From Metarhizium brunneum (Eukaryota; Ascomycota; Sordariomycetes; Hypocreales; Clavicipitaceae), in the NCBI RefSeq assembly GCF_013426205.1, contig NC_089423.1, positions 2,976,001 through 3,040,000 on the forward strand: a stretch of 64,000 nucleotides of DNA, read 5' to 3'. Under the pieces are notes generated by a model. It searched no databases and was not told the DNA's origin. It was given only the letters and a program-made list of their open reading frames with translations. Made by a program: the position numbers and the translations under genes. This document shows positions 1-64,000 of this stretch, piece by piece (within the stretch, counting starts at the first letter, position 1; each line of letters begins with the position of its first letter).

Positions 1-3000
1 ATGGACGACGATATCGTGGCTAGGAGAGACAACAACTATGTGCTGCACGCGGATGCACAATGTTTCTTCGGAGTACCGTGAGACGCAAGGCCGGCTCGAA
101 ATTTTTTGCCCTCTACTTTTCGGGAGCGAGAAGATCAAAGTACCGTACGACTCTTGGGCGGAAATTCTTGGGAATATGAAGTCGATGCGCGACGCTAGGG
201 TCACAGAGCGGTCGACGGAGGATGATCTGCGATTTTACACGCCAGACGATTAGTTTGGTCGCAATATAGGAGTCGAAAGCGGGAGCACGCGGTAACAAGA
301 GAAAGAGAAAAGAAGAGAGAAAAGAAGAGAGAAAAAAAAGGCCCTGTGGCAGAGAAAAATTGCAAAAGATTGCGAGAATCGCAAGGCGCCAATGGCCCAC
401 GATGTAATGGCCGAGTGCAGGGTCGAGAAAATGCACAAGCTGAAATGAATGCGAATGTGGTGGTAATGACGCGGGTAGGGGCCCAGCGTCGTGCTGGACT
501 CTTTCTGGATCGATGCCAGTACCGGCGTACGTTTAGGGGCCGAACCTTTTGTTGAAAGTTGCAAAGACCCACATCCACCAGAGACTTAGCAAAAGAAAGG
601 AAGGGGCTCTCCAACGCCAGGGACTGGGGAATGAATGAATGGATGGATGGATGAATGCGATGCGTCACAGGGCAGCTGCAGCCATCAAGTACGGAGTACC
701 ACCCGGGCACTTGCAACCTTGCACACACACGCTTGGAGGCTCCGGACGAGACCCAGTGACAATACGTCAACCAAGACCAGACGTTTGTGGCCGGGACTGC
801 AGCTGCAATGCTGGATCCTCCCGAGGCAATTGGCTACTGGGCGCTGAGTATGGAGAACGGACTGTTCGCACGTCGGTAGCCAGGCGTACCAGTCAGTCGG
901 CTCCTCCACCAGCCAACTTTAGAAGTGGATTGTGGAATTGGCCGGGGGCCGCGCGACACCAAGAGAAGCCAAGGCCCTAGACCCAAGGCGCAGGGAAGAG
1001 ACGCAAAGCCGGAGGGCACCGGGCGGGAAGAGATGGCAATGAAAAATAAAGGCAGAAATGGAGACACAATATTCCAATCCAGCGCAAGGATGAGCCCTGT
1101 TGTCGGTCGGGCAATATCGACCAGAGGCCAGTATGGACACACGACTTGGGGAGACAGGGACGATGCCAGCAAGTGGACAAGGAAAGACACCGGCAGCGCC
1201 GATGGAGACGGTGTTATCGTTCCTCAACTGCGAAACAGAAATGCCAAGTGCGCCGATGGCGTTGACAGTGACGGTGTAGTGACACGCATGTACTTAAATG
1301 CTTTTGATGCGGCAGACGAACATCAAGAATGGATGCCGAGATCACTTGAGCTCTGGCGATGCACCAGCAGAGGTGGCGGGAAATGGCAGCAGAAGCCAAC
1401 AGGAATAGGGGCGACGAGGAGCATCGCCAACTTACAACAACTATGTGCCACGGAGAGGGTCGAGCGGGAAACTGGCGGCGTCAACCAGGGACGTTTGTTG
1501 TCTTTGCCCCCAACTTGATACTCTTGGGAGTAGGACGCCTCGAGTTTGTCGATGACTGTCGGCGCTATTTGGGAGTCTTTGCGTGTGGTCGGTGTGCAAT
1601 GTGCTGTGTGCGCGCGCAAGCAAAGAGTATATCCCATGCGTGTGTATTTGTATAGCAGTTCAGATGAATCGACAAACAGCCTTTGCGAGTGAGTTTGGAC
1701 TGGCAGAGGTCCTCACGGAACCAGACGAGGAGAGTAGTCAATTGGTTCCGCCGTGTACGGCCGGTACGTGTTGATGCGTTCGGCAGAGCCGCTGTAAGCT
1801 GAACTGTATAATGGAGGGATCCCAGCTGAGGCGAATGAGACAACGGGGTCACCGGACGTCTCTATTTGCGAGTCTTGGGGTCTGTGTTTGACCGTGGACA
1901 ATTCTCGGAGACTGCCTGATAGACGCGTGGTCGCGTATAAGTTGGCAGAAATACGCCGCAAAACAAGACGACTCAATGAGTTGAGATACGGGTCGGGTCT
2001 GCACTCGAGAACGGTGCTCAGGGCAAAGGCTCGTGTATCAACCAGACTGAGCTGTGCGGTTGTAATTGCGAGCTCGGATGTGGTTGAAGTTGGAGATGAA
2101 GTTGAGGGAGAGTGCAGGAAGGCCCAAGCTGCCTATGTACTCCGGACCAGCTTCGACCATATGCTTGGAGCTTGGAGCTTTTGGACGGGGCCCAGGCTTT
2201 CCACTCGAGAACTCGAGAGAAGGCAAAGAAGAAATAATAATAATCATAATAATAATAATGATAATAAAGCAACCCCCCGCGTCAAAAAGCATCATGGAAA
2301 CACGATCCAAAATAGATTTCGGAGGGGCTTGATGGTCTGGAGCAAGGGGGGGTGCGGGTTCGCTGGGCTTGGGAGTGTGCGTCTGCCTGCCTCTGGGTAC
2401 TTTACGCAGTACGGAGTACTCTGCCTGCCTACCACAGTAGTAGGAGGTCCAAGTCGGAACCTGAGAGAGGTACGGCACTACTATTATGGGCATGGCTGCA
2501 TTTGGGCTTGGACATGAATGCGAGAAATACAAGACATCAACCGGGGGGCAAAACGCAGGCGTGGAATGGGGCTTTCCAAGATGGGCGACGAGATAGTTAC
2601 TGTTTCCTACTCCATGCATTGCCTCGGTGAAGGATACATCTGGGTCATGGACTACAGACAACACAGCATAGCCGGCAGAAGAGAATGCCGTCAGTTTCGG
2701 AGTCTTCCGGATGAACCTTCTTTCGACGGTTGGGCCATGAGGCTTGGCATATTTCTAACCACCGTCGAGATCGGTAGTGCTAGGCAGGGAGAAGCTTCGT
2801 GGTTCCCTCCCAAGAACTGTGGAATGGTTCATTCCCGAACGCCAGACTTCACTGTCGAATTGAATCTACCAGTGGCCTTGGAAGTTTTCAGCCAGTGTTG
2901 ATGCATTTCGGAGCGCGAGAACTGGCCCAATGCCGATCATACAAGCCTTGAACCACGAGTCCACGACTCCAATGTCCATCTCAAGCCTCCATGACAGCTC

Positions 3001-4478
3001 CGATACTTGCCATGAACCGTGCCCGGCTCGGCAGGCACGTACATACATCAGAAACATGAATAACCGCAGGGACGGGGAATGGGGCAGAAGTGACGTCTGA
3101 TGCCACGCCTCATGTTGCTGCTGGCGCCCATTTGGCCATGACACACCCCATCACACCCATGGCACCCATTCTGCCACCAACGCCTCATTCCCACGCCCCT
3201 GGGCACTTGTGGCCTCTGCTCAGCGAAAGCCGAACTTGGGCTGGTCCCCTCCCCGCAGCCCCTGTCTGGGCCCTCTTGTCCTGATGTCGTGGGGATGCAT
3301 GGATTCTAATGCATGGTTGAATGATGGGTCGTACCCGTGGGTGTGCATGAGGCGTTGGGAGTGCCCATGTACAATACACGGCCATGACAGATCAATGGAC
3401 GGTACTCGACAAGGTACTCTGTACCTGCGGCGACGTCCAAGCACTTCAAAGTGCGTGCTGCTCCCGTTGCTCGAGTTCCATGCAAGGTTCATGACAGATT
3501 TGCGTGACTGTCGGGGGCGGACCAAGCCACAATGTCCACAGTGCAAACGGTGCGAAAAGCCCACGGCAGCCGATTCAAACTTTTGCGACCTTCTTGATCC
3601 CAAAGAGCTGGCTCCAGTTCCACGACAACCGCCGCCAGCACCGGCTAGGTATGCAACGCTGCGAGAACCCTGCCAGACGGCTCGATCGGTCTGCACGGTA
3701 TGTTGGCCCTATGCCTGTCATGCCCGGATCGTACGTATAAGAGTATGTACAGACACAATGAATAAATGCATTGGCTGACCATGATCGGAGAAGCAGGTCA
3801 GGAAAGTCGGTTTGCTCAAAACTTCTCCAGCTGCATATCATGGCCGCCTCGAGCAGCCTCCCGCCCATCAGCCCCTTCCGACGCCTTGGCTGGCACGTAT
3901 TTTGAGTTCGAGTCAACGAACAGAAGGTGGTTGATGCTTCTACGCCCCCCTTCTGATCAGTTAGGGGCCAGGAAAATAGTTACAAAAGTCCATATCTCAC
4001 TTTTACAAAGACGTCATGCTGCGGCATCAACCCGCATACAGACAGATGCTGCTGCTCCTTACGAATACTTCTCGGCTTGCTCGATTATTGGTCCGTTATC
4101 ACGCACCTATGTACACTTGTCCCAAGCAAGTCTTGTCTATTCGAGGTACAAAGTCACGAGAACATTGATATTACTCTACGGCATGCGGGGATCTAGTCTC
4201 GCTCGCGCCGCCGATCAACAAATCTCATTCTAATTGATTGTTCTTGCCATCTCAGTGGGTGGGCCAATGTGTTGTGTTGGAGGTTCGACGTCTTTGACCA
4301 ACAAGGTACCCTTACTCGCCCCACAACCGGTCTCTCTTGACCTAGGACATTCAGAGCAAGCGGTTTAGTGGCACCAGGGTCTCGACAATGACTCTCGCCC
4401 CAACTCCCATGGTTTGATAGACGAACCAGCCTCCTAGCAAAGTGCGGTGCGTACGCGATGGGAGATGGTGGTTTCGCC

Positions 4479-4501
4479 AAAAAAAAAAAAAAAAAAAAAA
4501 A
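4479..4501 (+). repeat. Poly-A run of 23
   Basis: There are twenty-three A in a row, followed by a purine-rich AGGAAAGAAAGAAG stretch. It could be a simple homopolymer or the tail of an old retroposed transcript. No coding remnant is recognisable upstream. Confidence 0.9.
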
Positions 4502-7500
4502 GGAAAGAAAGAAGAGAGAGCAATAACAACAACACAGCGGCCGCCAAGCAGCGCCTTCGCTACTTCTGTTCAGCAACCAAACTGCAAGAGATAGATGGCG
4601 ATTCACCAGACTGTACAGCAAAAGGACCTGGGTCAAGCGTTTCCTTTCTTTGTTAAGAAAGGAACCCTTTGTCGCTCTCATCTTTGTCACGAAGCCACGA
4701 CCTGTTTGTCGGAATCGCCTGCACATAACTACATGTCGCTGCTGTTCCTCGTATTGTCAGATGATCGCGACAAGAAGGGTACCGTTGGCCCACATTTTGC
4801 GCTGTGTGACGTGTTGGCCCCTTTGATGCAATCAAGATAAACAGAGAGTCGTTGTTTGATAAGTCAAAAACCAGTGTCTAGGAGGCTGGACGTGAATAAC
4901 ACCTCAAAGCATACTTGAGAAGCCAAGATCAATGGCCCGCTTTCCCACCCCAGGCTTTCTCCGAATGCTGTCCAGCGATCGGTCAGTTAGTGGTGTGTGC
5001 GGTACAGGGTGGTGATCTAGTCGGCTTGCGCCATGTCTGGACTTCAACTATCATGGGGAGGGTGCTAATGGCTGTCGCTGTGACACTAGACCCGTATGCG
5101 GCCATGCAGCGATACACGTAGTGTATTGTTCCGCCGAGCGCGAAGTGGATTCGAATGGGCAAACGACTTGACTGATATGGGTACCACATGCGCTTGTTGC
5201 TTCTCCGGGCAGCAGTTGTCGTTGAAACGGATTCTCCTGACACGGCAGATCCGGCATGCAGTACGGAGTAGTGCGAGTATCTACTTACTAAATAGCCCGA
5301 TGGGTGCCACCAGAACATCCCTGCTCATCTCCCGACCTGGCAGGTAGCTCGTGGCTTGCCACTATTGTCGTTCTGGCAAACGAGTGTGAAAGACATTCGC
5401 CCCTCCAGGACTCACCTCGACGAGTACGTGGACGATAAAGTACGATTGACAGCCCCATGAGCACCATACTGTATGCTGGTGAGGCCCTGGACCAAGGTTT
5501 CCTCCAGCAATATCACTTGGCACTCTGTACAGTACTCGGTCCTCGCTGTTGAGGGGACCATGCCAAACAGGCAGGCAAGCAAAACCAACACCTGCTGTCG
5601 AACGAGACTCAGTTGGTTGATAACAATCATCTAGCCTATTGACCCAGAAGGGTAGTGCATACATATACATACATCTGTAGTATGGCATGCTGCATTAGGA
5701 ACTCGTCGGCGTGTTGTTCCAAGATGCTTGTGTGGTACCCGTAACCCGACCAATCACTGTCTCAGAGTCGGATCTACCCATTCGTGGCCAAGATGAACGA
5801 GCTCAACGGCCGCTAAGCTCGCCGGTTTCTTGGCTGTCAATGGTTTTACGTCGGGCGGGAGTACATATGTACAGTACTAGTAATTCGCACAGAAGATCGG
5901 CCGGATCTTGAGCATTGATGATGGGACGGACGTCCCCACCACAGCCGTCACAGGACGAGATGGGATCAACTCGCCAACCCGTTCCTAGTTCATGCACTTA
6001 CATACATGAGTCTGGGCCCGATGGAGCAACTTGGTCGGGAAAGGAGTGAATATAGGCCACTCATAGAAGAATGAATTCGGGCCAATGACTTGGAATTTCG
6101 ATACTCGATACGGGGTACTCTGGCCGGTGCCCAAATTTCACGCATCTAATCTAGGACGGATTACTATACATGAGTACGCACAATAACCTGGGCCGCTAGA
6201 CGAGATGGCATGGCAAGCAGGGGTCCAACGCCATTACACACCGTCATGGCTAGGTGTTGAGCAAGAAAGTGGTTGCCTCGAAGCAAGCCATTCGCCATTC
6301 TTGTCTATTCAGCAGTGCTAACAATGCAATGCACATGGGCAATCCACTCTATCTCAGCATGAGTTCATTTCCACATGGCCCCATCCTCGGGACGGCCGCA
6401 CCCCTCAACCTTGTTGTCGCTTCCGGGCGAAACCAAGCCACTCTCTTAATCCTGAAAACACGAGTCGAATAACCACTCTATTATCCAACTTGTTCCTCTA
6501 CACATACCTGAGAGATTGCCACAGAGGGATAAACTCGGCTGGGCGGAGCCTTTTTTGACCAGGCGAGTCTCCATTGCTGGCTGCCGCCTTGTTTGGCTTT
6601 GAAGGAGGCGCTGACAACCCCCATCATTACAAATACTAACTAGACTTTAGCCCGCGCGGTGCTCCGTACGTGTGTGTATGTATTGTAGTACTTACACGCA
6701 TGAGTTACCTAAACCACCAGGGGAAGGCTTCTGGAAACCCAGCGACCGGGGGCCCAAGCTCCTTTTTGCCCGGTTCCCCGTTTGAGGTCAAGCTTGGCTT
6801 GAGGTACGGAGCACGGAGAGCTTGTCCGGTAGTCATTTATCGGCCCCTTTGCGCGACAGCCCCCGATAGAGCGACACACACACCCCTGACCAGGCAAGCA
6901 TGCCTCCGTCTGCCGGCAGCCTGGTTTGATGCACATTCTTGGGGTCTTCCAGAAGGACGTCGTCTCTCGTCCGGCTCGTCCGATCCACCGTCTGTACTAA
7001 GCACCGCACCAGAGGCCCCAAGGTTGCAGGTGTGCAGGGATACGGAAAGCCAGGTGTTGCAAGTAGTACATACCTACTGTACATATTGTCTAGTTGTATG
7101 ACAGCAAACCGTCAAGCTTGGCCACACAGGCCACACAACGCGGCGCTTGCCGGTTTCAATTCTCCGGATGCCCTGTTCGGATGGCTGCTTGACTCCTGAC
7201 AGCAGTGATGAGAGCAACAGCTAGGCGGGCAAAGCAAATCCTTGTCAGCAGGTTACAGCGACGAAGGCTTGGGGTTTCTCGGCAGCGAGATCAGATTCAA
7301 GACGAGCGCCTGTCGTCGGTTGCCTCGCGGTTGGCCCAGCTGCCGCCAACACTGCCAACTATTGTTCTAGACTTTTCAAGTTGCCTACAGCCAACCACGG
7401 GCAAGATTTTGGGGGCATGGGGGGGTCGGCCACCGTGGATTCATTGCGGTGCCTTTCAAGCGCTCCACCATGTACCGAGTGTCCAATACACATTTGTAGC

Positions 7501-9876
7501 TGCTCTGTGGCAACAAATATAGTATTTGTATGCACGGAGTAGGGAGCACTAGTATGTACTGTGCATACATACATACTACATACAACATACATTCGCCCCG
7601 CAAGCTCGTTTCGCGGAATCCCAGTCCCGTCCCCCGCCCGCGACGGCAGACGCTAAGAACAAGAAGCATGCAATGTAAGAGAAGAGATTCGCGAGGGTTC
7701 ACAAATGTCGCTGGTCCTCGCTGAGCGAGCGAGCAAGCAAGCAAGCAAGAAAGGATCAGCAACTAGCCGTCCATCAATGTCCCTGGCGTGTTCCATCCGA
7801 GAATGTCGACCAGCTTTCGCTTACCCCAGCATGGTTTCCGTCGTTTCAGCAACTGCACGACTAGACGGGCCACCCGAATACTAATGCTGTCAATAACGCC
7901 ACGCGCCACAGAACCGGGCCTATTGTTCTGATTCCGCCTCGTGCCTACAGCTGGCGTCGGAGCGTCTAATCCTCGTGGCTGCGTGTTGCTCCTGTTTGGT
8001 TGCGTGTAACCACCTCGGCCGAGACACGCATCGCAAAACACAGTGCGCTGTTTTTGCAGTTGTGAGGAGCCCCAGATCAAGACCATTCATCACAAGTGGG
8101 ATGTGATGAGCCTTGCCAGGCACTGCATCATCGAGGCCTAAACGAAGTGGCTGATACGGCTCGGCAGCGTCAGTGGACGGTCAGACAAGCAGCCCAAGTA
8201 GTGTAAACGACGGCCTTGCTTCAAACCTCCCTCCTCACGTGGCGTGCTTGCCATGAATCGAGCTTTATCTCATCACAACTGCACTAGCGAAGACGCTACT
8301 ATCGCTGGGCGTGGTAAAGCGAGGAGTTTCCATAGGTTGAGGGACTCTGATGTATACCCGTGATTTGACAGAAATTCTGTGGAATTGTCTTTTGATTTTT
8401 CCTTTAGTTCTCTCGCTTCTGCATGACTGGAAAGAGAGCATCCATTTTGGCAACTTCTTTCACGCTCGGGCCATCTACTCTTGCAAGAAAGCCTAGTTCG
8501 CACCAGCGTTGGCCAACAAACGGAGTTGATCCTACGAAGGACCCAAAGATTGCTCATAATGCTATCGGGTGCTTTCCGTTGCGGTAAGGATGTCCTTTTG
8601 AGAAACCATGTAGTTGTATGTATTATCATACTTGATGGTCCATCCTCCAAGTCGCCAAGGAAGCGATGCCAGAACAGTCCATCAAGACACGCTACCAACA
8701 TTCAAAAGACGGTACGTATACTTCAGGTTTGGCACTGCATTTGCAGTGGCAAAGATCCGTGATCACGTTTGAGTAGTATCAGGTCTGAGGCGAATAGACC
8801 CATGATCCTGGTACCGAGCTCTACGAATTATGAGTTGACGGCGTTGGTGGAAGCGGCTAATGCTAATATGTATGCTAGTAATCCATGTCCTGTGCAGTAT
8901 TGCTTTGTTTCTTGATACAGTACATACATTTCCTCTTTCGCTGGCAGCAGAAGTCTCCGGGCAAGGTTTCGGAAAACAAGACCCAATGTATCGATACGAC
9001 AGACAGCACTCTCTCCTTTGCCAAGGCCAAGGCAGATGCATGGGAGTTGTTTGCTGTGCCGGCGAGACGGTCTGTGCCTCGCTGTTCGGCCTCTATCGCA
9101 CTACCCAGGAAGACCAGACACCTTTCGGGAACGGGATGCCTCGATCTGGCACTGCCGGTTTGAATTACACTACACTATGGAGCACCAGAGCCTTGACAAG
9201 GGGAGCATGCGAGTACACAGCATCAAGATATCCATTGGCTACGGATCTCACCAGTGTCTCTTGGTGTCCTTCTGTCCAACACATGGCAAGTCCCGTACTG
9301 CAATCTGCGGCGGCTATCTGCCTAGGGAGGCTGTCCGTCTGTGCTTTCCGCTCCTCGAGGGGGAGCCTGATCGACGTGGCTGAGATGATATCAAGGACAC
9401 AGTAACCAATGCAGGGCCGTCATGGTGACAGCCGCAGGACTTTTGCAGCAAGCCCAAACCAAACAACCTTTATGGCGTCTTTGTCTGGGCGTTTGCATTC
9501 CAAAGACCGCTCTTTCTCGAGTTGAAATCGACTGGGCAAGTTTGACTTTGCAGCCCGAAGCGGCCAAGGAGGAAGAATTGCAACGCCATCATGCAAGTCA
9601 AGGATACACATCACATACTATCAACAAGCCATGGGTCTAGAGCGAAAATCTGCCTCGAGACCGAGAAGCCCAGAGCATGTACAATGGGAGCCACAGGGTG
9701 TGTGGAGAGCTGGTGGCGATGAGAAGAACTCCATGGCCAGCTGCGTCGTGCCACCACGATAACAAACTTGATTCGGTATACTATCTGCTAATGCAAATGC
9801 CAATTACATATTACGTCTTCGCGATAGGCGGTAAGGTGCATCACGGGAAACAAATCCCCGCATACTATTGCCGTAA

Positions 9877-9906
9877 GGGGGGCAGGGGGGGTGGGAGAGG
9901 TTGGGG
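9877..9906 (+). other. G-rich run, possible G-quadruplex
   Basis: Four G runs (6, 7, 3 and 4 G) are separated by loops of 2, 1 and 7 nt, which meets the usual G3+N1-7 rule for a quadruplex. It lies in the gene-free arm with no nearby gene to regulate. Confidence 0.5.
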
Positions 9907-12853
9907 CCGGAGATGACGGGCCTTGTTTCTTCATGTTGGAGCTGATGGGCACATACTATCCTGGACCTGGATCAGATCCTATTGGCACATGAACGAGTTC
10001 TTCGGATAGAACGCCAAGGGCTGCCACTACGTACTGTGCCGCGTTTGGCGGCGGCAAATGGTTGTGACGATGCTAGTCGCTGGGAGTCATGCGGCACTGC
10101 AATCCTGCCTCTCTACCGTACTTGTAAGCCGGGGAGGATGCCAGCTGTGGACGTAGCAGAGAGATGCCACTGTCATAATGCGCGAGAGAGAGTATTCATG
10201 GCCTTGACGAGTCGCCGGGCTGTCCGGGGGGTTTGCCAAGGGGGCTGGCTAGTAAGTCGGGTCGCCATATGATGGAATGAAATGCTTTGCGGCAGCCGGT
10301 GTGGTATTCGACCCCCCATGTGGTTTTTGAAATGTGTCAAGTCAGGCTTGTAGAGCAAAGCTGTTGCCCGTGGTAATCTTGACGAGTGTGTGGTTCTCGA
10401 TATAGTCGACACCACCTGGAGGCGGCGACGCTGTGCAGCCCAACATGTATTGATTTTGAATAATGCCCAGCCCAACCGCGTCCATGGCATTATACACCTT
10501 CGCAACGACATGCGTACATCCAATGCCATCGACTATTTACCCACCAAGAAAGGGGGCGCAGCATTCAAACAGAGACGAGTCATCATGTACGTTGCCTTGT
10601 TCTCGCCCTCCCCGCCTCGTACTAATAGAGAGAACCGGCATACTCTGGCATCCATATCACTTTCACAGCTAACGAGTGCAGAAGGGGAATTCATGTCCCG
10701 AGTACAGTAAACGACAGAGTGGGAGGACCGCGAACTCACCAGTGCCAGATGGTTTGTTTCTCCCGACCCGTCCTCTACGACCAACCCCTAATCGTAGCAA
10801 AACGCCGGCTAGAAAGCCCATGAGCGCTGTAGATGAGAAAACAGCAGAGAAGACTCGTACACGAATCACCCAACAGCTCGTTCACAGCCAGAAGACAGTG
10901 GCCAGGCACGCCCTCAGCCCTGAACCACCGCCCCAAATCTATCCGGGGCGCCCAGACATCCGCATCGCCATGAGATGGAGAAGCATGCCTCACATCCACG
11001 GGCATGCTGCCCCCTGAAAAAGAAAGACAACGTCATGAGCATCACCCAGCAGCGAGTCATCGTAAAACCCATCAAGTCTATCACAAGCTAGCTCCCAAGT
11101 GCAAACCGTGCCATCTCGATGCGATCTACCCGCCGCTCCTCCGTCGCCATGGCCAGAATACGATACAGCCGCATCCAAGCTCAGATCTAGAAACCACAAG
11201 ATATAAAAAAAAATGAATTGTATATGTATTATTGTACACCGCATGAGCCCTTCTCGCCAGATATCTCACCCAGATTCACTCAGCCTCGCCTCCCAGCAAA
11301 TAGCGCCGAGTTTGTCTTCCCCCCCTTCCTCCTCCTTCTCACCAAGCCCAAGCCCAAGCCCATATTTAGAAAATATCCCCCCCCTTCGCAAAAAAACTTG
11401 ACCGTCTTTTTTCCAAAAAGATCCAAAACCGCCTAGCAAACAACAATTTCCCATAATTTTAGCACACCCAGCCCCCGTCGGCAATACTCACACGCCCCCG
11501 AGCCCAAAAGTACTCGGATGTCCGGTCTCCTCCCAACAGGCAAAACACCGCATTCCCTCCAGCCCAACATGCATACATACGCCCACCACGTACGTACATC
11601 CATATCGCGGTCCACTCGGAAACGCACGCCAAACAAAACACCTAAAAAGGAACAAAGGGAAAAAAAATGAATCACAAGATCCAAACCCCCCTCCTTGCGG
11701 GGTTGCCAGGAAGGAAAAAAAAACAAAGAGGCTCCCGGAAGGTCCCCCGGCCAGAGAACGAGCCACCAAGTGTTCCTTGCTGCCTGAACCGTTGGTCCCA
11801 TCTCCCGGATCTCCCCTAGACACTTGTATTAGTATTTTCAAAATTCAAAATAAGAGCAAAAGAAGAAGAAAATATACACAGTACATATACTAGTACACGC
11901 AAAACACCTGCTCCTCTTGTCAAGGAAAAAGGAAGCAAGAACTGTTGGCAACAAACGACGGACGGGTTTCACAACAGGACGAAATGTTTCAAACGTGACC
12001 TTGCTGCACCTCACTCCATACATACACACATACATACATACGTACGTACTGATACGTCACTCGCGCCTCATGCGTATCCAATTACATTCTTGGCATGGGA
12101 ACCTTTTATTTTAAAAGACAAGCCGCTAGGAAGGAAGCAGTTACTGTGAAAAAAAAAACATAAATCAAATTTGGTTCTGGAGCGCTCGTGCCCGAGGCCA
12201 GTCCCGCCTTGCGGTGCGTGCGTTTTTTTGGGAACGAGCTTTTTCGCTTTTCCACCTCACCATGACAAAAGGCAGTTGTCTAGTTCCGCTTTTGGGAGAG
12301 ATTGGCCGGGCTTGGGGGATCTGGGGTTTCCGGCTTTTGATTCACCGCTGTTTTGGGAACCTGATAACTCCAATGGCGTGTTTCTAAAAGGGGGGGGGCA
12401 GTAATATATCAGAGAGCCCAGCTGTGTTGTGTACATGAACACCCCTTTCGCCACCCTTGCCCGGGGGCTTTTCGTTGTTGTTGCTTGGCCGGAAGCAAAC
12501 GTGATGAGTTAGCGTTTGCCGTGTGTTGGTCTGAGCGGCGTGGAATGGGAGTGTGTGTTTCCGCAGTAATTTGACACGTCGAGTTGTCAGGGAATGAACG
12601 AAGCCTAGATTGTCCAGGTAAGCGTGTTAACCGGGAGGGGAGATGGCAAATGTGGCATTCATTGGATTTGTGAATTCTAGTCGTCTTTGATCATATTGGA
12701 GGCGCTCCAAATTGTGTCTGAACCTGCCTAGGGTAACTGTATGCTTGGATACCATCGTGTTGACGTGTAAATACTTCGTATGAGCTCTGCTACTGGGAGA
12801 GTATAAGACATGATAAAAAACCAAATGCATCGTTATTCATTCACAACGAGCTG

Positions 12854-14438
12854 CTACCAACGAGGCTCCCCCTGCTCAGCTGATGGTGTAGAAATGACGT
12901 TCTTGTCGCCAAAGGGATTGTCGTCGTCGTCATCTTGCTCCTCTTCTTCCGCATCCTCACTTGTTGCGCTTGACAACCGTCTCGTTGGTGCTACAGGACG
13001 AGGAGGCCTGGCAGGCGCATGCTTGGAAGCGGTGTCGAGTGTGAGCCCCGACAGATCCGGCACGTCTTTTGCTGCTGCCCGGCCTTCCTGAGCCTTTTCT
13101 GTAATCACTGGAAAATCATATAAGTATACGTGCAAAGAGGCAGAGGCGTGCCTTAGGGTAGGAGTATTACACATACTTCGATACATGTGAGTTTGCTCTG
13201 CCAATTCGTCATCAGAGTCACTATCTGCTTCCATCGAGTGATCTAGCTGCTCGTATGCCATCAGAGCATCGACAAGCTCGTCGTTGGCGTGAAGTAGTGC
13301 ACCTAGCCACTGCTCGTTTTCAACTTGATGGATCTAGAGTTCTCCACGTCAGTTCTATACACCAAAACCCATCTGGATAATCAAATGGGTTGAACCTACA
13401 TATCGCAATATTCTCCTTCGCAGCTGCTTACAGGCCTCGAAATGTTGTGTCGCAGCTCGATTGTCCGAGATCCTCTCCTTCTCACGATTGATAGTCTGTA
13501 GGGAATTCATCAATGCTGTCGACGCCATAGACGCATCTGCAATGACTGATTTCATCTTCTTCATCTCAGCCTCAAGGTCAAATTTGCGGCCACTTTTGCT
13601 TTTGCTTTTGGACTTGGACTTGGCCTTGGACTTTTTCAGTCCACTGCTGCCGCCGCCGCCGCCATCTTGCATGTCAAGAGCAGTGGCGGGATGGTATCCT
13701 CCCGACGGTCCAGGCATGTCTTGTTTCTTTTGCTCGCTGGCTCGCTCCGCCTCTTCTTCCTCGTCGTCGCCAAACGGGTTCTCCGTCTCCTGGATGACCT
13801 TGGACTCCTCTCGCTTCATACCAACCTTGCGCTTGGGGAGTTCCTGCAGACCGAGTTAACAGGGGCTACATTCAAGGAGGAAAGGTCTTCGCAGCCCAGT
13901 GCTCATCGTACCCTGTACAACCGCGCAACCCTCTCCAACCCGGGAACGTTTGCGTACTGCGTCCATTCCTGGAAGAGCTCGCGGCACTTCTTCTTAACGG
14001 CGGGGTCCGACAAATTCGACGAGCCGCACACCCGGAGACGCTCCAACAGCGGCTCATCCGCAAGCGCGCGCTGGAACTGCGAACCGGCATTCTGGATAAG
14101 TCCATCGAGTAGCACCAGGGCTCGAATCTGCCTGTGGACTGTGCCATACTTGAGCTTCTTGCGGATCGCGCGCGCTGCTTCGGGTGGACCAGAAGCTTGG
14201 AGCTTGATGACTTCGACGAGGTCCGGGATTCCGCTGAGGTCTTCTTCGGCGTAGGACTCGGAGGTGAGGTTCTCGATGGTGACGGTAACCGCCGAGTACG
14301 GCTTCTTCTGCAAGGTGTTAGCAAAGCTTTGCTTGTCGTGAGAGGCTGCAAATGACTCCTCAGAATTGACACGCCACGTCACCCAGTACCTGCTGAGTCC
14401 TTGAGCCGCAAAAACAAAAAACATACCGATTGAAACAT
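12854..14438 (-). CDS. LSB5: Lsb5-like VHS/GAT endocytosis protein
   Basis: The product is a predicted adaptor linking ubiquitinated cargo and the actin machinery at endocytic sites, like yeast Lsb5. Five exons join in frame: 14438-14427, 14307-13912, 13843-13400, 13333-13177 and 13107-12854, giving 420 aa. The first exon codes only MFQS before a GTATGT donor. Residues 5-136 form the VHS domain (KKPYSAVTVTIENLT, VLLDGLIQNAG, LFQEW). A Lys/Ser repeat lies at 206-222, and residues about 225-330 form the GAT helical bundle (MNSLQTINREKE, NEQWLGALLHANDELVDAL). Two NPFGD motifs, near 158 and 400, are typical EH-domain ligands. Yeast Lsb5 is about 350 aa; the extra length is in acidic and Gly-rich linkers. 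The next gene left is absent and the NRAMP gene lies about 1.1 kb upstream. The family call is firm; the function is inferred. Confidence 0.87.
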
Positions 14439-15516
14439 GGTGAGGTGATCCGGCGCAATCGCTGCCGACGTTTCTTGGCTGGTAGGCGGCCGCGACGGCT
14501 AGTATTTCCCACGCCTCCGATATGCAAGATCCTGATGTATATATGTACCTAGGTATGCATATATAGATAGGTGGCTAGCCTGATAGCTCGTTCAAGCTTC
14601 TTCAGACTTCCTCGGACATGTGCGCAGCTCCTTCCCTCTTCACACAAGGGAGCTGTTTCAACACCGCTCGTAAGCTTCTTGGCAGCGTCAGAAAGTCCTG
14701 GTCGGTGATACGACAAAGGTGGGGGCAATGCGCGAATGCCTGTTGTGCGTGGACACTTTTGTGAGGGGTTCGGTTCTAACAGAGAATTGAGAAAAAAAAA
14801 ACAAAGGGCTTGTTGCGTCACAGCGGAACCTGGGAATGCAGGAGGTGAAGCACCATCTGGCAGGATACGTCGTCGTATGATGGCGCACGTGGAAGGTGGT
14901 TTCGGAATTGGAGCTCAAACTAGTACTTGCTGCAGGCGGGACGTGGACAATGCGGGGTGATGAAGCACGGGAGCTTGGGAGCTTGGGAGCTTGGGAGCTG
15001 GTCGGCAATTCGGACAAGCAACAATGACGGATCACGGAGGTGGGGAGAAAGAAAGAAGGAGGGGCATACCCGTGGGTAATAATAAGTCTTGGTGTCTCTT
15101 CTCGGCTAATTTCCTCTTTGTCATCTGCAACATCGGTTGTCCATGTTATTATTTATATGTGAGTCTGTCCTACCTGATCTGTACACCACTGTACACGGCC
15201 ATGCGCTGTGCGGGTTCATGGCTGCACGCATCACGCCTGCCATGACATGCATGGACTGACGAGTCACCAGTCACGACACACGAGCCCAAGACTTGCATCA
15301 GAAAACAAGGATATGGCAGCTACATCTTGAATACGAAGGCTTCAAGGATGAAGAAATCTATATGACACTATATTCCAGTACAACACTACGCCCCATACTA
15401 GCTGTAACCAGCACCAAGGTATACCGCATTCCCCATGCTTTTGTCCAAATCAGTACCATCTGTAATCACCAAACAGCCGCTTCATAACGCTTGTTCTTAA
15501 CTAATGCCAGGCATAC
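14439..15516. other. Intergenic, LSB5 5' side and NRAMP 3' side
   Basis: This is the upstream region of the Lsb5-like gene and the downstream region of the NRAMP gene. It contains a GGGAGCTT tandem repeat (14969-14999). No gene is seen. Confidence 0.6.
14969..14999. repeat. GGGAGCTT tandem repeat, about 4 copies
   Basis: Almost four perfect 8-bp units GGGAGCTT lie about 530 bp upstream of the Lsb5-like start codon. Confidence 0.9.
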
Positions 15517-17257
15517 TCAACCAGACTTTCCTAAACCCAATAATACCAAATTGGCCACATTCATCACCGTAATGACTAACCACACCAGTACCCCCAGAAT
15601 AATAATATACCACGGATTCGCCATGTTGACACCAGCAGCACTATTTGCACCTGGCCGACCTCTGTCATCATCCTCATTGTAGTATCGTGCCATTCCCGGC
15701 AAAACAGTCATGTATCTTGATCGACTGGTAAAGTAAATAAGTGGCAAAGTGACAAATGGCAGCACAGAACTAAGAACCACTTGTGAAGCTGTCAAGGCCG
15801 TGTTCAGCCCAGACCTTCCTACTGCTCCGGCAATGATAATCGACGGGGTGATGCTGATGGAGCGAGTAATGAGCCGACGGAGCCACGGCTTGAGTTTCCA
15901 CCTGATGGCACCCTCGCTGACCAACTGGCCTGCAATGGTGCACACGATGCCTGCCGATACGCCAGATAGAAGAAGGGCCAAGGCAAAGATTGTACCCACA
16001 GCGGGCGAGATGCTCTTTGCCAGCAGGTCATGGATGCCAAAAATATCAGCTTCGAGCGCGTCAGGGTTTTGATATAAAGAGGCGCCGGCTACGATGAGAA
16101 TGGCCGAGTTGACAAAGAGGGCAAAGGTGAAGAGTGCAAGGGCCAGTTCGGTGATGGAGTACTTGAGTGAGTGTTTGATGGCGGCTTGAGATGGGATATA
16201 TACTCCCTTATCAAGGTATTCGTCGTTGGTAGCGGAAGACGCAGAAGTGGCTAGCTCCTCTGGTATAAGGCCGTGCTTGGTGTCGAACTCTCGCAGACGG
16301 GGCTGGACAATACCAGAGCCTAGGTATAAGCTGTGTGGCATGACGGTTGCTCCGAGAATGCCACAAGCCTGATACAGTCTATCCGCTATTAGTCCGGCAA
16401 ATCTTGCAACTGCAATGGAGGGCTAGGTGATGAGAGACTTACGCTTGCGACTCAACAAGCGAACTGGACGGAACGTATCCTCTGAATACCTCCCCGACAC
16501 TCCCCGAAATCATGCTCAGCTCAATACAAAAGCAGATTACGACCCCCAATACTAGCAAGCAGACAAACATTTCAAATAACCTCAAGCCCTTCATCGTGCC
16601 GTCTGGCCTATAAAAGATCAAAATGGCCATGACGTCCAGAATAGACAATGCGCATCCCGCAACAAGAGGCAGTTTAGGGATCAAAAGATTCAAGGCAATG
16701 GCGGTACCCACAACCTCTGCCATGTCCGTCGCGATAATGGCAACTTCAGCCAGACCATACAGCAAGTAATTCAACCAGCGCGGCAAATACGCACGACATG
16801 CTGATGCGAGATCCAGGCCTGTGACTGTGCCGAGCTGGATGGCTAGCGACTGCAGGAGAATGGCGAAGAGGTTGCTCAAGAGGACGATGAAAAGTAGTTT
16901 GTACTGGTATGATGCACCAGCTGCGATATCGGTGGCATAGTTGCCGGGGTCGACTGTGTCATGTTAGTTTTTGTGATGACTGCGTCGTCCTGATGGAGAG
17001 GCGGTTGAATGGCTCTGGCCGTCGAGATTATTTGGGATCAACTCACTATACGCCACAGAAATCATGAATCCCGGCCCAACAAACGTGCCAAATGTCCAAA
17101 ACGCATGCTTGGCCCGTTCCAGGGCCTTCTTGGCACGATTCGCGCTCCCCGGCCTCGATCTGATAGTCGTGTTATCAACGACGACGGGGTTCTTCTCCGC
17201 CGAAGAATCAGACTGTTCTTGCTGCGCATCACTGCGCTGAATGCCATGCGTATCCAT
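15517..17257 (-). CDS. NRAMP divalent metal transporter (Smf family)
   Basis: The product is a proton-coupled Mn2+/Fe2+ transporter of the NRAMP family, on the plasma membrane or endomembranes. Exons 17257-17047, 16953-16443 and 16378-15517 join in frame to 527 aa. The donor GTGAGT splits an Ile codon so that the conserved metal-binding motif IDPGNYATD (D72, N75) is restored across intron 1. The second intron has a CTAAT branch site, and its removal gives the TM6 motif GILGATVMPHSLYLGS (M254-H256). About eleven hydrophobic segments follow a soluble N-terminus of about 55 aa, including LALALFTFALFVNSAILIVA and the final WYIIILGVLVWLVITVM. MPHS rather than MPHN is usual for fungal Smf proteins. 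Yeast has three paralogues; which one this matches cannot be settled here. Confidence 0.94.
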
Positions 17258-19529
17258 ATCTATCGCAGCTCTCGATTGCCGTTCATAAGACCAGAAAATA
17301 TGGAGGTGTTGTGTACAAGTTCCTCTTGAATGCCAGTATCCGCCTGCCTCGATGGAAGTTTACAAAGCGCAGAAAACGATCCGTAGTGTCGCCATCCATT
17401 CACCCATCGATTTTAAGTTTGACTTTTTCTCTTTGTCCCGCTCTTCAAAGGCTCCCTGCCAATGTTGGCAACTATCGCAACAAGAGCCGCCTCCTGGTCG
17501 CCTGTTCGTCTATGCCGGGACGTGGTTGTCAATTGCTGTCTATGGATTGGAGGCCAAGACAGCGACAGGGATGATGGCAGGAAAGATCAGTCTTGGCGAA
17601 CTATGCAGGCTTATATGAAAACGGCACTCCAGCACAGGACGAGATGACTACACAAAAAAACAAAGGAAAAAAAAAGGTTAGCGTACGGAATTTTTTTTTA
17701 GGAGCATGACCCAAGTGCTTGTTCTTCTTGGGCACTAACGTAGATTTTTCCCAGACAGAATTGCCGATGGAATTCGAGGCCAGCTCCGGGGTTACCCGAC
17801 AGGCAAAAAGCTGCTGCAATCGAGGAAGTCGCGACGTTGGACCCACCAGCTAGTCGACACTTCTTCAATGTTGTCACTCGCACTTGCCTGCGCCTGCCGC
17901 TCTCTTTTTTCGCTAAACAAAATCTTCCACGTCGCGTGGATGTCGTGTGACTAGACTCAACTGCAGGTTACTGTCTGTCCAAGACAATCCAACTCTTGAG
18001 CCTCGACGGGTGTTTATATAGACCCCACCGATGGCGAGAAGAATGCCTTATTACACCGCACCACTGCACATCTAGGTGATGCCGGAACTAGACATCCGCA
18101 TCGACCCCTCTCTCCGGCACAGCAGCCGGTCGGACTCGATTCCCGATGGATGTTTCTTCTCCGCTCCCAACGACACTTGTGTATCCGCCCGCCCGCTGGT
18201 GGCCGTTGGCTCAGACGGGGACGCTCTTTGGCTCTGCCTGATGGATCAGATCCGTTTTGCCTGGTGGCTCCAACGCTGGAGCCCTGGGGACGCACGGCCG
18301 CCGTCTTCTTCCTGATAACGCGCATGAAGATGAGAAGAGGTTGGTGATACGACCCGGTCGCACCGGGGCCCTGTCAACGTCACTGGGCGACGGGGGACAG
18401 AATCGGTGCAAAAGGGAGAGCCATTGGGTGTCTGGCACGGAGTAGACTTGTACGGAGTACAAAGTACGTCGATGGTATAGAGAGAATGACGAGCATCAGC
18501 GGCTGCGTCAGCGTCAGCACACGCCGTGTTACCCATTGACCCGAATGGTGGGTTGAGAATGGATCTTCAAGTCAACTGTTCGGCGTCGCTTTAACCTTGT
18601 CTCCCCCTTGGCTCGTCGTTGGTTCTTTTGCATTTCCGCCGTAATATTGGCCTCTCACCGAACGAGTCCCGCCGAGGTATCCCGTATTCCTGCGTCTGAA
18701 AGTATTGACAACATTCGGCATGGCGGTCAAGACGTTCATTACTCCATTCCGACAAAACGTCGATTCTTGCCAAGATGACCCCAGGCGTTGCTCGAGCCCA
18801 TCCTTTTCTGCTGCAGTGTAACCTTCTAGTTGAGCAACGAAAACTAAACACGTTGCTACCTGCATTTGCGCAGCCAAACGGTGTATCAAAGGCGCCGTCG
18901 TTGTACAATAATTCTTCAGGCATGCACATGCAACTACTCTGTGTAATCTGTATTGCAGAACATGGTGTGGCAAATCCGCTGGTCGAGTTTGCGCTTGCGA
19001 ACATAGAGTCCGAGTGCATCACGCAAGGGTCAGGTCCGCTGAATTCATCAAACTTTTCAATCTTATAAAACGAGATCACTCTAACAGTTGAGGTCCATAA
19101 TACTTCCATTCCGGAGACGGTTTCTTTATGTATTTTCATGTGTCCATTCTGTCGACGGATCTTCTTCTATCCCCTTGCACCATGCCGACTGGTTGACATC
19201 GGCAATGCATCCCGCTCCATGGAGCCAACGAACTATTCGTCTCTTTTCCCCTGGTTACCCCCTTGCCTCTCCGACTCGCAGCCAGTTGAAAGACGGCCCC
19301 CAACACGCCTCTTGTACAACCAAACTATATATCGCAATCCCGGGTATAAATGTCCGCGCATCGCAAATATTCTCCCCCACCTTAGCTTGGTCATCGAGCT
19401 GGAGGTTGGGAACTTTCGATTTCGGCTTTGATGCTTAAACACGCGATCATCAAGTGTCTCTGGACGAGTGTAACACAGAGTTTGTGGATCTATCGAACCA
19501 GAGCCACGAATTACTCCCTTAGAGGGATT
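17258..19529. other. Intergenic, NRAMP to OPI3
   Basis: This contains the NRAMP upstream region and the OPI3 downstream region. A TACGGAGTAC palindrome sits at 18451-18460, next to a partial copy (CACGGAGTA). The short frames have no recognisable domain. No gene is seen. Confidence 0.6.
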
Positions 19530-20501
19530 TTACTTCTGCTTCTTGCCAGATTTGGCAGCAGCCCTCTCACGGTCCCGCTTGGCGTAGATTCCGGCTGTGA
19601 AGGGATCCTCGAATCGCAATGCCACCACGTAAACGAGATACACCCACAACGTCAACAAGAGTCCGGCCGGCTTGCCAAAGAACAGGGCAGTGCTCAGGAA
19701 GCTCATGGTAGAGCCCCAGTACATGGGAGCACCAGTGACGTTGAAGGGGAAGCCAGTCACCATTTCATCCAGCAAGAAGCCAAAGTAGTCGCCCAGGAAG
19801 GTGCCTCTTATTCCCAGACGGTACGTCGACGAAATGACGAGGGTGTTACCGGCAGCAAACAACATGTAGGCAGCAGCCTGCGAGTAGATAGTCTCTAGCA
19901 AGGGGTGCGACGGCTGCTCCAATAATGCAACCTTGTAGAGCCAGTCGCGAAAGAGACCGAGGGAGAAGATGGCTACAGCAAGGCCATAATTGGCGGCCTT
20001 GGCATTACCGCCAAATAGTTTCGTCAGGATCTTGTTGTGATACTCTACAGCATTTCTAGTGTCAGTTGGTATATCGTGGAAGGTAGCTGGCGACGACCCT
20101 TGGAGGAGCCCCGGTAGTCGGACAGGCAATGGGAAGGCAAACCTTGTCGAGCCACGATGCTGAGGCACGAAACATGACTTCGTTAGCAAACCTTGTTTTT
20201 TCTCTCTCTTTTTTCCACTGCCGCGGATAACTGAGGCAGCGCAAAGATGTTCCCACAAACGAAAAGGCACGTAAACAGGCGTAACTCACTTCCACCACAG
20301 CGGATTAAAAGCAATAGAGGCCGCGGACACTGTTTTCACCCAAGCACGACGGCAAATCAGTCACGGCGTTCTCGTCATCTGTGCGCAACACTGTCACACC
20401 TATTCTCGCTCGGCGGCGAGCAAGGCTCCATGCAACTCACCAAGCAGGCTTCTCTTGTCGAAATCGACATAGTCGATGAGATTGCCCAGAGACGACGTCA
20501 T
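19530..20501 (-). CDS. OPI3: Phospholipid methyltransferase (Opi3/PEMT)
   Basis: The product makes phosphatidylcholine in the endoplasmic reticulum by the last SAM-dependent methylations of phosphatidylethanolamine. Four exons are needed: 20501-20441, 20329-20290, a 17-nt micro-exon 20159-20143, and 20044-19530, giving 210 aa (yeast Opi3 is 206). The micro-exon codes the conserved segment NIVARQ, linking FNPLWW to EYHNKILTKLFGGNAKAA; without it the frame breaks. The introns flanking it have CTAAC and CTGAC branch sites. Hydrophobic helices include NYGLAVAIFSLGLFRDWLY and AGLLLTLWVYLVYVVALRF, and GAPMYWGSTMSFL with the EDPF motif follows the family pattern. It ends in a Lys-rich tail (SGKKQK) that may be an ER-retrieval signal. 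A pure genomic reading would start the protein inside an intron and miss the N-terminus. Confidence 0.93.
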
Positions 20502-21663
20502 GGTGGACAGGGTGTGAGACTGCGGCAAACGAAAACAAAAACCACCTGTCACAAGAAGCGGGAAAACATGCGAGGCACTAGACAATTGATTGAGCGAGAG
20601 GGCGATGCTCAACAGGACAGAAGTCGTGCTGGTTTGGTGACGCAGGAGAGCGAAAAATGGAAAATGAGGATGAAAGAGATGGAATGAGGAAGCTGCGAAA
20701 ATGTAGACGAGAGCCAAGGTAGCATTAGCATTAGACGAGCCGTGGCAGCTTGACGTGCCCAGAATGCCCTTGTTTGGCTGGGCGTGGCCATTGATTGGCA
20801 TTTGATGGGCAGGCCGCAGCGCCGCGAGTAGGCGAGCCTGGCGTCATCGGCGGGCAGCTCCATGTCTCGAGCTCACCAGCGCGGCGCGACACTGAGCTTC
20901 CTTCGACTTCACTGGAACGGGCGCTAAGCGGGGCCACCCGGGTGCATGTCACCAGACTGGACCTCCAATTCGTTGAGGAGCTCCGCCGTCACATGCCGCA
21001 GCAGCTTCTTACCTTTTCGCCTGCGTGAATACGAACAGAAAGGCGGCCGAGCACCCTTGGTACCCCGCGTAGTTGATTGAATTCTATTCCATCGCGTACG
21101 GAGTATACTCCAAACACAACATGTATGCCATAATTTCAAATACTAGCTACAAAGCTCAGATTCGTGCCTCTGTGGCCGCTTGCTTCGGGTTGCGTGGAGG
21201 CTTCCGTCCCGTTGTGGAGAAGCGCCGTTGCAGTGTCCACCGTCACGAGTTACAACGCATCCTCACCGGTACGTATGTACTGCACATGAGTACCTACCTA
21301 GGTAAGTACTTAGGTAGGTACCTACCTAGGTAGGTATGTACTCCGTATTCCTCAGTCACTCGCGCCTGGAAGGGAGGAGATATTTGATTTGGACAACTCT
21401 AGGTTTTCTCTCGGCGAGGCAGCAACAGGGCAGTCGCTGCTACTACTAGAGCGCAAGCCATCCATTGGAATCACTCAGTCGACATTTCTGCCAAGCCCAG
21501 TGCGATGAAATCTGGGCCTTGGCTGCCCAACTCAGCCATTGATTTATTCATCCTCCCCGAGAGCAAGAAATGTACATACTATCCTAAATGGATTGCTTCG
21601 TGGATATCATTTATCTATAATTGCCGGGGCCATTATTTCACAGCCGAAACTCTAGTATCAGTG
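20502..21663. other. Intergenic, OPI3 to RXT2
   Basis: This holds the OPI3 upstream region and the RXT2-like 3' region. It has TACGGAGTA palindromes at 21097 and 21339 and a dense TAGGTA palindrome block at 21289-21340. No gene is seen. Confidence 0.6.
21289..21340. repeat. Compound TAGGTA palindrome
   Basis: TACCTACCTA at 21291-21300 is the exact inverse of TAGGTAGGTA at 21311-21320. TACCTACCTAGGTAGGTA at 21319-21336 is a perfect 18-bp palindrome. A TACTCCGTA copy follows directly at 21339. The block can fold into hairpins. Confidence 0.9.
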
Positions 21664-23237
21664 CTAAGCCCGACGGTTTCTTGTCTTCTTGCCCGTCGTC
21701 GTCGTATCTTCCTCCTCCTCATCCTGGCCCTTCTTTAGATCTTCCGTCAGGCCCCATTCCTCTTTATCGTACCAATCTTCGCCGTCAGACATGTCCCGGT
21801 TCGGCCCACAATGTGCCTCTGCTTTGGACCAGCGAAGTACATTGCTGCGCAATCTTTCTGCCCGCAACAAGCCTTGGTGTAGCCTCATTGCCCCTCTGGC
21901 CACTTCTTCTTGTTTCTGCACGTACAGTGCCAGTAACCGTCTGATATCTTCTGCTTCATTTTCCGGAATACCCATGTTCCTATCAGGTTTGGCACCTGAT
22001 GGCGGAAGGAATATTGGGTGGATGAAGGACGGTGATTTTGATTCCGACGAGAACTGTCCTGCGGACTGCTCCTTCGGTGCGTCACTTGTCACACCCCCGT
22101 TATTTCCATTTTGTTTGCTTTGGGCATCGCCGTTGCCATTTATGTTGGCAATCCCATTGTTAGCTTCTGTTTCATTTGGGCCCCGGTCAACTTTCACCCC
22201 GACCGGCTCACTCTTAATTGCAGCTTCCTTGTCCTTGCCTTTTTCTTCTTCATTGTTGGCGGCGGTCTCATCCATCATGGATACGTCGGCGTCGGCAGTG
22301 GTGCCAACTAGTTGTCCCTGCCGCCCATATACCGAGCTTTTGGAATTATAGGGATTTGTATCTCCATTCACTGCTGCAACCGAAGATCTTGCCGAGCCGC
22401 CGCTATTCGGCAAGCTCTGTAGGAAACGGGCCACATGCTCGTCTGAATATAAATCGATGTCGTTCGAGCCAATCATCATTTCGCAGGGCATCCAGACGCC
22501 GTCGCCACAAAGCGAAGTCCATAAGTGCCTCACCTCCCATAATGATTGGTTCTCTTTCCGCATGAGTGTACAGCTTTGGTTGATGAGCTCATTGAGAGTC
22601 TTCGAGGTAAAGGCCTTGGAAAGTGTCGGGTGGTGTGGCAATTCGGTCGACGCTGTGAGGGGAGCTAGAATATCTGCAAAAATGTCAAAAATGTTGGTCA
22701 CGATACTTGGCTCTCGAAAACGCCAGTGGCCGACTCACGTTCTAGGCGAATGTTGGAGTACGGATTGAGCTCGGCGGCGGCCAATTCAGCGACTCCTACT
22801 CGGTCGTCGTCATCGTCGCTCGTAATCTCATAGCCTTCATCGTCTACCAAAGGCGGGTTGCGATACAGGATATTCCGTCGAACGCCGGCGTAGTCGACAG
22901 CCTGGGGAGCGACCCGTTAGGAGACTGCACAACGACAAGTCGTATTTCGGAGGAGCGACACAATGATGCGTACCTCTTTATATGCACTGGGGCCGGCGGC
23001 CGGCGCCAAATGCCCTTTGTGTACAAATCGTGCCCTCTTCTGGAGCTTGTGGCCTCGATTGGTAAAGCTGTCGATTTCGGAGTCGGAATCTGACTCTGCC
23101 AGCAGACTTTTGGTTAGCTTTGTGCCAGCGCGCAGAAAGACTGGTGTTTTCATAGGTTTCTCACCATACGCCTTCCTCTTAAAGGCCTTTTTCATGCCGG
23201 CTATTGTCTCGGCGAACAGGATCTGCTGTGTCGCCAT
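21664..23237 (-). CDS. RXT2: Rxt2-like histone deacetylase complex subunit
   Basis: The product is a probable nuclear subunit of the large Rpd3 (Rpd3L) histone deacetylase complex. Exons 23237-22974, 22901-22739 and 22673-21664 join to 478 aa. The Rxt2 domain runs from about residue 88: AVDYAGVRRNILYRNPPLVD, then EGYEITSDDDDD, then LNPYSNIRLEHILAPLTASTE and KAFTSKTLNELINQSC. The second intron splits a His codon inside the conserved segment (EHILAPL), which supports the model. The C-terminal half is low-complexity (Asn/Gly-rich, acidic) until a conserved helix near EDIRRLLALYVQKQEEVARG and ends in a Glu/Thr/Lys tail. A region of Lys/Arg (KKAFKRKAYGEK) near residue 16 could be a nuclear signal. 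The family call rests on the N-terminal motif only; the rest is not diagnostic. Confidence 0.8.
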
Positions 23238-24453
23238 GTTGGGCGGCTTGTCTGATTTTGGAGAATTCGACCGCCCGAGAGTGAAGACGCCAAGAAGACT
23301 GGCGCCAGATCCGTGATGGGAAGCACAGCGCTGTGACCGTAAGCTGATGTGCAGGTAGTACCCGGCAGCCTTAAAGTGTGAGATAACTCTTCATTCGCTA
23401 TGACGATGGGTATCAATGTTATAAAATCGCAAATTAACGTCTGCGGAGGGCGCTGTTCATGAGAGGGAGCAAATTGACTGCGTGACCACCAAAGCGAGGG
23501 GGACTGGCGACCACTCCCACAGCGGCAAAAGCAACTTTCGCTAGACGCAGAGGAGCTGAGCAGCGACCAGTCAAGCGGCTGGCGTCTAGGTACGTACCTC
23601 CTTCCTACAGAGCACTTGCACAAGCCCGGCCCATTTTGAGAACTGTGACCAATTAAAAGCAGGGACTGTCGGGCCATTTTTTTCGCCGACGCCGGAGGTA
23701 GACTCTGCCGATATTTAAGCGGCACCGTTCCTGGACTGGGTACGTACGTCACCTTTCCTCAGCGCCTAGTCTCTGACATGCCCTACGACACTCTAGGAGA
23801 AGAAATGACGATATATACCAGTCACCCAGTATCCATAAAATACTGCCCTGTAATAAAATCATGCAGCATGCAATGGCCCAGTGCCGCATTTAGTTTGTGT
23901 GCCGCCTCCGACAAGCACTTGTGGAAACAAGCAGCAAGACACTTCACTACCCGAGGTACTTAAGTAGGTAAGTAGCTATGTACATGATGGTCCTATGAAG
24001 AATTACGATGAGAACAAGTATTTAGCTCGGATGGTTGCGTAATGCCTTTAGGTTTAACCCCATTTCGCTTCATGTTGAAAATAAGCCTCAATGTCGCAAT
24101 AATAAAGAATGGGCATAGGAAGCCAATATATACACAAAAAAGTCAACTGAAAAGGTGCACTCGTCCGAATTTCGCCGCGTAACCCCCTTTGTCCAAGAAA
24201 ACGGTATATAACTTCAAGCACATCAATGCCATCGTATCAAAACATCCAATACCTCCTACAAAGGCTTCATACGCTTCAGACATCAGACGCAGCATCTAGC
24301 AATCATGATCCTCCCTTCACTGGATATCATGTACGTCAAACGCACCCCGGCATAAAAAAGGGGGTGAAGGGGGGCCCTTTTGTCCATAGATCACGTCTGG
24401 CACCTACGCGCGCATTAGTACAGTGGCCAAGTGGTTCTGTTCAATGTTGTCGC
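23238..24453. other. Intergenic, RXT2 to nag3
   Basis: This contains the upstream region of the Rxt2-like gene and the 3' side of nag3. A TAGGTA-type cluster lies at 23,950-23,985. No gene is seen. Confidence 0.6.
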
Positions 24454-27400
24454 TTACACTTCGGGAGAGTTTGTAATCTCCTCAAATGCCTGCAGGATAT
24501 CAAATCCCATCGCTACGAGTGGCTCAAACGCATCGTCCACAATCTGTATCTGTTAGAGAGCTATCGCAAATTTAATCAATGGCGAAAAGTACGCACCCAA
24601 CTCAAAACGGCCTTGGAGGCTCTGTGGCCCTTGCTTTGGCGAACACCCATGAGAGCCAAACCCTGCAGTACTAGTGTTGCCTGCGGCGTTGACGGCACGA
24701 TTGGGGCAATTATGCCACCAACATCCTCGCGATCAGAGAGCAGAGGTGGAATATATGTCACCAGAGGACTACCTTGTCGGCAGATTATGACTGTGCCAAT
24801 CAGATTGCCAGATGGATCCTTGGCTCTGACAATACCACATGTTTTATTCTCTGAGAGCGCATACGTATAGAGCTCAAGAACCTCTGGGTTAGCATTCGCA
24901 CGAACATGATGCAGTACACTTTCTGCGTTTTCCAGGCCATGAATCAAATCAAAGCTGATGTTGGCCCTCTGAATGCTTTGCAACAGTCCTTCAGGGGCGA
25001 CCCAATTTGGCAGATCGTGAATGATCATATTCGTCAAACGCCTAGGGAACTGTGTGTCCCATCCGCTGTTGCTGAACCACTCCTTGACGGTGTTTGCTTC
25101 AGGATCCAGAGGGATCCCAAGGAAAACTCCGGGAAATGACATTCCGACTTGGACCTTCTTGAGACCTCGCTGCTGACTGAGGCTCTTCAATGCTCGCCGA
25201 TGAAGAGATCGCCCAATAGAAACGTTTCGCTTGCTCGGATCGACCAGCAGAGCCCCAATAATACCGACGCCCGCAATGAAGTATGTAGCAACAAATCCAT
25301 AAAGAGCCCCCGTGCTGCTGTTCCTCACTACAAAATGACTCTCCTTGATGTTCGGTAGGTGTAGTTCCATGGAAGCGGCTCTTGTGGATTTGAGGAAATG
25401 AAGGTCAGGCGCACTAGCTCTGTGAACGGCTTTCAACAAATCCTCCAAGCCGGCATAGTCGCGAGCTCGGTCATATTCTTCGACGAGCCAGTGCTGTCGG
25501 GATTTGAGAACCTTTTTGCTCTTGCGAAGAGTCCCGGGCATGCTGCCAATGGGGGTAATCTCGCCAACGAGAACACGGACCAAAGCAGACATGGCATCTT
25601 CCGTAAAGTCAAAAGTGCAAATATACGTGCCAATCGATTTGTCCATAGCGAAGTCGTACGGGGAGCTCACAGCAACTACAATCAGCTGCTTCTTGTTTCC
25701 CCTGCTGCGGTGCATCGAACACATCATGTCCACGTGCTTTGTAAAACCTGCCTGGTACATGTTGCGGTTGGCATCGGCCGTGACGATAATGATGCAAGAC
25801 GCCCTAGCGATAAGGTTTTCATGAACTGGAATTGGAGTTAGGCACTGGCAATGCACCTGAAAAGAACTGCAAGGGGATGAAAATTTTCCTTACCCGGCCT
25901 TACACCATTTGCTGTATAACTGGTGTGAAGCAGTTTTTCATTGCGATACCTGGCGAGGTTTTTTCCAAACTCACGGAACACCCCTTCACCGCTCATTATG
26001 GCACTTCGTTCGCGGTCTTTATGTGCCCAGGAATCATGCTGTGTTGGGGCTTGCGACCAAGTCTTCTTAGACTCAAGCAAGCTCTTGGTCATAGCCGAGG
26101 CAGGTAAGGGCTTTACAAGAGGCGTAAGCAATAAAAGCTCTTCTCCGGGATGCATGGAGCTGGACAGAGGAAGCATCTTCTCTTTATCCCGAATAACGGT
26201 AATGGATTCATCATAAGCTCGGCGAGATAGCGACACGTGCGATGGGTGCAGCTGGGAGAGAAGTGAGATGCCTGGAGGATTGAGAGCCTTTGCCCAAGAA
26301 GTACAAGTCGACTTGAGATGTTGAACTCGTCTGATGGATGTGAAGATGCGATCTTTTGTGATGATGCCATTTTCGTAACCAAGCTTTAGACCCTTGATCG
26401 CTTCGAGCTGGACATCATAAGCACGGCATAGCAAAACAAGATCACAACCCGCTTCGACCGCCATGACCACACCGTTCTGTACGCCCAAATCATGACTGAG
26501 CGCCTCCATTTCCAGACATTCGGAGATGGCAACTCCTTTGAACCCCAGCTCGTTGCGGAGCAAATCGTCGACAACTTGGTCGGAGAGACATGCATGACCA
26601 ACGTTCATAGATGGGTTTGATATACCACATCCGCCAACAAACATGGCATCGAGCTTGCCAGTTGCAATCGCATTTCGAAATGGAACCAGAGCACTGAGGC
26701 TCAGCTCTTCCAATGTCTGGGTAATAACTGGAACAGCGGAATTGGAACCTTGAAAGTCTAAATTGCCATACGAAGGGAAATGCTTTCCTGCGGCAGCAAT
26801 ACCGGCGTCGCGAATACCATTCAATGCGGCAAGGCCATATTGTGAGGCTTCCTGGGGGTCGTCCCCGGTGGAACGAACACCGAGCGGCTGGTACCTCGCA
26901 TTGTTCAGAACATCCAAGACGGGACCAAGCATGAGATTGACACCGCAAGCTGAGATCTCGGAAGCCGTGGCCTTGTAGATTTCGTAGGCCAACTCGACGC
27001 GTCCAGTGGCGGCAATGCCCATGGCGCTTGGAAATTGGCAGACATAGTCTTCGTCAAAAAGACTGTTGACACCTCCATTTTCCTGGTCCACAGCGATGAG
27101 AAGTGGTTGAGGATGGCCGGCATTCTTGGCTATGGTCTGCAATTCCTGGACGAGCTTGGCAGTCTCTTGGGCAGCTAGTCCTTGGAGTTAGTACAGTTGG
27201 CGATGAAAATATAGCATATAGCTACACATGGGGGTAATAGATGTAGGGCACATCGCATGGCTGAGATGGGACGTGTTTTTTTCAAACCAGCAAGCACAAC
27301 AGGCTGGGTTTCCACAGCCAGCAACGGAATAAGAGAGACGACAAAGGGGTCCGAACGAACATTTCAAATTCTTAGCCGTGAGAATAATGGACCCAAGATG

Positions 27401-27690
27401 GTGATCTTCAATAAGACTTTTGATCTGAGGGGTAACTTCAGTGCCATCCCAGCCCATAATCAGCATCTGCCCAACAGCCCTGTGAAGCGTTAGCCACGGC
27501 AGCATTGAGAAATTGAAGCAGACATTGGGCCATAGTACCCAACAAAGGACAGGCTCTACTCCGTACACAGCACAGATATCTGATTAAAAAGAACATACCA
27601 GTCGAGGTTCTGCCACAGTGGGTCCAGGTCGCTCCCATCAGAGCTTGAGCTGGAGTTTGGCTTCTTGGGGTTGAGGTTGGCAGCAGCCAT
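24454..27690 (-). CDS. nag3: GH3 beta-N-acetylglucosaminidase fused to GNAT domains
   Basis: The product is predicted to release GlcNAc from chitin fragments or GlcNAc conjugates. Exons 27690-27599, 27479-27361, 27174-25894, 25825-24597 and 24549-24454 join to 938 aa. The GH3 part (about 30-480) has DWAVGQMLIMGWDG, AVDQENGGV (D100), NLMLGPVLDV, AGKHFPSYGN (K201-N208) and GVAISECLEMEAL (288-296). The C-terminal part (about 560-938) looks like two GNAT acetyltransferase halves: FVATYFIAGVGIIGALLVDP with RNVSIGRSLHRRA, then GNLIGTVIICRQG. This GH3-GNAT fusion is known in fungi (for example Rhizomucor miehei Nag). No signal peptide is visible, so it is probably intracellular. The position where the GH3 nucleophile Asp is expected reads Glu (E289). 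It is divergent from dac1 across 1,673 bp. Intron 1 contains a TACTCCGTAC palindrome (27557-27566). Confidence 0.9.
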
Positions 27691-29363
27691 GGTGAATGGG
27701 ACGGGGACGGGGACAGGGACGGCGACTGCGGCTTTGTTCACGTTGATACACTCATAGTAGCCGTCCGGCTTGCGGAACGATGGACAATTGATGACGGACA
27801 ATGGCAATTGGCAGTCGGCAGTCGGAAGCTGCAGGACAGCTCTGCGAAGCTCGACGATGTTGCAAACGGGCTGGCAAGGACAGGCGCGTGAGAACTAGCG
27901 GACAAGTGCTCGGCAGATCTGAGCGTGTTGGCGCAGTCTCAATCTACACTGGGGTTCAATGTTGGTTGGCCGAGATGTTCAATGTTGGTAAGCCGTCTCC
28001 AGCTCCATGTCGAGCCAGAAGTATCGATAGGTCGGGACGTGTTGGGAGGTCTGGGGTTGAATGGCCGGTTCAACGTCGGCCGCCCAACAGTCAGTCTGGG
28101 GAGAGTGATAACATTACAGGCCACATGCACATGCAGCCAGCAGCAGCGGCCCAGGCTACCCTGTACCATCCGTGTCGTCGAGTGATGGCCAATGTCGTCT
28201 GGGTGGCTTCAGTGGGACTCTGCCTCTCTCAAGTGGCTGGCATAGATTCTTCATCAAGCATCATGTTCCGGCCAGGCTTCCAGGATGCTTCGCGATTGAC
28301 GGCTTCTCCACTAGCATATTCGGAGCCTCAATCTGGGACGGGGGGCGACTCGCCGGCTTTCGGTTTCCACGCGACGCCGGCGTGGATCAACGAGACACAG
28401 GAGTGGCCAAGTTTTTTTAGTGTTTTTTTTGCCCTTGTTCTTAATTGGAGATGGACTGGGGAAAGAAGGAAGGAAGGGGGGCCATCTGGGATGTTGTCTT
28501 GCAGCCGTGACAAGCGGCAACGTGCAAAAGTCAACGTTACATGCATGTGGGCCAAGCCATGAATCGCTCGACGTCTTGGGATCTGCTTGCTGAGCAGTGA
28601 CAGCTACAGCGGGCCGCACCCCTCCATGCAGCCTGGTACCTAGGAAGATTCCATCAATTGATTGACAGTGCCATCGACTGCTTCTTAGTTCCGACTTGTG
28701 GTGCTTGCCGGCTGATACACTCTCAAGGTTTTTAGCCTCGATGCATGTATGGCACCGCTGATGGTAGATGGCGCTGCTGCAGCCGTTGCAGAGAAACAAA
28801 AGCTTTCAATGTTCCTCTTGTCCTTTCCCATCCCGGCATCTCCGCCCTCGCCGCTGCCAATGACTCCGCCTAGCAGCCAGCCTTGAGCCATCGCATGGCA
28901 CCGTGACAATGCTCATGCAAACTTGTCCCATAATAAGTGCGCTTGTAGCAGTGTTTCATGGCTTTGTCGTTACCGTCAGAGCCTACCGCCGCACCCTTCC
29001 TGGCCTCGTGCCCTGACCACTGGCACTGGGTGTGTCTCCATCGGAATCGGCGGGGCGCAACACTGAATATCTCGGACTAGTAACCATGAGGTGATGGCCG
29101 AACGGGTCAACGGACTCTTATAACTGTCATCGAGCTGTAAAGTAGAATCTGGATGGTAGTCACTTGACGACGCTCGGGGAGAGCATTCCATTCCGAAGCT
29201 CAACTGCCGTTCACTGTATCATGCCGATTCTGAACTTTGCTGCCCTTCAACTTTCTTCCCTCGATCCCGTCTTCTCCGTCCTTCCTTCCCTCGCTTGATC
29301 ACAACAATCCTAGGCCCAGATAGAACCATTTCACTTTTTACGCGCGCCCTCCTAGAACAAACC
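27691..29363. promoter_or_regulatory. Shared divergent promoter, nag3 / dac1
   Basis: The 1,673 bp between the two start codons must carry the promoters of both genes. It starts with a GGGACG-rich run (27698-27722) in the nag3 leader. A near-repeat CAATGTTGGTTGGCCG / CAATGTTGGTAAGCCG lies near 27,957 and 27,980. A plus-strand frame (27,801-28,562) crosses it but has no recognisable domain. No binding site can be assigned with certainty. Confidence 0.6.
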
Positions 29364-31065
29364 ATGCCCATCGCCCTATCTCCTCCGACCCGGCCCAAGA
29401 ACGGCTTGACCAAATTTACCAACTGCCGGCTGGTCAAAGGCGATGCGTTGGTTACCGAGGACCTTTGGGTCAGCTCAATAACGGGCAAGATCATCAACAG
29501 CCAGGCCACCTTCTTCGATGAGTTGAATCTTCCCGATAAGACCATCGATCTTGGTGGCCGTATTATTTCCCCCGGCATGATCGAGTGCCAGCTCAACGGA
29601 GCTTTCGGCTTCAACTTCTCCACGCTGCTCGATGACATGTCTCAATATGGCAAGAAGGTCAACGAAGTGAACAAGCTGCTCGTCCAGACCGGCGTTACAT
29701 CATACATCCCGACCATTACCAGTCAACGGCCAGAGCTATACCAAAAGGTGGGTTTTGGCTCATCCTGCATGTGCCTTTTGCGACCAGGGCGTAATTAAGT
29801 CGTCCCCTTGCGCGCTCGACACCAGAAAAAGAAAAGAAGAAACCCCGGAACTTAAACCCGAACTCACGTCGTTGGCCTGCAGTAAATATGCAAAAACACT
29901 TCAAGTAATTAAAAAAAAAGCCATGCACTGCTAACTGAACCCTTTTTGCCACAGGCCCTCCCCTTCCTTGGACCATCTGGAGCAAACAGAAATGCACACG
30001 AAGGTGCCGAATCACTCGGTGCTCACTGCGAAGGACCATTCCTGAATCCTACAAAGAATGGAGTCCACAATATCGACGTGCTCATAGAGGCACAATCATT
30101 CACTGATATTGAGGCTTGCTATGGCGCTGAGAACTTGCGGCCTCAGAGCGAGGGTGAACCGATCCCAATCAAGATGATTACCGCTGCCCCCGAGCGCGGG
30201 TCGATGATGAAACTCATCCCTGAGATTGCATCGCGAGGCATCATTTATTCTGTTGGCCACTCCGAGGCCACGTATGAGGAGGCGTCTGAGGCCGTGGGCC
30301 GTGGTGCGACCATGATCACCCATCTTTTCAACGCTATGCGGCCTCTTCACCATCGTAATCCCGGCATCTTTGGTGTTCTTGGCAAAGCCGAAAACCTGGC
30401 ACGTCCCTACTTTGGCATCATTTCTGACGGAATCCATCTTCACCCGACAACCATCAAGATCGCCTTCAATGCGCATCCTGACGGCTTCATCCTCGTCACC
30501 GACGCCATGCACCTTGTTGGCCTGCCCGACGGCGCCTACCCTTGGACCAACGGCGAACAGACGTGCAATATTATCAAGAAGGGATCCAAGCTGTTGCTGG
30601 AGAACTCGGATACCATTGCCGGAAGGTATGTTTCGAGAATGCCAGGATATTTGACTCGCCCCTTGTCGCCTTTCCCCTCATGTGGTGGTAATAGGGCGAT
30701 GGCCGTGTTCCTCCTACATGCCCCGCTCACACACATATGTACATGCATAAATGCTGCAATGCACTCGCGTAATAAGCTAACAATTTTGGCACAGCTCCAT
30801 CACGTTGCTTGAATGCGTCAATAACTTCCTGGAGTGGTCCGGCACGGGTATCCCTCAAGCTCTCAAGGCCGTGACCGCAACCCCCGCAGCCATGCTGGGC
30901 TTTCAGGGCATCAAGGGATCTCTGGAAGCCGGCGCCGATGCTGATCTCGTCATTTTTTCCGAAGAAGAATCCACGACAGGCTCTGGATCAAAACAGCTAG
31001 TCTTGGACGAAGTCTGGAAGTTTGGCGGTCTGCTGCACACGGCTAACCGCACCAAGGCTTTATGA
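29364..31065 (+). CDS. dac1: N-acetylglucosamine-6-phosphate deacetylase
   Basis: The enzyme hydrolyses GlcNAc-6-P to glucosamine-6-P and acetate, the second step of GlcNAc use, in the cytosol. Exons 29364-29747, 29955-30625 and 30795-31065 join to 441 aa (bacterial NagA is about 380). The metal and active-site motifs of the amidohydrolase fold are all present: HCEGPF (E154), VGHSEATYEEA (H230), ITHLFNAMRPLHHR (H251) and the catalytic Asp in LVTDAMHLVG (D311). The C-terminus has the usual return strand (LEAGADADLVIF). The start ATG sits in ACCATGCC, and in-frame codons upstream lack another ATG. It lies head to head with nag3 and the pair probably responds together to GlcNAc. Confidence 0.96.
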
Positions 31066-32320
31066 ATGAAAATAACGACATGAAAAGGACTGCATCAACT
31101 ACCAATCTTTTAAAGCGAGACATTTCTCTGAAACAGTAACGAGCATTATGATCCGCCACATGGCCGGCCCGGAACAGCTCCGCAGAGAAGCTGATCCAGT
31201 CACGTAGACTTTGGTTTTGGGGAATTCACAATTGTACATAGTAGGTTTCAGCGCAGGGTTCCTCCCGATTTATTCGAGAAGAGCCAGGCTGATGGAGGTC
31301 GGGGTGATAGGAGCATGGAATATACCGGAACAGATCCAAAGAGGATTTGTTGGCAGCGCAAGCGCAACCATGGATCCAAAATATAAATTGGCGTATTAGT
31401 TACGAGTGTATTGCATTTATACAATTTATATTCACTCATAATTTGGTAGTGAGTATGGATTACAGTTTGTTTAATTTCAATCCTCCGTGCTTTTCTTCTG
31501 CCAAGTCTGCACGACTTCTTGCAACGCTGCGGCGATCGGAGCGGATCTTAGCGAGTCTCACTTTTGACAATGTCTCAGAACCAAAGACTTCTAGAAGAAG
31601 AGGCTGTTCGAAAGTTGGGTTTACTTTGCTGTCTGCGTATGCTTGTACATGTACCTGCCGCTTTGGCCTGGCCTCATTCCTGGCTCCACCAGACATCACA
31701 GACCTTGGCATATTCCCGGCCGCGGATCTGCAGTTTGCGCAAACAGGCATTCGGGCTAGATTGTGGAATAGCTATTGGTTTCACCGGCCTACCCTTGGCC
31801 ATGTAACTGGCGATTTGCATATTGAGGCACTGGGCCTATGCAAACGGGCGTTGCTGCCGGCCGACATTGTAGATTATATCTGCGCAGGAGTGGAGGAGGC
31901 GTGCTATGTTAAATAGGCTGTACCAAACTTTGAACATTGGACAATGTTGCCGGACCCGTGACCTCCCGTCTTTACCAGTGGCAGTGGCATACTGAACCGT
32001 TGTGTCCGTGTCGCATTTTTGATAAGAAATTAAAGAAGCTGACACAAGGAGACAAAGATAATACATGTTTCTCCCTGCGCCGAATCACTGTGTGGAATTA
32101 CAGCATAGTCCGGGGTTACAAACGGAGGTCACTGGATGGACGGGGATGCTCTAGCATCACCACAATGGGTTGTCGGACGACTGGTTTTTTTCTGGTTGGA
32201 CTACTTTGGTTCCCGCCCGTCGCAACAGCACCAGACGTCCTGTGACCAAATTTAGCCATGTGTGAGCTGACTGTTCCTAGCTTGAGAAAGCGCCGCGCGT
32301 GGTTACAACTTACAAGTCAG

Positions 32321-32341
32321 GTACTCCGTAGTACGGAGTAC
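32321..32341. repeat. Head-to-head TACGGAGTA hairpin
   Basis: GTACTCCGTA and TACGGAGTAC are separated by a single G, so the whole 21-bp block is a palindrome around one central base. It is the tightest pair of the dispersed motif in the window. Confidence 0.95.
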
Positions 32342-32941
32342 CTAAGTAGAGAGTAATACAACTTTGGCGTTCTGCGTTGTAGTACTATTAGCTCAGCCCC
32401 ATGCTTCTTTCCCCAACATTGCGAGAACAGTCCACTCGGCTGCAAACCTACAACCGATATTGTAAGGGTGAGATGAGAGCAAGTAACATTCAAGACATTG
32501 CGGGGAAGACCAGAAAGAATGGGGTCCATCGAGGTTGGGGTGACGATCTTGGCTGGCTGGTGTCATTGTCTCATTGCCGTCTGGGGAGGGTGTCGAACCA
32601 AGACTGAACTCCGTTCATTAGAGCACCAAGGCTGTCATGGCTGTTCTACCACAACCCTTTCCGCAAGGTGAATGCCCACAAGTGCGTTTCCGTCACCCTC
32701 ATTTGCTGGGCAAGCTGCCCCCGTCGGGGCCACTACAGCCTTGCGCAGGACACTTGAACAGTTGTAGTCAAGTGTCGTTCGGTTCCCCAGCTTTGAGCAA
32801 ACCCTCATCAGGGCGTTAGGAACGTGACAGGTTGTGTGTAACTTTGACTTGCTATGTTTAGGATTCGTGATGCGGCTGCTTGACCTCGGACGGCTGTTTT
32901 GAAAATCATGTCTTTTGGCGTGGCCGCAGAATCCCCAATAC

Positions 32942-32966
32942 CCTCTCCTCTCCTCTCCTCTCCTCT
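32942..32966. repeat. CCTCT tandem repeat, 5 copies
   Basis: Five perfect CCTCT units lie between dac1 and ron1. Confidence 0.95.
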
Positions 32967-34010
32967 GTTCGCAGAGACAACATATCTTTGGCTCTGGCCG
33001 GTGTCGTTGGCCACCAACGCGCCCTTGCAATCTGGCTCTTGCCGGGCCGTGGCAGGTGATTGAGTTCTCTTGGGTCTACTCCGTACAGAGGTAACTATTG
33101 TAGCGGCAAACCTGCAGCTTCGACTCGCAGCCAAAGGTGACCACCCTAGTGATCCCGCCGGACATGATCCTTTATCATGACCAATTTGGCCATTTTGAAG
33201 AAAAGACCCTGCCAACCCCAGTCAGTTCCATGGAGCTGTAGTTGACGCCACCGTTACCCTCATTAGAACCCATCCGCTCGACCGGCCCATTGTGGCGGCA
33301 GGTGCACGAGAGCACCCAGACAGGGAAACACAGGATAGTGAACGCCATTCGGCGCGAATGCAGAAGAGTAGCAAGCGAGCTGCACGAGAGTATGGGGAAG
33401 GCGGGAACATGCACGGAGTAGCCTGCGCGCGTGCCGCCTCATTCATAGTGCAGACAGAACTAGGAGGAGCCCGGACAGACTGGACCGGCCAGCCAAGAAA
33501 AATTCGCAGTCAAGACCAGAAACCAGTCGAGCATTTGAACAATGCACATGGAAGGGCAGGCACGGAGCTCTGGAGCGCACCTGCCTCTGACTCTGAGCAG
33601 GCCCCCCCAGGGCGTCTGCTCAGGTCTGGTGCTCAATTGTCCTTCAAGTCCGTTGGCCTGGTCAAGTGGTTTCGGTTTCGGCTGCACTGTGGCCGCTCAA
33701 ATGCCCCGTGCCTGCTTGCTGGGCCGGCCAAGTCACTCGAACCAACATTCATTGCCGAATGCCGAATCTTGAATAGACAACTGTCAACAATGAGTCGCCT
33801 TCAGCACTTTTTATATTAATCTAGCAATCAAGACCATGACCAAAACGTCTCAGGCAGCTGGCCCAGTAGTCCCCACCCTCTGACCCAGCCACAGGAGAAT
33901 TCCAGGCTCCATCCAGGTCGGTTATTGAACTGCTTTCAAGCATTCGGGCGCTGTTGGTGGCTCGCCGGCCCCCCACAATTGCACCGCACACAACGGAGTA
34001 GGCAGCAAAT

Positions 34011-34045
34011 GGCAGCTGGCAGTTGGCAGCTGGCAACTGGCAACT
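34011..34045. repeat. Five 7-bp GGCARYT repeats upstream of ron1
   Basis: The units are GGCAGCT, GGCAGTT, GGCAGCT, GGCAACT and GGCAACT, end to end with no gap. They lie about 540 bp before the ron1 start and at the edge of the ATG-free leader. Phased short repeats like this could be protein sites or plain slippage products. Confidence 0.85.
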
Positions 34046-34579
34046 AGGCGACACCACCACACCGGATCCCGCATTCTGGCATTCTAGCTGCAAGCCGCCC
34101 TTCAGTCAACTTTCTCTGCACGCACAGGCACACCATATCGCACCACCACGCTGCACCTGTTCATACCACTTCTCAAGACTCGTCTCCGTCTCCTCACCAT
34201 CCTCCCCGCCGACGCCATCTCTCTTCACCTCGATTGCCGGTGCCGGGCGCCTGTTATCACTGCTACTCCGGTTCTCATCTGTCTTATCTTTACTCCCTGT
34301 CTGTTGATTGCTGTGCCCTTGGACTGTCGACCCGTGCCGGCCACATTCGATCCTTATCTAACCTTAGCCTCCGACCGATTCCTCCTTTGTTGCAGGTTCG
34401 TCAGCAGTCAACGGTTCTGCCGAACGGTCGGTCCCTAACGACATCCCGCCCATTTTCTCCCACTTCCAAGTCAATCTCCTCGGAGACACCCATCACCCAC
34501 CAGCATAAGGTCTTTGCTCTATCGAAACGGAAATCGTCACCCAACCACTCTGAGCGCAAGACTGACGGCGGGGCGAACG
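34046..34579 (+). promoter_or_regulatory. ATG-free pyrimidine-rich leader of ron1
   Basis: No ATG occurs on the plus strand from about 34,012 to 34,579, and the region is rich in CT and CACC runs, as in long fungal 5' leaders. CTTATCTAACCTTAG followed by TTGTTGCAG (34,352-34,395) resembles an intron branch and acceptor, so a leader intron is possible. Its donor is not clear. Confidence 0.45.
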
Positions 34580-34584
34580 ATGCC

Positions 34585-36360
34585 ATGGCTACGTTCAACT
34601 CTATGCCGGCCATGTCAGCCGCTGCGCCAAACGAGGCAATGGGCTTGAATCACCCTGCACCAGGTCAGCCCATGACAATGGAGCATTTTGATCAAGACTT
34701 TAATTTTGACGAGGCTGTCCTGTAAGCTGCTCCTTTCTTGCTGGAGACGACCTTTATCCAGAAAATGCAGTAATGTGAATTGCTACTGATGTTGTCGTAG
34801 GGATGGTGCTCCCTTACCTACCCTCCCCTTCACGCCGGCGTACGATTTTGACAATTTTACCACAACTTTTGAAGACCCATTCGCCTATTCCAGTCGGGCA
34901 TTCGAGCCCACCCCAAATCAAGATGCCCTCAACGAGGAATCATCGCCACAAGAGCTGGACAATAAGTTGCTGGGCTTTTCAGACCCAATTATGAATGCCA
35001 CAGTTGTCGACAAAACTGGCAAACTTGCGGAGGTGAATATGAGCGCCGAATTATACGGCATGTTCTTCGTTGCAGAGGACGTGTTCGGTGGGGACAACTC
35101 AGGACGTCCTCTTGAGCTGACTTGCTATCGCCGCAATCTATGGCAATGCTCTGGGCAGATAACGCTACCGAAGAATCTCTCACATCTCATGGACGAGCGA
35201 GGTCGCCAATTTTCAATTGATGAACTGTCGGCATCAATTACAGCAGTAGAATCGATTGAAGGAAAATCCACAGAAATCATTTCCATTCCCTGGAAGAGTT
35301 CAAGTTCTCAAGCGCCCGAGGAGACCAAGGTTGCGGCTGCGCCGCCTCAAATACCCCTGGATTTGAGCACGGCTCAGGAGGTTGATGCCGTTCGAGTTAC
35401 CCTTCCTGTCTCTTGGAAGCGTTTACAGTTCAAGCACGCAACGGCCAACAATGGACGGCGGAAGGGGCTTCAGCAGCATTACGTAGTCCAAATCAATCTT
35501 GTGGCTAAATCCAAGTCCAACGACATGATGAAAATCGCCGAGATTCAGTCAGGGCCCGTTATTGTTCGAGGGCGTAGTCCGCGCAACTTTGACAGCAGAA
35601 AAGATGTGCCTCTCACTGGGGAAAAGAGATTGGAGAAAAAAAATACAGCGAGTTCTGATAATACTGCTTTAAAAATAGAGCGGGAAAATATCCAAGCCAC
35701 AATGCAGAGATTCCAACCCTTGGGTAATGTAGCGGTATGTTCGAAATACATCAACAGCCCCGAGCGAATTGTTGACAAAATCAAAGCTGATAATTCCACA
35801 GACCCCAGCCGAGTGGTCAGCAAATCCACAGCATGTGTCTCATCCGAACAGCCAAAGTCCTCATCCAGCCAAGAGAATGGCCGTATCGCCCACCGTTGCT
35901 CGACCACCCGTGCCCTCCTGGTCTGCAGACGGAAAGAGCATGACAACTGGCCAACCACATCGAGGCTCGCTGAGTCGACAAAACACGGCCGTGCCTATCA
36001 ATCTCTCTCTGTCCGAGGATGAGAAGAGCCCCAATCGGTCCAGTGCAGAGCTGCAAAGTCCTCAGATGGGCAAGTCCCATCCCGTTTCAGGGCAGAACGC
36101 TGGCAATAGCCCTGTCGATGATCCAGATCCTCTTTATGAATACTTCCCTCTAACACTAGATGACTGGTATGTCTCATTATTTGCCTGGATTTACCTGGCT
36201 CGCACATTATATCCCCGACATGCTAACAGTTGGACTCGTTAGGATGCCACCGATCGATGCGGTCTACCGACCGCATGTGGTCCATCACACTATTGTGCCT
36301 CCCGAGATCAAAGCTCAGCAGTCACAAAGTAAGGCAAAACGGTATTTTTCGGCCGAATAG
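34585..36360 (+). CDS. ron1: Ndt80-like transcription factor (RON1/XprG/VIB-1 type)
   Basis: The product is a nuclear DNA-binding regulator of the Ndt80/PhoG family. Its T. reesei relative RON1 activates the GlcNAc genes; XprG and VIB-1 control starvation responses. Exons 34585-34721, 34801-35734, 35802-36166 and 36243-36360 join to 517 aa. The Ndt80 domain (about 105-320) has LGFSDPIMNATVVDKTGKLA, AELYGMFFVAEDVF, PLELTCYRRNLWQCSGQITL (150-169), VTLPVSWKRLQFKHATANNG and QHYVVQINLVAK. The conserved tail LDDWMPPIDAVYRPHVVHH is rebuilt across the last intron, and the protein ends AKRYFSAE. The start has a strong context (GCCATGG), but another ATG begins 5 nt upstream in a different frame. Its place inside the cluster fits a pathway-specific role. 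Confidence 0.93.
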
Positions 36361-37182
36361 GAGTGCCTTGGGCTATGCTCAAGATGAATGACTGGGTTCA
36401 CGACCCTGCTTCCGTAACCGGGAGATATGAGGAATGATTCACCCTCCATATCAGAGCAACCTTGTACCATACTATACCACTTGCGTCAACACGTGTTGGG
36501 TTTTTTTTTTGTTTGATGGCTATAACACGGCTGGCAGCTGGGCAGTGCGCCGCCGCTGATAAAAAAAGACACAGCGTGCCTTATTATACCCAGGGGGGTT
36601 CCTTCACATTATTTCTTCTTGTCCATCAATTTTCGGGAGAATGATTTTTTTGGGTAAATCATGACAGAATAAAAGGTCATAACGATTACAATTGCTTGGT
36701 CGATACGTACCGTGATGCCATCCATGATGTCCGGGTGGACGATTGCGCAGGACTGCTTTGCTTGCCCTTGACAAGCAAGTATATGTGCACAACTTCATTT
36801 GGCTGCCAAGCCCCTGCACAACTAACATAGCATGGCGACGAGCCCTGTGCACTTGATGCAGCAGCCCGACTAGAGCTGCAGAACTAATGTATGCATGTTT
36901 GTGTTGTCAACGGTTGGTCGAAGCGTGTGGTTTGGGTGATATGTGTAAAGAAAGCAGCGATTGGCCCACGAAGCGTTTGTTGTCTTCTTCTTTCCTGTTT
37001 GGTCGAATGCGTTGTCAGTTGAGCTCACGCCGTACAAGAAGGATGGATGTTTCGAAACCCCCCACCAGCACAGTAGTTGCCCTCCAGCCTTCCTCCTTCA
37101 TTTCTCGGTGTTGTTTTGCCACATTCGTAACGAACCAACCTACGTACCTACCTAGGTAGGAACTTGGAGGTAGGTACTTGAA
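36361..37182. other. Intergenic, ron1 to SRR1-like gene
   Basis: This holds the ron1 3' region and the next promoter. A perfect 14-bp palindrome CCTACCTAGGTAGG (37147-37160) ends 22 nt before the next start codon. No gene is seen. Confidence 0.6.
37147..37160. repeat. TAGGTA palindrome before the SRR1-like start
   Basis: CCTACCTAGGTAGG is a perfect palindrome in what should be the mRNA leader of the next gene, so the transcript could carry a small hairpin just before the start codon. Confidence 0.85.
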
Positions 37183-38448
37183 ATGAGCGGCCGCGATAGT
37201 GCCGCGTCGGTCGATGAGTGGAGTGACCTGGACGAAGAGGAGGCGGGTCTGCGAGATGCCTTTGTGGCTTCGGTGCGAGAACTATACGATGCGGGAACAC
37301 CGTTCTTCACCAAGGAGATGATTCAACTTGCGCAAGATCAGGTTGACGAGATTGCGGAGGGCTCAGTATCAACAGAAAAAGTAGAGCACCTTGGTTTTGA
37401 TGGTAAAATGCATTCGCAATCGTTACCGCCTTCGTATTTTTTTGCGAAAATAGATGATGGAATGTAAGAGCAAGTCGCCTAGCTTGGTGCCTTAGTTTAG
37501 GCAACCTCATATCAACGAGGCCTTCGTGCTGATACTTGAATATAGCCTCGTCCCCATTGTTGGGTACAAGTCGTTCGAGGCATTAACCATATTGCCGCCA
37601 CATCGTGTAGGCGACAACTTGTTTGTTTCCGTCAGCGTCTCTGGCTCATACAGGTTGATAAATAAACCGCCGGATATTTTGCAAGATGATGCGAGGTGTG
37701 CATTCGACCAGTATTTCGACCTATGGCAACAAGGCAAGGATTGGGCAGACCTGAAGGAGCGGATTCGGCCGCATTTTTCAACGCTGCCAATGACCATTGA
37801 CAAGATTATCGGGTTTGGGCTCGGCGTTCTGACGATGGAGGCCGGTCGTAACGATGACGATGGATGGGTCAAGCGCTGTAGCGAACAGCACGCCTTGATG
37901 CTCACGTTGGCCAAGATGCTTCAAGAACACACTGGCAACAGTGTCAAGTGTTTTGCCCAAGATCCCGCATATTCCAATACTTGCAAGGACATTCTCGGCA
38001 AGAGAGACGTTGACATTGTCCACGGAGACACGGGGTTTCTTTTGGTGGACGAGAACTCCATTGTATTGTCGTTTAGTCCCAATGTCCCCGTTCGACAGGT
38101 GATTGCGGATCTGGCTCGTCCAGCAATGATGGTATGCAATATGATTTCCAGGCCCACGACAAGGGAGTGGCGGCGACGGGGAGGTGTTTCCATCAGGTAC
38201 GGTACTTGCCTTTTGTTTCAATCTCATTGTCTTGTCCATTCTTACCTGTCATGTTGACCGGCGATGCTAACGTGGGCATTTCCGATAGCCCTTTTACCAC
38301 AGATCCTGTTTCACCGCGAGTCATGGCCATGAAAGAAGAATACATCGAGTTACCCATCAACACTGTCAAGTCCCTCGGAAATTCCGCAGTTTACATACGG
38401 AATACAAAGACCTCAAAACCGCCCCAAGGTCAAAGCACCTTTTCGTAG
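37183..38448 (+). CDS. SRR1-like domain protein
   Basis: The product has the fold named for Arabidopsis SRR1; fungal members are mostly uncharacterised, so no function is proposed. Exons 37183-37463, 37546-38196 and 38289-38448 join to 363 aa. The N-terminus is acidic (EWSDLDEEEAG) with RELYDAGTPFFTKEMI, common in fungal SRR1-like proteins. The SRR1 core has MTIDKIIGFGLGVL, QHALMLTLAKML, a DPAYSNTCKDILGKRDVDIV segment and FSPNVPVRQVIADLARPAMM. The last exon gives TTDPVSPRVMAMKEEY. For intron 1, an 82-nt intron using AATATAG (branch CTGAT) was preferred over a 37-nt alternative that would add 14 residues. The gene lies between ron1 and dam1, inside the GlcNAc cluster. Confidence 0.75.
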
Positions 38449-39195
38449 CGATGCATCAGGCGTTTCTATATAGGAGGGGCCGCTAGTTGTCTCCTCGGCT
38501 GCGAAAGGGGGGGCAGACAAGCATTATGCAGATTGGGTTTCATATATCATCATAATTGTGCCTTGAAAGGCAATAATTCAGAGAAGTGTTAAATGAACCA
38601 TATATGTATGTCATACCAGTGATTACACTAATGAGACAATGTATCCTCATCACAAAGCTTCAGCCCAGGTAATAACAGCTGATGTATGATCGAATGTACC
38701 AGTGCCAACTACAAAACATCAGAGCGACATGTCTCGAACCGCGCGTAAACGTGATATCGTACAACAAGTGCGCTTCCACGTCGGCCACAGCCCAATAGTA
38801 CACACCATTTCCCCCTTGTCTCTCGTCATAGACACCATCGGTGTGCGCCGACATGGCCAGACGGCAACGCATAAACGTGCCGCCCCTTGTTCTCCATCTC
38901 CCGCCTCCAAAGCCCAAGTAACGTCACAGGAAGACGGAAACACGCCGGGAGCCATTCCGAGCAAGACGTCCGTTTTTCCGTCAGAGTTTCCGTCATGGAC
39001 TCATGGCACAAATAATTGAGACGTCAAGCCATAGCCGCAACCTAATACGGAGCAGAGGGGATCCACAGGCCTGTCAAACAAGCCAGGACCACATGCAGTT
39101 GAGAGCACTCAATGTCGAGCTATCGGGCCGCGTGCCTGTCAGTTCTCAGCATTTCTCTGTCTTGGACCCCGGTTTCCGCGCCAGCTACTCCGTGG

Positions 39196-39232
39196 TCCTC
39201 ACCTCCTCACCTCCTCACCTCACATCCTCACC
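39196..39232. repeat. TCCTCACC tandem repeat
   Basis: Three perfect 8-bp TCCTCACC units are followed by a fourth after a 5-bp interruption. Confidence 0.9.
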
Positions 39233-39778
39233 GGGTCAGAAATACACTGCTGCCTTGACGCGGTCCACTGTGGATAGGCTCCTCCCGTCCATTTCGACCT
39301 TGGTTCTACCGCGTCTCTGCCCAGCGCTCAGCGTACTAGTAGTACCGAGTATTGCGTTTATACCAGCTCGCGGCCCTATCCTGGAGGCAAAGGGCCCAGG
39401 CGCCTGTCCGATGTCGGGACGACGTCGGCTCAGACTTCGGATATGCAAGCGATGGAGCACAAGGACCGGGGAAAGAGAGGGGCGGCAATCGAAGCGACGG
39501 TCATGCAACGAGCCAAGTGATCATGATATCACAAGCATGTCCCTTGTCACGGACCTCGTGCGCATCAAAGGGCTCGTGGGAGGCCGAACACTTGCATCCG
39601 CCGCGGGCTGTTTTAGTCCCAGTAACCTTGTCGGCCGTGAGTTGCTGACGACTTTGGCATATATGTATTTGTTTTATATCGAACGAGCGTTGATTGGAGA
39701 TGACAGGGTTACAAGGTTACATTAATCGTGTCGATTTCATGCAGGGCCCAGGGATGGATCACCTCCCGCATGCCTTTG

Positions 39779-39993
39779 AATGTGCGCAGGTCCAATTGAT
39801 GTGTTTGACCTACTTTTTCATGATACGTAAAGATGCTCTTTTAGCAGGAAAATCAACTAATATATTTTTATATACTTACATGTCTTGAAAATTTTGAAGT
39901 ACTTTTATTATTATATAGTTTCTTAGTAAGTATATAAGTACTTATTCTTAGCTAGAACCCTGGTCTGTTACAGAAATTAGACCTGCGCACATT
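39779..39993. mobile_element. MITE-like element with 19-bp inverted ends
   Basis: AATGTGCGCAGGTCCAATT at 39779-39797 is repeated as its inverse at 39975-39993 with one mismatch out of 19. The 177 bp between them are strongly AT-rich, unlike the flanks, and contain no open frame. This is the structure of a short non-autonomous DNA transposon. Flanks read TTTG before and AAAG after, so no clear target-site duplication is visible; TTGAA against TTAAA is the nearest candidate if the ends are 2 bp shorter. The superfamily cannot be named. Confidence 0.55.
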
Positions 39994-40421
39994 AAAGGGA
40001 TTGGGGATTGTACATGCATTCATGGGCGCACAAACTTTTAAAGTTCAAGCATAAAATTGGGGTTAATAATGCATTTTATTCCTGAAATCTTTTCAAGTCG
40101 TGCGTGGTGCGTACCGTTGCAACCAAACTGATGGTATCTAATGTTCTCATAAGGGCTGGTTAAGCCAGCAAGCAGTCTTGACTCTGTGCTTTAAACGAAA
40201 GACAGGAGTGACCCCTGCGTCTGAAAGATGGACAGGCCCAAGGTGTAAAATGAGTCTTGGAGCCGAAAGAAAAAAGAACAAAAACACAAGAGAGAATTTC
40301 AATACACAAAAATATCACATCATGGGTCTCTAGGTCGAGGAACAGAAATCCAAGCCCTCTTCGTTCTTCAAAACGATGTAATCATCAACTAAACTCCAGC
40401 GCCGTTTTGGTGTGCCGCTTT

Positions 40422-41720
40422 TCAAGCACTGATTGCGTTTTGTGGCAGAGCGGCCTGCTGCTGCTCAGGATTGGGCGTTAGCCGCTTGTTCAAGGCAGGC
40501 TCGGGAATTCGAGAAGCCATTCGATCCGGAACCAACTCGGGAGAGACGGATCGAACGGGGTACTCTGTCGCAGGCGTAGCCCGGAGAAGCCGCGAGGTGG
40601 TAGGCTGGGGAGCGAGGATAGTAGGAGAGTCGACTTCCTTGACTCGGGTCGTGGGAACGACTCCGTTCCCAGTGCGGACTTTGGAGGGCAGGATCTGCTC
40701 GAACCCAGCCTCCTTGGCGACCTTTTCGATGCTCTTGAAGTACTGCAGAGAATGTTAGGTTTCGGACTCTTCTGGCCTCCCACGAGGGCTGCTTTGTTGG
40801 GATGGGTTACCTTGACGGTTTTGACCTGGAGCTCGAGAGTGGCGTCCTCATCGACAACAATCATGGGGTGAGGGTGCAGCTGTAAGCTGGACAGAGTCCA
40901 CATGTGGTTGACGCCCTGCTCGATGCATCTCTGCAAAGCAAGAGACTTTCGCTGGCCGAGAATAATGACGACGACCTCGCGGGCCTCGAGAACAGTCTGG
41001 ACACCAACGGTCAGGGCCATGCGAGGAACCTTGTTGATGTCATTGCCGAAAAATCGCGAGTTGGCGAGAATGGTGTCGTATGCCAAGGTCTTGACCCGGG
41101 TTCTACTGGCCAAGCTCGACCCGGGCTCGTTGAAAGCGACGTGGCCGTCCTCGCCAATGCCGGCAAGGAAGAGGTCGATCCCGCCGACGGCCTTGATGGC
41201 ATCTTCGTAGGCGACGCACTCGGCCTCGAGGTTCTCCGCATTGCCGTTTAAGATGTGCACGTTGGAGGGGTGGACATTGACGTGGGAGAAGAAATTCTTC
41301 CACATGAAGGAGTGGTAGGATTCGGCGTGGTCCCGGGGAATGCCCACGTACTCATCCATGTTGAAAGTGACGACATGCTCGAAGGAGATCTGTGTTGGAC
41401 ATGTTAGTCACGATAGCTTCGCAGCCAACGAACAAGCCGTGACTCTCTCTCAAATAATTACAAAAAAAAAAAAATAGTGCAAGCTGGCTTCATCGCACAG
41501 CTCAATCCATGCTTCTTCTTCTTCTTCTTCTTCTTCTTACCTCGCCAGCCTTGAATTTCTCAACAAGAATCTTGTAGACGCCCAGAGGGCTAGAGCCCGT
41601 AGGCAGACCCAGGACGAATGGGTTTTCCGCAGTAGGGTTGAAGGCCTTGATACGGTCGACAATGTAGTTTGCAACGTAGGTGCTCGCTGAAGTAGCGTCG
41701 TCGCGAATAATCAGTCTCAT
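40422..41720 (-). CDS. dam1: Glucosamine-6-phosphate deaminase
   Basis: The enzyme converts glucosamine-6-P to fructose-6-P and ammonia, the last step of GlcNAc use. Exons 41720-41541, 41389-40811 and 40742-40422 join to 359 aa. The active-site residues fall at the same numbers as in E. coli NagB: D72 in NMDEYVG, and D141, H143 and E148 in GIGEDGHVAFNEPGS. The phosphate loop LGLPTGSSPLGVY is at about 37-49. Compared with the 266-aa bacterial enzyme there is an added C-terminal tail of about 90 residues, rich in Pro, Thr, Ser and Gln, with no known domain. Intron 1 starts inside a CTT/AAG microsatellite (41512-41538) and also holds a 13-bp A run. It converges on the SRR1-like gene and is divergent from hxk3. 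Confidence 0.96.
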
Positions 41721-44700
41721 CTTGACGAGAGAGGTCCAAAGGCGGTGTGTGAAGCTTTGGGTTGGATGGACTTGGAATGGGAAGCGGGAGCTGTGTGAAG
41801 CTGTGTGTAAGTGATGTCACAAACTGCCAGCTTAAGAATGGCGGAGTGGTGAATCGGAGTAGATGAATAGGATAGGAAAAGGATGTCTAAGAAGTATGTA
41901 GTAATAAACGAAAAAAAAAGAAGAAGAAAAAATAGAGGACAGAGAGAAGAGCAAGGTTCAGCAAAGTCGGTTAAGATCGGTGGGAGGTGTAAGAGGTGGA
42001 AGATGATCATGGGCAGCGGACAACCTTAGAATGGTGGGCCGGCCGATGGATGCTTGGGCGCATTGCAACAGTACATCACTCACAAAGGCGACATGAAGCG
42101 AGGGCAATGGAGGCGTGTGTCATGGATTGGATGTCAGGATGTGCGGTCTTACTGCTCCGGGCAATAGCGACTCGACACCGATGATTCACTCTCAACTATG
42201 CACTCGATGCTCCGTTCTCTGTTCTCCGTTCTCCATTCTCCATGGAAACCCAGAGCTCGCGTCCAAATCCAGTTCCGCCAGTGCCAGTGCCAGTGCCAGT
42301 GCCTTTCTTCTTAGCTTCAATGTTCCTCCAGTCCGTCACTTGCCCCTACAAGCTCTCAGTGCTACCCATACCCCTCTGGCCAGATTGTCACAATGGCGGC
42401 AGCCGAGAATGTATGTGGGACGATGATGGCTTCTGTCATGGTTTGCTACTGTCGTGAGCCATGGCTGGGGCATATGGAGCCACGGGGCCGAAAAGGCCGG
42501 ACCTAGACCCGACGGCGATTCCCAAGGGCATTTGCCAGGTGCCAGTGTGTCAGTTGCATGCAATGATGTCGTGGTGGAGCTGAGTGGCTTCCGAGAGACG
42601 ATGGATGGAACGTCACTGCATGCTCTAGCGGGTAATTGTTGCAGCCCAGTCTGATGTGCACGTGCAAGCCTTCGACTCCTGGTCTCGTTCTGTGACTGTG
42701 GGGAGCACTGCCGTCTTGCTTCTCTCCAAGTTGCCAGTCTCTCCCCATATTCTCCCGTCTCCAGATCCTCTTCCTCAGCCGCCCATTACAATCAGTACAC
42801 GCAGGTGCTGACTGTCCAACACAGCAAATGCTGTGCTGCAGCCGTCTTGGGGGCCGTCCTTTGGCCAATGATCCTCCCACAATCCATGCTTCATACTTCG
42901 CAGTGACTGAATAAGCCATGTCTTCTGGCTGTCTGGGGCACCGGTTGCTCCACTGGCAATCGCCGGATTAGTTCCATCATGACCGTGTGGCTCGCTGCCC
43001 CAAGAATACTCACTGCTCAAGACGGTCTTCACTGGAGTGCGGAGGAAACAACCACATGACCAAGTTGGGTCCTGCGGTTGGAGCTCCCAATTTCGAGGCT
43101 TGAAACGCAGGTCGTGAAGCCGCTAATCCGGACTGCGCTTGTGCTAGGCATGGTAGATCTTTTGTTGACCAATCCAAGGATGATATCGAGACGAGGCTGT
43201 TGCAGCCCATCATAGAGGGCGCCAGTGGTCCTATCTTGACAATATCATCTATCCATCAATCCACCTCCTATTCTCAATTGTTGGAGGTCGCCGACAGGCT
43301 TGTTGCTCTTCAGGTTTCCATCATGTCTCATGTTGGATTTTCGGTACCAAGAATATGTGCAATGGACCCTTAATGCAGCATCTAGGTATTGCACCATCCT
43401 CTCATAAAATGGTTCGGCATTGAGGCTCAATACTCCGCCTCCATTCACGACGCCTTCGAGTCTCACTGCCCCACCGTCGTCGAAAGGACATTGCATTGGG
43501 TCTCCGCGGCCTATGTCGAAGCAACATGACAATATCTGACGCGGATGTTGAAATGCAACGAGAGAATTTTCAACCCAAAGTAATTTGATGGGTCTTTTTC
43601 TGCAGTCATGCCAGTGGTTCCAGCTGAAACCGTGCCTGGCAGGTTAAATTATCAGTAATGTGTTATGCATATTTGACGGACGGCAATCGAGGGCGATGGA
43701 CAGATTACATTTGACACAGGCCGCGGACGGGTCGCCAAAGTAACCCATCGATAACATAGAAAGCGGTGGTTCGATTATTCCAAGGATTCAAGCTGATGAC
43801 AGGTCCATGCAGGTGAGATGGCTCCGATTTATGAATCCACAAACGAATACAACAAACATTCGCGCCAAGTTCCAGAAATCCCGGTGCTAACTACGCCTCG
43901 GTGAACAGGGATATCGGGATGAAGCATAGCATCGTTTTGGCTCTGGTGCGGTGGGTGGGATGATTGATAATAATACAGCCTTCTAATCGGTCTGCGATGG
44001 TGAACCAAAGACCAAGCATAATCTGCAGGCTCTCGATGTTGGCAATGCATACAGCAAACCCCACCAAACACTCCCCCACGCTGGGAGAAACAGGCCAATA
44101 TCGATCATGCCGGACTTTTTGTGTCCCCCACGTTGCCAGATGGTAATCCCTGTCATACAGAGGCTAAGGATGGATGGATTTGACAACCGTAGATCTTGGG
44201 TATCCTGAACCTAATACGAAGTTTGTTAGTGCAACATCTCAGTTCATTCCGCAGACAACAAAAATGCAAGGCACATTTTCAATTGCTTGTAGGAATGAAA
44301 CCTTTACAATTTCAGGCGCTTCTGTATCGAGGTGAACAGGGTTGACGTTGGGTGACCACATTGCAAAGCTACCAACTATTCATTACACAAGAGACCGACA
44401 ATTGGCCCATCTAGCGAACAAAATATACTGTGGCGGAGCGGAGGGCCTGCTAAATTTGGCACAAATGCATTTGTTGTCGTATCGTGAGCCACAGTGTTGG
44501 TCAAATTGCCAGGATGTTTTGTGCAGTTGCAGAGTAAAAATATCCAGCACCATGGTCTCCAACCAGTCAATGACAAGCTGGTAACCGATCATGAATCCCA
44601 ATCAGGAAAGAGCTCAATCCTGCCAGCGTGCTGCTGACACTCTGGTTAGTGCGTAGCAAGCACCCGACCTGTCGCTCCTTCTTCCTCGTGATGATGCATG

Positions 44701-46466
44701 CCAAAAGCCTACACGCACCTAAGGCATCAATTTCAATGGAGAACATCACGAACCGCACATCCCCAGACCAAGTTGACGACTACAACTAGTGCGATTACTT
44801 AACAAAATTTCCTCACTGTGGCTCCTCCGCATTTTCCGGAACGATATATTTATTCGCCAACAAAGCAACGGCACCCTAGTTCCACTTTGCCGCGCGGACA
44901 GGCGGATACTGGTTGTATGGCCAATGTCCTCGGCGTGCCTTGTGCCTTGCGGCCAGGGTCGAACCAACGGAAACTTCTAAACCATGCCAATCACCAGCGT
45001 GAATGCCACGATGCGCAGGCAAGGTGCAGCCTATAAACTGTCGCGAGCGATGGTGGCTGCCAATCCCAGACGGTTGGGAATGCGCGCCGTCGTGCCGCCC
45101 CTGGTATGCCAGCGCCACAGGCCATGACAGTTTTGAAGAACAACCCGACGATGGCCAATTCGGATGTTTGACTGACACTTGACTAGGCTGATGAGCAGAG
45201 TTTTGCCTCAAAGTGGCATACTACTACCACCACTTACCGCGGACTCGCCCACACCTCACATCCGCCATGCCGAAGCCCCAAAGTACCCACGCCACCTTGG
45301 CATCGGCACACCCACCGCAACGTTACAGCCCCAGCTTTTTTCTTAAATCCTCTCTCCAGACGTTATGCAGCCCCCGGTTGACGAGGCGTGGCTCATAACC
45401 AAGTCTATGTATGCATGTATAGTGGAGGACTCACTCAAGGCGAAAACATCCAGTCTGCAAACGAGACATTCGACATAGTCCACCACTCCGCGGTTGTAGC
45501 ACTGGCCCCGAGAGTTCATTGCCGATGAGACCTTCCGCAAGACGTCCGCCTGTGGTCCACATACCCCGGGCGTTCTATTGCGCGGTTGTGTGCATCATCT
45601 CGCCCGCACCCCCGTCTCTGCAATCCTTTGCCATTGGCTCCGCCCGACCTTCTCCCCATCAACCTTTCATCTTGAGGTTGCTCCCCTGTGTCCGACGAGG
45701 GTGAGTGAGAGAAGTGGCTCAAGTCAATTTTCGAAGCACAGCCAGGCACTAACACCACTCGCTCCCAAGCGGCGGCAGAAAACGGGAGACTGAAAACGCA
45801 ACCGTGGACCATCTATGCTATTGTCCACTGACCACTGACCATTCTGCGACGCCGGCCAACCTGGCTGCGGCTCTCTGTAACATCCAACTTTGTTTACCGT
45901 TGCGAGTGGTTGCCTACGACGTTTTTGTTGGCGTTCCGAATCCGAGTTGTATACGGACACGAACACCTGTCTCTCCCCTTCCACACTCTACAAAATTAAG
46001 TTTGCCCCAGATTGCATGTAAACCTGGCCAGGTTTCATCAAGTTGTGTTGTCCATGGCCAGGTGTCCTTGTTGACCCCCCAGATTCCCATATTTGACGTC
46101 CCTTTTTGATCGGCCCGTCCGGTGGTGGTTGGTCTCGTCTCATCTTGGATGCATCTCTTTGTTTTCGTTTAGGGTTTCTGTTCCTCATTGTATCCATTGC
46201 TGGCACTCTCAAGACTTTACCTCGACGGCACGTCAAACTTTCACCCTAGCACGGCTTGCTACGTTCATCTCTGCCCCTACACCATCGCTTAGCACATTGG
46301 GCCCGGTTGATCTGGTTGATCTCACCTTGAATCTGAGTTTGCTTGGTTGGTTCAACTTAAAATAGGTGCAACATTGCAACCCTCATTTGTCCTAAACTCA
46401 AAACATTTATCTTTGAACATTTTCCCCCTCGTCTCAACTTTGGCATCTTGCGTTCGAGCCAATGTT
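41721..46466. other. Long divergent intergenic region, dam1 / hxk3
   Basis: These 4.7 kb separate the start codons of dam1 and hxk3. They contain GTTCTCC-type repeats (42212-42240) and a CCAGTG repeat (42277-42303). No frame shows the many hydrophobic segments expected for the GlcNAc transporter that belongs to this pathway, or any other recognisable domain. Confidence 0.6.
42277..42303. repeat. CCAGTG tandem repeat, 4 copies
   Basis: Four 6-bp CCAGTG units lie in the dam1-hxk3 gap. Confidence 0.9.
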
Positions 46467-48207
46467 ATGCCCAGCATCATTCTCACGATGACGAACCTTC
46501 GAAAGGCATTCATTGCCGCCATTGTAAAGAGCTTGCTTCGAGGCAAGTCTCTAATACAAGCCTTACTCTCCTTCTGGGTCAACCCTGGCATAGCCGAGGG
46601 TGGCAAAGGGAACTCAACAAAAACGCTACAAGATTTTCTCAAAGATGCCGAGGCTGCGCTCCTCGGTCCTGTTAGTGGCAATGGTCTCCAGGAGCTTTCC
46701 GCAGGCTTAAAGAAGCAATTTGTTGAACGCTTGCAAATAGATGAACAATGCATGTTGCCTTCTTATAGCCATCAGCTGCCGTTGGGCAGCGAATGTGGAC
46801 AGTACCTGGCTTTGGATGTTGGTGGTTCGACTCTGAGAGTCGCTGTGGTGGAATTGCGAGGTCGTCGGGTGGATGCTGACAAGCAGAGTGAAATCATCAG
46901 CATGCACAACTACCGGATTGGCAAGGATGTCAAGGATCTAGAGGGAATGGACTTTTTCAACTGGATGGGCCAGAAGATTGCCGAGACGCTTGCCGAGAGT
47001 GGTCAACATGAGAATTCTGAGGCGAAGCCTCTTCCTATTTCTTGTGCTTGGAGCTTCCCGATTGAGTAAGTATTCACCACCTGCACACACTTTCTAGTAT
47101 TGCCGTTTTTACTTATCGCATTAAAGACAAACTTCCATGGGGAGTGGCAAGCTCCTCCCAATGGGTAAAGCATTCTTGGCAGACCGAGGCTTGTTGGGTG
47201 AAGATCTTGCTGGAATTATCAAGCAGGCTTGCAAGCAGTCTGGTCTTCACGTTGAACTGCGAGCCCTCTTAAACGACTCTAGTGCTTGCCTGTTGTCACG
47301 AGCCTACTCTTACACGTCTACTCGATTTGGTCTTATTCTGGGCACGGGTGTCAACTTGGCGGCGTACATGCCCGTCCAGAGTGTCGGCATGAAGAAGTTT
47401 GGAGTACGACCCAAGGGTTGGTATGAGGAGGCTAACCACGTCATTGTTAATACGGAACTAGGAATGTTTGGCCACAACATCTTGCCGCTGACAAGATGGG
47501 ATCATGCGTTAACCAAGCAGCATCCTCGCCCCGATTTCCAACCCCTCGAGCATCTTGTTAGCGGCATGTACCTTGGCGAGATTGTCAGACTGGCACTTCT
47601 TGAAGCTATTGAAACCACTGGGCTACTTGGTGGTGTTGTGCCTCATTCTTTGAGGACTGGTTACTCCCTAGGCACGGACACGATTTCTATGATTGAAAGG
47701 TACGGCAACACTTTTGTCTTTGGGTCCGACTGTCAACTAACTAACAATTCAAATAGCGACACCTCCCCAAACCTCGAGGAGGCCATAAAGACCTTTTCGG
47801 ATCGACACCCATCATCATATACACCCACTAGCTCCGATCTTATTGCTATCAAAGCCCTTTCATCATTTGTTTCTATTCGCTCCAGCGCTCTTGTCGCTAC
47901 TTGTGTCTACACGCTATGGGACCTGCGTCTGGATTTTGAGCAACAATATGTCGATACTTTGCTCGAGTCGTCCCCAGAGCGTAAGCGTGTTGAGGATGAT
48001 ATGAAACTGGAGAGCACTACGGTTGCGTTCAACGGTAGTGTGATCGAAAATTATCCTGGATACCTCGCAAACTGTCAACGTTATTTGGATGAGTTGATCG
48101 AGAGCAAATGCTCACCTGAACCACGAAGTATTCGTCTCATTGCGGCTAAGGAGAGCTCATTGTTGGGGGCTGCCGTTGCATTGGCATGCGTTGAGCGAGG
48201 TGATTGA
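46467..48207 (+). CDS. hxk3: Hexokinase-family protein, probable GlcNAc kinase
   Basis: By position in the cluster this should phosphorylate GlcNAc to GlcNAc-6-P. Exons 46467-47065, 47127-47699 and 47757-48207 join to 540 aa. The hexokinase motifs are present but altered. The phosphate-1 loop reads LALDVGGSTLR (114-124), where GGTN is usual. The sugar segment reads SFPIEQTSMGSGKLLPMGKA, where a WTKG motif is usual. The catalytic Asp is D250 in LLNDSSA, phosphate-2 is LILGTGVN (269-276), and sugar contacts N308 and E310 lie in VNTELGMFG. Such changes fit altered sugar preference, as for the T. reesei HXK3 and yeast-type GlcNAc kinases. Intron 2 is 57 nt, a multiple of three, and has no stop codon. 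Met8 (46488) is an alternative start. Confidence 0.87.
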
Positions 48208-49359
48208 GCTGGAAAGCTTTTTTCCATTTTGTTAATTTGGAAGAGCCAATGGCATATTTTTTTGGCGAATGGTTGGCGAATAGCATGTGATACTTCTGTA
48301 AGTTGAGGGATGGGTTATTCGCTCCCTTTTCCCTCCTAATGTTTTACATTGGACATCGTGAGTGTGCGGAGAATGAAAACGCATACTTAGAGGCGCAGGC
48401 TAGCATTGCTTCACATTATGCTTTAATGTTTCTTTTATAGGATCTAGGGGCGGACTTTTTATTCAGGTTGGCAGTGTATATAACCGCGGAGGTCTTGAGG
48501 CGGTGTTATCTCAAGCGCTTGGGATATGAAGGTCAGCAAACCGGGCCGCTTACGGCACTACATACGTTCAAAATGGCGATATTAAAAATCCAAGATGGAA
48601 AGATGCGCTTGAAGAGCAAAGACTCAAGGTTGTCTTTACTAGATTAAACAAATATTTGCTACTTGCGAAACGAGTAAAGGTGCTTGTTTGGAGTGGAACA
48701 GAGTATCTGTAGGATGCATTTATACAGCACTAGTGGCTAATTGTGCGACGGATATATCACAATACATACCAAGTGTCTACCTGCTAGGTAGGTGGATTAG
48801 TGCCTAGCACTTGTTAGATTGCGTTATATACAGTTAGATTATCAGTTTTTTTTTTCGTTTTTTTTTTTTTTTTTGCAATATATCAGACTTTTGAATAGTA
48901 CGTGACAATTGAGGGGCTGTCTCGTGAACCTTCAATGTTGGAAGTTACTTAAGTATGATAGCTGTACTGTCACTAGAACCAGGGGCCACACGTCCAGTGA
49001 TTGCCGAGGTGGGGCAATACCTAGTAAATGTAATGAGTGACCTTGGCTGTTGTGTGCTGATCAACTATGATGCAGGTACTATTTACTCAACGCGGAGTCA
49101 GGTGACCGCCTGCCTTGTTCGCGTTTTGTTCCGCTTCGCGCCAAAGGGGACCCCATTACAAAGGCACGCGTTCAGGCACAACAAACAGGCAGACAGACAG
49201 TCTTCGATTAACGACGTAATTCAAGCGCGCGGCCTCATAACCAGGCAGAGCATACCGCCAGTGTTAAATGTATTAACTTAAATAACAGAAATTTTTCTTT
49301 CGGCATTGTGCCGCACCACATCAGCAACGCATTTTGCTCGTCGGACCACACCCATCACA
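48208..49359. other. Intergenic, hxk3 to Brc1/Rtt107 gene
   Basis: This contains the hxk3 3' region, a T-rich run (about 48,847-48,875) and the next promoter. No gene is seen. Confidence 0.6.
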
Positions 49360-52119
49360 ATGGCTGCCAGATCGGGCGTATTCAACGAGTGCGCTGTCGC
49401 GTTCGTTCCTAGCAATGAGCTCACTCCAAAGTTAATTGGCGACGTAAGCAGGCAATATGCTTCTGAACACCAATTCAGTTGACTCAAATCGGTTTGATTG
49501 ACTGATTTTGTCTAGTTATCCCGCATTATAGAAGACAACGGCGGTACGATTTGCGAACCCCGCCGCAACGGCTCAATTCCCATCGAAAAAGCCACGCATA
49601 TCGTTTCAAACACCATCAACTTTGAACAATATGTCGAGTCTCAGGCCATTATGATTCCCGTCGTATCAGAGCACTGGATCTCGACTTCAATCATGAGGAG
49701 GAAAGCTGCACAAGTCAGGCCGTTCTCTCCGGATCCACGAATGATCTTTGCCGAAATTGTTGTCACCTGTGCGGATTTGCCGCTTATGGACAAGGAGAGT
49801 ATCATCGGAGCGACGATGGCACTGGGAGGACAGGAATCTAAAGATGTAACCAGATTGACTACACACATTTGTGCGTTGAGCATGGATGCGCCAAAAGTCA
49901 TGGGGGCGCTTGAAAAAGGATTCAAGGGCAAAATTGTTCTGCCTCATTGGTGAGTCGTGGTAATTTGGAATAAATGGCTAGATTTGACATGTGCTAATGA
50001 GCCAAAGGTTCGACGCCTGCTTCAAGCTTGGCAAGAGGATAGATGAAGAACCGTATCTCCTGCCGGATCCAGAAGTAATGAAGAAATCAAGCGATGATGC
50101 CATTAGCATCCCTGCAAACAAGAATTTGGTTGGTGCGACTTCAGTAAGCCCTGAGTTTCTGCCCATCGCCGCCGATAGCCAAGGCGCACGACCTCCTGTA
50201 ACGGTTTTCCAGGATAGAGCGGTTATGCTAGCGGCAGACCTTCACATTACTGCGAGGCTAGCAAAGGCCATTGGGGATATTGTTCTCGATGGAGGGGGGA
50301 AACTGGTTCGCAATGTTGACGACTGCGACATGTACATTTGCCAGTATCGCGACGGCGATGAGTACATCCATGCAGCTCAGTCTTGCAAGGAAGTGGGTAG
50401 CCTCTCATGGTTGTATTCACTCATTGTGAATAACCAGTGGCAAAATCCCCTTCACCGACTTTTACACTATCCTGTACCTCTAAATGGTATTCCAGGCTTC
50501 AAAGATCTTCGCATCACTATATCCAACTACGGCGGGGAAGCAAGGATCTACCTGGAGAATCTTATCAAAGCTTGCGGCGCAGAGTTCACCAAGACAATGA
50601 AGGCAGACAACACGCATCTGATAACCGCTCGCGATTCTAGCGAAAAATGCAAGGCGGCTCCGGAATGGGGTGTTGCAGTTATCAACCACCTCTGGATTGA
50701 AGAGAGCTACGCTAAGTGCGAGCTTAGGGCCATTAACATCTCCAAATATAACCACTTTCCCCCAAGAACCAACCTGGGGGAGATCATAGGGCAAACCTTT
50801 TTAGACGAGTCGAGAATTAGGGACTTATTCTATCCCGGTGGCGAAGAGAAAGTGTCTCCCAGCGCGAGGAGAAAGAGAAAGATCCTGGAAGCTGCAGCAG
50901 ATAACGCCTACCATCGAGGTCCTGCAGAGGGGGTCGTCATTGGGCGTGACAAAGACTTTGACGTCATGAGGGACGATGAAGAAGACCAAAATCCGTCCTC
51001 CCTGAAATCGAAGAAATCCACCGCCGTCGAGACACCCGCACGCTCCCGCCGTGCTCACTCCGGCAAGGAGAACGACACCCCGCCTGCCATGTCGACTGGT
51101 AGCCGTAGCGCCAAGGCGAAGGCAAGGGACATTTTGCAATGTATTGCGCCTGATATTGCCTTGTACGAGAAAGAAAAGAAGAGACACAGCAAAGCCGGGG
51201 CACCGTGGGGTGGCAAACGAGCCGCAAACTTGGCTGAGAAAGAAAAAGACAGCAAGACTGCCACCAGCCCCAAACATAAGCAAGAAGACGAGGATGAGGA
51301 TACGAAGCGACCATCGAAGAAGCAACGGCCGTCATTACCGGATGTGCATATGAGACTGGTGGTTACTGGCTACACTGGATGGGTTGGAGACAGCAAAAAG
51401 GAGGATCACGACCGTGTAAGTTGCAACGGAGCAAGGAGCATGTATCTCTGGGAATCCTATTTTATACTAATTGTGCTCTTGTATAGAGAAAGATGCGGGC
51501 TCTTGGAATTCTGATTGTACAGGAAGGCCAAGCCTGCGACTACCTCGTCGCACCTCAAGTGGTGCGTACCGTCAAGTTCCTCTATGCGCTAGCTCGCGGA
51601 GCGGTTGTCCTTTCGTCCGACTTCATCGACAAGGTCCTCGAAACTGGAGACGTGCCCGATGTGGATGACTTCATTCTGCAAGACCAGGAGGCAGAGCGCA
51701 AATACAAGTTCAAGATCGAACGGTCGATGGCTCGAGCCAAGGCCAACCGAGGCAGGCTGCTCCAAGGAATCCCCATTTACTGCACTGAAGGGGTTCGAAA
51801 GGGGCCGGAGAGCTACAGGTCCATAGCGGAAGCCAACGGAGCCATATTCAAGCTCTATCGCGCGCGGAGCGGCACGACCATCAAGCCGACAACGGCAGAA
51901 GAGGACGGATTCGCTAAGCCAGAGCCAGTGTACTTGCTGTCGGGCAATAGCCCTGATGAGAAGCAAATGTGGGTGCGATTCAGAACCATGGCTGAGAAGG
52001 GTAACATGGAGTCCCGAATTGTTGACCCGGATTGGTTACTGGATGTGGCCATGGCACAGGAAGTGCGTTTCGATGAGAATTTCTTGATTGAGAAGCGCAA
52101 CCAAGACAAGAGTAGCTAA
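49360..52119 (+). CDS. Six-BRCT DNA damage scaffold (Brc1/Rtt107)
   Basis: The product is a probable scaffold that binds phosphorylated histone H2A and repair factors at stalled replication forks, like S. pombe Brc1 and yeast Rtt107. Exons 49360-49443, 49516-49949, 50008-51415 and 51487-52119 join to 852 aa (Brc1 is 878). BRCT signature Trp segments are visible: SEHWISTS (W82), LPHWFDACF (W173), LSWLYSLIV (W307), NHLWIEESY (W402) and DPDWLLDV (W825). The fifth repeat has VVLSSDFIDKVL, with Phe at the Trp position. The order is four N-terminal BRCTs (about 1-420), a charged linker with KRKILE, KKQRP and many KEK runs (about 450-620) suited to nuclear import, then the C-terminal BRCT pair (about 620-850). 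It converges on VPS25 with 212 bp between stop codons. Confidence 0.87.
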
Positions 52120-52331
52120 ACGGTGAGTCTTTGCGACTTGACCAGGCGTGCCATGGGAGGGAGGAGCACCGGAGTACGGAGTTGGAGCCTAGATACCAAA
52201 GTGCTCATCAAAGGATTTCTGTTTCTGGGGGTTGGCGGTTGTCTTTGTTTGTTTTGCGGGTGTCTCGGTGCCGATGGGACAAGAACAAATCCTTGTATAT
52301 GCTGCCTGTTGCACGATATAGCCGTAATCAA

Positions 52332-53024
52332 TCAGAAGAACTTGACGCCCAGAGAGTCTTCGGAACCAAATATTTGAGCTTTGCCCCGCTTGACGAGAAC
52401 ATTGAGAGCCTTGAGTAGGACCTCGCTGTCCATGCCGTGTAGTTCTGGTAGGTAGGCAGGCAGGCAGTTAGCACCAGACAGGTTCCCGGGCCATGCAAGC
52501 AAATTTGGCGCATCAAACGCGACGCCACGAGACCGCGACGTACCTGTGCCTCTTGTTCCCTCCCCATCAGTCAGCTCGTAAAGGGTCAGCACGCTGCCCT
52601 TTTGCGCGGTGTCCTCGACGTAGGCCTCGACCAGGGCCGCCCACTCGTCGGGCTTCTTCCAGTAGACGTAGACGACGTCTCCGTCCCTGGCCTTGTCGCC
52701 GCCGGCGTACTCTGCCCTCCCGTCCTTGCGCATAAAGTCGATGACCTGGCGGATGTCGGCGGGCACCAGGCGGCGGTTGATGCGGATGTTGGAGAAGAGG
52801 GCCGAGTCCGAGGCGGACGAGAGGGAGAGCTTGAAGAGGCGGTGGTGCTTGGCGTAGGAGAGGATGAGGGAGGACCACTTGGTGAGTTGGGCGTGGTGCG
52901 TGGTGAGATTCGGCTGGGGCGTGAAGAAGGCGGGGAAGTGGTATTCACGGGGGAAGCGGAATGATGCGTCCGGGGGTTGAGATGGGGGTTGAGGCTGGGC
53001 GGGCGATGTCGAAGTCGATGCCAT
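52332..53024 (-). CDS. VPS25: ESCRT-II subunit Vps25
   Basis: The product is a subunit of ESCRT-II, which helps sort ubiquitinated cargo into multivesicular endosomes. Exons 53024-52544 and 52444-52332 join to 197 aa (yeast Vps25 is 202). The N-terminus has REYHFPAFFTPQPN, the proline-rich contact with Vps22/Vps36, followed by HAQLTKWSSLILSYAKHH. The two winged-helix halves end with the highly conserved ELHGMDSEVL, ALNVLVKRGKAQIFG and DSLGVKFF. The 99-nt intron is a multiple of three with no stop, so an unspliced reading gives 230 aa; splicing restores the family sequence GTELHGMD. With the Lsb5-like protein it is the second endosome/ubiquitin gene in the window, but they are far apart. Confidence 0.92.
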   Translation of the reverse strand: MASTSTSPAQPQPPSQPPDASFRFPREYHFPAFFTPQPNLTTHHAQLTKWSSLILSYAKHHRLFKLSLSSASDSALFSNIRINRRLVPADIRQVIDFMRKDGRAEYAGGDKARDGDVVYVYWKKPDEWAALVEAYVEDTAQKGSVLTLYELTDGEGTRGTGTSRSRGVAFDAPNLLAWPGNLSGANCLPAYLPELHGMDSEVLLKALNVLVKRGKAQIFGSEDSLGVKFF

Positions 53025-53960
53025 GGTGTGAGTGAGTAAGTGTGGTGATGGGTTGTGGTTGTGGTTGTGGAGAGCTGCTCCTGTACGAATGTAATGTACC
53101 TAATGTATGGCGGATGGGTGGGCCGAGTACAAGGCGCGCGCGAGAGGGTTGGCTGGAGGGGTAAAGAAGGAGGGGCACATTGTACTTCGTACTTTATGTA
53201 TATCGAGTACCCGGTGCAATCGTCACGTTGGATTATACGGCGCCCGGGGTGGTCATTAGCGGGAAATAGTATGGGCATTTGTTCAAGGCGCATCAGGTCT
53301 ATACCTTTTGCGCGAAGCGGATACTGCTTCACATGCAGCCTGCCGTAGGCTCTGGGAGTTTCTACTGCGATATGGACAATGTATTTTTTGCCCCTTATGA
53401 TGGCGCACTTTGTGTTGGGCAGATGGCGCACTACCGCTTGGGTTTATGTCGCAAAAACTCACGACGCCGTACTTACTGTACAGGTTTCCAAGGGAGGATT
53501 TTATAGCTTGGATTTTTAAGAATATGTCACCAAGCCAATCAATCACCTCATGCAGTTCCAGTCCGCTGGTTCCTCGTAGTCGTTGTAGATAAGACGGAGG
53601 CGGCGACTAAGACACCAGCCAATCAAATAACGACGCGGTCGTTCCCTATCAAGGTCCACTATTATCATGACGATAAAGCATCTGAGCGCAGGTGCCGAGG
53701 AGACGTCTGGTTTGGAAGAGGAAAAAAAAAAGGAAAAAGGGGAGGAATACAATGAATCGTAGGAACTGGCATCTATGCTATACGCATAGGAGAACTTTTC
53801 TAAAGTTGAAAAAAAAGAGAGGTGGGCAAGCCAACCCGTTTCGCACAAAGATGCGACCTGAAGGAAGATGAGCAAAGCAAAAAGCAAGGCCGGATCCAAC
53901 ACATCCGACAGTTCCCCAGAATCGATCAAACCCTGTTCTCGACTCGCGGCACTGGGCCTT

Positions 53961-53968
53961 CTCCGCGG
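53961..53968 (+). promoter_or_regulatory. Possible NirA site CTCCGCGG
   Basis: CTCCGCGG matches the Aspergillus NirA consensus CTCCGHGG and lies 373 bp before the nitrite reductase start. NirA is the nitrate-specific activator of nitrate and nitrite reductase genes. Chance expectation for this motif in 1.3 kb is low but not negligible. Confidence 0.5.
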
Positions 53969-54021
53969 ACCCTGGAATCTTGCTGATTCGGATAATCGGC
54001 CTCGAAATGATTGGACATGCT

Positions 54022-54051
54022 TTATCAGGAACACGGCCCCCGCGCTTATCA
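54022..54051 (-). promoter_or_regulatory. Two possible AreA GATA sites
   Basis: TTATCA occurs at 54022-54027 and at 54046-54051, each a TGATAA (HGATAR) on the minus strand. Paired GATA sites close to a NirA site are typical of nitrate-assimilation promoters under nitrogen repression. Confidence 0.45.
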
Positions 54052-54333
54052 TCATCCCATCGCTGCATGGCGAACTTGCGAGCAGCCAGGGCCAATGATG
54101 GTGGTTGCGAATGGAACATTGCGTCAAGCTCCGGAGATGTTTGATTCTAGATACAAGAGTCACCTGATTCTGGAAATATGAGACCCAGATACCGTCAAGA
54201 ACAAGCGTCTTTTTTTGTTTGTTTGTTTGTTTGGTTGATGATTCTTGTCTTTTGCTTGTTCCTTCTTTCCTTCACTCTCTTTGTCGGTAATCGTCGTCAC
54301 ATAGGAATACACTGCAGAAAACTGTAGATCAGA

Positions 54334-57300
54334 ATGACGACGGACAAGAAGAGAGTAGTGGTTGTGGGGTTGGGCATGGTAGGAATAGCCTTCATGTACG
54401 TTCTTCTTCTCCCTCGGCCGCCATGAAAGGAGTATTGACCCTGGTGCCTAGAGAGAAATTGTTAAAATATGATGCCCACGAACGACAATACACAGTCACT
54501 GTTCTCGGTGAAGAGTCCCATGTGGCATATAATCGCGTCGGGTTGACGAGCTTCTTCGAGCACCGTAAAGTCGAAAACCTGTACATGAATCCTCTGCAAT
54601 GGGTATGTCGCTGCTGAACCAAAGAGAAATGGGAAAATGGGATACATCTAACAGGCGGCGCAGTACGATGAAGCCAGCGTCTCGCTCGGGTACCACATCA
54701 ACACAAAGGTCACATATATAAACTCGGCCTCCAAAACAGTCACATGTGAAAATGGTGACATACTCCCCTACGATATTCTGGTCCTGGCCACAGGTTCACA
54801 CGCCTCATTGCCACGCCACACACCCGGCTGCGACGCCAAGGGCGTGTTTGTCTACAGAACTATTGACGACTTGATAAATCTCATTGACTTTGCTGCCGAG
54901 CGCAAGGAGAGCACGGGATGTGTCGTCGGCGGTGGGCTCTTGGGTCTTGAAGCCGCCAAGGCAATGATGGACCTCGAGAGCTTCAGTTCCGTCAAGTTGA
55001 TTGAGCGCAACGGGTGGGTGCTCAGCCGCCAGCTTGACCAGGAGGCAGGGGGCATGGTTGTGCAACAGGTCGGTGATCTTGGCCTAGACGTCATGCTGAG
55101 CAGGCGTGTGAGGGAGATCAAGGTCGATGGCGCGAATCACGTCGTGGGTGTAGTCTTCGAAGACGGCGAAGACCTCGATTGCTCGACGGTGTGTTTCGCC
55201 ATTGGCATCACTCCCAGGGACGAGCTGGCCAGGGCTTCAGGGCTCGACTGTGTCCCGCGGTGCGGAGGCATCGCCGTCGGAGATGATTTGAGAACCAGCC
55301 AGCCCGACATTTACGCCATTGGCGAGTGCGCAAGCTGGCAAAGCCAGACGTTCGGCCTCATCGCCCCCGGCGTCGAGATGGCCGAGGTCCTGGCCTTTAA
55401 CCTGACACAGGCCAAGCTCCACGCGCCGAGGGTATTCAAGCGCCCCGACCTGAGCACCAAGCTGAAGCTCCTGGGCGTCAACGTCGCCAGTTTCGGCGAC
55501 TTCTTCGCAGACCGAGACGGGCCAGCCCATCTTCCTGCCAAGTACAAGAAGTTGGTCAACGGCGCGGCCAAGCAAGCGCAGACGGTCAAGACGCTCACCT
55601 ACAAGGACCCCTTCCAGAACATCTACAAGAAGTACATCTTCACGTCAGACGGGAAATACCTCCTCGGCGGCATGATGATTGGTGACACAAACGACTACAT
55701 CAAGGTCGTCCCCATGGTCAAGACCATGAAGGAGCTAGACGTCCCGCCTAGCCAGTTCATCCTCGGCGCCAAGAAGGACGGCGACGGCGACGACGGCGAC
55801 GACTTGCCCGACGACACGCAAATATGCTCCTGCCACAACGTCACCAAAGCCGACGTCGTGAACTGCGTCAAGGACGGCTCATGCAAGGACCTGGGCGCCG
55901 TCAAGTCATGCACAAAGGCCGGCACGGGCTGCGGCGGGTGCATGCCTCTGGTCACGACAATCTTCAACAAGACCATGGCGGCCATGGGCAACGAGGTCAA
56001 GAACCACCTCTGTCCGCACTTCAGCTACTCGCGCGCGGAGCTGTACCACATCATCAGCGTGAAGCAGCTCAAGTCCCTGCGCGAGGTGATGCGCGAGGCG
56101 GGCAACGACGACACCAGCTCCGGCTGCGAGATGTGCAAGCCCGCCGTGGCGAGCATCTTGGCCTCGCTCTGGAACCAGCACGTCATGGCCAAAACCACCC
56201 ACGGCCTGCAGGACACAAACGACCGCTACCTGGGCAATATCCAGCGCAACGGCACCTACTCTGTGGTGCCGCGCGTGCCGGGCGGCGAAATCACCCCAGA
56301 CAAGCTGCTCGCCATTGGTGAGGTAGCCAAGCAGTATAACCTGTACACCAAGATCACCGGCGGCCAGAGAATCGACATGTTTGGTGCCAAGAAGCAGGAC
56401 CTCGTGGATATATGGAGCAAACTCGTTGCAGCAGGCATGGAGTCTGGCCACGCCTACGCCAAGTCCCTTCGCACCGTCAAGAGCTGTGTAGGCACGACCT
56501 GGTGCCGATTCGGTATCGGTGACAGCGTAGGCATGGCTGTCAGACTAGAAGAGAGGTATAAGAGCATCAGGGCACCGCACAAGATTAAGGGTGGCGTGAG
56601 CGGCTGTGTGAGAGAGTGTGCAGAAGCCCAGAACAAGGAGTATGTTCTTTCCCTCCTCCTCCTCTTCCCACTTGTACTTGATCCTCAAGAGTCAAGACAA
56701 AACCGCTAATCACAGATCCGCAGCTTCGGTCTCATCGCTACAGAGAAGGGGTTCAACATCTTCGTCGCCGGCAACGGCGGTGCCAAACCCAAGCACTCTG
56801 AGCTCCTCGCCAAGGACGTGCCTCCCGCAGACGTGGTCCCCATCCTCGACCGCTACCTCATGTTCTACATCCGCACGGCGGACAAGCTCCAACGCACGGC
56901 AAGATGGCTCGAGAGCCTCCCCGGCGGCATCAAGTACCTCCGGGAGGTGATCCTCGACGACAAGCTCGGCATCTGCGCCTCGCTGGAAGCGCAGATGAAG
57001 GGCCTGGTGGCCAGCTACTTTGACGAATGGGCCGAGGCCATCAGGAACCCCGAGATGGTGGCCCGGTTCAAGCAGTTCCAGAACACGCCCGACACCGTCG
57101 ACAGCATGGAAACAGAGCAGGACAGAGGCCAGTCTCGTCCCGTCTACTGGCCCAAGGAGCCGGCGGCCCAGGACTTTGGCAGCATGGGAGGCCGGTGGTC
57201 CAGCACGGCGTGGGAGCCCGTCATCGAGGCCGTCTACTTTGACGGCGCGGACGAGCTCCCCAACGGCATCTCGGCCACCGTCAAGCGCGGCGACACGCAG

Positions 57301-57849
57301 CTCGCCGTGTGGCGCTTCAGAGGCAGGTACTACGCCACGCAGCAAATGTGTCCGCACAAGAGGGCCTTTGTCCTCTCGGACGGCCTGGTCGGGCACAATC
57401 CCGCAAAGTCGTGCTCCAACGACAACGACAACGACAACGGCGGCGGACAGCAGTCGGCGGCGCCCTGGATCTCGTGCCCGCACCACAAACGCAACTTTGA
57501 CATGAGGGACGGCTCCTGCAGCAACGACGGCTCCCTGTCGATTGCTACCTTCTCGGTGGAACCGCGCGAGGACGGCCTGCTGTATCTCAAACTGCCCCCC
57601 GTGGAGGAGCTGGACGCCGCGCTGGGGACTACGAAATGGAGAGTCCGCAAGGGGGAGAGCGGCGACTCGCCCTTTGCAGAGCTCGACAGGAAGATGCAGC
57701 TCGTGGGGAGGAAATCGCGAAGAGTCAACGGGATCAAGCCGACTGTCAACGGGACGCTCGACGGCTCGGCCGACGGAACAGGCTCGGAAAGTGCCCGTCC
57801 TGCGCTCATGGCTGGTGGAGGAGGTTGTGGGAGTGCACCGGATTGGTGA
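54334..57849 (+). CDS. niiA: Assimilatory nitrite reductase, NAD(P)H
   Basis: The enzyme reduces nitrite to ammonium with six electrons from NAD(P)H. Exons 54334-54395, 54452-54602, 54655-56639 and 56724-57849 join to 1107 aa, the usual size. In order: FAD-binding [10 protein letters not shown] (8-17), the NAD(P)H site [12 protein letters not shown] (about 161-172), the BFD-type [2Fe-2S] cysteines C462, C464, C497 and C500, the siroheme/4Fe-4S cysteines C682, C688, C722 and C726 in GTTWCRFG and GCVRECAEA, and a C-terminal Rieske domain with CPH (C942, H944) and CPHHKRNF (C984, H987). The Rieske halves are 39 residues apart, longer than usual, because of an Asn/Asp-Gly-Gln insertion around 965-980. 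No nitrate reductase gene is next to it in this window. Exon 3 is markedly G/C-rich at third positions. Confidence 0.97.
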
Positions 57850-58737
57850 TTATGGTTCATTGGTTTTGATATATATGCATAAACATACATATTCCGTACA
57901 GACACAACGTTATATTGCGTCCAAGGCTATTGCGGAGTACGGAGTACCACGTACAGCGGCCGTTTTATTTATAGACCGATAGAGAAATACTACTATCTGC
58001 TTACATGCATGTGCCTAGAGGTACCTACTAAGTAAAGTACTAGATACCTGGTACATACTCCTCAAGTCTGGTACAAATACACCCCGGATATCAAGCACAG
58101 TACTCCGTACTCCTGGTCCCTATTGAACACTGACCAAATCATGTACATGGGACATGAGAATACCATCATATTTAAATCATGCATGAATGCATTGCCCATG
58201 GACATGGCCGCCCGGTCATGCATAATTTTAAAGTACTAAGCGACCCAGACTCGCCCCCTCCCCCCCCCCAGCGTTCAGTGAAACCGAGTCCCATATGTAC
58301 GAACAGAGTCCACACTAGCCTGCTAGTAGTATTACAAATACTATTCTTTTTCCAGAAAACGGAAATAAAGTATAATTAAAAAATGCATAGTTGACAGGTC
58401 CGCATCCTGGGGAGAGCCCATCGCAACCTCTAGGATTCCAACCCTCCTTTCCGTTGCCCACCAACGTCTACCCATTCGACCCAAACTGTCTCCCAAGTTC
58501 CACAATGAAATGACTCGTCAACTCGTTATCCCCGTGCCAAGCTACCTGGCATGCGTGTGTGGTAGTACAAAAAACAATTCAACCGAAACCTTTGTGCAAA
58601 GAAAACTATCAAGTGGAGTATCATGAATTGTGCAGACTGTGCAACGCCCCTAGAACGCCATGGTGAATATCCAGCCAGACCTCTCCCATTCCACGCCAAT
58701 TACCCCCATTACTCCGTAACTTTTGCCCTTTTTTGGT
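57850..58737. other. Intergenic between convergent niiA and SREBP genes
   Basis: This is 3' region of both genes. It contains TACGGAGTAC at 57938-57947, TACTCCGTAC at 58101-58110 and TTACTCCGTAA near 58709. No gene is seen. Confidence 0.6.
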
Positions 58738-61700
58738 TCATTCCTGCACGGTCTCGTCATCACTCATACTGCCGTAGCCAGTATCTATTTCCATGCCGAC
58801 CAAGCTCTTCGTAACCGCGAGACATCTCTCCACCACCCGCTGCCGTAGTTCAGCATGAATACCACAGTGGCTCGCAAATTGCCCGCCGACCCATAGACGC
58901 AGAGTTGCGGCGAGCTTTTCCAGAATGAACTCAATGCTCTGGTCGTGGTCCTTGTGGAGTAGTAAGTAATCCATGAGTTCCATCACCGAAGTGAATCCTA
59001 GTAAGGACATGCATGCCATGTTTTCGGGTCGTACAATGGAGTTGAGCGAGTCCACATTGGCCAATTTGGCATTGGGCGTGCTCGCCACCCGCGTAAGATG
59101 TGCAATGGCCATGGCACATCGCAAAGCAATTGAAAAGTCGGCTGAAAAGTCGTCAAATCGATGGCCGACGATCAGATTCGATTTCGAGAATGGGCCTGTG
59201 AGCCTGTCTGACTTGAGAGCCTGCAGCGCGGCTGCAATATGAGCTCCGCGAGACTGTTTCACAAGCACGGCACGAGCCAATATGGCGCGCATCTGAGCAT
59301 ATGAGCCAATCGGCGACACACGGGTGGCTATGTCGATGGCACCTTCCGCCGTATCTGGTTTTGACGGCGCGTCCCTATCCAGGGCATCGCCAAGGACGCG
59401 GTGCAGAACCTGGGTGGACCACCATGCAGCCACGGCATCCAAGGGAGAACTTATAGCAACATCATCGACCACACTATCCATGTTGTCGATGGGTTCCGTA
59501 ACATTCTGGGTTGTATCCATGTTGAAGGCCAAGTTGTGGGCACGCTGAATGACTTGCGGGCTGAGAACATCATCACAATCCTGTTCGACCAAGGCGACAA
59601 GATGCTCAGGAAGTTCGTCGTCATGTGGCACAGAACTCGAGTCCCCACGGCGCAACTGAGCAAGAAGTTGGTTTAGTTGCCGGGCTTCGTTCCACTTTGA
59701 CCTAGCCAGTTCTGCAGCAATAATGTTCACACCTGCCTGCACAATTCCGCTGCTCGTCACTCGCCACAGGAGAACACGGATATGGAGTGCCTTCAGCATG
59801 AGCCGGATGGGAGTGTCAGGCAAGGTGCCAGATGCAAGCAGAGTCAAGACCAATCGGCTCTTGCAAATGTCCACATCTCCACCTGCCAGTTGCGAGTCCA
59901 AGGCAATGGACCAGGCCTTTACTCTGGCGATTTCTTGCTCCCGGGTCATCCCTGTGAGCATGTGGAAAACGTGAGTTCCGAAAACATTACGTAAGCTAAG
60001 CTTCATCGCCTTCAGAATGAGTGCTGCGGCTTCAAGGAAAAAGTTGCGCCGAGGGACCCAGACAGTTTGAATTGACGTGAGCCAAGCCTGTCGCCGGATT
60101 TGAATAGAGGATGCCAAGGATGGAGCTTTGCGTAGCACGGCGGCTTGTGGCTTTCTGGACTTTGAGTCGGAAGAAGCAAACAAGGAGGGCACAAAAATCC
60201 AAAGAAATGTGCCCAACAGCAACAGAGTCTTCAAAGACGACAGAGCATGATACCCCATGATGTGCACATCAAGACTTGAGGCCACGGACCCAAGCAGGTG
60301 AAGTGGCAAGGCGAAGAGACCACGTCCTTCTGTCGTTTCCGTGCTAGCTTCCGACTCTCGCACAGCCTCGATAATCATGAGACCAGCGAGAGAGCCCACC
60401 ATGAGCTTTCCAAAATAAGGATTGCCTTGGAAGAAGCCGTTTTGTTGGGCTTGCTGGGCTTGCTGGTGTTGCTGTTGTATCTGTTGCTGTCGCATCATCG
60501 AAGGGTTGCCGCCGCGGAAGGATTGTTGGGGCACTGGGTACGGCTGACCGACAGCCATTTGGGCCGAGATGATTCTCTTCATGTCGTCGGGTACCTGAAT
60601 CATGCCAGAAGATGCCGGGTTGCTAGGTTGGGGAGTGCCCATGGGCGAGCTACTGAATTGTTGCGGGTTGTCTTGAGCATATTGCATGGGAGTCGGAGGA
60701 TGTTGCATAGGGCTGATAGATCCGTTCATAGCGCCAGCCATAAACAGCTTCTCGAAAGCGGCAATACGGGCTTGCATGGCAGCATTTTCTTCCAGCAGAC
60801 GATTATTTCGCTTCTCAAGATGCCGAATATATTCAGTGGCTTTGCTTAGGACCTGCATATGACCATGGTTGTCAGTGACTCTAGTTCTTCCCATATCGCC
60901 TCATGTCCAAACAACACAAGGGGCAAGGATGGAATATACCGTTGCTTTGTTCAACTTATGAGCCGGTGTAAGCCCATGCAACTCCTCTCGATCCTCTGTG
61001 GTATCTTCGCCCCTGGCACTCTTGCACATAATCCGCAGGCTGGGAACGCTGTCTCGTAGGGCGGCAATCTTATCGTTGATGTTGGTCCGATACCGCTTCT
61101 CAATCATATTGTGAGCGGTTTTCTTGACTGGCTTGTCATCATCGTCAACGTCGTCTTCATCCTCTGGGTCCGACGACACCTTTCGTTTCCTGGAATCCCT
61201 TTTTAATCCATCACCTTGCTCTGGTGACGAGGCGGTGCCTCCTTTGGAGTCATTGTTAGCAGAATCTGGGCTTGAGGCACTCTTGGGCGAGCTGTACTGA
61301 AGGTGGGGGGGCATCGCAATGTTCCGTAATTTCTGCTGAAGAGCTGGCGACATTGGCACCGCAGCTTGTTGTCTGGCAGTGTTCAGAGCCTCTGCATTCG
61401 GGCCTCCGAACACGACGTTCGAATTGACATCTGATGGTGTGAAGCCAGTAAAGTTAAACGGCCCGTCCGGGGATTGGTCAAATACAGGAAAGGACCAGGC
61501 AGGAGCACTAACGCCGGGCTGGGTTGTTGGCGCGGTACTTGCGCCTATGTCGACGTTGTCGTACGCTGGCGTGGCTTGAAAGTCCCAGTTTGATGTGCTC
61601 GTAGATGGGGGGTAGAGTTGCTGCTGTTGCGGCTGCGGCGGCTGTTGTTGTTGTTGTTGACGCTGTTGTTGTTGGGCGCTGGGGTCGGCCTCAGCTAGGG

Positions 61701-61803
61701 ATGAGGGATTTGCCGAAGCTTCTGTCGCCGCAGCAGACTCGTTGATGAAAGCGAAATTTGGGTCCTCGAACCCAAAATGGTTCGCAGTGTCCTCGTCGGC
61801 CAT
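58738..61803 (-). CDS. srbA: SREBP, membrane-bound bHLH transcription factor
   Basis: The product is a sterol regulatory element-binding protein that senses low oxygen or sterol and is released from the ER by proteolysis. Exons 61803-60940 and 60852-58738 join to 992 aa (A. fumigatus SrbA is about 990). A Gln-rich, acidic N-terminus precedes the bHLH domain from about residue 227: KKTAHNMIEKRYRTNINDKI, with the SREBP-specific Tyr at 238. The leucine zipper (about 295-325) is rebuilt across the intron: LNKAT joins VLSKATEYIRHLEKRN. Two membrane segments follow at about 436-453 (GKLMVGSLAGLMIIEAV) and 494-514 (SSLKTLLLLGTFLWIFVPSLF). The remaining C-terminus matches the fungal DUF2014 region. 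The ATG was chosen as the first in frame (ends in GTCATGGCC). Confidence 0.93.
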
Positions 61804-64000
61804 GACACTGGCGCACGAGCTCAAGTGCTCGCCGACGGGCTCCTTAGTCGTGGGAAATGGCCTGGCGCGGCGGGCGGCAGGCGGCCAGATGCCGGTGGGG
61901 GTGTTGGATCGTTGCTTTGCAATTCCCGGCACAAGGCAATAGTTCCTAGTAGATGTCCAACAGCTCGGCAATGCTAAGGCGTGGTATGTGGCAGGCGCAA
62001 GCAAACGAAATGTAGGGTTATGGGGAGGAAGACACGAAGTGGTGCGTGGTGCGGTTTGGAATCGAATGACGGCGGGCTGACAGTCGTTCGACTATCGGCT
62101 GTGGCAGGGTAGAGTCTGACGTCGAGGCACCAATGAGAAGCGCGCGTGCCATGCAACTGGGCAGGATCTGCTGGAGAGCTGACCGGCAAATCGACCGACG
62201 CGGTCGAGGATTATTATCCTTTGGCCTGGATTCAAAAACAAGAAAAGGAAGCGTCAATGGCGGATGGTGTTGGGGTTGGGTTTGTGGTCGTCCAAACTCC
62301 CGCTTCGCCCGATTCCAGATAAAGCTGGATGAGGGGAGGGCATGGGACTTGAGATTGGAGATCCAGATCGAAGGCTCAGTCAGGACCGGAGAAACGCCAG
62401 AGCACGCTTGGATGCAAAAAGACGGCAAGACAACACCCTAAAGAACGAAGCTCACGGACTTGAGGATGCAGAATCGGGGAAACTTGGGACTCGAATCGGT
62501 ACTTGGAATGAATGGACCCAACCGAAACGAGGAAACTTGGAAGAAACTCGAATGCCCGGTCAAAATTCTGCAGCGGTACATGTACTCCGTACCAGAGCAC
62601 GGAGCTAGCACCGACAGGAAGCGCCAGTAGCGACAGCAGACTGGAGGCAAGGCTAAAGCAGGAGCACCGGCAGGAGCACCGGCAGGAGCACCAGGCAGGC
62701 AGGCAGGCAGCAGCAGAACCATTCAAGCAAATCGGGGCGTCGACATGGATCGATGCCGGGTTCGCAGCAGGACTGCAGAAATGCTTTCGTTTGTCTCTCG
62801 GACAGTGTCTTGGTCTCACGGGTCTCGTGGGTGGTGTGTGCTTCAATGTTCAATGTTGCGCTTCTGGAGGCAAGGAACGGGGCTCAATGGGCACGACGCA
62901 GAGCTCCTTCCCTCTTCCCGTTCTCCCGTACTCCCGCACGCAAAGGTCCTAGGGTGGTACAAAGCCACTTTCAACCATACCGAGTGCGGACCACGGATCA
63001 TCTACGGAGGACGGAGTACCAGACCAGGGATGTGAATCAAGACGCCGGCGCTGCGGCAGCCTGCAGATGGTCCTGGTCCTGAACCAGGTTCCTGACGACG
63101 GCGGCGAACTTTGATGCTGGCAAGCAGCATGACCAGGGTACGCGACGTGCCCTGGGTACCCATGGCCTCTGGGGCTCGGGGCACAAGGGTGGCGGCACAT
63201 GCCGGAGGGAGGGAACAACATCGTATGATCTGGAAGCTGGCGTCGTGCCAAGCGGGTGACTTGTCCTTTGACGGGCTGGGTGAGGGAACACGGGTACCTC
63301 TGTAACGCTCAGCGGCTACCCTTTGCCCGCAACCAGCTACGAAGAACTTGCCTACCAAGTACTTGCCGACATGTGCGCAGTACGGAGCATATCCAGATGC
63401 TATCAATTGCTACTTAAGTACTTAGGCGCCTCAATTTAGGTATCTCGTAGGAGCAAGTCCAGAGCCACTAATACTAGCAGCACGCGCCAACATTGAATAC
63501 TAGTCCAACGGTCTTTCCTCTGTGCTCGCGGATTCGTTGGAAGGTGGCAGGACCACCCAAAGCGTCTCCTTCAAGCGACCGAGGAGAGAGCCAAAGACGA
63601 CGCCCGTTACCACGACCGCCACCACCAGTTGACCCCACTCTCCTTCCGTACAGAGTTGTTGGCGTACAGTTCTGCCCAAGTCCTGGCTGCCAAGCATCGA
63701 GCCCCAGTTTACTGCAAAAGCGTGTCAGAGGCGGAGGTGACAGAGCGTGGCCAACAAGGACCACGCTCCACCATCCTTCTCGCGACGGGCGACAGGCGAC
63801 AGGGGGGCGGGCAGAGTGGGGCATGGCCCGCTAGTCTGCAAGCCCGCAAGCATGCCCCCTCCCCCCCACCAGCGCCGCTGTCCAGTCTTGTCAGAAATGG
63901 TTGTTTGCTTTTTTTTCCTGCATCACTCTATTTCTGAGATTCAATTGATTCTTCACATCAGACAAGCACACTCGCTGCTTTCGCTCGAGGAAATGACTGT
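61804..64000. other. Right end, upstream of SREBP gene
   Basis: This should hold the SREBP promoter and leader. It contains a 12-bp tandem repeat (62658-62693), a GGCA run (62694-62710), TACTCCGTACC at 62583 and CGGAGTACC at 63012. Frames here have no recognisable domain. Confidence 0.6.
62658..62710. repeat. 12-bp tandem repeat followed by GGCA run
   Basis: Three units GCAGGAGCACCG (the last differs by one base) run into four GGCA units. They lie about 860 bp upstream of the SREBP start codon. Confidence 0.9.

Follow-up and report, generated by a model that had tools for sequence, protein, structure and literature searches.

The region 24454-48207 of the window (the whole analysed stretch of DNA, 64,000 nucleotides) is probably a Metarhizium-type version of a conserved fungal cluster for the use of N-acetylglucosamine (GlcNAc), with a catalytically dead GH3-GNAT protein as the likely intracellular GlcNAc sensor NGS1, working together with RON1. 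The cluster consists of ngs1 (-), dac1 (+), ron1 (+), dam1 (-) and hxk3 (+), and a sixth gene, featuring an SRR1 domain (37183-38448, +), lies between ron1 and dam1. A stop codon bounds it on either side, that of ngs1 ending at 24454 and that of hxk3 at 48207. Judging from the best protein matches, the genome belongs to Metarhizium. The predicted function in GlcNAc use follows the counterparts in Trichoderma reesei and Candida. Metarhizium feeds on chitin-rich insects, and GlcNAc sensing ties together food, cell wall and development; the locus supplies precise gene models together with two divergent regions as candidate promoters for RON1/NGS1 in an insect fungus. No description of the cluster in Metarhizium was found in the literature by title or text, but Fig. 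2A of PMC4950302, a source available in part, may show one.

Gene content and organization

24454..27690, minus strand: ngs1 (nag3 of the earlier note), GH3 + GNAT fusion, 936 aa (Pfam GH3 and Acetyltransf_1; 4zm6); exons 27690-27599, 27479-27361, 27174-25894, 25825-24597, 24543-24454
27691..29363, no strand: ngs1/dac1 divergent intergenic region, 1673 bases (gene models; codon score far under the genes)
29364..31065, plus strand: dac1, GlcNAc-6-phosphate deacetylase, 441 aa (7nut); exons 29364-29747, 29955-30625, 30795-31065
34585..36360, plus strand: ron1, NDT80-domain transcription factor, 517 aa (PF05224, 1.8e-40); exons 34585-34721, 34801-35734, 35802-36166, 36243-36360
37183..38448, plus strand: SRR1-domain gene, 363 aa (PF07985, 2.2e-11); exons 37183-37463, 37546-38196, 38289-38448
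40422..41720, minus strand: dam1, glucosamine-6-phosphate deaminase, 359 aa (1ne7); exons 41720-41541, 41389-40811, 40742-40422
41721..46487, no strand: dam1/hxk3 divergent intergenic region, 4767 bases (no Pfam or Rfam match; codon score far under the genes)
46488..48207, plus strand: hxk3, GlcNAc-kinase-type hexokinase, 533 aa (Pfam; T. reesei protein); exons 46488-47065, 47127-47699, 47757-48207

An earlier note on this DNA had grouped five GlcNAc genes, and all five were recovered inside the region by Pfam searches of exon ORFs and by matches to solved structures, far above chance. The pathway identities and the NDT80 type of ron1 were borne out by these domain and structure matches, as were the mixed strands (ngs1 and dam1 on the minus, dac1, ron1 and hxk3 on the plus strand) and a dam1-hxk3 gap of 4.7 kb, which amounts to 4767 bases from start codon to start codon. 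The gene list was right in its five names and lacked the SRR1-domain gene. Linked homologues of hxk3, dac1 and dam1, by which ascomycete GlcNAc clusters are recognized, thus occur within 24454-48207, accompanied by the often present NDT80-family ron1 and GH3 gene.

The spliced dac1 protein matches solved GlcNAc-6-phosphate deacetylases (7nut, E=2.4e-80, residues 16-408), and two of its exon ORFs taken unspliced gave no Pfam match. For dam1, Pfam Glucosamine_iso (1.5e-16) and 1ne7 (E=1.1e-113, residues 1-260) were obtained. Among the three NDT80 loci of the genome, ron1 is the best match to a single fused GH3-NDT80 model of Cytospora (57% over 347 aa); its place in the RON1/XprG clade, apart from the VIB-1 and Ndt80/FSD-1 paralogues, is tentative. 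The hxk3 protein features Hexokinase_1 (1.9e-24) and Hexokinase_2 (1.5e-53) and is 64% identical to the T. reesei protein P0163; its two nearest Metarhizium matches have 533 aa each, the relatives having been searched with a 559-aa query that included a 57-base intron and seven surplus starting residues.

The parallel to T. reesei drawn in the earlier note applies, since the cluster is of the type described in PMC4950302. Compared by gene content, not by order or spacing, both share nag3/ngs1, dac1, ron1, dam1 and hxk3, whereas ngt1 lies outside the cluster of this window and the SRR1-domain gene lies inside it. Side-by-side GlcNAc genes are common in many related fungi, and the cluster type is already known. 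The locus had further been taken for a much looser arrangement, for which its relatives give no support: gauged by locus tags rather than intergenic distances, ngs1 and hxk3 are four to five tags apart in 7/9 comparable species (four in five species, five in two). In the other two of the nine, both genes are found on contigs of unlike size. In Akanthomyces lecanii, ngs1 and hxk3 apparently share one contig of 25,114 bases, and the GlcNAc pathway genes of Aspergillus fumigatus A1163 are reported to be unclustered (PMC12584764, available in part).

The GH3-GNAT protein as a likely sensor

The exon ORFs of ngs1 match Pfam GH3 (6.9e-52) and GNAT (PF00583, 2.7e-4), the latter barely above threshold with 21.6 bits against a cut-off of 20.7. 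Two of them match 4zm6, i.e., RmNag of Rhizomucor miehei (E=4.2e-59 and 2e-19), which shares the GH3 + GNAT architecture. While RmNag retains the D-S-H triad and the nucleophile Asp (ITDCLEM), ngs1 features Gly213-Ser214-Asn215 and Glu289 (ISECLEM) at the aligned positions. Thus, the motif of active GH3 enzymes, K-H-F/I-P-G-H/L-G-x4-D-S/T-H followed by the nucleophile Asp, is lacking, and KHFPSYGNLDFQGSN and ISECLEM are read instead. Across 120 listed homologues out of a total of 1038, Gly and Ser of the triad as well as Glu at the nucleophile position occur in 120/120 each, and the third triad position is N in 61, S in 57, A in 1 and T in 1.

Residues for ligand binding are retained. D100 and R171 of ngs1, which we take from NagZ structures to be GlcNAc-binding positions, are kept in 118/120 (2 gaps) and 120/120 of the listed homologues (of 1038), respectively. 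The same applies to K201 and H202 (120/120 of this listed set), the K-H pair being a GlcNAc-binding site according to PMC5063960. In the GNAT domain, V692, D693 and G702 correspond by spacing to V685, D686 and G695 of TrNGS1, and V692 and G702 are kept in 119/120 listed homologues (of 1038; 1 gap), so that acetyl-CoA residues are present in a domain just over the PF00583 cut-off. Less favourable for a sensor, motif A of ngs1 starts with Ser and not with the usual Gly; in the listed homologues (120 of 1038), this position is S in 112, A in 5, N in 2 and a gap in 1. Judged by these residues, the protein likely fits the sensor NGS1 and not an enzyme releasing GlcNAc.

The earlier note had included the release of GlcNAc among the functions of the cluster. 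On this reading, nag3 would be a working beta-N-acetylglucosaminidase (NAGase) freeing GlcNAc from chitobiose inside the cell. Such an activity would be in line with the deposition of 4zm6, the nearest solved relative, as an N-acetyl-beta-D-glucosaminidase, with a conserved GH3 motif and few substitutions among orthologues reported for M. anisopliae MaNAG3 by Oliveira (2018; PMC6415606), and with the claim on its catalytic residues repeated in a 2026 review (PMC12954445). Nevertheless, it is very improbable for the protein studied here, as it has neither the Asp and His of the catalytic triad nor the nucleophile Asp (G-S-N and ISECLEM versus D-S-H and ITDCLEM in 4zm6) and Gly-Ser and Glu are common to 120/120 listed homologues (of 1038). 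Moreover, deletion of nag3 in T. reesei is reported to hamper growth on the monomer, for which release gives no account (PMC4950302). TrNGS1 as reported has Gly-Ser-Asn and Glu like ngs1 here, and it was on account of these residues that T. reesei NAG3 received its new name as the sensor NGS1 (PMC12176254). A GH3 gene with the intact motif KHFPGHGDTAVDSH and ITDCMEM is located elsewhere in the genome (G000:C2:6887593), so release can fall to another gene.

It may also be considered that the GNAT domain of NGS1 acetylates glucosamine, making the protein a salvage enzyme instead of a chromatin regulator. The GNAT domain of RmNag is reported to act on glucosamine in vitro (PMC12176254), and the similarity of ngs1 to 4zm6 extends through the GNAT part. 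Still, this function seems unlikely, since CaNgs1 governs promoter histone acetylation and transcription (PMC5063960) and, of some 2100 T. reesei genes that respond to GlcNAc, two-thirds reportedly require NGS1 and RON1 (PMC12176254). The NGS1 named in PMC7341153, as far as this source was available, refers to an unrelated synthetase.

Proposed mechanism

As a sensor, NGS1 may resemble CaNgs1 of Candida albicans, which binds GlcNAc, acetylates promoter histones and is recruited by Rep1 (PMC5063960). Both feature a GH3 domain without catalytic residues, the K-H pair, the GNAT motif A positions and a partner of the NDT80 family. In C. albicans, however, it is Rep1 and not the GH3 gene that is associated with the catabolic cluster (PMC4950302). 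T. reesei grew less well on GlcNAc when any one of nag3, hxk3, dac1, dam1, ron1 and ngt1 was deleted, and the other five genes were not induced without ron1 (both as reported in PMC4950302); the catabolic genes depend on NGS1 too (PMC12176254).

Accordingly modelled on Candida and T. reesei as regards sensing, recruitment, acetylation and induction, GlcNAc would enter through a transporter encoded elsewhere and bind to the dead GH3 pocket of NGS1, which RON1 probably holds at the promoters. The GNAT domain would then acetylate promoter histones, whereupon the divergent region upstream of each pair would drive the induction of ngs1/dac1 and of dam1/hxk3. Finally, HXK3, DAC1 and DAM1 are predicted to convert GlcNAc to fructose-6-phosphate, acetate and ammonium.

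Intergenic regions and regulatory motifs

The 4.8-kb gap between dam1 and hxk3 is apparently non-coding DNA upstream of these two divergent genes. A hidden gene was rejected, as six frames of 41751-46402 (stops taken as Gly) gave no Pfam match, and there was no tRNA and, in the whole window, no Rfam match. The best codon score of the gap is 0.137 versus 0.284-0.436 in the six genes, on which, together with some flank ORFs, the score was trained and toward which it is hence biased.

Control by RON1 would be expected here by analogy with other fungi. The Ndt80 site CRCAAAW was not enriched, being absent from the ngs1/dac1 and dac1-ron1 regions and occurring three times in the dam1/hxk3 region (0.63 per kb), which equals the window average of 0.61 per kb. 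In terms of plain densities, CRE1-type SYGGRG sites reach 5.4 and 6.3 per kb in the two divergent regions, a little above the 3.8 per kb of the window. The window contains three copies of the word CACTCTCAA, each of them in one of the two divergent regions (expected 0.62; 3/100 shuffles reach three). As a cluster promoter element it was rejected, for it was chosen post hoc and 5/60 shuffled promoter sets give at least as many shared 9-mers. It is absent from the fetched GH20 and intact-GH3 loci (L010, L025-L027) and present in 2/25 fetched GH18 loci (L033, L042); genome-wide, 312 copies were counted, compared to 198 of the reversed control word.

The SRR1-domain gene

Along its entire length, the SRR1-domain protein shows 95% identity to a protein that bears the name of Metarhizium anisopliae, and its gene is most likely a passenger of the cluster. 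A role as functional sixth member in Metarhizium and close relatives seems unlikely. It would fit the position between ron1 and dam1, the close relatives listed for five named Metarhizium species and the contigs, which are of the same size as those of ngs1 and hxk3 in M. album and as that of hxk3 in M. rileyi and Conoideocrella (only 31,136 bases in the latter). Yet the protein diverges more quickly, with 64% identity to M. album versus 93% for ngs1 and 84% for hxk3, and 56% to M. rileyi versus 92% and 81%; besides, in 5/9 comparable species the locus tags of ngs1 and hxk3 leave space for no more than three genes in between. That it was recruited in this group to serve the NGS1-RON1 sensing circuit as an additional regulator or accessory is very unlikely. 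The literature searched by title offered nothing relevant on SRR1.

Relation to MaNAG3 of Metarhizium anisopliae

The M. anisopliae accessions are KFG78085 for MaNAG3, KFG78087 for Ron1 and KFG78094 for Sre1; if their numbers follow gene order, they correspond in this window to ngs1, to ron1 and to its SREBP-type gene. By accession order, intron number and family, MaNAG3 was regarded as the counterpart of ngs1: each has four introns, and its accession lies two below that of Ron1, consistent with the order here. The two differ in that the literature describes MaNAG3 as a NAGase of 909 aa possessing the GH3 motif, whereas the 936-aa model of the window lacks the catalytic residues. According to the available part of PMC6415606, MaNAG3 was the sole NAGase gene of four induced by 0.25% GlcNAc, and the three genes that responded to 1% chitin did not include it. 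The residues of ngs1 suggest that MaNAG3, although described as a NAGase, belongs to the sensor family, in which case its GlcNAc induction would have to be read as regulation and not as release. Concerning the SREBP-type gene, the in-frame stops in its ORF and in the nitrite-reductase-type ORF of the window were judged by eye to be ordinary introns.

Cluster organization

The GlcNAc catabolic gene cluster proposed earlier for 24454-48207 proved to be real, well conserved and of an ordinary kind, and the main gain for Metarhizium lies in re-reading nag3 as the likely sensor NGS1, together with an extra SRR1-domain gene in the cluster. Spliced models, derived from ORFs, splice signals and comparison with relatives, gave translations free of internal stops for all six cluster genes:

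24454-27690, minus strand, ngs1 (formerly "nag3"; GH3+GNAT fusion)
29364-31065, plus strand, dac1
34585-36360, plus strand, ron1 (NDT80-domain factor)
37183-38448, plus strand, SRR1-domain gene, between ron1 and dam1
40422-41720, minus strand, dam1
46488-48207, plus strand, hxk3

Coding-to-coding spacing amounts to 1673 (ngs1-dac1), 3519 (dac1-ron1), 822 (ron1-SRR1 gene), 1973 (SRR1 gene-dam1) and 4767 bases (dam1-hxk3). The cluster therefore comprises two divergently oriented pairs, ngs1/dac1 on one side and dam1/hxk3 on the other, which flank ron1 and the SRR1 gene. The 4.7-kb gap described in the earlier note is present with its 4767 bases and is the upstream stretch that dam1 and hxk3 share; Pfam searches in six frames, Rfam and a codon score found no coding signal in it. 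Ndt80-type motifs were not enriched in the ngs1/dac1, dac1-ron1 and dam1/hxk3 intergenic regions relative to the window, and a candidate 9-mer common to the divergent regions was dropped after failing an independent check. The first intron of dam1 features nine perfect CTT (GAA) units (41512-41538) adjoining the donor site.

The GH3-GNAT protein

The role of nag3 as a GlcNAc-releasing enzyme was not borne out. The ngs1 product matches RmNag of Rhizomucor miehei (4zm6) over both the GH3 and GNAT parts, but where RmNag features KHFPGHGDTA-TDSH and ITDCLEM, it carries KHFPSYGNLDFQGSN and ISECLEM at the aligned places, i.e., G-S-N for the catalytic triad D-S-H and Glu for the nucleophile Asp. Among the best 120 of 1038 homologues above threshold, Gly-Ser at triad positions 1-2, Glu at the nucleophile place and the K-H pair occur in 120/120, the third triad residue varies (N 61, S 57, A 1, T 1), and the motif A acetyl-CoA positions V and G are retained in 119, with one gap. 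T. reesei NAG3, described with G-S-N and Glu, was renamed sensor NGS1 by Ullah and others (PMC12176254), and for CaNgs1, Su and others (PMC5063960) demonstrated binding of GlcNAc, acetylation of histones and recruitment by Rep1. Because triad and nucleophile are changed while the K-H pair and acetyl-CoA positions are kept, and given the TrNGS1 and CaNgs1 precedents, the ngs1 product is likely the sensor NGS1, as predicted from its sequence. Among the matches listed, it shares 98% identity with a protein cluster named after M. acridum. Since the top matches of the ngs1, SRR1-domain and hxk3 proteins all fall in Metarhizium, the DNA probably comes from a member of the M. anisopliae complex.

The probable M. 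anisopliae counterpart MaNAG3 (KFG78085) is described by Oliveira 2018 (PMC6415606) as a putative NAGase with conserved motif, few substitutions being mentioned among its orthologues; there, 0.25% GlcNAc induced MaNAG3 alone among four NAGase genes, and 1% chitin raised the other three but not MaNAG3. A 2026 review (PMC12954445) again credits MaNAG3 with catalytic residues, two paragraphs after reporting T. reesei NAG3 to be without them. The listed homologous proteins P0026-P0028, named after M. acridum, M. album and M. rileyi, all carry Gly-Ser and Glu.

Two further GH3 loci were seen in the host genome (G000; 37.77 Mb, 7 contigs), in which the window occupies G000:C2:2976001-3040000. The one at G000:C2:6887593 resembles that of ngs1 but has an intact motif (KHFPGHGDTAVDSH, ITDCMEM), and the one at G000:C2:3973131-3974075 is of a different type (KHFPGLGAASHDANTD, ITDALEAG).

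Gene order and linkage in relatives

In M. anisopliae, Ron1 is KFG78087 and Sre1 is KFG78094 (PMC12954445). If accession numbers follow gene order, KFG78085, KFG78087 and KFG78094 fit the order in the window: ngs1, dac1, ron1, SRR1 gene, dam1, hxk3, BRCT gene, ESCRT-II gene, nitrite-reductase-type gene, SREBP-type gene. The latter (58738-62091, minus strand; HLH + DUF2014) is likely the homologue of Sre1. The nitrite-reductase-type gene near the cluster (54335-57849, approximate ends; Pyr_redox_2 + NIR_SIR + Rieske) shows a seeming in-frame stop that falls inside an intron. By its accession number, the NGT1 transporter (KFG79873) is probably unlinked to the cluster in M. anisopliae.

Locus tags of ngs1 and hxk3 were comparable in nine species. 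They differ by 4 in five (Drechmeria coniospora, Akanthomyces lecanii, Ophiocordyceps australis, Fusarium nematophilum, Stylonectria norvegica), which would leave room for exactly dac1, ron1 and dam1, and by 5 in two (Claviceps maximensis, Cylindrodendrum hubeiense); in Hirsutella minnesotensis and Epichloe bromicola, the two genes lie on different-sized contigs. By hand tally, 24 of the 32 organisms named in both match lists have both genes on equal-sized contigs, a weak sign of linkage where contigs are long; Stachybotrys chartarum, among the 24, has two strain prefixes, and three of the eight differing organisms visibly come from different strains. Five equal-size cases are below 100 kb: A. 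lecanii (25,114), Tolypocladium capitatum (44,637), C. hubeiense (49,852), O. australis (71,205) and S. norvegica (74,497). Adjacency of the genes is also supported by annotations in which two of them are fused, RXT2+GH3 in Metarhizium album and Claviceps citrina and GH3+NDT80 in Cytospora schulzeri. In the window, too, an RXT2-type gene (21667-22734) adjoins ngs1. Clustering is not universal: the pathway genes are reported as non-clustered in A. fumigatus A1163 (PMC12584764), and the A. nidulans cluster as split through inversion (PMC4950302).

The SRR1-domain gene

This gene, missed earlier, is most likely a cluster passenger. Its protein is 95% identical to a protein cluster that bears the name of M. 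anisopliae and 92% identical to M. majus; relatives among the matches listed cover five named Metarhizium species, and weaker ones occur in Purpureocillium, Tolypocladium and Aspergillus. In Conoideocrella, the SRR1 relative and hxk3 lie on contigs of the same size (31,136 bases). We infer that the gene joined the cluster on the lineage that gave rise to Metarhizium and Conoideocrella. Its sequence changes faster than those of ngs1 and hxk3, and a second SRR1 locus was found in the host genome at G000:C5:364005.

Catabolic enzymes

DAC1 is alignable almost end to end with solved GlcNAc-6-P deacetylases and retains the EGPF, GHS, THLFNAM and VTDA segments, which have metal and catalytic roles. 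Residues 1-260 of DAM1 align with solved glucosamine-6-P deaminases; about 100 C-terminal residues (40422-40721) extend past the aligned part. HXK3 shares 64% identity with a T. reesei protein, against only some 26-32%, depending on the stretch, with the products of the host genome's other three hexokinase loci, its best listed matches being M. humberi (95%) and M. robertsii (94%).
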